Origin: Anaspis maculata
Lineage: Eukaryota; Arthropoda; Insecta; Coleoptera; Scraptiidae
DNA length: 64,000 nucleotides
Assembly (NCBI GenBank): GCA_949128115.1
Contig: OX421966.1
Location: 51,705,416-51,769,415 of the forward strand
Direction of reading: 5' to 3'
How positions within the stretch are numbered: position 1 is the stretch's first letter; each line of letters starts with the position of its first letter. Below are positions 1-64,000 of the stretch, piece after piece. The notes under the pieces are model-generated. The model had not been told where the DNA came from. It saw only the letters and a list, made by a program, of their open reading frames with translations, and made no database searches. A program made the translations under genes and the position numbers.

Positions 1-1250
1 TGTTGTAGCCCATAAGATACTAATCAAATACCGTGAACCCCAAACTCAAATAATGGACAATTTTTTACCCACAGGGGGTTGAAGTTTGAGGTTTTGACGG
101 CTTCAAATTGATATTATGACGTTGATAAAAGCTTTTTATTTGATTTCTCTTTGAGTTGTGTTTCATGCTGAATGTATTTATTTGACAGAAAAATATCAAC
201 CCCCTCCTCCACCCCCAACCCCAATCTACCATCATAAAATTCGAGATCACTCCCAAAAGCCGCGCGGATGGCTTCTGTGATTTAAATTATGAATTTTGAC
301 ATAAAAATTATTTTCTACCCCTAATGTTGGCGTGCCAATTTTCCTATTTTCCTCGGTTGATTTGGCTGAATTTTTGGTGTTGTGTACTTCTAGTTCTGCT
401 GAACAAAAAGCTCTTATACAAAAACTTATTCCTATGAACAGTTTTTGTTCTGCAGGGGATTGAAGTTCAATATTTATGCTCTCAAATCTTCAACTTCAGT
501 CCCCTGTAGAACAAAAACTGTCCATAGGAATAAGTTTTGGTATGAGAACTTTTTGTTCAGCAGAATTAGAAGTACACAATATCAAAAATTCAGCCAAATT
601 AACTGAGGAAAATTAGAAAATCGGCACCCCAACATTAGGGGTGGAAAATAATTTTTATGTCAAAATTCATAATTTGAATCACAGAATCCATATGTATGGC
701 TGTTGAGAGTGATCTCGAATTTCGTGATGGTAGATAGGGGATGGGGGTGGAGGAGGGGGTTGATATTTTTCTGCCAAATAAATACATTTAGCATGAAACA
801 CAACTTGGGGAGAAACCAAATAGAAAGCTTTTACTTACGTCAGAATATCATTTTTAAGCCGTCAAAACCTCCAACTTCAACCCCCTGTGGGTAAAAAACT
901 GTCCATTATTTGAGTTTGGGGTTCACGGTATTCGATTAGTATCTCATGAGCTACAACATATCAAAAATTCAGAGAATTTAACCGGGAGCCATTTTCCATA
1001 AGAATCGTGCGGGGTCCTTTGGCAGGTTTATAGATAATGATGACAAACCAGCTTATGCTACATTAAAGCTAAATTCGTTGAAACGTTCCTGAGTTACAAA
1101 TTTTTGAAATCCGAAAAAAGTGAACTTTAGAAGGCTGTATCTTCGTCATTAGGCCGAACATTGCAAAATGGTATATAGGTTTTCGTCATATTTTGACGAG
1201 ATCTACCCATAGTTGAATTTTTTGTTATCATGCCTGAGACACCCTGTATA
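1..1250. repeat. Partial foldback element, cut by the window edge
   Basis: Bases 1-477 and about 482-958 are inverted copies with a very short loop, so the first kilobase could fold into one long hairpin. The right side continues to a terminus reading ACACCCTGTA near 1239-1250, which is the end signature of the CAGGGTG foldback family seen elsewhere here. The matching left terminus lies outside the window. Two 63-codon ORFs in opposite orientation (65-256 and 703-894) are mirror products of the palindrome, not genes. Confidence 0.85.
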
Positions 1251-1844
1251 CAGCTTGACAAAATATACATACACAGCTTTTGATTTTATATACTCGATTT
1301 TATACGCCAAAAGATGGTTTTAAACCAAAATGGCCCAATATTTATTGTTATTTTTTATGTGCATCAATTGAAGTAGCTTTCAAAGGTCTTCCATGTAACA
1401 TGTTACTCAAAACTGTCCACTGGAAAAAAAATGTGATTTTTTTTCAAGTACGTTTTCAAGTTTTTTTCCCATACGAGTGATTTGACCTGCAGCACTCAAA
1501 ATTTCGTCTCGGCTATGAGACGAGCTATAATTTCGGCTAATGAGGGCTCTCAAAATTTAAAGACGCAAGAGCATTCACAAAACGACTATTGAGCACCATC
1601 ATGATGTGTGATGTGTGTCATGAAGGAAGCTTAGATATCTGCTATAATGTGTTCTATAACACTTCTGGTTCGGTGTTCGGTTCGTGAGGTAAAAAATTCA
1701 ACATTAGTTTTATGTTTCCCCCTGTACACGGCGCGGCGCCTACACCTTTAGCACTGGTAGCTAGGCCGACCTTAATCGGCCTCAGCAATACGCCTGCAAA
1801 GCGGCTTCGCTTGGATACATCACCCAATTTCGATCTTAATGCCT
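1251..1844. other. Intergenic stretch, nothing recognised
   Basis: AT-rich DNA between the first foldback and a MITE. No credible coding frame, RNA gene or repeat was recognised. Confidence 0.5.
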
Positions 1845-1969
1845 GGAGCCCTATTCTTGAAACGGGGAAACGAGTCCACATGTGTAGTTGCTAGGCAAGG
1901 GCCAATCATAGCTCTCCTTGCAAAACAACAGTCAACACCACATGAGAACTTTGTTCCCCGTTTCAAGAA
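1845..1969. mobile_element. MITE with GAAACGGGG-type terminal repeats, copy 1
   Basis: About 125 bp with inner terminal repeats TTCTTGAAACGGGG on the left and the inverse CCCCGTTTCAAGAA on the right. It matches the copy at 2759-2883 along its length, including the shared core TTGCTAGGCAAGGGCCAATC. The last bases of its right end are lost where the next foldback begins. No target duplication is visible. Confidence 0.75.
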
Positions 1970-3412
1970 ACGCAACGAAATTATTGTTGTACTCCTAATT
2001 TCACCCTTTTTCAAAACTAGGAAACTCCCAACTGGTTCAAACAATTCCAATTGTGTTCAAAGCATTTGAGAACTTGATTCTCTAAGTATAGAATCGTATC
2101 AATTCGAAGGTTGATAGATGTCAACTTGAGTTTCTACAGGTGGTTAAAGAAAGTAATGCAACATTTATAAAGTTTGACATACTCCCATTTTAAACAAAAC
2201 TATATATTCCTTTTGATTTTCAGCATCAATGGTATCTAGCTAAAGCTCATATCTCGAAACAGTTTTGATTTATCTCCATATCTCTTTCATTTACAGGTGA
2301 CATATGAATATATCTGTCCAAGAATCCGACCGGGTAGAGAATTAAATGAAAATCAACATTGTTTTCGGATGATTCTGAACACTCTTTGATGATTCATGAT
2401 TGATTGTGGCAAGAATTTTGGGTCCAAATTGCAGCTGCATGTTTTCCAAAGAGAAGCAGCGGCATTACTCACCTGCAAATGCCGTAACCAATGTTACAGA
2501 AAACAGAGTGTAGAGAGAACTGTCTATTCCCGATTGTTCCGAATTTTGAAACGTTGGTTACGAACATTTCCAGACTAGCCAGCGAGAAAGCTGATCCTTC
2601 CTCAGAAACACGCAATTCTTATTTCGTCCTTTCCTTCATCGATCATTCTTGTGACAATCAATCGTGAAACATCAAAGAGTGTTCATAATGAATGCCTCAT
2701 CTGAAAACAATGTTGGTTTTCATTAATAAATGAATAAATAAATTTGATTCCTCACCTGGGGCCGTATTCTTGAAACGGGGAACTGAGTTCACATTTTTAG
2801 TTGCTAGGCAAGGGCCAATCATAGCTCTCCTTGCATAGCAACACCGCATGAGAACTTTGTTCCTCGTTTCAAGAATAAGGCCCCTGGTCGGATTCATGGA
2901 CAGATATTCATATTCAAATGTCACTTTTGATGCCACCCTATATTTTGAATGTTGGTCTTGAGCCGATTTTGTTTATTGGGTTTTCTTACCTAAGGCTTCA
3001 ACTTCAATATGAGCCCTGGATTTGAAAAATTGGTAAAAAAGGGAAAATGTTATCACCAGAAGACCAAAAAGTCGTTTTGTTGATACCACCCTGTAAATAA
3101 AAGAGATAGAGAGATAAATCAAAAACCGTTTCGAGATATGAATTTTAGCTACATGCCATTGATGTTGAAATTCGAAAGAAACGGTTTTATTTTAAATGGA
3201 AGTATGTCAAACTTTATAAATGTTGCACTACTTTCTTTAACACCCTGTAGAAACTCAAGTTGACATCTATCGACCTTCGAATTGATATGATTCTATACCT
3301 AGAGAATCAAGCTCTCAACTGCTTTAAACAAAATTGAGATTGTTTGAACCAGTCGGGAGTTTTCTTCTTTTGAAAAAGGGTGAAATTTGGAATACGACAA
3401 CATGTTCGTTGC
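1970..3412. repeat. Three-level concentric foldback
   Basis: The outer arms start near GAAACGCAACG on the left and end near CGTTGCGTATT on the right. A second pair of ends lies inside, at 2137 (TA|CAGGTGG) and 3247 (CACCCTG|TA). A third pair lies at 2294 (TA|CAGGTGA) and 3093 (CCACCCTG|TA). The flanks of each inner pair are themselves complementary, so all levels share one centre near 2520-2600. The right arm also carries a 125-bp MITE and about 165 bp of extra sequence flanked by CCACCCTRTA repeats; both are absent from the left arm. Confidence 0.8.
2759..2883. mobile_element. MITE copy 2 with a 3-bp target duplication (CTG)
   Basis: The ends read GGGCC...TTCTTGAAACGGGG and the inverse TTCAAGAATAAGGCCC. 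It is flanked on both sides by CTG (2756-2758 and 2884-2886). The opposite foldback arm near 2325-2335 keeps the equivalent site without the element, which supports a clean 3-bp duplication. A 3-bp duplication and GG-rich ends resemble PIF/Harbinger non-autonomous elements, although CTG is not the usual TWA target; the family assignment is an inference. Confidence 0.8.
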
Positions 3413-4583
3413 GTATTTTAGTTCCAGTTAACGTCCAGTATTAGCAACAAATTTAAATGCGCCTTCAGTTAAAACGATCTTTAAGGTTCACGTTCACCTC
3501 AAAAATTTTATGTTTCATATTCAAAACTTGAAAAAATATACCAAGTGGATGGTGGATAATACCAGTAAAGATAAGAGATTTATTATATAAAATTGGCAAT
3601 GACAAAGTTGTAGATAAAGTCACTGAAACTTAAATCCAACCGTGGGTTCTAATAACCATGCAGTTGATGCACCCCAACAAAATCAAAAAAAAAAGTTGTA
3701 GAGAATTCATTGTACTACAAAAGAGTTCCCGAGGTCATAATTATGTCTATTTTCTTTAGCTAAGCCGTTGATTGTGCTCGAAGTTGCGGGCCAGTCCAGT
3801 AAAATGGAAAAACCCTCAGTATTACATTACCACTTGAATGCTGTGAACACAACAAGGGACATAAAAACATCATAAGCGACAAAGTTGAAGAGAAATAATA
3901 CTAACGCACGTAGGGTCTGTGACAGAAGAGTAAAAAATTTTAAGCGTGATCTATCACAAGAAAGCGTTACTCTCAAAGAGTGAAAAGAGATTTTGACAAA
4001 GATTTTAATTTTTGATAACTCGATTCAAAGCCATTAGAAAACTTTGTCCAGACTTGGAAGTATTTTTCCAACTGTCACCTGTCAGATTTTAAAAAATGTC
4101 GATATTCAAAACTTCAATTTTATTATTCAAGATCTGTCTAATGGATTGGAACCAAGTTCGACAGGAAGCAACGCAACAAAATCATTGAATCAAGTCTGCA
4201 GTTTGAGTTTTCCATCATTTCCCAGTCGGGCGCTACGAATTTTCAAATTTTCTTCTCGTTGTTACCACCCGAGACGGCCGCTCATCTCGGTTTGGACCAG
4301 AACGACGACGCGACGCCTCGCTTGGTGCAGGACTCAACTCAGACTCTCTTTCTCGCTCGGGAATTGACTTTTCTCGAAACATTCCAACTGATATCGGTAG
4401 TAAATTACATTGGGCGTCGACTAAGCTTATTTTTAAATGCAACACGGTCCCGCTTTATCGGCAGTGATTTTTTTCAAATTGAAACTTGCACTTTCCGTGA
4501 AATAAAAAAAATCGCAGAGCAAACTTTGACCTGCGGTAAACTTCACAAAGTATCTATTTGAAGTGCAAAGTTACCATGTGTCA
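3413..4583. other. Unannotated stretch
   Basis: AT-rich DNA. Short overlapping ORFs at 4044-4561 on both strands show no recognisable domain. A moderately GC-rich patch near 4255-4375 is not attributable to any family. Confidence 0.4.
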
Positions 4584-5088
4584 TGGTTGGAGAGAAGATT
4601 GAACTAATTTTTGAAGGGAAAATTTTTGAAATCAGACCTACGGTTTTCGAGCTTTCCCCCTCAAAAAATGCAGATTTTAACTTTTTATCCCAAAAACATC
4701 ATTTAAAATATTGTTTTCCCCTTTTCGACCTTACATTTGGCCATAGGAGTTTTGACACTTTATTTCCAGTATTCATTACATCAACAGTTTTATATACACA
4801 GTAATTTTCTGCAACCCAATCATTTCAACGTTTTTAGCGATGTTTGGCCCAGAAAAGTTTTCTTCCGCCGGCGCCGGCTGGATTCGAACGTCGGTCTGAG
4901 AGGACGCGATGAAATATGGGTTGCGAGCGCGTTAGTTTATGCTTCTGAGCCACCCAGCCGACAAAAAAGAGAAGATTGAACTAATTTTTGAAGGAAAAAT
5001 TTTCGAAATCGGACCAACGGTTTTCGAGCTCTCCCCCTCAAAAAATGCAGATTTTAACTTTTTATCCCAAAAACATCATTTAGTTTAG
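4584..5088. repeat. Direct repeat pair of about 120 bp around a tRNA-like segment
   Basis: Bases 4584-4707 recur at about 4963-5088 in the same orientation with few differences; both contain GAAGATTGAACTAATTTTTG and AAAATGCAGATTTTAACTTT. The spacing is about 377 bp. Between them lies a GC-rich segment with tRNA-like promoter boxes on the minus strand. The arrangement could be a local duplication or ends of a composite insertion. Confidence 0.8.
4855..4972 (-). mobile_element. tRNA-like segment, possible SINE head
   Basis: Read on the minus strand it begins GTCGGCTGGGTGGCTCAGAA, resembling a Pol III A box. It later contains GTTCGAATCC, matching the B-box consensus GWTCRANNC, at tRNA-like spacing. 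A stem is suggested by the complementary GC-rich ends (GTCGGCTGG and CCAGCCGGC). A cloverleaf was not computed, so this may be a decayed tRNA or a SINE fragment. Confidence 0.5.
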
Positions 5089-5883
5089 TTTATTTATATA
5101 CTCTACAATGATCTTAGCCTAAGGTATTTTATAATCTTCGAGTGTCCATGACCATGATAATACAGACATTTTTGTAGCAACATATATATATCTGCACCTG
5201 CCCATTTACTCTTGAACAAGAACTAAGGGGTTCCGGAACAACAATTTCTCTTCCCATTTTTCCGACAGTTTTTCAGTTGGAAATGCAAAACCGGTTTGAC
5301 TCATCGAGGCTGGACTTGAATGATGGGGTTTAAAATGAATCCTCAGTTGACAACTTTCACAATGAGATGATATGGAAAAGGCTCCGAGTTTTTCCGAAAA
5401 AACGAAATATTCCTAGATTTTTTTAAATTTATTGTGAAGATGAAGAAGAAAACAATTATGAAATGAAAAAATATTATTCTTATGAAAATCTGCAAATGTG
5501 TTGCAACTCAAATTCCAACTTCTTACTCAATGGGACGGGACGTCTCGAACAAAAATTAGGTTCCTGTATACTAGTCGGGAGAATATTGTGGTGGCGCAAC
5601 AGATTTTTTGAGATTCTGTGAAGTTAATTACTATGAGTGTCATCGTTGAATATTTATATTCAAGTAAATTTGAGAACTACAGCCATTGTTAGAAGTTTTA
5701 TATCATTGTTTAATTTCTTTAGATGAATTTTCTCAAAAAGTCTGCCATCGCAGACAGACACTCTTCCCCTACTACCCACTAGAAATGGAAGCCCGAGTGA
5801 AAACCGTTCACCCCTAGCCGTCAAGTACATCATTACTAAACTGTTCCTCGACTAGGATGGCGATTTTCAAGTAGTAAAAAAAC
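5089..5883. other. Unannotated stretch
   Basis: AT-rich sequence without a credible ORF, RNA gene or repeat related to other parts of the window. Confidence 0.4.
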
Positions 5884-5985
5884 TATACAAACCACGGTCG
5901 AGAAAATTATTATAGCTTCAGCGCCTTATATCCCTCAGCTGACTGGCGCTCCAGCTATAATAATACTTCCTCAACCTTAGTATAA
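5884..5985. mobile_element. Palindromic MITE Y, copy 1
   Basis: Inverted ends carry AACCACGG / CCTTAGT and share TATTATAGCT with its inverse AGCTATAATA. A core around GCGCC-TTATATCCCTCAGCTG matches the copy at 45726-45842 (GAGGGATATAAGGCGCC in the opposite orientation). The two copies define a small family. The AT-only flanks make a target duplication impossible to assign. Confidence 0.75.
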
Positions 5986-6037
5986 TATTATATAATAACT
6001 ATATCATTTAATACTAGAAATGTTTTTGTTTTGCTTA

Positions 6038-6178
6038 CGGCCAGTTCCATAGTCGGCTTTAAAGTTGACGTTGGGTTTGAACTGTCACTGTCACAGTTAA
6101 AGAGAAAAGATAATGTATCAAGTTACAGTCTAAACGCACTTGGAGTGACGTCTACTAAAGTCATGAAATCTGCTGTTC
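6038..6178. mobile_element. Palindromic MITE Z, copy 1
   Basis: The left end contains AGTCGGCTTTAAAGTTGACG. The right end contains the inverse-type block CAGTCTAAACGCACTTGGAG and then AAAGTCATGAAATC. It is the diverged partner of 32162-32312, which has the same TCTAAACGCACT block and ends. Confidence 0.65.
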
Positions 6179-8520
6179 AATTCAATAGAATAAGTATTCT
6201 AGCAATATTTCGTAGGCATAAGTGGTACCTACCCTAAACCTTCCCCTCCTCTCAGGAATTAATTCCTGAATATACCTTTGATGCCATGGGACCAAGAATG
6301 GCGTGCATTGGTGTCACACCGGAGTTATTTCAATGGAAAAGTACTTCACTTTGTGCTCATTTTTATATTTGCCTTTGTTATTTATCGATTATCAAGTCAC
6401 TATGGGGGTACGGTTGCCATATGGCATCACTGAAGCAAATAATTTAATTGTTTGGCTTGTGTCGTTTACCGAATATTGGTGGTGTAATACCCGGTCTCGG
6501 GTTCAAAACTCGGTCACGGCAGCTGAACTATTTCGTGCGTCCTTCGGCATTTTGGAGTGCACTACCGGTCAAAAAAGCTGGGTGAACTGGGACTACAACT
6601 TTTTCACTACAGCCACGAGATCGCTATTGTATAAAGAAAAACCTCTTGGCAGAAACACTAGGAATAAAATAAGATGGCAAAAATTCGCTAATGGAGTGAT
6701 GGGAGCAGATACCAAATTTTCTCTCGCCAGACGACGCTGAAGTTGCTGGAGTAAGTAGTTCAAATTTTGACAGTGACAGGCCGGTGTTCAGTGTTCATGA
6801 AAAAAATTTGACTACTTTGACAGCGTGGTGACATTCAAATGTCATTTTTGAACTACTCTGTTTATACGGGCGCCATCTACAAAAACTGTCATGATAAATT
6901 CACAGAATGTCAAAACTTATTAACCCTATCAAGTTCCAATAAGACAGTTTTATGAATTCAATATTACATATTAGCTAAATTGATCAACCATAGCTTTTGT
7001 TAAGAGTAAGGATAACAACTAAGGTTTGAAATAAAGTGAATACATGAAATAAATAGAAGTTGAACTTCAAACAGAAACGTGAAAAGATTTTTTTCAATCA
7101 TCAGTAATGTAGGTATCGACGAGTAAGTATGAGTTTGGTAGTTTAAACTGTAGGTGCATCGAAATTGGGTATACTTACTGCAAATTGCAATCAACTGGAC
7201 TCAAGTACATTTACTTCTTTGACAACAGCTCCCTGTACTTATATAAATTGTACCTGTTTAATACTTCAGGATAAGTAATAATAGGTAAGTACATATGTAT
7301 ACATCGCGAAAGTTAAAGTAAGTACCAACATAGAATTCGTGGCTAAGGCCACATTCAAATGATATTAAGTAAGATATAAATTTTCCGCCACCAAACCTGT
7401 TTTTTTTTTCAATCTTCCAGAAGTTTTAAATAGAAAACTTCCGCTTCATGATATTGGTTATCATCCGCTAATTGGCCGATTAGCGATAGCCAACACTTAC
7501 ACTGAGAAAAATACAAAACACTGCGATAACTGCATTTCAGATAGGTTTACTTCGCATTTTCACATGTTTCTATTTCTATAATAAGACTAGCAGGTAGGTA
7601 AGTTACCTATACAAAAGCTTGATAGCTAATTAAAGAACTTGCGACTCCAGATTCTTTTTCGCTGGCTATATATTCAAGGACTACTACTCCACTTTTTTCC
7701 ATCGCACAATGAAGTCATAAGTCGCTTTTGATGGCTGCGTGGAACAAAAAAAAAAAAAGAAAAAAGCGAAAGCTTATTTTCTATATACCTACCTCTACCA
7801 CTAGCAGTAAGCAATTCTAGCACACCTGTTGACACCTTCAATTATTCATCGGCGTTGTTCTATTATCGACACATGATTAGTCACCCCGGTTTTAATAATA
7901 ACACGAAACGACAAAAGACTATCGATTTCGCACCTTAATTATTCTTTTGTTTCAAAATCGAAGAGAGCGCTTAATGATAATTAGTATGTTGTTTCTTTTT
8001 TTGTCATTTCGTCACTTATTCAACCTCCAAGTGCGGGGTGCAGTGAGCATAGAAAGGGCAAAGAGTACTTAAATGACCGGATTTGTAACATTAACAACAA
8101 CGATATACGAAAGAAAAAATCTTTTACAGCTTTGTTTTTGCCAGAAAAACGCATACTTATGCAAATATCAACATCACCTCATAGTCGATAATTTACGATT
8201 TTGTTTACGCGTAACTCTTTTTAGTACTAATGTTAGTGTAGAAGTGGAAGACAAATATATCGTAACGTTATAATTATTCTTGTGCTCTCTTTCTGTGCAT
8301 TTATGCATGAGAAAGTTTTTTAGATATCAAAATTGGAATCAACAGCAAATCCTTGACATATGCCAATAGAAGCGATAATAGTGAATCATTTCGCGCTCTT
8401 TAATATTCACTTTATATGTGTTTGTTCGTTTCGAAAAACATTGAGAATATAAGCTATTGAATTTCAAATTTATGGTAATCAATTTAAATGCGGTGTGTTT
8501 TCTTTTGCAATTTTCTTGCT
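6179..8520. other. Unannotated stretch with one unidentified ORF
   Basis: The longest frame is 6303-6740 on the plus strand (145 codons). It has no domain I recognise, and its composition looks like translated AT-rich DNA. A B-box-like GTTCAAAAC occurs near 6498 but no convincing tRNA fold surrounds it. Many TAGGTA/TACCTA strings and homopolymers are present. Nothing else is supported. Confidence 0.4.
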
Positions 8521-8600
8521 CGCGCGGAAACGGCAGCTTCCAAGGTTTGGTCCTTCGAGCAGCGATCCGTCAAGGGTTTAAAAAGAAAACTTCAACTGGG
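8521..8600 (+). mobile_element. BEL/Pao LTR-like fragment
   Basis: Contains TTGGTCCTTCGAG at 8547-8559 on the plus strand, identical to the block in the leader of the BEL element (37046-37058, minus) and in two fragments at 10393 and 10857. A GC-rich context sets it off from its AT-rich surroundings. Assignment to an LTR rests on this shared block and on my recollection that it is typical of BEL/Pao LTRs. Confidence 0.45.
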
Positions 8601-9112
8601 TTCATTTCATACCACTGGGTTGTGTATTCAATATTCATTCCAATTAAATCATTCTCATATCATTTAACATGTCACATAATATAAAAAAGCCTGGTGTACA
8701 TGCCATTATGTACTATCACAACGATTTTGTTTTGTTTTCTATATAGTAATACAATATAACAAAAAATCTATTTAAAAACAACTATAGCTCTAAGTGGGAG
8801 AATATATTAATTACAAAAAAAAACGTAATTGAGATCGAGTCCCCAAAAGCTGGACGCGATGCGACTGAATACTGAAAATTCGCTCCTATATAACTGTATA
8901 TAAGGAGGGAAATGAGGGTCACATCGTGGCCTAGCCTAATATCACAAGGATGAACGTAAATCATATATAAAAAAAAATTGATGAAAAATCACATATTCTA
9001 TACAATATGAAATTATTGCCCCTAAAAAGCTCGAGAGAAGCGATGAAAAAACGTAAAAAATGACATTCAGTCTTTTCTCGTCAAAAGGTACAAATAGCTC
9101 ATCAGAGGGTCG
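8601..9112 (-). other. Region downstream of the charybde-like gene
   Basis: Likely contains the 3' untranslated region of the adjacent minus-strand gene. I see no canonical AATAAA on the minus strand close to the stop codon, so the transcript end is not defined. Confidence 0.35.
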
Positions 9113-10046
9113 CTAGTCGTCATACGAGCGGTACAGCTTCTTCTTGGTCAGCCCGTACTCGGTAGAGATCATGACAGTGCCACCTCTCGTCATTTTTCTG
9201 CAACAGAATCGAATTGTTAATATAAGTACAAATTGACATCATTTTGAATTGAAAACTAAGAATATATTTGAAACAAAAAATTGAAAGAATAAAAAAGAAA
9301 TGAAACTTACTTGAGAAATTGCGGCAGGAAATTGTTCCACCCTGTAGTGGCTTCTTTGAGCGTGAGGTACAGCTCGAATGTCGTCGGGGTCGTGGGGTCG
9401 ATATTGATGACACTCAGCGTCCTTTGCGAGTCACCCCCTTCGAAATTGATGTAAATCGTGCAGCCCCTAAGTCCGTAGGGCTCCGCTTCGGCTTTTTCGT
9501 ATACGTCCAGGGCCAGGGCCCTGGTCAGGTCGCTCGGCAGCAGGACCTCTCCGCAGGCCAAATGAGCCCTTTTGGCTTGCCTCAGCTCTTCAGTGAAGCG
9601 CTTCGATAACCCTTCGACGATCATCGCTTCGCCCGGCTCCAAATTCAGCAGGGACTGCGAATTGTCGGCTTCTGAAATTTTTCAAAAAATTATTTTTTTT
9701 TCAAATTTCCAAGACAAAACGTACAAAATGTTCAAAAGTAAACAATCGAATCGAGTTTGATGCACACCCTGTATACGCGAGAGTTAAATTTGCAAAAGGA
9801 AAGCGCTGGCGAAGTGAAACTCTGTTGCTAAGCGCTGACGAGGTCACCGCAAGGGGTCACACGAACCGGGCGGCCGGCTTTTGTTTCTTTTCAACTTTTT
9901 TTCTTTTCCAGCGCCGCCCTTGTTTCCCCTAATCACTCATTGAACTACTACCCTTACGCACCTTCCCTAATTTTGTACCTTGAGGTACTAAAAAAAAAGT
10001 ACTCACCACCGAGGTTGTTGTTGAATTGATGGCTGATGATTTCCAT
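9113..10046 (-). CDS. chrb: Charybde/scylla-type protein (REDD1/DDIT4 family), three exons
   Basis: Predicted coding exons are 10046-10007, 9671-9311 and 9197-9113. They encode 161 residues and end in TAG. Splice borders are GTGAGT/TTTCAG and GTAAGT/TTGCAG, and the phases match exactly. The start is the first AUG downstream of the predicted transcription start and sits in a good context (AAAAATGG). Family-typical stretches are LPSDLTRALA, EPYGLRGCTIYINFE, TPTTFELYLTL and the C-terminal tail TEYGLTKKKLYRSY. The middle exon holds most of the REDD1 fold; the last exon gives the basic tail. In flies and vertebrates these cytosolic proteins are induced by hypoxia and stress and restrain TORC1 upstream of TSC1/2. 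The protein is shorter than the Drosophila paralogs, mainly at the N terminus. Whether it is the charybde or scylla ortholog cannot be settled here. Confidence 0.93.
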
Positions 10047-10177
10047 TTTTAATGTAGTATCACAGATTTTTTGAAAAAATACGAATTTATAAAATTCAAG
10101 AATAATAGAAGAAAAAAATGCAAAAAGCCGGCTACTGATCGAGTGCCCGGTAAGCACACCAGCTGACTGTGTAACGT

Positions 10178-10213
10178 ACTGTCGGCCAGAATCAGCTGTG
10201 CCTCGGATTTATA
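10178..10213 (-). promoter_or_regulatory. TATA box and initiator of the charybde-like gene
   Basis: On the minus strand TATAAAT occupies 10213-10207. An arthropod-like initiator ACAGT follows, with its A at 10180, about 33 bases downstream of the first T. That leaves a leader of about 134 nt before the start codon, with no upstream AUG. A CACGT/ACGTG hypoxia-response core lies just upstream at 10263-10267; a role for it is speculative. Confidence 0.65.
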
Positions 10214-10375
10214 CCGGTGCCCCGCCGAGCTTGCGCTCGACCCGGTTCGGCCGGCCCGGTCTACGTGATCACATCCTCACATCCAATTGCCTAGATTCGA
10301 AAAACAAAAAAACAATTTCGTAATTATCAAAACTTAGATACACACAACAATAAAAAGGTGGAGTAATAGTTACGC

Positions 10376-11230
10376 GCGGCGATAATCCTCGCCTCGAAGG
10401 ACCAAATTTTCTGTAGAGGCACACCGCCATAGGAACGGTCCTTTGTTCTTTAGCCGGCGGTCAAAGCAAGCTGCGAGAATAAAAGAAACCAGTGTTTGCA
10501 GTATCGTACATAATACAGTTCATTTGTTTTAGAATTAAGGTGTCGCGATAAATTTGAAAATTATTGCTTCCGTAACCAGCGGGTTGCCCAAGGCGATGTG
10601 ATTATTCTCCATGCTGTTAGGTTAACGGCGCCAGCTTTTAGTGCCCTCGTGCATTTCCTACACTGCTTAATTCAATTATCACTTATTGCTGATGTGTTCA
10701 AAACATAAATTATATAATAAATAAAATAATGTGATAGACAAGCATGTTAAAAACATGTAGGTACTGAAAATAAATAATCGTACAATTTCTGAGTGAAATG
10801 AAAATTGAAAGACTGAAATTTGATAATGATTGGGAACTGAATTGGAAAAAATCCTGCTCGAAGGACCAAGCTTTCGGGCGTCGATACGCACGATAGGGAG
10901 AATCGAAGCCGGCCGGTAAAACGCCGGTTCTTTGTTTCGCTTTGATCGAGCCGGCCGGGGGAAGTAGCTGTACAGAGGTATACAATACAACAAGAGAAAA
11001 GCGTGCAGTGTGTGAGTGTGTGAAACTCGCTTGATTTTCAACTTTTTTTCTTAGTTTTTAACGACGTCAGAAACGTGAAGGTGTTGCGATAAATTCAAAA
11101 ATTATTGCTTCCGAAACATTCTGCTCGCCCAAGGCAACGTTCGAGATTATTCTCGAAGTGTGTTACGTTAGTTTCGCGTTCGCGCGAGGTTAACGGCGCC
11201 AAGTCTGTGAACGTTAGTTTTCATAAGTAT
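10376..11230 (-). repeat. Two diverged direct copies of a BEL-LTR-like module
   Basis: The module runs, in order: CTCGAAGGACCAA (10393 and 10857), a GGTTCTTTGTT-like block, GCGATAAATT followed by ATTATTGCTTCCG (about 10547 and 11087), then GGTTAACGGCGCCA (about 10620 and 11190). The two copies are spaced by roughly 460-570 bp. The first block also lies in the leader of the minus-strand BEL element. I infer solo or tandem LTR fragments lying just upstream of the charybde promoter, in its orientation. Confidence 0.55.
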
Positions 11231-11752
11231 TTTCCTGTGTGCTTGTTCAAGTCTTCATCTTGCATTACTGAAAAAAAGCAACAACTTGTGGAAAGAGAGC
11301 AGAGTTCAAATTTTTCATGGCATGGTTTTGTAAAAAAATTAACAGTGTCATACTTATTGACAATGCAACAATGAATTGAAGAAAAAAACGATCGATTGCA
11401 TTATAGATGACGAAATAGGTCAAGTCATCGGTATCCTGATCTGACGAGCAATATCAAGAACACCGCGTCACTTATCAGTCACTCGTGTGGTATTACTTGG
11501 AAATTGGCACGACCCGACTAGTTCCATCAAGTCTGGCTAGGTTCGGCGGGATTTTGTACAACTTTGCATCAGGTTGACTGAGAATTTCCAAGCCAACTAT
11601 ATATGATAATACAGTACTTCAGGGTTATTCTACAGGGTGTTCACACGTTATTAAGATTGACACCCCACTAGCCGCCTTACCCCAGAAATAATTTAAAAAA
11701 TAGAAACTGATAATCCCATAGGTAAGTTGTAAGGTATTATAATAATTATATA
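11231..11752. other. Unannotated stretch with a stray foldback terminus
   Basis: Mostly unremarkable. At about 11630 there is CTACAGGGTGTTCACACG, a CAGGGTG-type terminus. The following GATTGAC...CACTAGCC block resembles 57217-57250, so this is probably a one-ended relic of that repeat. Confidence 0.45.
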
Positions 11753-12433
11753 CAGTGGTCAAAATGTACCGGAACAGACCGGAACGGCGTTCCGGTACGT
11801 AAAATATTTGCCAAAACCGTTCCGTCTCGTGAGTATTTTCCGAAAGCCGTTCCGTTTTGTGGAAAATGTACCGAAAAGAAGTTGAGACTTGTCTTTCAAT
11901 ACATTTCGTCTTTTGTTGAATTATTTTGATTTTATTGTCTTGTTATCACATGTATTTTTTAAAGAAATTATTATCATACTAATTATTACTGTAAGTATCT
12001 ATCCATTCACGACATAAATTTAGTAATGTCACTTTTTGAGCTGTTCGTGCACTTCAACGTAGAGTGATGCGATGACCACAACCTATTTTTCTGGAAGTCC
12101 AGCAAAATATGTGTTGGAGGAAACCGGATTCAATCAAATATTTTATCCTAAAAGACTCCCTGATCAATTCAAAAAGTAACATTATACCGAATTTAGGTAC
12201 ATCGCAAATAGGGTATACCTAGCTGTCTCGACTCATTAGTAGGTACCTATCTTGATCACATAAGAATTATCTAAAAAAAAAGGACCTCAAATTTTTTTAT
12301 GCAAAAAAATGGAGGGGCCCCAGCAACCTCTCTCCCCTCCCCGGGGTGTATTCACGCCTGCAGCGCTTTCTCGCTTCGCTCGCATCGAGAACCCGAGCGT
12401 TCCGGTTCGTAAAAATTGCCATTTCGACCACTG
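11753..12433. mobile_element. Non-autonomous hAT element with perfect 8-bp target duplication
   Basis: The element is 681 bp and bounded by CAGTGGTCAAAATG and the inverse CATTTCGACCACTG. It is flanked by ATTATATA on both sides (11745-11752 and 12434-12441). Subterminal GTTCCGGT / ACCGGAAC blocks recur several times near the left end and once near the right. An 8-bp duplication and CAG...CTG ends fit the hAT superfamily. There is no transposase ORF. Confidence 0.9.
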
Positions 12434-15400
12434 ATTATATACCTACATATGTATAATACAATTCAAATGAAATGAATAATGTGTTTTAGGAGTGCGGGTA
12501 TGTTTCATTATGGTAGATGTATATTATCATTAAACGTTCACAAATTGTTGATCAGCTTTTATTATGCACTCGATTTAGCTTAGAAAACGCTTGATTTCTA
12601 GCACAAATGTCAAATTTTACAGCCGCCCAAGGTGTCATTTGATTCGAATTTCACTATACATACCTATATCGTCTAATCGAATTAATTTCAACTTGGGTTT
12701 GGGTAAGCTGTGACTTGAAAATTGTAGGTGCCTACGTTTGAGCCAGTCGAATTTTGCAGTTTTGACAGTTACATTCATTCAGTCGAATTTCGACAGAAAT
12801 TTGACCTTATTTGAAAATTCATTTCGATTATGATTGAAGACTAAAATATCGCTTGCAGCTTGTGTGCGGATCAATGTACCTACATATCTATTTTCTGGTC
12901 GCAGATCTGGTTTTTTTCGTGAAAAGCAAAATATTGTCGTCTGAAGATCAAAGCTCAAATGACAAAACGCGAAGTTGCCAACAGTGATTGCATAGTGGAA
13001 CCCTACGGAATTTTTAATCACCCGTGAAGATTTGGTGCAAAATTAAGTCACCCTGGGAATCTGCCGCAACAATAGCTTTTGGCAAATTTGCAGATTTTAT
13101 TGAGCGATTATCATTATCACATAAAACGAATTGCACTACTAACTGACGCAAAATGACACGTCATGGCTTGCTTGAACACTGAGAAAGTGATGCAATTCGT
13201 CCCATCCTGCGATGAGTTGGCTTAACACGTGTGAATAGGGCAGGAAGGGAAAGGAAATTTATAAAAATATTCTGGTGCAATCTTATGCAGTTGTGCATCC
13301 AGAAACGCTGACGGTAAATTCCGAAACAATGTCACAATTTGTGAAAATTGACCTCTAGCTCCAGTGCTGTGGGAAACAGACACTTTTCATCAGCTTCCTT
13401 ATCAAGATCTAGATGGCTGCGCTCGCGAAAATCAGGTGATAACCGGTAAAAATCGAACATCAATCGCTCAATCACTTTGCTGCCACGTCTGGGGGCGATG
13501 TTCAATTTTTAAGGGCAACGTTCTAGATTTTCACAAAAATTTGCACTCATCATTGATAATACAACCAGTTTTGGGTATAAGGTAAAATTTACACTTTATA
13601 AAATTTACACTTTATCTACTTTGCGTTACTAATGGATTCATTATTAGGTATGTAAGTACATCGAAAACAGTGCTCTGATGGAGCATATTAGTAAATTGTT
13701 TTTCAACCATTAGAAATAATTCATCACTGACAGAAGGTAGGGGAACGTCAAACGTCAGTGCCTAAGTGTCACTTGTCAAACGTTTCTATTTTTGGCTGCC
13801 AAAAGTTCCAATTTTTGGGTGATTAGCAAAGTAAATTAGATAAAATAGTATATTGCACTCGTAGATACAGTAGGATGTGCGAAGCTGTCGCTTATTACGA
13901 GCGAGATGTTTTTTTTTTATTCGAACAGTTGCCATAGATACTGTGCAAATTAATTGTCCTTCTTGAACAAAACTAATGGCATTGATTTTTTCGTTCGGTC
14001 CGAGTAAATTGGAACATCACAAAAAAGAAAAAGCAAGGGCGACTTGATATACACAAAAGCACCCGGCACCAGAGCAAGTACAATGATGCAAGATTTGTTC
14101 GAGTGGTGAACACACTTTCCAAGGCTGCCTTAGCTGTGAGCTAGCCGGGCCTAGCTAGACACACCGGCATCGAAGCTCCAACCGGCGCGGTTTTCACACT
14201 ATCATCGCGTTAGCCTTGATAACGCTCGATACTTAGAATTTATGATTAATAACGTGCAATTGCTGTATTCCCGGTATACACGGCTTGCCTGACGACGTGC
14301 AGTCTGACACCGCGAAAACCCCACATCAAACGAACCCGCATTTAACTTTTTCCTCTACCTTGTCGTCTTGATAATTGACATAATGACATAATTTGTCGAT
14401 TTAAACTAGATACAGGTATCGAAGTGAACTCACGCAAAAACAATATGCACCCTTTTCAATTTAATTAAAGGTAAATGCAGTAGATACTAGTAGATACCTG
14501 TAGGTAACAGTAATTATAATTGAAATTATTACTTGTAAAGGTCGAGAATCAACTGTCAATTAAATGTCAAATGACTCAAATAATGAACCCGTGTACCTAA
14601 CCTAATACAAAGAGCAAAAAGCTGGAGATACCTTTTTTTTTGTTAGAATAATGGATGGAATGGTAATAGGTTCCTTAATTGCTTAATTATAGCGTGCTGA
14701 TTGGGTTTATCTATAGGTATGGAAAAACTGCAACGAGGAATTATTTTATCTACATACTTATGACAGTGTGCTTGGTGTGGTGTGACAAATGACAATGAAT
14801 CATGGGGTTTGAGGTAGAAATTAGACGGAAGCGTTTGCACAAATGTCACCGTGACAATTCAATGTGACAGTTGAAAATCATTGTTTGACGGCGTTTCTGT
14901 GGCAGCGCATGTATATTTAAATTTCAAATTAAGGAAGTTAGGCCGAGCACTAGTCAACCGATAACTTTTTGAGATTGTAGGTAATAAAATCACTGGTCAT
15001 ATTATTCTTCAACTGAATATTTAGATCAAAAGAGAAATGACACTGTACTTGTATTTTATGTATTTTATAATTTTCAAAATGTGTAAGTAAGGACATGAAG
15101 GGTGATAATTTCATCATCTTTTATCAAACAAAAAATGTAAAATGAAGTCTGTAAAAATTTATCGTTATCTTATTCATATTTTTAGTATGCCCATATCCCA
15201 TAATATCCATACAAATATTATTTTGTCGATAGTTCCTGCGATAAGAGATAACACGCGAAAACACTATTTCAAATTTTTCTATAGATTTTCATCGTGTTTT
15301 GTCAGAAAAGGTCAAATTTCAAGTTTTCTCAGACGGAGGCAGAAAACTTGAAAACAAAATTATGGATCGTAATGATAATTATTGTACTTACTCGATCTGA

Positions 15401-15588
15401 GATTGAAAACGGTGCATAAGCTACCCATAGTACGTTGTAGGGGAATCGTATTCGTAGGGAAGTAATCGGAAAGTCAAAAAAAAAATCTTTGACGTAACTA
15501 AATTCCTCGAGGTATAAAGACCTAAGGTTTGATCGTGAATTTCATATTTGCAAAGGTTTTTGAATAATTTGTCTCCATAACATAGGTA
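12434..15588. other. Gene-poor stretch, nothing firm
   Basis: Short scattered ORFs only, none with a recognisable domain. A GC-richer patch at about 14105-14345 contains AGCTAGCCGGGCCTAGCTAG-like self-complementary sequence, but no feature class can be assigned. Confidence 0.4.
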
Positions 15589-16912
15589 CAGGGTGTTCAC
15601 GATAAAATTCACCCACCCCCTCTAGGAGATTCCCCTTTGAGATATTTTGAAAAACTGAAAACTTTTTCTCAACGATTTTTCCCAGGGATCTTGAATCGAT
15701 CGTCTAAAAGTTTTCAATTGGTACCGTATACAGGGTGTGACATGTAACTTTTTTATTTCAAATACAACACCCTATATTTTATTACGTCATTTGATGAAGC
15801 CTTCCTTTCTGATTACAAAGTTATATAACATTTATGATTTATTTTGACAAAGAAGCTGAGAAGCGGTCAAAAAAATAATAATACAGGGTGATTCAAAAAT
15901 GGCGCATTTCCTCTCGTATACGTTATGGGAGACGTTGGCGGAGCACGGAAAAAATAGTAAAAAAAATTTGGCTTGTTTCTCTTTCGAGTTATGAAGAGGT
16001 AAAGTTGAAAATTCAACTTCTTCAGTTTGCATGATTTTGAAGCAAGGCATTGTTAGTCGCGAAAAATCACATGCCTTTAGTAGTTCCCGAATAAAAATTT
16101 CTCTTGCAATTGAGATTTGAGTCGTATTTTTAAATTTTAAAATCCGTCTTCCACCTCAAAGGTGCCGTGAAAATACATTCGGCAAGTATGCTTGGTATGG
16201 TATGGCAGGTTCTACGGAGTTTCCAGGGTAACAATAACAATACATTTATGCTATTGTAAGGTACCTCTTTGATCTGAAGGTGCCAGGTAGGTACTAATGC
16301 GATGCTGCCAGATTGAACAGATTAGTTTTTGTTAATAACTCGCAAATCAGAGCCGATTTTTTTTTTATATTATTTTTCCCATGCTCCGTTAACGTCCACT
16401 ATAACGTGCCCGAAAGGAAATGCGCCATTTTTGAATCACCCTGTATACTTGAGTAGTCAAATAAATTGAAAATTAAAAATTACGCGACACCCTGTATTAG
16501 GAAGGAATTAGACCATTTATCCATGCAGAGTTGAATTGTGCAGACAAAATGCTGCGAGAATAACTTTTTTTTAAGTGAACTGTAGAAACCGAAGCCATCT
16601 TGCCGCGAAACAAAATTATTTGGCTACTTATTTTATTATTTTTTCGACAGCTTACTTGTCAAAATAAATCATGAGTGTTATATATATTTGTAATCAGAGA
16701 AAAAGGTTCCACCAAATAACAAAATAAAATATAGGTTGTTGCATTTGAAATAAAAAAGTTACATATCACACCCTGTATACGGTACCAATTAGAAACTTTT
16801 AGAGGATCGATTTAAGGTCTCTGGAAAAAATCGTGGAGAAAAAGTTTTTAGTTCTTCGAAATATCTTGAAGGGGAATACTGGAGGGGGTTGAATTTTATC
16901 GTGAGCACTCTG
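15589..16912. repeat. Nest of three TA-flanked foldbacks
   Basis: The outer element is 15589-16912 (CAGGGTGTTCACG and CGTGAGCACTCTG). The middle element is 15731-16775 (CAGGGTGTGACATG and CATATCACACCCTG). The inner element is 15884-16443 (CAGGGTGATTCAAAAATG and its inverse). Every end is flanked by TA. The middle element interrupts the outer one at the axis of a perfect palindrome: GGTACCGTA on its left and TACGGTACC on its right. The inner one sits at the edge of the middle element's loop, which has about 190 extra bases including another GACACCCTGTA terminus. There is no coding frame. Confidence 0.88.
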
Positions 16913-17219
16913 TACATAGGGGAAAATAGGTGGCTTGGGATAAAGAAGAAACTTTTCATTTTCCAAAGTATCTAGATATATCCCGTGTTTGATCAATTCT
17001 GAATGGCAATTTTGGAGCATCTCTACACCAACTATACAAGATAAAACTTTTAAGGTCTACACCCTACTATACCCGAGTATTTGAATATTCACCTTCGTTA
17101 CTTATACTTTCTAAGTCTTTAATATTATTATTGTTAATTATTCCTTGTTATACAGACCACAACTGGTGGTAGGATGTTGAATTTCTTCAATAAATATATA
17201 ATAATTGAACAAAATTTTC
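16913..17219. other. Spacer
   Basis: AT-rich DNA between two repeat blocks; nothing recognised. Confidence 0.4.
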
Positions 17220-18085
17220 AGGGTGCTTAAAGGTTCAGGCTTCATTTTATTTGAGCTCCATCTGAGTCCGGTTTCGATAAGCCAGATCGGTTTTGCATTT
17301 TCAAGTGGAATACTCTCGGAAAATTCAAAGAATTTTGAGAAGGATTTCAAAAAATGTTCAAGAACCAGTTACCTCTTGTTCAAAGAAAAATTGATGGAAA
17401 TTTGTTCACGGGATAAAAAGTTACAAATTTGCAATTTTTCCAAGAAGGAAAACTCGAGATCCTTTGGTCCTATTTCAAAAAATTTTTACCTCCAGAAGTT
17501 TATTCAATCTTTTCTCCAACTAAACTGCTTGACAATTGAACTGCAACACCTAAAAATTAGGTGCGTTTTCAAATTAAGATAGCTCGAAAAATATCTGACG
17601 GATTCCAGAAATTCAGGCATGTGAGGAAGGATCATTTCTTTGACTATCGAGTGCTGGTATTGATGATAAGTTTGATTGCACAATTTGTCATATACAGGGT
17701 GCCAACGGAGAGTGTGCAGATTTGGGCAATCTTGCACCTTGTGCAACTTTCGAAAAAAAAGTCCGAGATTTTTTCTATCGCGTGCTTTTGAAAGGCTGAA
17801 TTATTATGCCGAAACGGTTTTAGAATTTTGACCCTAACTTTTTTTTTCAAAAAATTGTGCTCAATTTTTTGAAATATGCACTTTTTGATCAAGAAAAAGA
17901 AATAGAGACATTGTTTGTTTTCAAACGGCGTCCATATTGAATTTACTTACGAAGACTTTCATTTGAGCCTCCACATCCCCTAGAAACTACCCCTTTTGGG
18001 ACACCGTCTCACAACAAGATATGCAATGCTTCATTTAAAAGGCCTAAGAAACGTACTCATTAATAATTGGATTGAAATAAGTATA

Positions 18086-19005
18086 CTAGGATGACCCCAC
18101 ACGTACAGCTCCCTAAAAACTACCTCTTGACTTCAAGGGACAGGGTTGGTATGATAAGACATGCAATAGATGAAAATTCTAAAAAACGTCTTTTTCAACT
18201 GTTCCACTAAAAAAGTGATGCTACACGATGACCCTTTACGTAGGTCATCCCAACAGTAGCTAACCTCTCGAAAAAAGAACTACCCTTAAGAAAACCAGTA
18301 CTTCCGCAATACCTCATTTTTAGGATTTTTTATAAATCTGTCGCAATAGTTTGCCGCTACGATGATTTCAGTCACATATCTACCCGAAACTACCCCTTCA
18401 ACTACCCCTCCAATATCGCATAGCCTCTACCTTGATGCGTTATTTACGAGTTGAAAGAACTTTTGCCTACTAACCGTTTCATTGAAATGATGGTGTTTTC
18501 TACGATGATAGTACAAAACCTTTCCTGAAACTACCCCTAGAAATCGCCCTTTCAGTAAAAGGTATGCAATACCTCATTTGGAAGCTCAGAGAAGGTGCGA
18601 TTGAATAAGTTCAAAATGATTTCGCGATGACCTTACACGCATCAAGGTAAAGGCTATGCGATATTGGAGGGGTAGTTTCGAAGGGGTAGTTTCGGGTAAA
18701 TATGTGAATGAAATCATCGTAGCGGCAAACTATTGCGACAGATTTTGAAAAAATTCCAACAAATGAGGTATTGCGAAAGTATGTACTGGTTTTTCAAAAG
18801 GTAGTTCTTTTTCCGAGAGGGTAGCTACTGTTGGGATGACCTACGCAGAGGGTCATCGTGTAGCATCACTTTTTCAGTGGAACAGTTGAAAAAGACGTTT
18901 TTTGAAATTTTAATGTACATATTGCATGTCTCATCATACCAACCCTGTCCCTTGAAGTCAAGGGGTGGTTTTTAGGGAGCTGTACGTGTGGGGTCATCGC
19001 AGTAT
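18086..19005. repeat. Foldback inserted in one arm only
   Basis: The ends read CTAGGATGACCCCACACGTA and TACGTGTGGGGTCATCGC. The arms are about 400 bp each, with the centre near 18540 and many CTACCCC/GGGGTAG repeats inside. The matching place in the right arm of the enclosing palindrome (near 21210) has no insertion. Termini differ from the CAGGGTG family. Confidence 0.8.
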
Positions 19006-19137
19006 TAGTCCGGATGCTAGTTGAAAGTACCTTGCATTTTTTGATGAGAAGATGCCACTCGATGAAAATGTTCCTTGCATCGTACTCTTCCGATCCAGAA
19101 AGGTAGCCATCAGCGCCATCCATGCCGGCGGCGTATA

Positions 19138-21072
19138 CAGGGTGATACAGAGAAAAAAAGTTGAAAAATTATATTTAAATAACCGAAACATGTGGAGACG
19201 TGTAACTCACCACATACATTAACTATTTTATGCTCATGAAGTCACAGCAAACTGTTCTTGATTACCTTGAATCGTCTTTGAAATGTAGGGGAAAACATGA
19301 TAAAAAAACAAGAACACTCTTTTTCCCATAAATAAGTAATTCTTCGAGATATTGACACAATACTTGTTATTTCTACAAAAAGTAATGTAAGAAATCATAT
19401 GAGCTGGGTAGCCAATTTCTGAGCCAACTATTTCCAGAAATACGATTGTCAACTTTTTTTTACTCTTGAGCACCATCTTGAATCTGCCTTGTGAGGCATC
19501 GTTGAAAAAGTGATTGGTTATTATAATAATGGTAACATGGAATCATTGCATCGCAAAAACAACCTACTCATCATAATTTAGTGACCTCTTCAGCGGGAAA
19601 GATATGTCATTCACGTATTTTTTGGCTCTTCAAAGCTTTAGTGCCCATGATGGCATTTGCAACATCTGGAATGGTGAAATATGTTACGCATTATGAACCT
19701 TGATGTACTTTGAGGTAGCCTACCAAGTTTCACCATTATCAATTGAGAGGTTTGTTCTTAAAAGCTGTTTGAACAAAATTTGTGTCGTTTTTTTATGAAA
19801 AATACAAAATATTGGGTCTTTCACCCTTACTTGATCCCTCACTGAGGATAGCCTGGAACCGAAAGTCTCGGGATTTTTTATGATAATGGTTTAGTGGGAA
19901 GTGCTCTTCAATGTTTAGTTGTGAAAAATTGCATAGTTGCGTTCAGATTCCAGACAGAGAGCGACAAAGAAATTCATGCAGTAAAAAAAGACATAAATTA
20001 CAGTAGAGAAAAAAAAACAGCTCAGAGCTAGACTGAAAGCTGTCTGGAGACCTTGCTTTTTATAACATGAATGTGCAATTTGGTACACTGTTAGAGCCTT
20101 AAGTTAGTCATGTTTCAAGCCTTTCACCCACGCTTGAGAGTCTCACAGAACCTGTGTATGGCGGGAAGCCTATCTAAAAGGGACATTTCCGGAATTTCTC
20201 CGTTGCAATTAAAGTTGTGTCTTTTTTCACTGCATGAACTTCTTTGTCGCTCTCTGTCTGGAATCTGAACATAACTATGCAGATTTTGACCACTACACAT
20301 TAGAGAGCAGTTCTCAGTGAACCATTAACATAAAAATTTTGCAGACTTTCGGTTTCAGGCTTTTCTCAACGAGGGATCAAATAAGGGTGAAAGATCCAAT
20401 ATTTTGCATTTTCCACAAAAAAATTAAACACATTTTGTTCAAACAGCCTTTGAGAACAAACTTTTCAATTGATGATTGCAAAACTTGGTAGGCTACCTCA
20501 AAGTACATCAAGGTTCATAATGCGTAACATATTTTACCATTCCAGATGTTGCCAATGCTATCATGGGCACTAAAGCTCTGAAGAGCCAGAAAATACGTGA
20601 ATGGCAATTCTTTTCCGCCGAAGAGGTCACTAAATTATGACGAGGAGGTTGTTTTTACAATGCAATGATAACATATCACCATTATTATGATAACCAATCA
20701 CTTTTTCAACGATGCCTCACAGGACAGATTCAAAATGGTGCTCAAGAGAAAAAAAAAATGACAATCGTATTTCTGGAAATAGTTGGCTTAGGAATTGGCT
20801 ACCCAGCTCATATCATTTCAAACATTACTTTTTGTAGAAATACCAACTATTGTGTCAATATCTCTAAGAATAACTTTTTTATGGAAAAAAGAGTGTTTTG
20901 GTTCTTTTTTCTGTTTTTCCCCTACTCTTCAAAGACGGTTCAAGATAATCAAGGGCGGTTTACTGTGACTTCATAAGCATAAAACAATTAATGTATGTGG
21001 TAAATTACAGGTCTCCACATGCTACGGTTATTCAAATATAGTTCTCCAACTTTTTTTTTCTGTTTCACCCTG
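19138..21072. repeat. Innermost foldback of the 17.5-21.8 kb nest
   Basis: Ends are TA|CAGGGTGATACAG and CTGTTTCACCCTG|TA. The arms are nearly 1 kb and pair through blocks such as CGAAAGTCTCGGG with its diverged partner near 20342. It lies on the axis of the enclosing palindrome, with GGCGTA on the left and TACGCT on the right. Confidence 0.87.
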
Positions 21073-21935
21073 TATACGCTGCCTGCATGGATGGCGCTGA
21101 TGGCTACCTTTCTCGATCGGAGGAGTATGATGCAAAGAGCATTTCCACCAAGTAGCATCTTCTCATAAAAAAATGCAAGGTTCATTCCATTTTATGCAAC
21201 TAGCATCCGGACTATATCCTTATTTCAATCCAATTATTGACGAGTAATTACCTTATGCCTTTTAAATGAAGCATTGCATATCTTGTTGTGAGACGGTGTC
21301 CCAAAAGGGGTAGTTTCTAGGGAATGTGGAGGCTCAAATAAAAATCTTCGTAAGCAAATTCAATATGGACGCCGTTTGAAAACAAACAATTTCTCTATTT
21401 TTTTTTCTTAATCATAAAGTGCATATTTCAGAAAATTTAGCACAATTTTTTGAAAAAAAAAGTTAGGGTCAAAATTCCAAAACCGTTTTGGCATAATGAT
21501 TCAACCTTTCAAAAGCAGGCAATAGAAAAAATCTCTGATTTTTTTTTCGAAAGTTGTACAAGGTGAAAGATTGCTCATATCTGCACGCTCTCCGTTGGCA
21601 CCCTGTATATGACAAATTGTGCAATCAAACCCATCATCAATACCAGAACTCGATAGTCAAAGGAATGACCTTTCCTCACATACTTGAATTTTTGAAATCC
21701 GTCAAATATTTTTCGAGCTATCTCAATTTGAAAACGCACCTAATTTTTAGGTGTTGCAGTTCAATTGTCAAGCAGTTTATATGACTCGCAGCTCGCAGCA
21801 AGTCTGCACCTAAAATAGATATTCCGTGGGGTTTACCGCAGTTCGAAATTTGCACTGCATTTCTTTTGTACTCACGAAATGTGCAAGTTTCAGTTTGAAA
21901 AAGTAACCGCCGAAAAACCGGGACGGTGTCGTATA

Positions 21936-22974
21936 CAGGGTGGTCCTCGTTTTATGTCATTAAATTCAAGGATCAATAGAAAATGAAAAATGAAGTGGAC
22001 TTTCTCCAGAAAACATATTTGAAAAATGCTTAATAACAGAGATACAGCCCTTCAAAGTTGGAAATAAATAATCGTTTTTTCCGCATAACTTTTGAACCTT
22101 TTAACCGATTTCAAAATAGAACCAAAGGTTCACTTAAATTATCCCCTGTCGAACAATCATAACATGTTTCATAAAAAAGTTTCAGGAGCGTAGACATCAG
22201 GGGGTGTTCCTACTTTTCCCCCCCTATTTTTCACTTACCAGTTATTTTTCAAAACTGTTCATAATTTTGAATTCTACGTTCAATTTAGAAGAAAAAGACA
22301 CTCTTGCAAAATTTTGATTAGAGGCTTCGCTTAGAAGATATTTGAGTTTGAAATTTTGGAAAACATGCCGAAATCGCCACTTTCCAGAATAACCCAAATT
22401 GTTTTTTTCCTGAAAATTTCTCGTGTTTTGGAAAAAATGGTGGTTTATCAACTAAGAAATTCTAGAAAACCTATTTCAGCTGAGAAATCTTGAGTTTTTT
22501 TTGGATTTTAATTTTTAGACCTTTGAAAGTGGCGATTTCGGGATGTTTCCCAAAGTTTCAAACCCAAATATCTCCTAAACGAAGCCTCTAATCAAAATTT
22601 TGCAACAGTGATTTTTTCTTCAAAACTGAACGTAGAATTCAAAATTATGAACAGTTTCCAAAAATAACTAAGGGTGGAAAATAGGGGGGAAAGTAGGGCC
22701 ACCCCCTAATGTCTACGCCCTTGAAACTTTTTGATGGAACATGTTATGATTGTTCGACAGGGGATAATTTCAGTGAACCTTTGGTTTTATTTATAATCAA
22801 ATCGGTTGAGCGGTTCAAAAGTTATGCGGAGAAAACGATTATTTATTTCCAACTTTGAAGGGCTATATCTCTGTTGTTAGGCATTTCTCAAATATGTTTT
22901 CTGGAGAAAGTCCCCTTCATTTTACATTCTCTATCAATCCTTAAATTTGATGACATAAAAGTCGGACCACCCTG
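21936..22974. repeat. Complete foldback G (1.04 kb)
   Basis: Termini are TA|CAGGGTGGTCC and GGACCACCCTG|TA, with arms of about 500 bp and a short loop near 22460. It lies inside R1 copy 1, which is not palindromic there, so this is a simple insertion. Diverged partial copies are at 28238-28600 and 55660-56125. Confidence 0.9.
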
Positions 22975-23595
22975 TATATTCAAAAATTGGCCCAATGCAA
23001 TCTATTTACTTTCGAATCTGTTGTAATTTTTCGAAAAAAGTCGATCCCCGAGCAGGAAAGAACGCCTGAGTAGAGTCTTGCACCAGATGCGAGTAATCCT
23101 GGTCAGAACCCAAGTAAGCGGCCGTCTGCGGCCGTCTGGGGTAGTAACGACCAGAAAATATTTGAAAAGTAGCGCTACACTTAGAAACGGTGAAAATAGA
23201 AGATTTTGTTTATTATTTTGTTGTGTTGCTTCCTGTTAGGAATGACAAAGTTTTAAACTTTGACATTTTTCAATATTTGACAGATGACAGGTGAAGAAAT
23301 ACTTTCAATAATTTTGAATACAGTTTGTCAAAAGCTTTCAAATGCAAATGACATACAGCAAGTCAAGTTCCCTGAGATTATAACTCCTGTCATTTTTTGA
23401 TAGTGACATTTTCGTTCGACAGATGACAGCCAAAAACTAATGGGAATGGGCTTATTCGACAGCAAAACTATGTCTGCATACTGCGGCTGCGGCTGTTATT
23501 TAGGAAGACTACAGACAGACATACGAACACATCCACAGACAGACATTACTCCGCAAATGGTCTTGATCAACTCGGGGGACCTCACAATGGATATA

Positions 23596-25049
23596 CAGGG
23601 TGGTGAAAATTTCGATTCTCACCATTGGTATCTTGGAAACGGTAAGAGATACGAGGTCGGTTAAATCAGAAAAAAGTTGCACATTTTTGTGGCGATTGAG
23701 AATCTAAGAAGAAACTTTGAATATTTTGATTGGTTTACGATTTATCACGAAAAAACTGAAAATTTTGATTTCAGAAATTATTTTTCTTCTTTCCAACCAT
23801 TCAAGCTATTTCAATCAAACTTGGTAGTTTTATTTTTTGATCACTCCGAGTCGATCAACGTTGACAGAAATTTTCCAGGCCTTCTAGATGTCAAATTATG
23901 ATAGTCAACTTTAGTTTTTCTTATGGCCGCCATATTGGATTTTTGCACTAATAGATAGAGAAAATAATTAGCTTTCCGAATTAGTAACCAACATGTTCTT
24001 TTCATGACATTTTTAGCGTCAAATTTTGAAATTTTCGTAAATTATTGACAAAATCGGGAATGCTTTGAAAAACAATTGAAATATTATCAATAGCAACAAC
24101 AAAAGCAGACAGATTGTGTCCAATTGACGTATCTAAGGGCTTGATACCAATGCAGGCGCAAAGTTTGGGACGGCGTAACTCGCCAAATACAGCGCGGTCT
24201 GATTGGTTGTTTCACTGACGGCGGTTTCAGTCCCAACTTGGTATCGAGCCGTAACTTCTTAATCGTGTTTTGTGCTTGTTTGTACCAAGAGTTCATAAAT
24301 TAAATGAGTCAAGGGTGCCTGTGAATTCAAAAACGTCTGTCGAAACTAGGGTAATCCTTACTCCTTTTCTAATAAATTTGTCAAACTTTAACAAGAACGA
24401 TGCTAGTTCCGACTGACGTTTTTGAACTCACAGACACCCTTGATTATTCAATTTATGAACTACCGGTACAAACAAGCACAAAACACGATTAAGAAGTTAG
24501 ATACGTCAATTGCACACCATCTGTCACTTTTTTGTTGTTGCATGTTGCATGCTATTGATAATATTTCAATTGTTTTTCAAAGCATTCCCGATTTTGTCAA
24601 TAATTTACGAAAATTTCAAAATTTGACGCTAAAAATGTCATGAAAAGAACATGTTGGTAGCTAATTCGGAAAGCTAATTATTTTCTCTATCTATTAGTGC
24701 AAAAATCCAATATGGCGGCCATAAGAAAAACAAAAGTTGACTATCATAATTTGACATCTAGAAGGCCTGGAAAATTTCTGTCGACGTTGATCGACTCGGA
24801 GTGATCAAAAAATAAAACTACCAAGTTTGATTGAAATAGCTTGAATGGTTGGAAAGAAAAAAAAAAATTTCTGAAATCCAAATTTTCCGTTTTTTCGTGA
24901 TAAATCGTAAACCAATCAAAATATTTAAAGTTTCTTTTCAGATTCTCAATTGATACAAAAATGCGCAACTTTTTTCTAATTTAACCGACCTCGTATCTCT
25001 TACCGTTTCCAAGATACCAATGGTGAGCATCGAAATTTTCACCACTCTG
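23596..25049. repeat. Foldback H, with a MITE in its left arm
   Basis: Ends are TA|CAGGGTGGTGAAAATTTCG and CGAAATTTTCACCACTCTG|TA. The arms are about 0.65 kb, with the centre near 24370. The left arm carries a 115-bp MITE that the right arm lacks. Mirror ORFs at 23677-23901 and 24744-24968 encode near-identical 74-residue strings and are artefacts of the symmetry. Confidence 0.88.
24137..24251. mobile_element. MITE W, copy 1, TAA target duplication
   Basis: The element is 115 bp and starts GGGCTTGATACCAA, ending TTGGTATCGAGCCG. It is flanked by TAA on both sides. The right arm of the surrounding palindrome (near 24490-24510) retains the unfilled site with a single TTA/TAA. A 3-bp TWA duplication and GG-rich ends fit a PIF/Harbinger (Tourist-like) MITE. 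A second copy lies in the BEL element at 34393. Confidence 0.92.
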
Positions 25050-25174
25050 TATCCCTCTTCATCTCAAAATTTTTTCTAGTGCTTTCACAATACTTCCTCT
25101 TCTCGTTGGTTGGTGGACCGGGAAAGTAAAATGATGAAGAAAATTTTTCTTTCATCATTTTTTCTGACTTCCTG

Positions 25175-25495
25175 TTGACTCCTCCGCATCGTACTGAAGA
25201 GTTATTGCGCCATTTCAATCAGCTTTTACTGAATAGAATGGTTTGGCTAGCCCCTCGTTTCTTGTATAGTTGTTACATCCAAGAGACACCCATCAAAGCT
25301 GTGCTGCAGGAGGATACTTGGTTATCAGTTATCACCAATAACTTCCAACTTCCTGATATCGTTTCTTCTAGCAAAGAACTCGCTAGTCGCGTGGTAAGTA
25401 TTGTGGCGCCACAGCCAGGTTTCTTCAAAGTGCCACAGTTTGAGAAGCTAAAAGGTATTGTCACGAAACTCGCTGGAGACTACAACGCGCGATAA
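25175..25495 (+). CDS. Unidentified protein fragment (106 codons)
   Basis: An open frame that, unlike most here, has balanced composition and protein-like texture. It contains EELLRHFNQLLLNRMVWLAP, SVITNNFQLPDIVSSS and ELASRVVSIVAPQPGFFKVP. There is no ATG at its 5' end, so it is probably an exon or the 3' part of a longer frame, and it ends at TAA. It starts just after the R1 tail. I cannot name the family; a transposon-derived or domesticated ORF is as likely as a host exon. Confidence 0.45.
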   Translation: MTPPHRTEELLRHFNQLLLNRMVWLAPRFLYSCYIQETPIKAVLQEDTWLSVITNNFQLPDIVSSSKELASRVVSIVAPQPGFFKVPQFEKLKGIVTKLAGDYNAR

Positions 25496-26607
25496 GACAC
25501 ACCTGCACAATTGGCGGAGGAGCCGTTCATTGAGGAGAGTTTAGCGGAATATTCGCTAAGCCACTGACTTTTTTTCTAGAGCCCTTGTGAATTGACTAGT
25601 AGCAACTATAATGCTGGAATATACCGGAATAATCATGGAACGGTTGATATCCTCGCGCGAACATCACCTAATTTTATCGAATGAAGGGGGAAAATGACGG
25701 CTGCGAAATTTGACATTTGATTGTTAAATTTTGCTTCTCTAACCAGATTGATCTCCACTTAAAATTTTATTATCCAACGTTCTCCTCAAATTGATGATCA
25801 CCTGTGCGGTTGAGCTTGATTTGGCTTACCGAAATCAATATTTTCCACTGAAATATTAAATTTCGCGACCGTCTAGATGCCCTTTTTCAAAACAACGTAT
25901 ATTTTTATTTAACTTTTTTTCCAATAAGTCAGCACCACAAAGTTTTATTCAATCTATCGATTACATGTTCCGGCGCCTTGTGGCGTCATCATGGCGCAAC
26001 ACAAAAATAGGGAATAGAAAAGCGTTATTCCGGAGTCAAGCATGCGAGCCAGCGATGGAAAGTATTGTAAAATAAAAAAAGATTAGGCCTGATGTCCTAA
26101 GCCTGATATCCTATCTCAAAACGGTTTTCGAGTTTTTCAGATTAGAAGTCCAAAAATGAGGATACTGTTACAGATTTCGCGTTGGACTCTGTTATAATTG
26201 AGACGTTCGTTCAAAAACACACACTGTTCATTACTGCGTACTACAATAAATACACGTCAACAATTATTTGCGCTTTTGTATATCGCTTTAACTTTGCCTT
26301 TTTATCCGCTTGTTGTCCGATCTATCCGTATTTAAATACCTCCGACTGGTATTCTGGAAGTTCCACCGGTTCTCCAGCAAATTCCATATTTACCGTGACA
26401 TATGGCTTCGAGGCATCCCTCGAACAGTCCAGCATTTTTGCGTGTATTAACCAGCGTGTTATGGAACGGCGCTTCCACCAATCAGGCAGATGTTTCTTAC
26501 TCTGTCATTGGAATCTCCAGTTAATTCAAACGGTCCAAACCTTCGCATATGTTCTTGAATGCATTTGGCGCCGAATAGACCTTTTTTCGTGGCGCTCGCC
26601 ATACTTC
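25496..26607. other. Unannotated stretch with an unassigned ORF
   Basis: The ORF 26182-26610 (142 codons, plus) has no recognised domain. The block around 26185-26270 (GAGACGTTCGTTC, then ACTACAATAAATACACG) has the look of LTR sequence with a polyadenylation signal, but no second copy exists in the window to confirm it. Confidence 0.35.
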
Positions 26608-26742
26608 TAAATGAGGAGGGGAGGGGGAGGGGGAACAAGGTAAAGAAAGGGAAAAGAGAAGAAAAAGAAAGAGTGGAAGAAAGGGAAAGGGAGAAGAAGG
26701 GAGGAGAAGGGGGGAGGAAAAGAAGAGGAAGAGGAAGAGGAT
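26608..26742 (+). repeat. Polypurine tract of about 130 bp
   Basis: Almost exclusively G and A on the plus strand (GGGGAGGGGGAGGGGGAAC, then AAGAGGAAGAGGAAGAGG), with very few pyrimidine interruptions. Such tracts can form triplex DNA and slow polymerases. The ORF running through it is low-complexity and not a gene. Confidence 0.9.
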
Positions 26743-26837
26743 TTACCCACCAAATAATTGGATATTAGGATTATTAGGTACATTGAATCTTAATGACAGC
26801 TGTTTACGATGTAGGTATAGGTACCGTATGATCAAAA

Positions 26838-27000
26838 CTACTTTACCTTGGACGGTGTTGAATTGGTAAAATAAGAGTTACGAAATCAATCCCTGTGGGT
26901 TTATTCCTTGACGGATTCTCACCATTTAGGTCTCTTTCGAAAGCTACAAGGATGTTCTTTAGTTTGAGCCCATTGGCATTTCCAAAATAAAAAAGTGATT
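26838..27000 (+). repeat. Diverged one-armed copy of foldback I
   Basis: TTGGACGG, CAGGTCTCTTT-like and GAAAGCTACAAGRATG blocks follow the order of the left arm of the element at 41474. No second arm is seen here. Confidence 0.55.
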
Positions 27001-27542
27001 TTGTCTATGTCAGGGCAAAATGACATAGAAATTGACATGTAAAGTTTTGCCACATTGCGAGTGCGCAGATGTGATGTCAAAAACTCAAGAATTCATTTGT
27101 GTGGTTTGAGTTTGTGAATTTAGAAGCATTATTGTTTTGTCTTGTTCTGTTTCTGCATAATTTTTTTTTTACTTTTGTGTTTCTATGTATATGCCCTTAT
27201 GTTAATTGGATATTTTTCGAGTTCTCTTTTATTGCCTCTATGAGTTTATGTCTTGGTTTTATTAGTTCGGGTAAATTTAAATGAGTCCTCTCAATTTCGG
27301 TCATGTTTTCGTACATTTTTCATGCCATGTCATTTTATCCACAAGTGAGCCTAAAATGACAGTGAGGCTATTTTTTAGAATTGAATTTTTTATAATTGAA
27401 ACAGTATTCGATGGAGTTTCTGTCCTGTGGTAGTTATGTGTTGATCTTTCAACTGACAGATGTGACCAAAAACTTGTCTGTATTTGGATTTTCAGATTTT
27501 TTGTGAACGAAAATGCTTAGGGTATGTCATTTTAGGCAGATC

Positions 27543-27790
27543 TCCCCTATGTCCCCCTCTGACTCTTAGAACCTCGGCACAACAGTATGGCATTGGCTCT
27601 ATCAAGGGACGAATCGCATCTTGAGGAATATCCTCGGGAATATCACTCCATTCTTCCTCAACTTGCAAAGCTAATGCTTCAAGTTATACTGCTCTTCCAC
27701 TAGATAACAATCTTCGTTTCATGGTACTGCAAAGATGTTCAGTTGGGTCAAGATTAGAATTTGAAAAAAATTGTTCGCAAAAACGAGGCT
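27543..27790 (-). pseudogene. Tc1/mariner transposase, C-terminal relic
   Basis: Minus-strand translation gives NLDPTEHLCSTMKRRLL, the block around the last catalytic acidic residue of the DDE/D domain (usually DLNPIEHLW). A stop codon follows, then EEEWSDIPEDIPQ and LIEPMPYCCAEVLRVRGG, the typical C terminus (W...IP...SMPRR...V...RGG). Only this end remains. The first two catalytic aspartates, the DNA-binding domain and both terminal repeats were not found. Tc1-family identity is clear; the lineage is not. Confidence 0.85.
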
Positions 27791-27904
27791 CTCTTGAACA
27801 AAGCACAATTTAACAGTGCTTTACATTCCACCCTGTAAAAAGTTTAATTGAAATTTAAAAAAACTCGCCTCCCCTTTTCTATCTTATTTTTTACTTCTCT
27901 GGTC

Positions 27905-28237
27905 TTTTTTTTTCGTTTATTTAACGTCGCGTCGGCCTATTTCCGCAACAAGGCTTAACACCGACGCCGGTGAATGCTTTCCTTCACTATACCGGAAATT
28001 TTGCCGAATTCCTGTGTGTGTTCTAACACAGGATAGGCATTCTAATGACCATCATCAACATCGCATGGAGTCGGCACCATCGTTCGTATTTTACGTGCTA
28101 TGCGACACACTAAACCAAGCATTCCAACTGAACCAAGAAGCTTGCTTTCAAGGCGAAAATCCGTCCCAAGCGGAGATTGAACCCGCGACCTCTGATATGG
28201 CAGTCGAACGCGCTGACCACAGCACCACAAGCTCCTC
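27905..28237 (-). mobile_element. tRNA-derived SINE, copy 2
   Basis: Read on the minus strand: AGGAGCTTGTGGTGCTGTGG, then CGCGGGTTCAATCTCCGC (Pol III B box). A body with GCATAGCACGTAAAATACGA follows, and an A-rich tail after AAATAAACG. It aligns along its whole length with 56136-56492. It lies at one end of a relic of foldback G. A target duplication is not obvious. Confidence 0.9.
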
Positions 28238-28600
28238 TTGTCATTTTTTTAATACTGTTCATATTTTAGATTTCTAAGTTCAATTTAGACAAAAAGTTAC
28301 TCTTCCAACATTTTGGATTCCAAATATTTGGATTTAAATCATTCCAAAACATTCCGAGAACATCACTTTTAATAAGAATCCAAAAATTTTATTTTCTGGA
28401 AACGTGTTAGTTCTTCAGCTGAAATGGTGGTCTCCTAATTTGAAACACCATAAGAACCTATTTTAGTTGAGAAATCATGAGTTTTCTTGGATTCTACTTC
28501 TTGGGCCCCGGAAAGTGATAGTTTCGTTTCGAGATGTTTTTTCAACATTCGGATCCAAATATCTTATAAATATCCCTCAAAGTATGTTACAACTAGTACC
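28238..28600. repeat. Diverged relic of foldback G
   Basis: Blocks such as GTTCATATTTTAGATTTCTA, TTTCAGCTGAAATG-like and GAGAAATCATGAGTTTT follow the order of 22255-22560 in the complete element. The outer termini are missing. Confidence 0.65.
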
Positions 28601-28639
28601 TAACACCCGGTATGTCCATCCTTGGCTGAAAGGTTTTTT

Positions 28640-28700
28640 CAGCGCGATCACAATACTTCCCCCCCTCATTAGTATATAGAGGGGGATCGGAAGAGTATTT
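28640..28700. repeat. Terminal hairpin related to the R1 tail
   Basis: GCGATCACAATACTTCC is followed by a self-complementary CCCCCCCTC...GAGGGGG and GGAAGAGTATT. The same design closes R1 at about 25085-25130 and 61065-61110. Confidence 0.5.
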
Positions 28701-31700
28701 GACAGGTGTTTTGAATCTTCCCGCCATGCACCATATTTATTAGGGAACGGTTTTTTTTTTAGAGAGAAATCTTCTAGGGGAGATGGAGATGTGAAGTCAG
28801 GTTCCTCGTGCCCCCGTAAACAGCCTGTACGTTATTTGGCAGTTGTAACTATTATCCATGTCAACGCTTTCATGACACTTTCCCCTACGTAGATAATAAT
28901 AATATTAGCATAAATGCAATTTTTATGCCTTTATCTCGCGCATTGTTAACATAAATATGTTTATTTTGTAACTTTGAAATAATACTTGGATATAGAGTTG
29001 TTATGAATCATTATCACCATGCAAACGATTAAAAAAAAACTGCAAAGAATTTTTTGTGCTTAATCGATTATACCTTGTCATAAAATAATGTTCTTTTATT
29101 TGTTTTTCGATATGCCTTACCTAAGAGGTATTTAGTACTTACTACTTATACTATAAAAAAACCTATTTTCAGATCAATGAGTCATATTATTATGTTGGTA
29201 CCTACTGGAAAATTACAAAATTTACAAAATCCCACCCACTTGATTTATACCCATTAATTGCGAAGAAAATTGTGGTTGATAGATATAATTGGTCCTACGA
29301 AATTGCCAAATTGCTGCACAAAGCCCAAACCAAATTGGTGATTCCATATCGCGTTGTTAGTTGCCACGAAACGTTGCATGTCGGTGATGGGATGCAGGCA
29401 GGGTGTTGTGTAAATATAGATTTAGGCTAGTCAAGTTGCTTGTGCTTCAGGCTGCCACTTATTTGACGACAACCTTACCTCCTTACGTCCTTACTAAATC
29501 CACCGTGTGTGGTGTTCTGCACCAATGCCAATGTCATTGCCACCTAATTCCTTATCCTTATACAATGCATATTCGAAAAAGAGAGAGAAGAGGGCATCCA
29601 GAAGCCCGCAAATCCCTCGCCAGCGACTTAGAAGCCTTTCGTTACTGTTACTTCACCATAGGTGGATATGCCTAGCTATAATCAATTTACCTGGGTGGTG
29701 GTGGTGCCGTATTCATCTCCCTTGTTACGGAAATTTCTTATGCGATGCCAATTACCATTTTACGATGACCCCGGGCGTTTTCATTAGAAAAAGCGCACGA
29801 CACAACGGTATATTATATTAATAACATATTAAATTAATAAGTCGCCGGTTTTAAAACACCGGGAGGTGAGTCATGCACTTTCAAATCCAATTATGTAAAA
29901 AGGAAACGAGTTAATGGTGCTCGCACTTTGCGTTGCGAAAATTGCACGAAACTGCTCAAAATTCACCGAAAATGATCCTTTCGCTCTTCTTTCATTTTGT
30001 GTGTTTTTTTCTGGTGCATGTGCAATAGTAAAGAGACACCAGATCGCTTTGCCGCAGGACAGCTCAAAAAAAGGGGTGCAAACCTTAAAAGTGACAAGAG
30101 CAATGCAAGGCAGTTGCCGTTGCCGCTCAGCAACAGCGTTTCCATTGGGTAATCTCTGTTGCTGCGGTTATAACATAGTTTTCCAACAGGATTATTCGTG
30201 ACGTCACACGTCGTGTAATGACAATAATTCCTTGTTCAACACATACACGCGCGATGGGGTGATGCGTGTAGTTTTGTCCTAGGAAATTTACTGGCATAAT
30301 CACTTTTCCATGCTCATCGCCAGCCTGCAGTGTTTTGTTTGATTATCGTTGTGCTTTTAGCGCTGGCGTGTGCTGAGCTGCCAACGCTGCACATTTCCAA
30401 ACTTTGCCCTAAAAGTTGACTAGGTATATGGGTAGGGTATATGGCCCTGAAGAGTATTATATTTTTTTGGAGTTGGGGGAACTGGAACTGGACCTTCACT
30501 TTTCTACCATCAGCTCGTAATAATGAGTAACCCTTTGTCCTTTTCGTGGGCGGGCACGCCTTACTGTTTGCACTACAACAATGATCTTTCAAGAATTCCG
30601 CCTTTTACTTTTATCCTCTCTTGTCTTCTCCCTTTCATTACATGTTGGCAATAAATTGGAAATGAGCTGTTCATTTATTGATGTGTTTGTGGTCAAGCTC
30701 TAAGCTCGACTCTATTTTCTATACAATCGTGGCTTCTGCTTAGTTAGGTACTATCAACGATTTTTTTTATCAGGTATTATTGACTCATCATTATACTGGG
30801 TGTTCAAAACTGGTTGTCTTAGTCGCCTTTCGGAAACAGCGATTGCAACAACTGGCCTGGCGCCGCTTCGCTGAAATCAATTTGAAATGACGAAGTTACG
30901 AAAGTGATGGACGATGGACGTCACGTCACGCTAGTCTTTTTCGAGCGAGTAACTTTTTGTAACCGGTTGCTTATTGGTGGTTGACATTAGATTGGCATAT
31001 ACTGTCATTTTTTTGACATCATCTGACATGTCTCGCTGAAACGCTGCGGTTATAACTGTGGTTATCAGCATTCAGCATTTGGTGGGAAAAGGGTGGACTC
31101 AATTGACGGATCGAGAAATGGATATTGATGTGCTCATGTCGAGGCTCATGTTAATCGATGAGGTAATGTTTTCGATTGAAGAAACATCAATTTTGATGTC
31201 TAATTTAACGAAGGAAGGAAGAAATTGCAACAAAGTTGCGGTATTGTAACTGGCTCTGCAAAAAGACAACCATTTCCGATTAGACCCAGAAAATATCTGT
31301 ATACGTTCTGGATTGAACCACAGCAATTGCCCGTCAGACATTTTAATTAGCCGGTGTTCTTGTTCTTGTTGGTCCTTTGTCTCTCTCGTCACTTCACATC
31401 AGAGAATCGTATGATCTAATGAATCCACGTTTTCCGAAAGGCTTCTGCGCATACCTGTGAAAGTAGTGAAAGTAGGACGTTGTCATATCTCATATCACGA
31501 CAACAAGTTGACAACACTGTAATACGGTGTGCGGGTGTAATGTCACGCAAATGGCAGCTGACAGCGCTTGACGTCGATTTGACGTTTCGACAGACCTAAC
31601 CTAATAACGGTCTTGTTTCGGTGATCGCCTTGCAGCTCATTGTGTTTCGTATCACCTGAATATTTTCTGCGTCTTTTCGCCATACTGCACGTAATATTTC

Positions 31701-32161
31701 ATTCTGAACAATATTAAATGTTAAATGCATGGTTAGGAGGTTATGTGTTTGTTGTTTGTTTACATTTCGATTATTGATTGACAGATGCCATTGACAGTGA
31801 CACTTCGTGAGTCAAAATTGAAATTACCGCGCTCTGCAGGTATGCGTTCTCATGTATGCGCTGAAGTGATGTACGTGATGGTAAACGTGGATTGTCACAT
31901 GCGATAAAAGCTTTTTCAGTGTCTGGCTTTTTCAAGTCTGTTGAGATTAGGTACGCAACGTCCATGTCCGACGTTCGCAAATCGTGGACCGCAGGGAATA
32001 GCTAATATGAGAAATGAAAGATCCCTGTTAATTGAGGGAAACACAAGTGACAGCTGTTCGTAGCGCCACCTGAGCATTAAATGGCCCGAACTAAAATATT
32101 GACGCGCCATTCAAACGTGACCTCCCCTCCCCGTTTTTTTTTTTGAATTTTTCATTTATTA
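28701..32161. other. Gene-poor stretch
   Basis: Several ORFs of 60-105 codons overlap on both strands (for example 29403-29821, 29914-30201, 31058-31392) with no recognised domain. A CTGGGTGTTCAAAACTGG terminus-like string occurs near 30797. No RNA gene or repeat family member is otherwise supported. Confidence 0.4.
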
Positions 32162-32312
32162 ACGACCAGCTTCATAATCGACTTTGAAGTTGACGTTACT
32201 TCAAGTAGGTACGTTTAGATTGTCAGTATTACAAATGAAATAAAATGCCAAAATTCAGTCTAAACGCACTCGAAGTGAAGTCAATTTTAAAGCCGATAAT
32301 GAAATCAGTCGT
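32162..32312. mobile_element. Palindromic MITE Z, copy 2
   Basis: Left end ACGACCAGCTTCATAATCGA pairs with the right end TCGGCTTT...ATGAAATCAGTCGT read in inverse (GCCGATAATGAAATCAGTCG). Inner blocks ACTTCAAGT and ACTCGAAGTGAAGT also pair. Related to 6038-6178. Confidence 0.8.
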
Positions 32313-33025
32313 CTCATTGTGCAGGGCTTATCTGAAACAGAAATCAGATTCATAATAATAATTAGTTTATTGAAAAAACCGGCAGTTCCTTAAAAACTCT
32401 TACAGAAAATATTGAAATGAGCAATAAAATCAAAAATACCTAATTTGATTCACTATAGCACGGCAGCGGAAAGGTTTTGGTACTTTTGGTATTGAAAATT
32501 TGAACGGAGTACCAGACATCTAGGATCTAGGTCATTATGACTTGACATTTTACTTGAATCCAATATTTTAAAACGTTCAATGGACAATGGTCACCAGAGA
32601 ATCTCACCAAATTTCAATTCTGAACTACTTACTTGACTAAGCCTACCTACTCATTGAAGATTATTATTCAATAATCAAAAAGCATGTTTACCTATACTAT
32701 TAGGTAATTCAATAAAGTTAATGAAATTATGTAATAACTGTCCAAAAAAAAATTCAGAATTGTGTAAAATTTATCATAACTAACAGCAAACGATGATAGT
32801 TTAGTTCTATTCGAACTCGTTAGTGTCAGGCCCTACGAGTCTTCAGCAACAAGGTGTTCGTCTGTTGGTACAAACTCAACAAAACTTGACTGTGATGATC
32901 CAGCCGTCCCTGCGTCCTCACTGCAACGGGCTGCCCAGATCATCGAGTGGCGTGCAAGTTCTTCAAACACTGTCGAAAGTATCGGAATCCATTTTCAATC
33001 TTTTTGTTCTGTGATTTCTTGTATT
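32313..33025. other. Unannotated stretch below the BEL break
   Basis: Where integrase and a 3' LTR of the minus-strand BEL element would be expected, none is recognisable. A 63-codon ORF at 32823-33014 has no known domain. Confidence 0.45.
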
Positions 33026-33242
33026 TCACCTATCTATGGCAACACTGTCACCTTCTCTATATATTATTCGAAAATAAGCAACCACTGCGTAAGCTTCTTC
33101 ACTTGCGTCACAGATGACATGCAACTCTACTTCTTCGGCGCTCCAGAACCTTTTCGAATAACATCGAGGTATCGCCAACATTTCAACCTGTTTTAATTCA
33201 GTTAACCATTCTCGCCAGTCGTCCATGATAGCTGCTGCCAAC

Positions 33243-34406
33243 TCAGCGTCCCATCCGATTCCTGTCTTCCACGCTATTTGCAGGATCAATTTTCCTTTCA
33301 CCGTTATCATTGCAAGGAATCCTAATGGATCGAAGACACTCGTGATTAATGCTAAGGCTTGTCTTTTTGTAGGAATTTTTTGATCGTTGTTGATTATTTT
33401 TTTTTAATTTTGTGAAAATTGAGCTTAAAACGAAACTCATCCTTTTCTGCCCCCCAAAAAGACCTGGTACTCGTTCTGTAGGTAATTGAGTCTCTTCTTC
33501 TTCGGTCATTTTAGCGCCTGTTGTTTTTTGATCTTGAGGAATCTCGTTCAACACTTTTCTCGAATTAGACATCCAGTTACATAAGAAAAATCCTCCTTGC
33601 TGAAGAATATAAAATACTTCTTTGTATCTTTTGATCGCTTCTTTTTCGTCGTCAACACGGTCCAAAAAGTCATCCACGTAAAATTTTTTTGAAATAGCTT
33701 CAACAGCTTCTGGATATATTTCCTTGAAATTCTCCGCATTCTTCTTTACTATGTATAAAGCACAGCTCGGGCTGCAAACCGTTTCAAAAACCATAACCTG
33801 CATTCTAAACGTGTCCGGCTCTCTAGTTCTGTCCATGTCTCTCCAAAGAACTCTTTGCGAATCTCTGTCTTCTAAGTTTATCTCTACTTGGTGATACATT
33901 TCTTTTATATCAGCAGTGAGTGCTATTTGTCGTTGTCTGAATTTAAATAGCACTGCTGGCAATCTGTTCAATAAATCAGGTCCAGTCATGATAGTTGAAT
34001 TCAGACCGACTCCTTTTGTTTTGGCAGCGGCATCAAAGATTAATCTCAATTTGGGTTTATTGGGATTTACTGTGCCAAAATGTGGTAGATAGAAAGTCTT
34101 TGGAGTAACATTTCTCACTTCCTCTTCTGACAGCTTTTTTAAAGACCCTTTTTCAATATAATCATTAACTTTGTCACAATATTGTTTCGCAAATAACTCA
34201 TCTTTATCCATTCGTTTTTCTTGGTATTGCAGTCTTTTAAGTGCCATACTCCTGCTTTCGGGCAATTCTTTCACTTCTTCTTTCCACAACAAACCTATCG
34301 ACCATCTTCCTCCAACTCTCTTTGCGGTGTTTCCCATCATTTTCATCGCTTTTACATCTTCTTTAGAACGTTCATTTCCTTTCATTATCTTAGGGCTCGA
34401 TACCAA
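33243..34406 (-). pseudogene. BEL pol: reverse transcriptase region
   Basis: The palm is recognisable from KPKLRLIFDAAAKT, LTADIKEMYHQV (motif A, catalytic D) and KKFYVDDFLD (YVDD, motif C, about residues 245-255). These are characteristic of BEL/Pao. The frame is lost near 33300-33400. The following RNase H segment (VELHVICDASEEAYAVVAYF) continues in another frame at 33310-33026 and then ends abruptly. The upstream end abuts a MITE at 34393-34529. Confidence 0.93.
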
Positions 34407-34529
34407 GTTGCAGGCGCAAAGTTTGGGACGGTGTAACTCGCCAAATACAGCAGTCTGATTGGTTGGTATCCGCCGTTGCTATGGTAACTGCACTTACGGC
34501 GGTCTCAGCCCCAACTTGGTATCGAGCCG
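34393..34529. mobile_element. MITE W, copy 2, inserted in BEL pol
   Basis: The element is 137 bp from GGGCTCGATACCAAGTTG to CAACTTGGTATCGAGCCG. It is flanked by TTA on both sides (34390-34392 and 34530-34532). It matches 24137-24251 in both ends and in the core GGCGCAAAGTTTGGGACGG. The BEL frame reads up to one flank and resumes at the other in register once the element and one duplicate are discounted. The insertion therefore hit a pol frame that was open at that site. Confidence 0.95.
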
Positions 34530-35375
34530 TTAGTACCAAAGTGTTCTATCATATATCGGGCTTTTACTAGTCGATTCAACTCTTGCCACTTTTCATCTTC
34601 ATCATCATCATTTCCTCTGATATGCAACATGCTTTCACTTTGAGTCATCTCGACCGTTTCGTTTGTCCTTCCGCAAATTGTCCAACCCAGCGGCGTCTCA
34701 GCTGCGACTGGACCGTCTTTAGGACCCGTAACTCTTCGCATGGGGATAATCAAGTCAGCCTGAGGTTGCCCAAATATCATTGAGATTTTCGAATTTTCTG
34801 GCTCTGCAAATGGTACATTTTTAAACTTGTCCCAATGTTTCATTGATAGTTTATTGAAATTTGCTTTTGGTAATTTGTATTCTAAGTTTTCCAGAGTTCT
34901 CACTTCATTTAAAGTGAAGTCCATTGCCTATAGCTCGTATCTTCAAATCAAGTAATAACGAGTCATTGACAGTCGTCATTTTGTCTAAACCGGTATAACT
35001 GAACTTTTCCTTTTCACCTTCCAGCCCCAAAAGATCTGTGTATTTTGAATCTAACAATGTGTACCCAGAAAAAGTGTCTACTGCCGCAAAGATTCTCGTA
35101 ACTCCTTTCGGTCCAAAAATTTGCAGTTTCACTACCTGGTACAGAATTTTACTCGTTGCTTTACTTTTCTGTCTTTTATCGTCAACCATAGCCACTATCT
35201 CGCTTTCTCCTTTCTGAGCATAATCGATGTGCAAAAAATTGGAATGTCTCTTTTTACATCCATTTTTACCACAAGTTGTTCGTCGCCTACAATTGACTAC
35301 TTCATGTTTACCTTTCAGACAAAGGTAACACAATCTATTTTTTCTTACGAACTCTCTTCTTTCTTCCACGTTCAT
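34505..35375 (-). pseudogene. BEL zinc knuckle and protease region, in two frames
   Basis: The first frame (35375-34905) has a CX2CX4HX4C knuckle, CYLCLKGKHEVVNC, followed by CGKNGCKKRH. A retropepsin-like segment follows, AAVDTFSGYTLLDSKY. The expected D-T/S-G triad appears as D-T-F, so either the active site is altered or a local lesion displaced it. The second frame (34924-34505) continues the protease-to-RT linker, with AETPLGWTICGR typical of BEL polyproteins. Confidence 0.85.
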
Positions 35376-35479
35376 CTTCTTGAAATCTGAGCAATCTTGA
35401 ATTTCATGCGGATGTTTGCGAATTGGACAGAACTTTTTGCGTGTGTCTAATTCATTTATTGTCGCAAGAACTGGTTCCT

Positions 35480-36836
35480 TTAGCGCTGCATCTTATTTTG
35501 GTAGGTAGGTATATGTTCTTTCTTGCTTGTAAATTCTCGTTCTCTGGTTTCCGGATTCATTGACAACATTTCACAAACCATTTTGGCTTTTTCGTTTATC
35601 CAAATTGAGAATTCTTGCAGATTTCCTTGCTTACCTTTGTTGTTTCTCTGTTTAATCCATTCTAATCTCATCGACTCGGGAAGTTTTCTCTCAATATCTA
35701 TCATAATGAGTGAATTATTAAGTTCAGTTTCCATTTTTAAAGACAACAAAGTGGATGTCAAATTATCTACCTTTGTAGCCAAATCGATAATATAATTCCA
35801 GTAGCTACCTTTACCTGGCGATATTGTTGACAGTTTTTATTTGTTCTAACAAATTAGCAATTACACATCTTGGCTGACCATACCTGTTTTGCAGTTTTTC
35901 AATTATTTTGGGTACATTTTCTGGAATTCCCATCAAACCTTTTACAAGTTCAAGAGCTTCACCTTTCAAGCATTTGTGCAATCTTTGCAAATTACATCCG
36001 TTATTGTACTCGCATTGATCATTTGTTTCATGGTAAATTCTGATGAATTGGAACCAGTCCTGTAACTTTCCCCTGAATTCAGGTAGATCTTTGCCATGTA
36101 CAATTCGTGCACAGAGCTTTTCAAATATTTTTTCATTGTTATTCACCTTATTTGAAACAGTTTCTTTCAATATTAATGATAACATCTTGAAATTCTCATT
36201 CATACTTGCATGGATGTCTTCATTCTTTGTTTCTTCTATCGCGCTTTGTGGTTCTTGCAGTTCCACCCATTCACGAACACGCGTCTCTAGGTTTTCCTCT
36301 CCTCGAAGTTGTGAATTTCTTATTGAACGTTTGCTGGATTGCGAATTGATCTCTGCATCAAGGTCCGTCTCTTCGATTCGTCTTCGCAAAACTATGAGTT
36401 CTTCTTGTTGCCTTAGTAGCTCCATTTTTTCTTCATTTAATTTGACTAACGCCTCGCGTTCTCGCAATTCTATTGTTAACCTACGTCTATCGACACTCCG
36501 GGAACTAGCCACAGACCTTATTATTGATGCTTCACTTACCCTGTGTGCATCCTCTTGAACTGAACCATTCAAGGAACCGCCGTCGCGTTCTGAGGGAATC
36601 CTCTTACTGTCAGGACCTAGCTCGTCCATTCCATGGGTTTCTCTCGCACCGCCTGGCTGACCATTCCCCGTTCCTGGTATTGTCGTTTCCATTTCTAGCC
36701 GAACCATCCTAGCTTCTTCCCAATTTCCATACCTCACAGGTGGCCGTCCTGCTTTGCTTCTTTGGGTATGACGTCTGGTTGGCATCCCTTCTGACGCAGG
36801 TCCATTTCGTTGCAAACGTTCGTCTGTCACTGACAT
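35480..36836 (-). pseudogene. BEL gag, with a frameshift
   Basis: The first frame (36836-35811, 341 codons) has a charged N-terminal part with a likely coiled coil (ELREREALVKLNEEKMELL) and then a DUF1759-type gag core, LPEFRGKLQDWFQFIRIY and LQRLHKCLKGEALELVKGL. The frame changes near 35800. The gag continues at 35782-35480 (LPESMRLEWIKQR), then reaches the zinc-knuckle region. DUF1759 gag cores are diagnostic of BEL/Pao. Confidence 0.9.
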
Positions 36837-36839
36837 GCT

Positions 36840-37195
36840 AAGTATTAAGTTCTTATTTTATGATCTGTAATACACTAGCCTTTTGTATTGCCAATTATTT
36901 CAAGAGGTAGGCACTGCCTCGACTGCAATTGAATCTTCACGCTTCACTTCAATTCGCTACGCCCGCTGTCTCGCTCGACGCTGCCGACGGTCGTTGTTGT
37001 TTCTTCCTTGTGGACTGTAGATCTATCTTCGCGGTGGTAATCCGGCTCGAAGGACCAATGGTTCGGTCCTTCGCGTGCTCTTGTCGTCGCAATCGTCGCC
37101 GCGGGATCAGACGGAGTCAAAAAAGGGGGGAAAGTAAAACCGCTTATTATTTCGTGACTTTTCATATTGATGTTATTTGCAACACTCCCCAACAA
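36840..37195 (-). mobile_element. Probable 5' LTR/leader of the BEL element
   Basis: The minus strand starts TGTTGGGGAGTGTTGC, consistent with a 5'-TGTT LTR start. It includes TTGGTCCTTCGAGCCGGA, shared with three fragments near 8.5-10.9 kb, and runs to the gag ATG. The LTR/primer-site boundary could not be set because there is no 3' LTR for comparison. Confidence 0.55.
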
Positions 37196-38627
37196 TGCCA
37201 TCGATCTCTCCTGTTTTTCTAACCATTGCTCCGGTATTGGTTAAGTGGAACATCACAGCAATCCACGACCAATTCCCGGAGCGTCGAGAGACGAAGGTTA
37301 AACTAAGTTATGGAGGGAGGTAAGGGAGTACAGGCATATCGAATCCTATTGGCCAGCGACACTGTCGCCGGCGACATACGGAATTCCGTAAAGCCGCCAT
37401 AAGGAATCCCGAAATGATTTCAGTGAAGCGGTGCAGGCCAGTTGCAGCCGCTATTTCCAAAAGGCGACAAAGACAATCAGTTGTGAACCCCCAATAGATA
37501 CAATGCAAAACTGGTAAATGAGACATGATCCTCAAGGGGTGTAGAAATTCCAACTTTCCATGCGCAGCTCTTTTAAAAGTTTAAAACCAACTGAGGGAGT
37601 TATTTTTATTCAAAGTTCGTGATTTATTTATACTCAGTATGGAATATTTCTACTGCCTGTTTATGCTGGCATGATTGGTATTTGAGAAGCCAAACTTTTA
37701 ACAAGCAAATTAAAAGTGGGCACAACTTTGCTTCATAACATTCTATAAGTAGGTAGGTGGAAATATCCAAGTTACAAATCCATTCAATTCCAAGAGGTTT
37801 TTGATGTTTAGTTGAAGATGATTGCTTCAAAGTCAAAGAAAACGTTACAAATAAGCGATCCTGCCGTAGCGGTGAGTGAGACTGGAGTTGCTGTTGTTGT
37901 CGCAAAAATACATAAAAAAAATCGTCGTCATGACTGCCGCGGGAGTTCTTATCGTAGTCATCATCCTTCCTGCAACGTCTTTGAAGATAATTGAAACTAT
38001 CTGTGAAATTGCCTTGATAATGCAAAATTGTTTTTGTACATACACCATACACTATTTGTTTCAGTTATATACCTAATAAGTAATAATAAAATTTATTACT
38101 TTGGAAGTACCTATAAGCAATAACTGACTGAATGAAATCTGTTCAGTAAGTACTTCTTGAGTTATTGAACTTCAAATTTTTAAATTTGACAGCTTATAGC
38201 TTTTGACAGATGACAGATATGTCATAACTTTTACATGTTTTGAATATATAGAGTTTTCCAAAGCTGAAGGTGTCCCATTTTCAACAAATCTAACTTTGGG
38301 AAAAGGGTTCCAGTTCAATTCAATTTATTTACTTGTAAACCTAGTACGGTCCTGACCTTCCGGCGGTGAAGAGGATGCGCGCACAGCGGGGCGAGACGGG
38401 GGACTTGGAGCACACCAGCGGAGGAGAAGTACGCAGGTTGAAAAAGCTCCGACTCTAATGTTCATATAAGTGCACTTAATAAACGTTTCTCGCGCCACCT
38501 GAGGTTTTTATTAACATACTTCACCATCAAAAACACTTCACGGTCAAGTATCATAACAATAAGGTCGGTCACGTAAGGTCAAAACAAAACTGTAAACATG
38601 TAAAAGTATCACAAAATTGAAAACCCT
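37196..38627. other. Unannotated stretch
   Basis: Short ORFs on both strands between 37308 and 38076 have no recognised domain. A GC-rich patch at 38345-38440 (GGCGGTGAAGAGGATGCGCG) is unassigned. Confidence 0.35.
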
Positions 38628-38631
38628 GTCG

Positions 38632-38887
38632 GTAGCACGGTGAGCTCGGCCCCGCTTTCGAAGGTGAAGGTCCCGGGTTCAAATCCGTACTGGGACAGAT
38701 GGACTTTTTCTGCGTTTCTTACTACTGGGACATCTACATACTATCATGCGGTGATGCCCCGGGAAAAGGGATGAAACCAGAAAGCCATCGAAACAGAACC
38801 CCACTGACTAATCCTCCACAGAATCTCTTCGTTGTTATCTCATCACTGTTATCGTTACTGAAAGACCCCCACCGAAAAACCTGCTAA
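38632..38887 (+). mobile_element. tRNA-derived SINE of a second type
   Basis: Starts GGTAGCACGGTGAGCTCGG (A-box-like), followed by CCCGGGTTCAAATCCG (B box GTTCAAATC) about 45 bases later. An unrelated body ends in CCCCCACCGAAAAACC. The head and body differ from the 56.1-kb SINE. Only one copy occurs here, so the 3' end is approximate. Confidence 0.6.
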
Positions 38888-40229
38888 TAATCTAGTATGT
38901 AGTTGATACAGGGCAAAAAAAAACAGAATTTAAAATTACAAGTTAGTACATTCACAAAAGTTCACACGTTGAAACTTACATCAAGAAATTCTCGATACGA
39001 GTAAAGTGCACCCTCAAGAAGCCAACGTCAAGGTTCAGGTCCACCAGTGGCGTGCAAGAGGTCACTTCGAAATGAAGTGTTCCGTCATTGAAATAATTCT
39101 GAAGTGACCCTAGTGCACGTCAGTGCACTAGTGGCCCCTACGAAATCCAAAGTTAACTGAGCCTCCTTTTCAAAATTAAGACAAAATAAAAATGTTATTT
39201 CTTGAACTTGGATACCCTGTATCCTGTATCTTAGGAAGCAAGTGAGAGGCATACATGTCGTGTATATTCTTCTGAATCAGAGGAAATAGGTTAAAACTCG
39301 AACACTCTGTAGAGAACAGTTGCTGATAAACACTTGATAAGCTCGAGGTTGGCGGAAGGTGAGTAGTTTTCATGTTCAAGACGCAAACACAAGCAGAAGT
39401 AAATTGTTTCAGAAAAAATAAAAAGAATGAATTGTGTACAATAAAATAGCGGGAAATTCGAATGACAACGACAAAATCTCACGTGGCCGCAATTTCCCGG
39501 CTGTCCCCTAATCTTCGCCGTAAACGAGGTGGCAACAACAGCAATTGGTACTTTTATAGCTCTGTTTAATGTTCAATATTTACCCAGATGCACATGCTTT
39601 GCACTCAGGTACCTACATACAAATAGATACTAAAAATATTATGCCTTCCGCCATGATTTAGACGATGATATAGGATGTAAAATACATAATTTTAAACTTG
39701 AGACATCTCTGTACAACGTGATATGTCAAGATTAAACAAGAATTATAAATTGAACTTTAAATATTTGCCCGTGGAGCATCAATCAGCGGCGGCAGTGGTA
39801 CATACACAAATAAATTATACCGACGCAACGGAAAAAGAAAATAATGTAATGCCAGTGGCGCTGCGTGCAGTGCGGCGGTGCCGGTGCAAACCTCTAAACA
39901 TCAAACAAGGATGTTTTTATACACACTGTAAACAATCGCGTAAATCATCCCCTTCTCGTGTTTCACAACATTTTATTTCTGTATTTTGTTTTTTGTGCCG
40001 CCTTTCCATCACAAAATCAGCGGGTTGTGTTGGCGACAGAAAGATCAGGGGAGTGAGAATACTTAGATGATGTTGAACAGACTTATCTTCTTTAGTAGAA
40101 AAAGAGGTAGGTATTACTGGCAGTACTTGATACTAAATACTAGTTGCAATATATGTACGACTATCGACAGGTATGAAATATGCCCTTCGTTTGTCTGACC
40201 TGACAGCTCTGAGAATATAAACTACTCAA
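38888..40229. other. Unannotated stretch
   Basis: The ORF 39723-40070 (115 codons, plus) shows no recognised domain. A local palindrome AGTGCACGTCAGTGCACTAG occurs near 39112. Nothing else is supported. Confidence 0.4.
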
Positions 40230-40399
40230 CAATGGACCTTTTCAATAAAGGCAGTCTCTCTCGCACGATTTACATCACAGCCCCCACAGGACCGCAGTGT
40301 GGTGTGTCGGAGATATTAGGCGCCGTTATAGCTAGACACCTCCAACTGCGCGGTACGAACGCGCATGCATCTGTCTCTCTTTTCTGAAAAGGTCCATTG
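40230..40399. mobile_element. MITE with CAATGGACCTTTTCA ends
   Basis: The 170-bp segment starts CAATGGACCTTTTCA and ends TGAAAAGGTCCATTG, exact inverse ends. GTCTCTCTC blocks just inside are not inverted and may be subterminal repeats. No target duplication is evident. Confidence 0.75.
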
Positions 40400-41472
40400 A
40401 AGTGGTCCACCCAAAAATTTCAATGAAGGTCAAAGTGCCCTATAATAATAATACCCAGGGAGGAAGTAGATGAAGAAATTTTGGAATCGAATGTAATAAA
40501 TGTGAATGATATAACCTATAATTGTATTATTCAACTCATCGTTTACGGTAATGTACTTATCTGCCATCGGTTGCACCAAGTTCTCTCCAGTTTCATTGGA
40601 GTTTTTTTTTCAGTTCTATAAATTATGATATACATTCACAATACATTCACGTATCAAGTTCGTCTTCACTTTTTAAAATATAAAAAGCTCGAGTTTTGCT
40701 CATACATACATTGTACAGCAAAAAACAAAGTTGAAAAGTAGGGCCAAACAGATTCCACCAAAAAAATTTTCGTATTTAAAAAAGTAAAGGCTAATCAATT
40801 GAATGCCTCTATTGTGTCAAATACATACGACTAACGAACTACGCAAGAATTTTGAGGAAAAAATGCCTAATTGCAGTAAAATAACATAGTTTGAAGACGT
40901 AAAAAAAACATGTTTTATCATGTGAAACTTGTTTAGACTCGCTTCTATTGCAATTTGGACACCATGGTTGAACTGAGAATATGGAATTTAGTCGGAAACG
41001 GTACCAAACATGTTTATATTTACTCAAAATCGAGAGAAAAGAAGAATCATCTACAAAGTCAACATTCCCCTCACCAGTTTCTCCCCTTTAGAAATTTTGA
41101 CAGTATTTATGTCAAGATGGTGGTATAAGACCTTAGTGAATCAAGATATGATGTAATTTACTTCACATTAATGGATGACAGGTCGCAGTCCCGACATCAA
41201 AAATTGTGAAAAATGGTGATTTTTGGTCTGTTCTGTGGAACCCACAGTCAATTTTTTGATACAATAAATTTTAAATAAAATTTTCTCAAATAATTTTTTT
41301 TTGAGATTTTATTCGACGAAATCTGCATGATCGGCGAATGCCAGCAATTTGACATTTGAAGACGTCAATAATGTCATTGATAGATAGAGTACAATTCGAA
41401 ATTGGTTTGGCCACCTTGATGAATAATTTCTTTCAACATCACCATCGCAAGTTCAAATTGCCGAATTCGGTT
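40400..41472. other. Unannotated stretch
   Basis: AT-rich DNA without a supported gene or repeat. Confidence 0.4.
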
Positions 41473-41768
41473 AAGGTGGACGGAATATTGGTCAAATAAC
41501 ACAGTTTTCTGTCAGTTCCAGTAACCTTGCCCCTTGAAAGAAAATCATCATTCAGGTCTCTTTTGAAAGCTACAAGAATGGTGTTCAACTTAACGAGCTC
41601 AAATTTTGAATTTAAAAAAAAATGAATTTTTGAAAATTATTTTACAAAAATTTAGAATTTGAGCTCGTTAATTTGAACACCATTCTTGTAGCTTTCAAAA
41701 GAGACTTGAATGGTAATTTTCCTTCAGAGAATAAGGGTACTGGAACTGACTGAAAACTGTGTTATCTG

Positions 41769-42754
41769 TAGGGTTGCACGATGTCAATTGACCGGTCAAA
41801 TAAGCCGTCAATTGACCGGTCAAATAAGCCGTCAATTGACCGGTCATTTGACCGTGTCAAATACTCTGGTCAATTGACCGGTCAAATACGAGCCCCCGGG
41901 CCTCGTGGGGTACTTGCCAATAACATATAGATTTGACTGAAAATACTTTCAATCATCAACAAGAGTGATAAAGAGTATTTCCTGAAAATTCTCAGAAAAT
42001 ATATCCATTGGTTGGAAAGATTTTTTTTTCAATTTTTTTTTTCGAAAGGTTGGTAACAGAGTGGAAACTTCAGTGGAGTTTTCATTTTTGTACTTTTCAA
42101 ATATGTTTTGAGTTTTCAATCCAACAGTGCTATTTGTTTAGTTTTTAGTATATTTGTGACGTCACAAATATATTTTTGAAGCATTATGGCCGCAATTATG
42201 GGAATATAGGAAAAAGAAAAAATACGGGTACATTATTTTTGACCAGACTATCGATTAAGCTAATAAAAAAAATTGGGCAAGTACCTCATTTAAATTTGAT
42301 AAAGTCTAAAAATAGAACCAAATATTAGTGTTTTTTTTTTGGAACATTTTATATCATATATACCATATATTTGTATAAGTACCTGAACTGAGTTAGTTGA
42401 GGTGTTCACGTACCTACCTATAATTAACAAAAATTAAAATTGAAATATATTTTCATTAACATTTATTTGTTTTGAAATGAAATAAAAAATCGAGTAAAAT
42501 ATAGGTAGTAACGTATGATCAAAAACTTTCCTCCTCTAGGCAGGTTGTGATCTGGTCATTGGCAGGCAAACAAGGCTGATTTTGGCCAGGTCACAGCCTG
42601 TCCAGAGGAGGAAAGTTTTTGATCATGCGGTACTTAGGTACTGAATGATAGTAACACCTGTTTTTAGCGTATTTTTTCAATATTTGACCGATTTGACCGT
42701 CAATTGACCGGTCAATTGACCAAATCTTATTTGACCGGTCAAAATGCAACCCTA
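41769..42754. mobile_element. Non-autonomous hAT element J with GACCGGTC repeats
   Basis: The ends are TAGGGTTGCA and TGCAACCCTA. They are flanked by a perfect 8-bp duplication GTTATCTG (41761-41768 and 42755-42762). Near the left end a 24-bp unit based on GTCAATTGACCGGTCAAATA is repeated in tandem at least three times. Similar GACCGGTC blocks recur at the right end. Such arrays fit transposase-binding sites. There is no ORF of note. It carries the K MITE at 42510. Confidence 0.93.
42510..42632. mobile_element. Palindromic MITE K, copy 1
   Basis: ATGATCAAAAACTTTCCTCC at the left pairs with GGAGGAAAGTTTTTGATCAT at the right. The core GTTGTGATCTGGTCA...TGGCCAGGTCACAGCCTG is shared with 47647-47770, though the outermost bases differ. 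Confidence 0.8.
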
Positions 42755-42785
42755 GTTATCTGACCAATATTCCGGCCACCTTAGC

Positions 42786-43270
42786 CTCCTATATAGGACA
42801 CGGTAGTCGTAAGAGAAGCATAGTGTACGACTCCCATGGCTCATGTTACAAGAATGATTTGTCATGCTAGTAAAGAAATCTGATTTGTGTGATCAGTTTT
42901 TATGAGAAAATTCTAAATAGCACTAAATTGAAATTATTGTTCAGTCTACAATTCTGTGCATCAAAATATCAAACACTATGCTACGCCTTAGAAGCGATGT
43001 CTAAAAGAATATCCTTACCTCGATAATCTTACCAAACTCTTTCTTGACAATGGTTTGGCTAGAGAGCTGTTAAGGGCAGTGAGAATCCTTGTAATTCATT
43101 CATGCCCGTCTCAAATCCACCCTTTCCGTTATTCAAGAAGTCGAAGTTGTCATGCACAAAAACCAAGTTTGTTGTTTTGGTGGCGTAAGGTTGGCACTGG
43201 AAGCCCTGGCAGCGATGTCAATTTTCAGACGGGCAACGTCAATTCGGCCATTTTGCTGTTCTTCCCGCTG
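42786..43270. other. Spacer with no supported feature
   Basis: An ORF begins at 43055 and runs into the next inverted repeat. It has no recognised domain. Confidence 0.35.
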
Positions 43271-44706
43271 AGTACCTATCACGGATATCTGAATATAGAG
43301 CTGGATAGCTAATACAACACATGCGTGTTGTCCGAACCCAGCTGGCCGCCATACTGTGCTAAAATGTTATTGGCTGACGGGCAACAAATCGGATTCAAAA
43401 TATAAACCGCCGTCTTTTGTGCATTGGTGTTTACATTTGTTTCAAATATTAATTGTGAAATAATAATTACCTGAAACTGGACAAGTCCTACAGGGAGAAA
43501 GCTAAGATGCTTGTACTTTTGTTTCGTAGAATGATTCTTGGTTCTTGAATCTTCCTATCATTCATTTTTTAATTATTGGTTAGTGGTTATGATTTCATTA
43601 ATGTTGTTCATTACAAATTGCAACTCATTTTATTTCGGAATAGTCAACTACATACATGTTGGAAACGTAAGGTATTTGATGAATTGTTTCGAAGACAAAA
43701 CGTAGAAACTCAAGCAAAAAACTAATGGCGTCTTCGACTGGCCAGAACGGAGCCAGTTCAGCTCGAAAATCGCTATCACTGATTGGGCAAGGATTTTCGA
43801 GAACCTATCGGATCCCCTGATTTTAGAGCCGAACTGGATCGGTTCTAGTGATTTTAAAACGCTACAAAACAACACAAACACGAACCTGATTTATATCTCA
43901 AAAATAAAATGAAAACAATTATTGAAGTATAACATAATTGTTTATTTGTGCTTAATAATAATTCCGACATAGCTTGGCTTGTTGATGCTTTCGGCATAGC
44001 TTGATCTGGTCATGATTCCGGCATAACTTGGCTTGTGGTTGTTGGAGCTTCCTGGATAGCTTGACTGCTTTCTGAAGCTACTGGAATGGGTCTCAGGTAT
44101 ACCGTGGTCTCAGGGTAGGCAAATCAAGTGAAGGAATTACATTGGGTTTCAGTTTCTTGAGCAATCCAATTCGCTCGAAGGCTTCATCCAAGAAATGATC
44201 TGAACAAACACGCTCTCATTGTTACGCTGCTGAATAAATGTTTGTTGATCCCTACTGATGGCCTGGAGCCACTCCACTTTGATCGTTTCGGAAACCTGAA
44301 ATAATTCTTTTGTAATAAATGAAAAATCGGATAAAAACATCGAACTTACACATGATAGGTTATGCCGGTTTTGTTTTGTTTGTCGCTATTTTTGCAACTA
44401 GGCACAAAACAGGACGACATCAAGTCTTTTTCTTCAACAAATCACTGAAAAACGTCGAGAAAACTTCGCACAAAGAAACGGATAAACAAGAAAAACGTTA
44501 AAAAATGACAATAGAATAGATTGACATTTGGCAATCAAAGTGACACTCAGGGATGACAATTATTCGCAGCTTTGCCAACCCACAAGCATTAAAGTAACTA
44601 AAAATTAGCACAGTATGGCGGCCAACACGCGTTTGACAAAAATTGTGGTGGGGGTATATTGTGATTAGCTATCCAGCTCTATATTCAGAAATCCGTGGTA
44701 CCTATC
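43271..44706. mobile_element. Inverted-repeat element carrying a THAP reading frame
   Basis: Left arm TACCTATCACGGATATCTGA...TATAGAGCTGGATAGCTAAT pairs with the right arm ATTAGCTATCCAGCTCTATA, ending CCGTGGTACCTATCG. Further inward CTGGCCGCCATACTGTGCTA pairs with TAGCACAGTATGGCGGCC. The 1.2-kb interior holds a small palindrome (about 43730-43860) and, on the minus strand, a decayed THAP-domain frame. THAP domains start P-element-type transposases, so this may be a deleted P-like element; that is an inference. Confidence 0.7.
44010..44420 (-). pseudogene. THAP-type zinc-finger protein, decayed
   Basis: Exon 1 is 44420-44352, starting MSSCFVPSCKNSDKQNK, with the first two zinc ligands as CX4C. 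A 56-nt intron (GTGTAAG...TTTCAG) is followed by VEWLQAISRDQ. Then, in a shifted frame, SDHFLDEAFE completes the C-X2-H pair, and LKKLKPNVIPSL matches the AVPT-like C-terminal motif of THAP domains. A Ser/Thr/Gln/Pro-rich linker with repeated SQAM-type units follows, then a stop near 44013. Lesions: one frame change near the FPK position after the intron, one before the third cysteine, another in the linker, and a stop. THAP domains bind DNA; here only the N-terminal domain is traceable. It may derive from a P-like transposase or a host THAP gene. Confidence 0.75.
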
Positions 44707-44919
44707 GTACACTTCAAATCAGTTCTTCTGTGTTAGTGGAAGTGTGATAGAGTGATAAACTGATAGGTAATCAGATCGAATAAATTAGTGATTAATTATA
44801 GCTAGTAGATCGTGAGTGGATTCAGCCATGGTCGTTGATCATCGTCCTCACTCGCACTCGCGGTCGACAATTTTGAAAAATCTAGGGTCCCTAGTTAACT
44901 CCCGCCAGTTTCGCCGCGC
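44707..44919. other. Spacer between two elements
   Basis: No feature recognised. Confidence 0.4.
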
Positions 44920-45725
44920 ATTACAATCAGGGCCGATTCTGGCTCGTCGGCCGCCCTTGTGCGAAAACTATTTGGCCGCCCGTCAGCTGTAGCCCCGCAG
45001 CAATTTTCTTGCGGGGACGTCCGGGGTTTCAAGAAATTGCGCCGCAGGCGATGTTTTTTCACTTTGTGGGCCTAAAATCGTCAAGGCCCCCTTCCATTCT
45101 AAACAAAATTATCAACAATTATGATCTATTTTGCGCTGAGGATCAAGGTTTGTCCATGGCCACCTCACTTCAGCATACCCCTCGGCATACCCTAGATTAG
45201 TTCTTAATACCAATTCATGGGTATATTGATTTTGTAGTTGGATGAAATCAGAAAAAGCTGTTCAAATAGGTGGTTCTTTATTGATAAGAAGGCAAAACCC
45301 AGAAAAATGTCATAATTATTGGTGAAATACCTACGAGTACTCGTATAGTCTTGAAAACGCAACAACTTGCGAAATTCCAAGCAAAATTCTGGAAACAAAA
45401 AAAACTTGACAAACCTAATACATATTTGGTACATAAAAAGTGAGTACTAGGTCTCTGAGCAGTAGGCACTAGGTACCTATACCTATACCAAGGGCCGATA
45501 TTTTCGAAGGGTATTATTCCCATCCCCTCAAAAAGTTTTGAATAGGCTATTTGGAAAATTAACCCCGCGCAAAGCGTAGAGCGCAAAGTTCATTAGCCAA
45601 ACAGACTATCCGAAATGTTACCAGGAGATGAAAATTCTTGCCCTTCCTCATAATACTGTAAAGTATGACATATGGTAAGTATAGCATAATAATTTCGATT
45701 CAATAGTAGAAAAAATAGTATATTA

Positions 45726-45842
45726 TATACCAAGGTTGTGAAGAATGCTGTTATAGCTGCGGCGCCTGTTTAAATCCCGAAGCACAGCTGAGGGATATAA
45801 GGCGCCAAAGCTATAACAGCGTTCACAACCGTGGTTTATATA
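45726..45842. mobile_element. Palindromic MITE Y, copy 2
   Basis: TATACCAAGGTTGTGAAGAA pairs with TTCACAACCGTGGTTTATA. The inner blocks GCTGTTATAGCTGCGGCGCC and GGCGCCAAAGCTATAACAGC are nearly perfect inverses. Shares its core with 5884-5985. Confidence 0.88.
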
Positions 45843-45904
45843 CTATTTTTCTTACTACTAGTAAACATTAGATCTTGATTTGTAACAATTTTTCAAAAAT
45901 ATAT

Positions 45905-47385
45905 CCCAAGTAGCAATCCGACGTCGCGCCAACGTTGCGATTCGCAACCTGAGGTCGGCAGCCGACGTCCGCGCGACGTTGAGGCGACCGACATCTGCAC
46001 CAATTTGGTCAATGAAATGCGGGTCGGTACGACGTCGGCATCCGCGACGTTGTGATTGCCGACCAAAACTCGACCAAATCCGACCATCTCACCCACGTGT
46101 AGCCAAAGTCGCCTGTCGCGTACCTAATCCGACTTATGCTAGTCGCATTAGGTGGACTTTATTCAACCTGTTTTGTACTAAAGAAATATAGCTCCAAATA
46201 TACGATGGTAAAGTTTCCCTATTACAACCATCAGTTCCCGTATAAGATATAACAGACAACAGAGCATCTGAACTTATATAATGAAATTTTGTGATTGGTT
46301 AATATGAAAACTTGATGCGAAGAAAATTTTACCGACGAACAAGTATGTTTTAAGTCGAAAACAATCATCGCCCACCAAAAATGTGGCTGTTCTCAAATTA
46401 TTTTAATTTTATATTAAAACATTCCTTAATTAAAACACCGTCTTTCAGAAGAAAAGAAGACGAAAGAAGTATGTATATATACTTAATTAATCAATAGCTA
46501 CCATAATCTCGTTTCTCGAGTTCAAAAATGGTAAATTCAATAATTTCAAAGATTTTCATTCGCATTTCTTCAACATGGCCTCTTCTTGTTGGTTTGGTAT
46601 TGGGAGAAAAAATGGCCGCGTCGGCTGTTTCTACCTATACTGACTAAATCCGACTAAATTTCATATACGAGTATAAATTACTAGACCAATTCCGACCAAT
46701 TCTGACTTCTGGTGTGATTTATTGTACCAATTCCGACTTGATCCGACCTGGCACCAAAACTGTGCAAGAATGCAGCGCGCGCCGTCTAGCGTAGCGGTTA
46801 ATAATGCCCATTGTTGCCGCGATGCCGCGGTATAATAAAATAAAATAAATCGCATCAGCTACAAAAGTATCCACCATATTATCCTACTTTGGGTATACCC
46901 AACGTTGCATATGCCAACGTTGGAAATACCGACGTTGGCAAACTCACCTAGATATAACTGCAGACTAATTTGGTCGCATTAGGTACAAGAATATACACCA
47001 AATCCAACGTTGGATACGCCAACGTCCAGCCGACGTTGCATATCCCAACGTTGGGTATGCCGACGTCAGCCGACGTTGGCAAGCTTGCCCAAATATAACT
47101 GCAGACTGATTTGGTCGCATTAGGTATAAAAATACCCACTGTGTCCAACGTTGGGAATCCCAACGTCCATCCGACGTTGGATGCGCCAACGTTGGATATA
47201 CCGACGTCGTACCAACGTCGGTTTTAGTTGCATGGCGGACGTCGGGTTGCCGACGTAAAGGCAACGTTGTTCCAACGTCGCCTCGCGACTTTCACATATT
47301 GGTCGCCATCCGACCAAAATTTGTACTAATTCCGACGTCGGAATTGGTAAAAATTTGGTCGGAAGTCGGGTAAATGTTACTTGGG
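45905..47385. mobile_element. Element with ACGT-centred palindrome arrays
   Basis: The ends are CCCAAGTAGCAATCCGAC and its imperfect inverse, ending GTTACTTGGG. Both subterminal zones carry dense ACGT-centred decamers such as CCAACGTTGG, CCGACGTCGG and CCGACGTTGG; by eye about twenty lie between 46890 and 47345. Part of the right zone is a tandem duplication with a 141-bp period (ATAACTGCAGACT at 46954 and 47095). No target duplication was seen and no transposase frame. Superfamily not recognised. Confidence 0.75.
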
Positions 47386-47465
47386 AGAATGTGACAGGAC
47401 TGACAGGAGGTTGAAAATGTGACAGGAGGTTAATAATACTGACAGGCGGTTAATAATGTGACAGT
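47386..47465 (+). repeat. Minisatellite, TGACAGGAGGTTAATAA-like unit
   Basis: About four imperfect units of roughly 18-20 bp, each with GACAGG(A/C)GGTT followed by an A/T-rich part and TGTGACAG or CTGACAG. Confidence 0.7.
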
Positions 47466-47646
47466 CAGCCTACTGGTTGTGAAAGATCACTTCACGACCT
47501 CTACGCAGGTCAATAACGGCCTACTTCACAGCTAGTAGTGAGAAAAATAGGTTAACTACTCATACAAAACGATACTAACGGCATAATAAAGTCAATAACC
47601 AACAGAATTCTGCTACTTATCTGAGGAAGAAATCTAATATCTATAA

Positions 47647-47770
47647 TACCATGCGATCAACAAAATTCGGAATTGGGGTAGGCTGTGACCTGGTCAAATT
47701 TCAGGATGTCAAGCTGCTTTCGGCCAGGACACAGCCTACCCCAATTCCGAATTTTGTTGATCGCATGGTA
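47647..47770. mobile_element. Palindromic MITE K, copy 2
   Basis: The segment TACCATGCGATCAACAAAAT...GGTAGGCTGTGACCTGG pairs with CCAGGACACAGCCTACC...ATTTTGTTGATCGCATGGTA with very few mismatches. The loop is about 25 bp. Arms this similar suggest recent origin. Confidence 0.92.
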
Positions 47771-48014
47771 GTTGACGCAGGGCGGCCGCCTCGCCTCCAT
47801 TCTTGGCAACCTGTTGTATTTTTTTCGACACTAAACAATCATAATTTACGGAGGGCGGCCGCCTTCGGTCTCAAAAATCATAATATCAGTTTCTATTCCG
47901 ACACTTAGTTTTTAGTTTGAAAAAATTGGGCGTCCTTTCGCCGCCCTTGAATTTTGGCCGCCCTTGTGCAGGGGCACTCCCAGCACACCACTCAGAATCG
48001 GCCCTGATTACAAT

Positions 48015-48700
48015 TCACATTTTTTCGAGTCAGCGAGAAAGGTGAATTTAATGACGAGGCACCTGGCTAATTGGAGCAAAACGGTAGCACTAGCATTTCT
48101 GTCTAAATTTCAGTCCTCCACATGGGGTCTTACGGAGACATGGAAAATTCGAAGTGTTGGTGAGACATTTCTTGTGCCTGAATAATGGTAACTAACTGTG
48201 TTGGGGATTATAAACGAATAATTCAGAAGAGGTAAATTGCACTTCTAGTAACCTAGTTGGTAGCATAAAGGTGCTGTCAAGAGTGTCAAGGCCTATTCAC
48301 TAGTGATATACGGGTGTTTTCGAAGTTGAGTCATTTCTTCAGGTTGTTGTTAACATGTCACTGATTTCAAGCAAAGATTTCCCACATAGAATCTTTTACT
48401 TAATTGTTGAAAAATGAAATTATGGAAAATCAAAATAATTTTGAGGCTAGATTTTTTTTATTATCGTTCCCTGATAGCTCGACATGATTAACAGCAACGA
48501 GAACATAACTATTGGATGGCATAGAAAAATGCCATAATGTTGAGGGAAGGGTATCGCGCCATATTTTGATGAGGCGACAAACAATAACGCGGTTTTTTGT
48601 GTGGCATCAAGAAAGTCTCTAAACGAGGTACGCCTTAAAGTTGGCGATATGCAGTCATTTTTGTGTGCAAATATTGAATTCCTGGCGGAAACTATGTTTT
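48015..48700. other. Unannotated stretch
   Basis: Nothing recognised between the hAT element and the next foldback. Confidence 0.4.
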
Positions 48701-51105
48701 CAAAGTAAACTGGCTGGACAACGAAGTTGTCGGTATCGGAAAAATGGTTCCACTTTGAAAACCAATAACTTTTGATTGTCGAATGCGATTTTTATTTTGT
48801 TTGTTGCATTGATTAGCCTCACCTTTCCGTAACCCATCCTGTGATAATGAATGTTGAGAAACTTTATGTTCACTTCATTGTACCCCCATTTGTCAAAAAA
48901 AATTTCATATTCTGATCCAAAAATCATAAAGTGTGATGTCTATTCTCGAAAAACTTTTTGAAATTTTCAAGATTGAAAGTCTAACATTGACGATATAAAA
49001 CTTGTATGTTAAATGTTACACATTTGCCTTATTCTCACGATCTCACGGGAAATTAAGTCACTTCTGATGAATGAATGTTGACATTGAGCAAAACTGTTCC
49101 TACAACAGTTCAGAACAATTTGACTCTCAACATGACCCGAATATGTGGTAGGTATAAGGCCAAGCAGGGGGCATTTTTTTGAGTGGTTGTCTGTGCCTGT
49201 TTATCTAACGTTGAATTTTGTCAGAATTTCAGATGTAGAACATGTTTTTTATGCAAGTTTGAGCCCCTGAATATGGTACTGATGTAGAACTTCTGTTTCC
49301 GAGAGAGTTGGAGCTCCCTGAACATTGAAATTTTTGTGCTTGTACAGGGTGATCCACCGACAGTTCCCCTCCCCCTTTTAGAATTTTTCCCGTTGGAAAA
49401 TAAACTGGCAGCAAAAAGCAATTTTCGTAACAATTTTAACCGTAGAAATCAGATTTGGACAAAAAACTTTTCTATTTTTGCAGTAAAAAAAATCAAATTT
49501 TTCTGATATCCTGTATTTAAATACCTATTGGAAATGATGCAGTTTTTTCTTTCGAAACCGAATAATATAATTTGATATGTGATAATGTTCATAAACAGGT
49601 GTTCATCTTCAAACTTTCCTCTCAAACTTTGTGCCACCAAATTTTTTGCAGGAAAATGCCAAAACAGGTCGATTTTTTTTTCAAGCGGGACTTCTAGAAC
49701 ACGTATTGCCGAATTTTTATCTTTAAACCCTTCACCCCCACCTTACCCTACTTCAAAATTTCAAATAGCATTACCTATCTTGTGATTGTGATCAAATTGA
49801 AGGTGATAAAATTCGCTTTCTGCCAAACATATTTTAAAAAGTTTGAAACCCATCACTTAATCATGTTTTTGCTAGTAAATCTATGCTCCTGAATTAGAAG
49901 CTGAAAGGGGGAGAAATTTCCTTTAAATAACATGAGAAAATTTTGAGGGTTCTGGAAGTGGTCTAAAAAAATGTAGAATATGCTTATCAGAATGAGAATT
50001 GCAATACCTTCAATTTGATGTATCATAAAAGGAATGATATTTGAAATTTTAAAGTAGGGTAGGGCAGGGAGGGGTTGAAGAAGAAAATTTGGCAATACGT
50101 GTCCTAGATGTCCCTTTTGAAATAAAAATGGACCTGTACCAGCGTTTTCTTGGAAAAAAAATTGATGTAAAAAAATCTGAGGTCGGAAGTTTGGAAATGA
50201 ACACCCTGTATATGACATAATCACATATCAAATAATATTAGGTATTCAAATAGGTACAGGATATCAAAACAATTGAAAGTTTTTTTGAAACACTCTATAA
50301 ATTGCAAGATGTAGAAAATTTTTGTGTTCAAATTCTATGGGTCTATGGGACTTCTATGGAAATATTTCCTTGCCAATTTATTCCGGCGGGAAAAATTCTT
50401 ACAGGGGGGGAACTACTGTCGGTGGATCACCCTGTACAAGCAAAAAAAATTCAACGTCCAGGGGGTTTCAACTCCCTCGGAAACTAAAGTTCTACATTGG
50501 TACCACATTCAGGGGCTCAAACTTGTACAAAAAACACATCTGAAACTCGACGAAATTTATCGTACGAAAACAGGCAGTGACAACCGCTCAAAAAAATGCC
50601 CCCTCCCCTACTTGGTCCCACACCACATATTCGGGTTGTGTTGAGAGTCACATTGTTCTTGACTGTTGTACAGTCTTGCTTAATGTCAACATCCATTCAT
50701 CAGACGTGACCTAATTTCCCGTGCTAATAAGGCACATGTGTAACATTTAACATAATAATTCATCTTAAATGTTCAATGTTAAGCTTCCGATATCGGTAAT
50801 TCCAAGAACCATCTCGAGACAAGACATTCCACTTCATGATTTTTGCATTAGAATATAAAAATAATATTTTTTTGACAAATGGGGGTACAATGAAGTCGTT
50901 GCAATTTCGCGTCAATTCACGTATCACCTATAGAAGCTCTTCGTCAAGTTTCCTAACATCGATTATTACAGGATGAGTTACGGAAAAATTAGACTAATCA
51001 ACGCAACAAACAAAATGGAAATCGCATCCGGTCATCGGAAGTTATTGGTTTTCAAAGTGGAGCCATTTTTCCAAAACCGACAACTTCGTTGTCCAGCAGT
51101 TTCGA
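48701..51105. repeat. Three-level concentric foldback L/M/N
   Basis: The outer arms pair CTGGACAACGAAGTTGTCGG with its diverged inverse CCGACAACTTCGTTGTCCAG. The middle element is 49345-50434 (TA|CAGGGTGATCCACCGACAG and CTGTCGGTGGATCACCCTG|TA). The inner is 49596-50208 (CAGGTGTTCATC and GAACACCCTG). The middle sits at CTTG-TA-CAAG and the inner inside GATATGTGAT...ATCACATATC, both symmetric. Mirror ORFs in the two arms are artefacts. Confidence 0.85.
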
Positions 51106-52833
51106 TAGGTTATCTGCCAAATAGCTTCACAATTTCTTCTACATTTTCTAGAAATCTCAAGAAAATCCATTTATAAATATGTACATAAATACAACTCTTC
51201 ACCAGTGAAAAAGCAAGTAGGTATACTGGTTGTATATCTTTATATTCATGACTCCAGCCTTATTATATTAACAACAAACAACTGGCAACCTAGACTTTAT
51301 AAAATATAATAACGTGTCTATTTGAATATCATCAAGTGCAAGAGTTTGTGACATTTAACGACAGTTCAATAATAATTTCGCTTTTGTTTGACAAGTGGTG
51401 GCAATGATGTTGCAAATCATGCAACATTACACAGTTGCGTTGGAATACATTATTTGGCTGGTCTTGAGAGCGACTATCTTATATCTAGTAGCCTGGTGGG
51501 GTCATTAAGTGTCAAGTGACTATGGCAACTGTTCAGCCTGCCCTCTTATTCCAGCTCACAAAACGACTTATCATAAACGTTTCGTAAAAAAGCATCAACT
51601 AGGGCGATTCGAGATCATCTCACGTACAAAATCCAGCAAACATAAAATGTTACATGTACCCAACTACTATAAAACGAACTCTCGCAGAACTCCTCCCATC
51701 ATCGCTATAATCGAGAATATATACAGGTATAACGAAAACGAACCATTAGAAAGTCCATAGCGCCGCTTGCTGTCGCTGCCAGAGTGCTCGTTCATTGCGC
51801 TTTTTGTCCCATAAAACCGTTAATTTATTGCCACCGGACAGGTAAATGCTCACCTGGAGAGTTTCCGCCCAATTATTTTCTTGCAAAATGTAAACAGAAA
51901 AAATATGAATAATAAATAACAACCGGCATTTGTTATGGGTGTCGTTAATTGTGTAATCCCCAATTATTAATGACCACAAAAAGGGTCAGTATCACATGGT
52001 TTCTCTCCTCTGTACAAGAGTATGATATCCGACGAAAGTAGCGGTGCTTATCCGCTGTATCTATACGGCTCGCTGTTGTATGTACCCATCAGAAGAAAAG
52101 TGGGGGTAGCGCCATCTGAGATTTCCATTTGTTAGCACACGTGCGCTAATTGAATACCTAATTTTTTTATACAAGTCAAATATTATTGACGCCAGTTTTC
52201 CAATTTGCACTTTATATTTTTAGATATGTCCATTTGAAGGTCATGTGTCAACCAGTGTCATAGTCAATAGTCATAGTGGCAAAGTTGACGTTGACGTTTC
52301 ATCCACCATGAAAATGTGGACGACACGGAAATGTCAACGAGACGCAAGGCTACAGGGAAGCAAACCAAAGAGCAAAACAAACACAAGGAAACCATCTATC
52401 GCTCGGTATATTATACAAAAACACGTATTATAGATTGGGAGTATAATGGAGCGCGAATCTCGCTTCCTGGTAAGTCGGTCAATGTGTTTGCGTACACGTA
52501 TGCATACATACGACGATTTGCATAAAACATCGGGTGATATGTTTCGATGATTGTAAAATTGGCCCAGAAACGGCACGTGAAGTGATTTCCATACAATTTT
52601 CATCTCGATAGGCTCTGATGATGGAAAACAACAACAATGGCATCGCTAATGGCACGTGGAATTGGACCGAGGCTACAATAAAGCATCGGAGAAAATCGAG
52701 GGCCGATATTGTAATGAACACGTGAAAAAAATGCATTTAGGTTCGGTTCGGACTCTATTATTGCCACGTGCTTATGATTCACGTGTGTGAAATTGTGATG
52801 TGATCTTGATTATTCTGTAAAATCATATACCAG
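51106..52833. other. Gene-poor stretch
   Basis: Only short overlapping ORFs (for example at 51509, 52245-52736) with no recognised domain; no repeats shared with the rest of the window. Confidence 0.4.
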
Positions 52834-53251
52834 GTGGCCCAACGAAAACGCAAACAGACAAATTTTCGGGCACTTGACCTCATTTGTTTGTATACTGTAA
52901 TAAGTTTACTAGACGGACATAAGCCCCGTCATGGGTTCGGCAACAGAAGGGGCTGTAACCTTTCAAAAACACTGAAATTTTCATTATCTTGAAAAAGCAT
53001 CGAATTGAAAAAAAAAAAGCACCGCTGTAAAGACAATTGAACCAGCTCTAAAATGATGTATAACCCAACCCCAATTGTCATTTGGAATTTTCGAAAAAGC
53101 TGCCACCCTGACTACGGGGGTGAAACTCCACGGTTAAATTAATAGCAGTTGAACGTTCCCCTTGAAAGCAAAGTTGATCTGTCCGGGCTTATTTCGAAAA
53201 AATGAGGGCGAATGCCCAAAAATCTGTCTGTTTCGTTTTCAATGGGCCACC
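52834..53251. repeat. Short foldback, GGTGGCCCAACGAAAACG ends
   Basis: Left AGGTGGCCCAACGAAAACG pairs with CGTTTTCAATGGGCCACC on the right. Inner ACAGACAAATTTTCGGGCA pairs with TGCCCAAAAATCTGTCTGT. The loop includes a GC-rich CCACCCTGACTACGGGGG string. No ORF. Confidence 0.8.
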
Positions 53252-53778
53252 CTCTATGCAAAGTTCCATCATAATGTATCCTTCTTACTGAGGTGTACCT
53301 ACTTGATAAGAATCTATTTTTTTTGAATGCTCAAAAATATAGAAACTAAAAATTAAACTATACGAGCACCTATGTAAATATGGTGTACAAAGAAATTGAC
53401 GTATTGTGTGAAACGTTTCGCAAAACCAAGTAAAATATGAGCGCCAGCAACATAGTATAATTCTTCAAGCTGTCAATTGAGCTTTCTCTTCAAATCCCGC
53501 ATTTCTCGACACATGTTTTTATATTGTTACGGTCATAAATAATTCATACTCTTTTGGGACACCTTTGACATAAATTTATCTATCAACTCAAATAGCTTCT
53601 CAGTTACATGTTACATAGCATCCCAGGTATATCATGGTACCAAGGTGACGTTACTAGATAGTAGATATACGTCTTTTTTTCGTCTCCTTTTTGCTCGCCT
53701 TTTCGTGATTACCTACGACTATCACGTCATTATCTTTAGCCTTTTTTCTTGAGGGGTTCCTGTTCTGAAGCCATTTGT
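53252..53778. other. Unannotated stretch
   Basis: AT-rich, nothing recognised. Confidence 0.4.
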
Positions 53779-54370
53779 TAAAAAGTGGATTAGTAAAAAA
53801 TCACTTTTGGTGCCTTTATTTTTAAAATAGAAAATTTAAATTAGCATACGACTTCCTTGAAAGGAAATGTATGAGTAATGCTATTTAATTTTGCCGGCGG
53901 TACGGGAATGTATAGAGGAAAACCGGCAGCGTGGTCGGGAGGCAGACAAAGGAACACCGGCGCAGGGAGCGTGGATGTACTGGACATCCGCACCTGCGGT
54001 TCGGGGGTGAAAGACGGAGTCTAGGTCAACCGTGCGCTTGTCGGCCCCAGTGCTTGGATGGACCGACCATCAAACATCCAGGCACCACATTGCGGCTCGG
54101 TAAGTCCGGCGGGTCTGGAAGAGGGGTACAATGGACCCAATAAAAAGGCCTACGTGCCAGGTGAAACTATGTTCCACCAACTCCCCAAATCACATCCAGA
54201 TCCAGCTATGTATTAATTTTCAAAAATTTCAACATTTTAGATTTTTTTTGAAAAATATGGAAATCTAACAGCATTGCCCATACATGGAGAAAAGAAAGTC
54301 GCATGCCAAATTTAAATTTTTATTTAAAAAAATAAAGGTACCAAAAGTGATTTCTATTAATCCACTTTTT
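53779..54370. repeat. Foldback O with a GC-rich loop
   Basis: AAAAAGTGGATTAGTAAAAA...TCACTTTTGGTGCC pairs with GGTACCAAAAGTGATTTC...TTAATCCACTTTTT. The arms are about 110 bp. The loop (about 53893-54210) is strikingly GC-richer than its AT-rich stem. Confidence 0.8.
53893..54210. other. GC-rich insert of unknown identity inside foldback O
   Basis: Contains GCGTGGTCGGGAGGCAGAC, CACCTGCGGTTCGGGGGTG and TAAGTCCGGCGGGTCTGG. A 70-codon ORF (53931-54143) crosses it without a recognised domain. The texture suggests a piece of a non-LTR element or a captured transcript, but no family can be named and there is no second copy here. Confidence 0.45.
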
Positions 54371-54729
54371 CAGCGACATCGCAGAAAAACATTGACAGGG
54401 TGCATGGTCCATCCTAGCGTAATTATCCCATAGCGGTCTTACCAATCAACATAGAGAAAAAGATGTAAGAGAAAAGTTATATGGTTTGATGAAACCTATA
54501 ACCTAAAATTATTTTCAGCTATACAGGATGTGCTATTTTGACGGAATTAACAAAACGTCAATTTTTTTTTAACGGAACATCCTATATTTTTTTGCATTTT
54601 CATGTTCTACTTTTTTAACTGTTTTATGCCTGTATTTTTGTTTTTCAATTGTGTGGCAGTGCTACCAACTGAAAATTGAAAACTAAAAAAAATCGCATTT
54701 TTACAGTTTTCTTGGAAAAATTGTAGCGG
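54371..54729. repeat. Spacer with a small TACAGGATGT palindrome
   Basis: At about 54520-54590, TACAGGATGT and its inverse ACATCCTATA bound a roughly 70-bp segment with AACGTCAATT and TTGACGG inside. The rest is AT-rich and unassigned. Confidence 0.5.
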
Positions 54730-55648
54730 CCTTGCTTTTCAAAACTAAGAGATGCAACTTGACATAGTGATAGTCAAGTCAAAGACCAATAACCTAATGT
54801 CAAAAAAATTGGATTTCTTGATACAGGGCGTTCACAAAAAAACATCAAACTTCATAATTTTCAAAGTATCATAGCTCATTTTTTTCAAACTGCATAATTT
54901 CCCTAATTCCATAACCCCTAATTTTATAACGTAATCTGATAGCTTTTTTTATCCTCTTTCATTTTTACTAGAGGTACCCTACCCTAAACTCCATTTTTTT
55001 CGAGATAATCGAAAATTTTCACAAAATTTGCATTTTTTATTGTTTTTTTTTCAAAAATTGAGTTGGCCGTGATAAATGACAGGCCAGCCAAATAGTACGC
55101 AGCTGTCAGTTAGTCAGTCTGAATACTGTCAAACAAAAAAAAATGGCTTTAACGTAAAAAGAAAACAAAGTTGGATCCTGGATATCTGGATTATTACCAG
55201 AATATTATATCAATCATTTCCTCTCGCGTAAAGTAATTTTTCTTTGTTTGACAATATTCAGACTGACTAACTGAGAGCTGCGGACTATTTGGCTTGTCTG
55301 TCATTCATCACGGCCAACTCAATTTTTGGAAAAAACCAAAAAAATTGCAACAATTTGCATTTTCACAATTTTGTGAAAATTTCCGATTATCTCGAGAAAA
55401 ATAAAGTTTAAGGGTAGGGGTCTCCTAGTAAAAATGAAAGAGGATAAAAAAGCTATCAGATAACGTTATAAAATTAGGGGCATGCCATTTGAAAAAAATG
55501 AGTTATGATACCTCGAAAATTATGAAGTTTGAAGTTTTTTTGTGAACGCCCTCTATCAAGGAATCGCAATTTTTTGACATTGGGATATTGGTCTTTGACT
55601 TGACTATCACCATGTCAAACTTCATCTCTAAGTTTTAAAAAGCAAGGA
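54730..55648. repeat. Two-level concentric foldback S/T
   Basis: The outer arms pair CCTTGCTTTTCAAAACTAAG with CTAAGTTTTAAAAAGCAAGG. The inner element is 54834-55553 (TA|CAGGGCGTTCACAAA and TTTGTGAACGCCCTC|TA). The junction flanks TTCTTGA and TCAAGGA place the TA on the axis of the outer palindrome. The centre is near 55190. Confidence 0.85.
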
Positions 55649-55659
55649 AACCCAGAAAA

Positions 55660-56125
55660 CTCATCCCATTTGACGAGTCATGGGCTTTCTCGAATTTTAA
55701 TTCGTAGGCCTAGGAAAGTGGCGATTTCGAGATGTTTTGCAATGGTTCAATCCTAAATATCTCGAAAACTAAGCCTCTAATCAAAATTTTGCATGAGTAA
55801 CTTTTTTCTTTAAATTGAACGTAGAATTAAAAAATTGAAACAATTTCCAAAAAATCTTGAGGATGTCAAAAACCGGGGGAAAGAGGGAGGGCACCCCCTA
55901 TTATCTTCGCTCCTAAAAATGTTTGATGGAATGCGTTGTTATTGTTCAATAGAGATCTGTTTCAGTAAACTTCAGATCAAATTTGACTGAAATCGGTTGA
56001 ACGGTTCAAAAGTTATGCAGAAAAACTGCTTTTAAAAACAACTTTGAAGGCCTGTATCTCCGTTATTATGCGTTTGCGAGGGCATGTTTATCAAGAAAAG
56101 TTCCATTATCTTTCAATTTTCTATT
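55660..56125. repeat. Diverged relic of foldback G, right arm
   Basis: CTAAGCCTCTAATCAAAATT, TTGAACGTAGAATT, CACCCCCTA and AAAAGTTATGC blocks follow the order of 22580-22890. A SINE interrupts its end. Confidence 0.75.
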
Positions 56126-56135
56126 TCCCTGTGAG

Positions 56136-56492
56136 AGGAGCTTGTGGTGTGGTAGTTAGCGCGTTCGACTACCACTCCAGAAGTCACGGGTTCGATCTCC
56201 GCCGGGGACGGATTTTCGCCTCGAATAAAACAAGCTTCTTGGTTTAGTTGGTATGCTTGCTAAATGCAAGACGCGCGACGCGCCGTGTGCCGTGTGTCGC
56301 ATAGCACGTAAAATACGAACGATGGTGCCGACCCCATGCGATGTTGGTGGTCGTTAAAAATCCCTACCCTGTGTTGGAACTCACAGGGGGTTCGTCAAAA
56401 TTTCCGGTATAGTGGAGTAAAGCATCCACCGACGTCAGTGTTAGGCCTCGTTGCGGAAATAGGCCGACGTTGAATAAACGAATAAAAAAATC
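56136..56492 (+). mobile_element. tRNA-derived SINE, copy 1, with target duplication
   Basis: The 357-bp element starts AGGAGCTTGTGGTGTGGTAG (A-box region). The B box lies in ACGGGTTCGATCTCCGCC. It ends in AATAAACGAATAAAAAAA. It is flanked by TCCCTGTGAG on both sides (56126-56135 and 56493-56502), a typical retroposition duplication. The body block GCATAGCACGTAAAATACGA is shared with 27905-28237. The SINE is noncoding and depends on a LINE reverse transcriptase; the partner is unknown. Confidence 0.95.
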
Positions 56493-56751
56493 TCCCTGTG
56501 AGTTTTGTAACACTTATTCCGGGACATCCTGTATTTCAGAACTTTTTTAGCCAAATAGACGTAAATTTAGGCCAGTATTATATGATTTTTGAGAATTTTT
56601 TTGATTATTACATACAACGCCCTTGATTATTAGACCTACAAGGATAATATTCACTTATCTAAATCCCACTGTCAATAGCAACGGAATAAAATTCATGTAA
56701 ACAACAAAATCTGACAGCTGTCACTTCGGACTTCTTTTATGTAATAATCTT
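56493..56751. other. Spacer
   Basis: A CATCCTGTATTT terminus-like string occurs near 56525; otherwise nothing. Confidence 0.4.
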
Positions 56752-56935
56752 CAAAATATCACTCGTGCTCGAGATTTTCCCAGATAATTTTGGCCAGGCG
56801 TTTCCCTCGGGCTGATTGTCTCTGGATAAATGCCCTCCTCCTACGGAGTCGAGCATTTATCGCTACAATCAGCACTCGCGATCGCCTGACCAAAATTATC
56901 GTGAAAATCTAAGCACTTGTGATATTACTGTTGAC
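56752..56935. mobile_element. Palindromic MITE, AATATCAC ends
   Basis: AATATCACTCGTGCTCGAGA on the left pairs with CTAAGCACTTGTGATATT on the right. Inner GATAATTTTGGCCAGGCG pairs with CGCCTGACCAAAATTATC, and GGATAAATGCCC with GAGCATTTATC. About 184 bp, single copy here. Confidence 0.85.
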
Positions 56936-57014
56936 AATTTACCTCTGAAAATAACTTGACATTGTGGTATATATTTGTATTCAGAATGAAAAACTCTATC
57001 GATTGCAATTTGAA

Positions 57015-57490
57015 TATACAGGATGTCGCATCAACAAAAAAAAGTTTTTTCCGACACCCTTTATTATAGCTTGTATTATATTATATTATAGCTTGTAAAA
57101 ATTATAGTTCCCAGTTTTGAAATCTACCGAAATAATTGTCCAAGAGAAGTTTTTCCCTTTCAAATTATCTCAAAGGGGAAGCTCCAGTATGGGGGTGGAT
57201 TCACGCGGTGATAAGATTGACCCCCGCCCCTCACTAGCCGGCTTATCTCTGGACCAATTTCAAAAAAGAAAACTGATTCTTGAAGGATCTTTGCTGAATT
57301 TTTCAAATTTGACAATAAAAATTTTCTAGATCCATAATGTACAGGATGTCGCAAAAAAATTATAGGTTATTGAAAAAAAATTCTCAAAATCGGTTTGATT
57401 GTGATCTTTCTATATTTTAAACTGTTACATTATTAATATTTTGACAGTGTGGGGGGGGGTCAAATCTCAACGTGAACACTCTGTACACTG
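57015..57490. repeat. Cluster of CAGGATGTCGC termini
   Basis: ATACAGGATGTCGCATCAAC (57016) and GTACAGGATGTCGCAAAAAA (57341) lie in the same direction, with a GACACCCTTTAT end at 57053 and AACACTCTGTACA at 57475. The block between them shares GATTGAC...CACTAGCC with 11660. These look like overlapping, partly deleted foldback copies. Confidence 0.55.
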
Positions 57491-59944
57491 TAGAATTTTC
57501 ATTGCTGTATTGACAAAAGACAAGATTTTACATGAGAAAACGTCGTTATTCCTACCGTGGAACCTCTCATCGCGGGCATCTGTCCCTGCAAAATTTCAAA
57601 GCGGATGTCGCTTGTTTACGACGAACCAAATTTTCACTTACTGAGAATCTGTCGTTATGATCATTGTCTTTTTTGTTTATCTTCGAAAAGAATTTCATAG
57701 AAATAATTCAATTGTAGCGGCTGACTGCTCAGTTATTTATAGTTCCCAGTTAGTTATTTTGTGGCTTCTGCTCTATGAACACTCTCACTGTGTTGAATTT
57801 CATTGCATTTGGTTGCATTTGGTTTATTGCAACACAAACAAAATTTGCTTAAGTACATTTTCCATTTTGTTTCGCCTATTTTTAAAAAACATATCTTTGG
57901 AATGAAAAGTTGCTATTCGTTTGAACGTTGCTTTCTTTTGTTCTTTGAATTGTTCCACAAGTTTCTTTTTTAGCTTGTGCCCTTGTGCTTCCAAGAATTC
58001 AAAGTGGCACTACGCGGTATGAAAAGTTCATGTTTTAAAAACATTGTTTCAAAAATCATTTCATGTCTTGGTACACGGCTTAATTGATGGAGCTTGATTA
58101 TTTTTTTATCTAGGCTTTTGCTTCATGAGTATTATCACTTGCCAAACATCGTATGCAGTCAAATATTTCCGAAGATAAAAACGATTGACGAAATTTGCAA
58201 CGCCCTTCAATTCAATTTTGTTTGGTACTCCTGATCGGCAGATCGCAGCCAAAAGCGCAAACCGCCAGAAACTATATCTCTTATATCAACCAAGTTTGTT
58301 GAGATACTCTTGCTTGAAACCAAATTTGGTTGGAATCCGTTCTGTACTTCTCGAGTTATCAAATGTCTTTGTATTTTTGACATTGACAAATGCCAGATAT
58401 AGGTCATGAGTTTTATTACGTTATTACATTGTTTTGAATGGACCATATTAATGATTCGCACTTTCCCCTTCCACTGATAATTTGTGAAAAGGTGAGTTCT
58501 TGGACGCATGCGCATTGCAGTAGATTCAAGAGTAGACACACGAATGAGAGATACGGGAGCTTTCATCGAGATTCAAGGAACATGTGGTTGTCTTTTTCTC
58601 CGACCTGCACTTGCACTTTGAACTCATAATATGTCCTGTAGAGTTCTTGCAGAGCTTGCAAATGAGCTTTCACATGTCAAAATCGTTGCGTAAAAATCTC
58701 ATGTCATTTTTCGACAGTACCATTTCCGTTTGAGAGGTCATGGTCAAAAGCGTATTTGCATCTTTCACCATAGACCCTACGTGCGTTATAGATTTCGATC
58801 GAGATTGATTCAACAGTTGAGAAATAACCCCCCCCCCCAAAAAAAAAACACGCACAGATCGACACGAAGAAAATTTTCTTTACTTCTGGCAGATTCTGAC
58901 GCTTTGGCATACGGGATTCTAAAAATCGAATGAAAATTCTCGATTTTTTTTGCAATAACCTTTTATCTGCGATGAGAGGTAAAAACACAACAATGGGAGC
59001 GTTGTTTTTCGGCTTGTCAGAAGATGGCGCCACATTTTTCACTCACGGCATCACATTTTCCTGCCGTCTACAAATCTTACCAAACAAATGAAAAGTGAAT
59101 ATGCCCACACGTGCGACGTGATATAACGTTTTGACGATTTAACGTGAGGCGTGCTGATTTATTCAAGACTGAGTATGTCTCAAATTTTGTCAAAATTAGC
59201 ACTGACAGCAATCGCCGAAGTCGAACTGTCGAACAATGAAGAATGATAGATCTGATAGATGATCGAATCTCAACTCAAGGCCGAGACTTCATTATACCTA
59301 CTTGATGTACTTACCTAGAATGCCACAGTGGTCAGGAAGCGGCAAATCGTGATTTCATATTGAAAAATCTGTTGTGGGTCGACACAAAACTTTCCCGGCG
59401 GTATCCAGAGACGTCAGTAATGATTTTGATCGAAGTGTCCCTTCGGGAGGGGGCGATTCGATTTGGAAATTGATGAAAAAATTCTATTTAGTCGAGCGTT
59501 TAGCAAGCATCCTGCATTCATTGTTGAGCGGACAGAAAAAATGACAGGTTAGGTCAGTTTTCCAGGGTGATGAAATGATCCAAAAGGTAGAACTAGGTAG
59601 CTAACTGTTGTGATATCTCAAAAATGCAATGCTGGTTCCTTATTGAAATTTTTGTTCCTACTTTAGATATGATGATGAAATTACAAAAACTTGATTGAAA
59701 ACTTTTACTGCATCTGTGTGTCAAATTTCGACTCTATATTTTCAATTTAGAGCTTGGGCAGACAAACCCAGACCCAATGTGCCTCCTGAGGGCTTCCGAT
59801 CAAAATCATCCACCCAAAGTCTAATCAGATCATTCCAGGCTGAACTTAGGCCTCCGTACCTGATTTCGATTCGATCGGATCAATAATTCGGTAATTATCG
59901 TGACAGAACCGCTTAATTTGTACGATCGCATGAGTGGTTTTATA
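57491..59944. other. Gene-poor stretch
   Basis: ORFs up to 119 codons (58207-58566, minus) have no recognised domain. A C9 run followed by A9 lies near 58830. No repeat of the window's families was recognised. Confidence 0.4.
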
Positions 59945-61115
59945 TTTTCAGGGGGAAAATTTCCGGGAAATTGGAGATAAATTATTGGAAAATGTTCAAG
60001 AACCAGTTATCTACTCTCTAAAAAAAATAATTCCAAGAAATCTGTTCACGGAATAAAAAGTTGGAAAATTTGCTGTTTTTCCAGAAAGGAAAACTCGGCA
60101 ACTGTTGATCCGATTTCGAAAATTTTTCCTCCAAAAATCAGCTCAATCTTTTCTCCAACTTTTATTCACAGCATGTCTGCACCTAAAATTGATATTTCGT
60201 GGGGCCTACCCACGAACCTGCATGTAGAAGTTTGCATTGCGTTTTTCTCAAATTCACGGAATGTGCAAATTTCATTTTGAAAAAATTACAGTCGGAAAAC
60301 CGGAACTGTGTCGACTTTGAAAATAGACCTGCACGACGCTCTATCCAATCTACTTTCGATATCAGTTGAAATTTTCCAAAAAAAGTTGATCCCCGAGCAG
60401 GAATAAATTTTTGAGTGAGTGAGAGTCCTGCTACAAAAGCGAGTCGTGCTGGCCGAAACACCGGCGAGAGCCCCTCCTGAGTGGCAACGGCCAGGAGAAA
60501 TTTTGAAAATTCATTACGTCCAACTGGAGAATGGTGGAAAACTGCAACTGCGGCTTCAATTTGGTTCTTTTGTTTTGTTGCTTCCTGCCAAATCTGATTC
60601 CAATCCATCAGATAGATTTTGAATAATTAATTGGTAAAGTTTTGAACTTTAACATTTTTTATTATTTGACAGATGACAGATAGGACAATGTTTTTAACTT
60701 TTCTGGATACAGTTTTTCAAGGGCTTTCAAATGACATATTGCAAGTTGAGTTTCGTGAGATATAGCTTCTGACATTTGATGATAGTGACAGTTGGGTTTG
60801 ACAGATGACAGCCAAAAACTAATGGGCTCTTTTCAGGAAACAACCATGTTTGTATACCAAATATCAAGTCGATCCAGTCAACGTTACGGCAGTTATCGTG
60901 GAAGATCACAGACAGACACACACACCCACATACACACACACATACACACACACACACATACACACACATATACACACAGACAGACATCATTCTGAAAATG
61001 GTCTTAATCGTCTTGGGGGACCTCAAAACGGATATATCCGGTGAAATCCCAAAACTTTTTTTCTGCACGATTACAATACTTTCCCTCCGTGTTCGTGGGG
61101 GGGCCGGGAAAGTAA
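59945..61115 (+). repeat. R1 noncoding repeat, copy 2, without foldback insertions
   Basis: Matches the four pieces of copy 1 in order, without the foldbacks. Tail: ATTACAATACTTTCCC, a G-rich loop, then GGGAAAGTAAAA, which forms a short hairpin. The (CA)n tract lies where copy 1 has ACAGACAGACATACG, so the microsatellite probably grew from a seed in the element. No conserved ORF. Confidence 0.8.
60905..60985 (+). repeat. (CA)n microsatellite
   Basis: About 80 bp of CACACACA and CATACACA units ending in CAGACAGACA. The overlapping minus-strand ORF rich in Cys-Val is a translation of this repeat. Confidence 0.95.
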
Positions 61116-62134
61116 AACTAAAAACTAATCACTCACTTTCGGTAATTTTCTTGAACTAATAAATACTGACCAAGACATGAATAATGCTTGTTCAATGGTT
61201 ATAAGAGATCTTAGCGCTATAAAAATATTGATAGAACCCTCTGCACTAAATTAGCAGAATTTTGTTGCAGCAAAAATTACTCCCAAGCATTCTCTCTCAA
61301 TTGTACTGTATTTTCTTTCTGCTTGATTCAGAGATCTACTGCGAAATGATCACGTCTGCTTTCTTACAATCCTCCTATAATTATGTTGACACTTGACTTG
61401 GCAGCATCTCAAGAGCAAAGTCATTGACGTTTTTGTTTTTTTCAAAAATTATCTTAGAAAATATTTATATTTTTTCAAATCTAAATAACTCACACCTTCA
61501 AGTGAAGAAAACCAAGACCAAGACCTGAATTCACTTTCTCTCGAAATTTTGACTTTGTCATTTTGCTCACTTTTTGATTCTCAACTTTTATGTCCTATTC
61601 ATACTTCGCTAGCTATTGGGGCAAACTTCGCTGATATCGGATGAGAAACCAAAATTTGGCGAGGCAAATAAAATAGTACCTACCTACATTTCGTTTTTCT
61701 ACACACCCATTGGCTGTGTATAGAAGCCGTTTGTAGGAACTTGTTTTCTTCAAGGAGTTCTTAATGTGCTATTTTTAATCCTAGTTTGTTCAAAACTGGT
61801 GATTTCAAGTTGTTTATTACCGCATAAGCCAATTTTATTTATGAAATTCTATCACACTGATATCAAACGAAAACCGAATCTATTTTTGTTTCGATAAAAA
61901 AGGCAATATGGCAATGAATCACTCAGTTGATTTACAGGCAGTTTTCTGATATCTCGTTATTGAAAATAAAAGATCCGCCTAATCACGAAAGCGGGCGAAT
62001 ACTACTTAGTCCTGTATGCTCAATAACAGGGCCCGTAATAGCAAAATGTTGTCGCATCATAAATGATTTAGTCGATTTATAAGTATAGAATTATTACCTA
62101 TGTCTAATTGGAGTATTATTATAGGCGCAGTGCA
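61116..62134. other. Unannotated stretch
   Basis: AT-rich, no credible ORF or repeat. Confidence 0.4.
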
Positions 62135-62161
62135 ATAATAATAATAATAATAATAATAATT
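62135..62161 (+). repeat. (TAA)n microsatellite
   Basis: Nine or so uninterrupted AAT/TAA units. Confidence 0.95.
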
Positions 62162-62324
62162 CAGTGAGTGTGTTTTGAAGTTATCATTTCAATATTCATA
62201 CATAATAATACCACTGGTAGTCCTTAAGATATGTTGACAGTTTTTGTGAGTTCGATACCAAGTGAGGGCAGCACTGGTTGCTGATGAGAACATATCCATT
62301 CCCGCGAAATTTGGATTGAATGTC

Positions 62325-62457
62325 ATTAGGTTTGTTCCATCAAGAGGTTTCAAACTAGTCAGAGCCAATAGGAATCGAGAAAACCAGTTTGCAAACTGAT
62401 TTGGTCGCTTCTCATTGGCTCTGACTAGTTTGACATATCTGATGGAACAAACCTAAT
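62325..62457. mobile_element. Palindromic MITE, AGGTTTGTTCCATC ends
   Basis: ATTAGGTTTGTTCCATCA pairs with TGATGGAACAAACCTAAT. Inner CAAACTAGTCAGAGCCAAT pairs with ATTGGCTCTGACTAGTTTG. About 130 bp. The AT-rich palindromic flank hides any target duplication. Confidence 0.88.
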
Positions 62458-62464
62458 AATAATA

Positions 62465-62870
62465 CACTGACGGATAAAATTAACGCACCACCAAAATTTT
62501 GACCCGAGTTTGAAGTCACATTTTTCCCGAACTACCCATCTGATTTGAATTATCCTTCCACCAGGTTGTAGCTTTATTCTTCAAGAATGTCACTGTGTAG
62601 CTCATCTTTGACTAACATTTAGTATTGGCAGTATACTGGTTGCTACAATAAAGGTGTTTTCTGTACTGTAAATTCGGGGCACCCTGTGGGAATTACCAGC
62701 AGCAACAGCAGGATAAACTCTGAAGACCAAATTCAAGTCTCAACCTTTCTTAACACATCTACGTTTGTTTTGTTTCAATATCTCAATTTTTAGGGAAAAT
62801 GAAACATTTTATTGCACACCATGTCTTTGTTGTCTTTTTGTTCGGTAAGACCGGGAGTATACCTCTCGGA
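62465..62870. mobile_element. Possible Tc1-like terminus and LINE-proximal DNA
   Basis: ACACTGACGGATAAAATTAACGCACC-type sequence at about 62465-62490 (first part ACACTGACGGATAAAATTAA) resembles Tc1-like terminal repeats. The rest up to the LINE frame is AT-rich, with a GGGCACCCTGTGGG string near 62677. No matching second terminus was found. Confidence 0.4.
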
Positions 62871-62872
62871 TT

Positions 62873-64000
62873 TTGATGGTCTTTTTTGCTGGTTGTATTG
62901 ATGACGATGACATAAATGCCAACTATGAAGCTAACATCAGTCAAGAGGAAATCGTGACAGCAATCAAGTCGATTCGTGTAGACACAGCACCTGGTCCAGA
63001 CAGGATACTGATGCGAGTTCTAAAATGTGGGAAAACAGCTGAAATTTTAACTGACATCGCTTCTTTCATCTCTAGAACTGGTTTCATACCAAACTGTCTT
63101 CACGAAGCTAGGACTGTTCTCATAGATAAAGGCGGTGATCAATCCAAAGCAAACAATTGGCGCCCTATTACGATATGCTCTGTGTTACGGAGAATTTTTG
63201 AAAAGGTGCTCGACAAAAGATTGAAGAAGTACATCTCATTTAATCATAACCAAAGAGGCTTTGTTAATACACCGGGAACTCACATCAATACGTGAATAAT
63301 CAATTCAATCTTGCAGACTTCAAAAAGAGAGAAACGAGATTGTTGCATTATGTACCTACCTAGATATTGAGAAAGCTTATGACAGTATCGGCCACCTACA
63401 CCTTCAAAAAATACTTGAATCATCACCAATACCAACAAAACTACGTCAGTTGCTATTCACTCTACAAAAAAATAATACAACCCAAATAGAAACCACAAAA
63501 GGGAAAACGAAGAAAATTATGCTGAATCGAGGTTTGATGCAAGGATCACCTCTTTCACCTGGTTTATATAATGCCTGCGTAGATCACATCTTGGATGAAC
63601 TATCTGAAGAGTCAGTTTCGGATGAGTTGGGTTTCAAAATCAAAAATGATATACCATCTGTTAGTGTGTTGGGGTTTGCCGACGATACCGTTTTAATTGG
63701 AAAGTCAAAAGAGGCAGCGTTGAGCCTTTATCAAACAACATTCCACCTATTCCAAGAACTTGGATTAAATCTTAACATAAACAAGACAAAGATTATAAAC
63801 GTGGTAAGAGGAAAATTAGTTTCAGAAGAAATAACCATCAACGGAGATAAAATAAAATCAATCGGCAATGGCGAGACGATTAAATATTTGGGCGTAAATT
63901 TCAACGATGAGATCAAAATTAACACAAATGAAATAATCAAGAAACTGGGGACAAACTGGACATTGTAGTGTGTCATCCACATCTAAAAGATGAGCAGAAA
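62873..64000 (+). pseudogene. Non-LTR retrotransposon reverse transcriptase, R2-like, frameshifted
   Basis: The first frame (62873-63295) has DTAPGPDRI, ARTVLIDKGGD and NNWRPITICSVLRRIFEK, the fingers and early palm blocks. A stop and frame change occur at about 63293-63320. The next frame has YLDIEKAYDSI (motif A, catalytic D), NRGLMQGSPLSPGLYN (motif B) and LGFADDTVLIG (FADD, motif C), and runs to about 63950. There the frame changes again into a thumb-like segment continuing past the window. The DKGGD and NWRPI style suits the R2/R4/NeSL group more than RTE or jockey. No endonuclease is in view; R2-type enzymes carry theirs at the C terminus, outside this window. Confidence 0.88.

Follow-up and report, generated by a model that had tools for sequence, protein, structure and literature searches.

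Apparently nested palindromes in the beetle Anaspis maculata are likely to be, for the most part, foldback transposons with two-part ends

The direct repeats of Tc1-like IR/DR elements resemble each other, and in Sleeping Beauty and Bari they are second transposase-binding sites; the sites of Sleeping Beauty are spaced by roughly 166 bp. The transposase that binds such sites has a paired helix-turn-helix and a DDE/D domain. Within Galileo/Foldback elements of the P superfamily, target duplications of 8 bp occur. The IR-DR group is named as such (PMC4120734), and Bari carries three 18-bp direct repeats within about 250 bp (PMC4877112). The long arms of Galileo contain internal transposase sites at about 70, 561-577 and 701-718 bp (PMC3688188); Galileo belongs to the P superfamily, generates target duplications of 7 bp and extends its arms through recruited internal sequence (PMC3573991). 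In corals, insertion into a small element gave rise to a new mobile composite, CMITE-IN (PMC2872659). The Rhodnius element MITE_83.0, with the tip TACAGGGTGACC, is listed under a queried Tc1-like assignment (PMC4678618).

The window analysed here, a stretch of 64,000 nucleotides on contig OX421966.1 of Anaspis maculata, contains large palindromes at 1970-3414 (P2), 15583-16918 (P3), 17521-21779 (P4), 48707-51102 (P7) and 54730-55647 (P8). The first-pass annotation had placed them at these positions, and the mirrored flanks that it had described at eight junctions were borne out. Its description of the junctions as TA|CAGGGTG-type ends was correct in part: the mirrored marks are real, but several of them (2135, 2292, 49594 and the P8 pair) are degenerate. 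The marks of P2 (foldback 1970..3414), at 2135/3249 and 2292/3095, lie about 166 and 323 bp inward from the end of the arm; the left-arm marks read TACAGGTGG at 2135 and TACAGGTGA at 2292, and both right-arm partners are intact. In P3 (foldback 15585..16918), the outer end TACAGGGTG is located at 15587 and the inner site at 15729, a distance of 142 bp (137 bp in the right arm). The P7 mark at 49594 reads AAACAGGTG. In P8, the left mark is TACAGGGCG at 54822-54830, which corrects the previously given position 54834, and the right mark is TAGAGGGCG at 55547-55555. P8 is a right-truncated member (54394..55647) of the 124-bp family represented by L062/L063. Since its left arm continues to about 54394 and its right arm stops at 55647, the outer layer of P8 is an effect of truncation. 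In P2, P3, P7 and P8, the arm-to-arm alignment passes unbroken through the marks, so that a mark alone is not an element boundary. The marks had been taken as the ends of separate elements lying concentrically on one axis; since the arms align through them and families carry the layers together, this was mostly a misreading.

The motif TACAGGGTG occurs 143,590 times genome-wide and its reversed control 2,714 times, and its abundance is therefore not due to chance. Among the first 100 places listed, 25 of 99 same-strand gaps were shorter than 400 bp, against 2.7 expected. A genome-wide pattern search found an inward TACAGGGTG 164-194 bp inside a TAAACTGCT tip in 4,772 arms (2,374 + 2,398), a number that covers solely the TAAACTGCT arms bearing the inner site and is not a share of all TAAACTGCT tips. 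The reversed pattern at the same spacing gave 0 matches, the next 31-bp spacing range gave 35, and the inner TACAGGGTG in the opposite orientation gave 18. The spacing was 170-172 bp in 86 of the first 100 TAAACTGCT arms among the matches listed. In the 18 listed arms given with their letters, it was 170-172 bp in 17 and 183 bp in one, and these arms formed six groups; between group representatives, similarity in bases 10-80 was no higher than 66%. Among the sampled loci and the window, 16 of 18 TAAACTGCT arms showed a spacing of 170-173 bp and two a spacing of 183-184 bp. When P4, L018 and one copy of family A were compared, the spacer was 51-55% identical (shuffled mean 51%), and the tip (67-76%) and the inner 37 bp (64-70%) were more alike than the spacer. 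All 40 scored matches of the P4 arm query, which had 1,452 candidates, were full length.

In the TAAACTGCT elements, spacing and orientation are fixed. This, together with the joint occurrence of the marks in families and the small differences in divergence described below, supports a reading in which most stacks each correspond to one family of foldback DNA transposons, the inner mark being the second site of a two-part end. We consider this reading likely. By analogy, the inner site would most likely be a second transposase-binding site. Long arms would bear, beyond the outermost tip, one or more inward TACAGGGTG at a family-typical distance, where transposase may bind; the mirroring of the arms would then double each internal site symmetrically about the axis, giving the appearance of a nested element. 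No long reading frame was seen in most stacks. L041 and L042 were considered as coding partners and rejected, since they contain no frame above 122 residues (longest 104-122).

It is conceivable, but unlikely, that the ends of the TAAACTGCT superfamily are two-headed, with a complete foreign-looking end (TA plus CAGGGTG), the same as the tip of a second abundant superfamily in this genome, 171 bp inside the tip, and that the foldback could be cut at either pair of ends by different transposases, which would make it a set of nested alternatives on one axis by design.

Other families, which were selected on the basis of being spaced, have their inner sites at 108, 109, 124 and about 140 bp. In the 124-bp and 108-bp sets the layers were found together as families, and three of four copies of the 108-bp family have 14 bp, TACAGGGTGATTCA, in common between the outer and inner sites. 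A constant joint occurrence of the layers as one fixed family had been named in advance as an outcome that would make a centre-targeting mechanism unnecessary. This is what we observed for most marks of which further copies could be examined (the P4 arm in 40 of 40 matches, the 4,772 arms, and the 124-bp and 108-bp families). P2 and the inner mark of P4 (19138/21072) are single-copy cases. Spacing is not constant everywhere: BLAST places L055 and L057 in one family, yet their spacings are 155+147 and 181 bp, and L054/L056 (148, 145) and L059 (261) have the outer tip region in common and differ in spacing. Two further foldbacks in the window, P5 with TACAGGGTGGTCC (21932..22978) and P6 with TACAGGGTGGTGA (23593..25052), have non-mirrored flanks. 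No second inward site was found in the left arm of P5, P6, L027 or L024.

A layer-by-layer comparison of arm divergence, proposed in the first-pass annotation, showed no difference at 14 of 16 boundaries (p>0.05) and a difference at two (uncorrected p<0.05), namely the second inner site of L062 (0.020) and the second mark of P7 (0.035). On either side of the first mark of P2 the divergence was 20/167 and 20/153, and on either side of the P3 mark 18/139 and 19/143. A control split within P6 likewise differed (p=0.006), many of the 16 boundaries come from related families, and two of them (P7 48880 and L021 4150) are without a clear left-arm mark. The test is therefore weak.

The stack in P4 was also analyzed with respect to the position of the axis. 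The host foldback consists of a left outer arm (17521..18082, + strand; tip TAAACTGCT, inner TACAGGGTG at 17693, 172 bp), a core (18083..19005) and a right outer arm (21215..21779, - strand; inner TACAGGGTG at 21599-21607). Between the core and the right arm lies a separate foldback, P4c (19006..21214), with the ends TAGTCCGG, the target duplication TAT and, 130 bp in from the left end, an internal TACAGGGTG. The single shared axis previously assigned to P4 does not hold: the centre of 17695/21605 is 19650, that of 19138/21072 is 20105, and the host axis is at 18544. The core was considered as an off-axis insert and rejected, since it follows the P4 arm, and is thus in place, in 19 of 20 fetched copies.

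One explanation for concentric stacks is that transposases favour palindromes already present and insert at their centre or hairpin loop. At the host midpoint, 18544..18545, the stacks E1 and E2 contain a 2.1 kb palindrome, TAGTGG..CCACTA, with the target duplication AAT, and this site is empty (the axis is uninterrupted) in the window and in 19 of 20 further copies. Of these 19, 18 have the same orientation and L108 has the loop reversed; the 20th copy, L100, has unrelated sequence. Arm divergence in E1 also fits insertion at the centre: it is 0.026 for the core, compared with 0.073 for the outer arm and 0.077 for the insert. However, P4c, filled in the window and empty in E1 (GCAGTATCC), lies about 460 bp off the host axis, and the insertion at L009 2007-2725, with a TA target duplication as in IR/DR elements and the empty site CTATTGTACGTC in the sister arm, lies about 549 bp off-axis. 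In total, an empty site is available for three insertions of one palindrome into another, of which one is at the midpoint and two are off-axis. Moreover, the sample and the window, 264 kb together, contained no empty palindromic host for the CAGGGTG marks; the 15 paired TACAGGGTG elements found there are at least 564 bp long. Of the centre preference suggested previously, there remains one clean midpoint case, E1/E2, which was outside the original list, set against two clean off-axis insertions. Axis targeting is not supported and, in our view, unlikely. Machinery aiming at palindrome centres is unnecessary for most of the observed stacks, and, if the two-site reading is right, mirrored transposon ends within palindromes are no evidence of it. 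A single inverted duplication for the entire E1 stack was also rejected, since the midpoint element has its own duplication and empty site and the core differs in divergence from the outer arm and the insert. Flank copying seeded by a hairpin was likewise rejected as the origin of the E1 insert, on account of the insert's non-mirrored immediate flanks and 3-bp duplication. In both E1 and E2, TA flanks the TAAACTG tips on either side; there is no empty site for comparison.

P7 (48707..51102) is a true composite, and its first mark is a genuine composite junction. Family A arms (AAACTGCTGGACAACG) are mirrored around a TACAGGGTGATCC foldback (49343-50436), which bears an inner mark of its own at 49594/50210; the 171-bp site of family A is deleted in the left arm and degenerate in the right arm. 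In 8 of 12 fetched family A copies, all without the inner element, the reverse complement of arm 319-1 starts no more than about 20 bp beyond arm position 637 (the left arm before position 339 lay outside the fetched copies). Arm 320-637 is not mirrored in those copies, whereas P7 mirrors all 637 bp. Here the earlier suggestion of inverted duplication of half-element segments fits. A nested element or a segment next to one arm may be reverse-copied to the other side, by hairpin priming or gap repair, and in P7 one arm and its flank were probably copied in this way. Such extension may also have made long arms in general: L009 has the outer and inner pair of P3, at 139 bp, on one side only, and Galileo shows the same outcome, TIR1-F1-F1-TIR2 (PMC3573991). 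However, the short family A copies, 2-12% apart and forming one clade beside more diverged composites in an unrooted tree, could have arisen from the composite by deletion and not be its source, and extension would not account for a spacing that stays at 171 bp in families that have diverged. As an account of the stacks, extension is therefore a tentative possibility.

It is also worth considering that the inner mark was the end of an element that was originally independent and inserted into a small palindromic host, the composite later becoming a family. TA is kept before the internal sites, which counts against a mere binding site, although the search pattern itself required TA. The TACAGGGTGATCC element of P7 occurs with other flanks in L059 (70% over 411 bp), L056 (80%) and L054 (78%, both over about 119 bp). 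The ends of L024 resemble those of P4c, and the P4c inner mark is absent from L024. CMITE-IN of corals offers a precedent as a mobile composite derived from a MITE insertion (PMC2872659). Nevertheless, the six TAAACTGCT groups would each require the same 171-bp insertion, or else one ancient event followed by a strict spacing constraint, and such a constraint would again imply function. We therefore regard ancient nested insertion as quite unlikely. Since L024 lacks the inner mark and the L021 boundary has no left-arm mark, this alternative is slightly strengthened and the two-site reading slightly weakened.

If the two-site reading is right, thousands of seemingly nested arms in a 758 Mb genome would reduce to one rule, a constant distance between two sites held by selection. 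The diverged families would then form a natural series for testing why long-armed elements retain a site about 171 bp in. Among described systems, Galileo/Foldback of Drosophila is similar in its long arms with several internal sites and in arm extension, but the duplications found here are TA, TAT (at TAGTCCGG elements) or AAT (at TAGTGG elements), the latter two of 3 bp, and not of 7-8 bp. CMITE-IN is comparable to E1/E2, but has piggyBac-type TTAA ends. Rhodnius MITE_83.0 has the TACAGGGTG tip, but the available part of its description mentions no internal second site (PMC4678618). The IR/DR Tc1 group (Sleeping Beauty, Bari, Minos, Paris, S) differs in that the tip TAAACTGCT and the inner TACAGGGTG are unlike each other here, and in that the present foldbacks have arms reaching about 1 kb. 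It is similar in the TA duplication, where readable here, and in that each inverted repeat has, at fixed positions, at least two sites pointing the same way, as found in the TAAACTGCT elements. Judged from sequence, the putative two-part ends of these foldbacks thus resemble the IR/DR ends of Tc1-like elements.

The window, which lies in a genome of 758 Mb in 50 contigs, contains about ten large palindromes, smaller ones counted among them: P1 (1-958), P2 (1970-3414), P3 (15583-16918), P4 (17521-21779), P5 (21932-22978), P6 (23593-25052), P7 (48707-51102) and P8 (54730-55647). The mirrored flanks that the first-pass annotation had reported at eight TA|CAGGGTG-type marks were borne out in the window sequence at all eight. 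The marks had also been taken as ends of nested elements. They are real, since their flanks are mirrored, yet the arm alignments of P2, P3, P7 and P8 pass unbroken through them without any sign of a boundary. The marks of P2 are based on a single copy. The window also contains two open frames that we take, by eye, to resemble a BEL/Pao-type retrotransposon (33243-36857, minus strand) and a non-LTR reverse transcriptase (62849-63968, plus strand).

The ends of P4, of the fetched stretch L018 and of family A, the foldback family that gives the outer arms of P7, are TAAACTGCT or near variants, with an inward TACAGGGTG. Among the fetched loci, this inner motif lies at 170-173 bp in 16 of 18 such arms and at 183-184 bp in the other two. 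In a comparison of P4, L018 and one family A copy, identity was 67-76% in the tips and 64-70% in the inner 37 bp, and 51-55% in the spacer (shuffled sequences: mean 51%, maximum 56-57%). The pattern TAAACTGCT N{155,185} TACAGGGTG gave 4,772 matches genome-wide, a count that takes in arms with both tip and inner motif, and its reversed control gave none. Otherwise identical patterns gave 35 matches genome-wide when the gap was shifted to 186-216, and 18 when the inner motif was reversed. The spacing was 170-172 in 86 of the first 100 matches listed (allowed range 164-194). The 18 listed matches with sequence form six groups, whose representatives are at most 66% alike in bases 10-80; 17 have a spacing of 170-172 and one of 183. 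Selection on a two-site end would yield fixed spacing and orientation even though spacer similarity is lost between families. We infer that the inner TACAGGGTG is a putative second transposase-binding site.

Outer end and inner mark occur together as families. With the P4 arm (17521-18000, spanning its first mark) as query, 1,452 candidates were found genome-wide; the best 40 were scored, and all 40, the window copy among them, matched at full length with 95-100% identity. Among the first 100 forward TACAGGGTG matches listed, 25 of 99 consecutive gaps were below 400 bp, where 2.7 were expected. Of 19 stretches fetched from this listing and picked for spacing, 10 belong to constant-spacing families, with spacings of 108 bp (L043-L046), 109 bp (L047, L048) and 124 bp (L049-L052). 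Spacing is less regular in L055 (155+147) and L057 (181), although the two match each other; L054 and L056 (148 and 145) share a tip region with L059 (261). Longer stretches from four of the spaced loci are full palindromes with the marks repeated on the right arm; there they lie at 108 bp (L064), 109 bp (L065, motif degenerate), 124 bp (L063, likewise degenerate) and 120 bp (L062, where an additional motif copy is present). At L062 1453-1473, a 12-bp duplication of the inner site has produced two adjoining end-like motifs. A micro-hairpin of 48-64 bp, TACAGGGTGT..ACACCCTATA, starts at some inner sites (window 15729-15776; L062/L063 165-228).

An outer-inner pair at 137-142 bp is common to P3 and the stretch L009. 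P8 belongs to the 124-bp family in truncated form: window 54405-55647 matches the L063 element (positions 8-1225) at 84%, and the left end of P8 lies near 54394. At the right end of the L009 element (2685-2725), about 40 bp of tip is kept and is followed by sequence resembling the foldback end of L016, TAGACTAGGATC; this switch, judged by eye, suggests module exchange between families.

The first-pass annotation had placed both P4 marks on a shared axis; they sit instead in two different elements, and the two mark pairs are centred 455 bp apart. The 562-bp P4 arm runs on into the sequence of window 18083-19005 in 19 of 20 copies fetched from the 40 scored matches, L089 being the sole exception; this makes 18083-19005 the core of a foldback of roughly 2,050 bp. 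The window copy has one more element, the foldback P4c (19006-21214), whose ends are TAGTCCGG. Since E1, a P4-type copy elsewhere in the genome (L066+L068), has the empty site GCAGTATCC and the filled window reads GCAGTAT-element-TATCC, P4c inserted about 460 bp away from the host axis. Its inner mark, a single-copy case, lies 130 bp in; L024, a foldback whose ends resemble those of P4c, shows no such mark in its left arm. L024 1567-3394, window 19006-21214 and the E1 insert represent a second foldback type, which ends in TAGTCCGG/TAGTGG and duplicates 3 bp of AT-rich target (TAT, AAT).

E1 and a second such copy, E2, are 99.95% identical, so the composite was copied. In place of the window's GAAATCGCCC, both have a 2.1-kb palindrome, TAGTGG..CCACTA, bordered by GAAAT on one side and AATCGCCC on the other. 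Three bases, AAT, are thus duplicated, and the site corresponds to 18544/18545, the P4 foldback midpoint. As its directly adjoining flanks are not mirrored, the palindrome is an insertion into the foldback loop. The midpoint is uninterrupted in 19 of 20 other copies, 18 in the same orientation and L108 with its loop reversed; the remaining copy, L100, has unrelated sequence. The reversed loop of L108 (G000:C3:13512886-13513006) is as arm-arm recombination would give. L104, L105 and L106 have CTAGCGATCGCTCC at the midpoint, which includes a perfect palindrome of 10 bp; AGAAATCGCCC stands there in the window and in several other copies. The element at L009 2007-2725 lies in a host arm about 549 bp off-axis, with the TA duplicated and an empty site on the sister arm. 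Of the three empty-site insertions, one (E1/E2) is thus axial and two (P4c and L009 2007-2725) are not. Three cases are too few to settle targeting, yet they show that off-axis insertion does occur.

Family A, which supplies the outer arm of P7, gave 1,547 candidates, of which the best 40 were scored. Eight of 12 fetched family A copies, covered in the left arm from position 339 on, are without the inner element, and their junction is not palindromic; the reverse complement of arm 319-1 follows soon after arm 637, leaving 320-637 unmirrored. The inner TACAGGGTGATCC element has other flanks in L059 (70% over 411 bp, spanning the second mark of P7), L056 (80%) and L054 (78%, both over about 119 bp). 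Because family A copies occur without the inner element and that element occurs with other flanks, the first mark of P7 is a true composite junction and the second is part of the TACAGGGTGATCC element. Two origins fit: copying of one arm together with its flank onto the other side, as in Galileo (PMC3573991), or loss by deletion in the short family A copies. An unrooted tree of family A is compatible with both readings.

Arm divergence was compared on both sides of 16 mark boundaries, several of them from related families. A difference was seen at two, the second inner site of L062 (p=0.020) and the second mark of P7 (p=0.035; both uncorrected), but not at the other 14 (p>0.05). At two tested boundaries, P7 48880 and L021 4150, a clear mark is missing from the left arm. 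Control splits without a mark gave p=0.006 in P6, 0.48 in P5 and 0.87 in L027; the test alone is weak because of the P6 value. Along P6 (23593-24119), arm divergence is 10/127 versus 9/398 with no mark between, perhaps due to gene conversion. In E1, the arms of the core are less diverged (0.026) than those of the outer layer (outer arm, 0.073) and of the midpoint insert (0.077), with p=0.0016 and p=0.0003, respectively. Judging by the copies, no element ends where outer arm passes into core, so gene conversion or a mosaic origin is possible there.

The foldbacks described here have an architecture of the same kind as several known systems. At each end of Bari-like elements, three 18-bp direct repeats lie within about 250 bp (PMC4877112), Galileo has 1.2-kb arms with three binding sites inside (PMC3688188), and a coral MITE composite originated by insertion (PMC2872659). 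Compared with these, it is unusual that the tip and the inner motif are unlike, and that other families of this genome have the inner motif as their tip.
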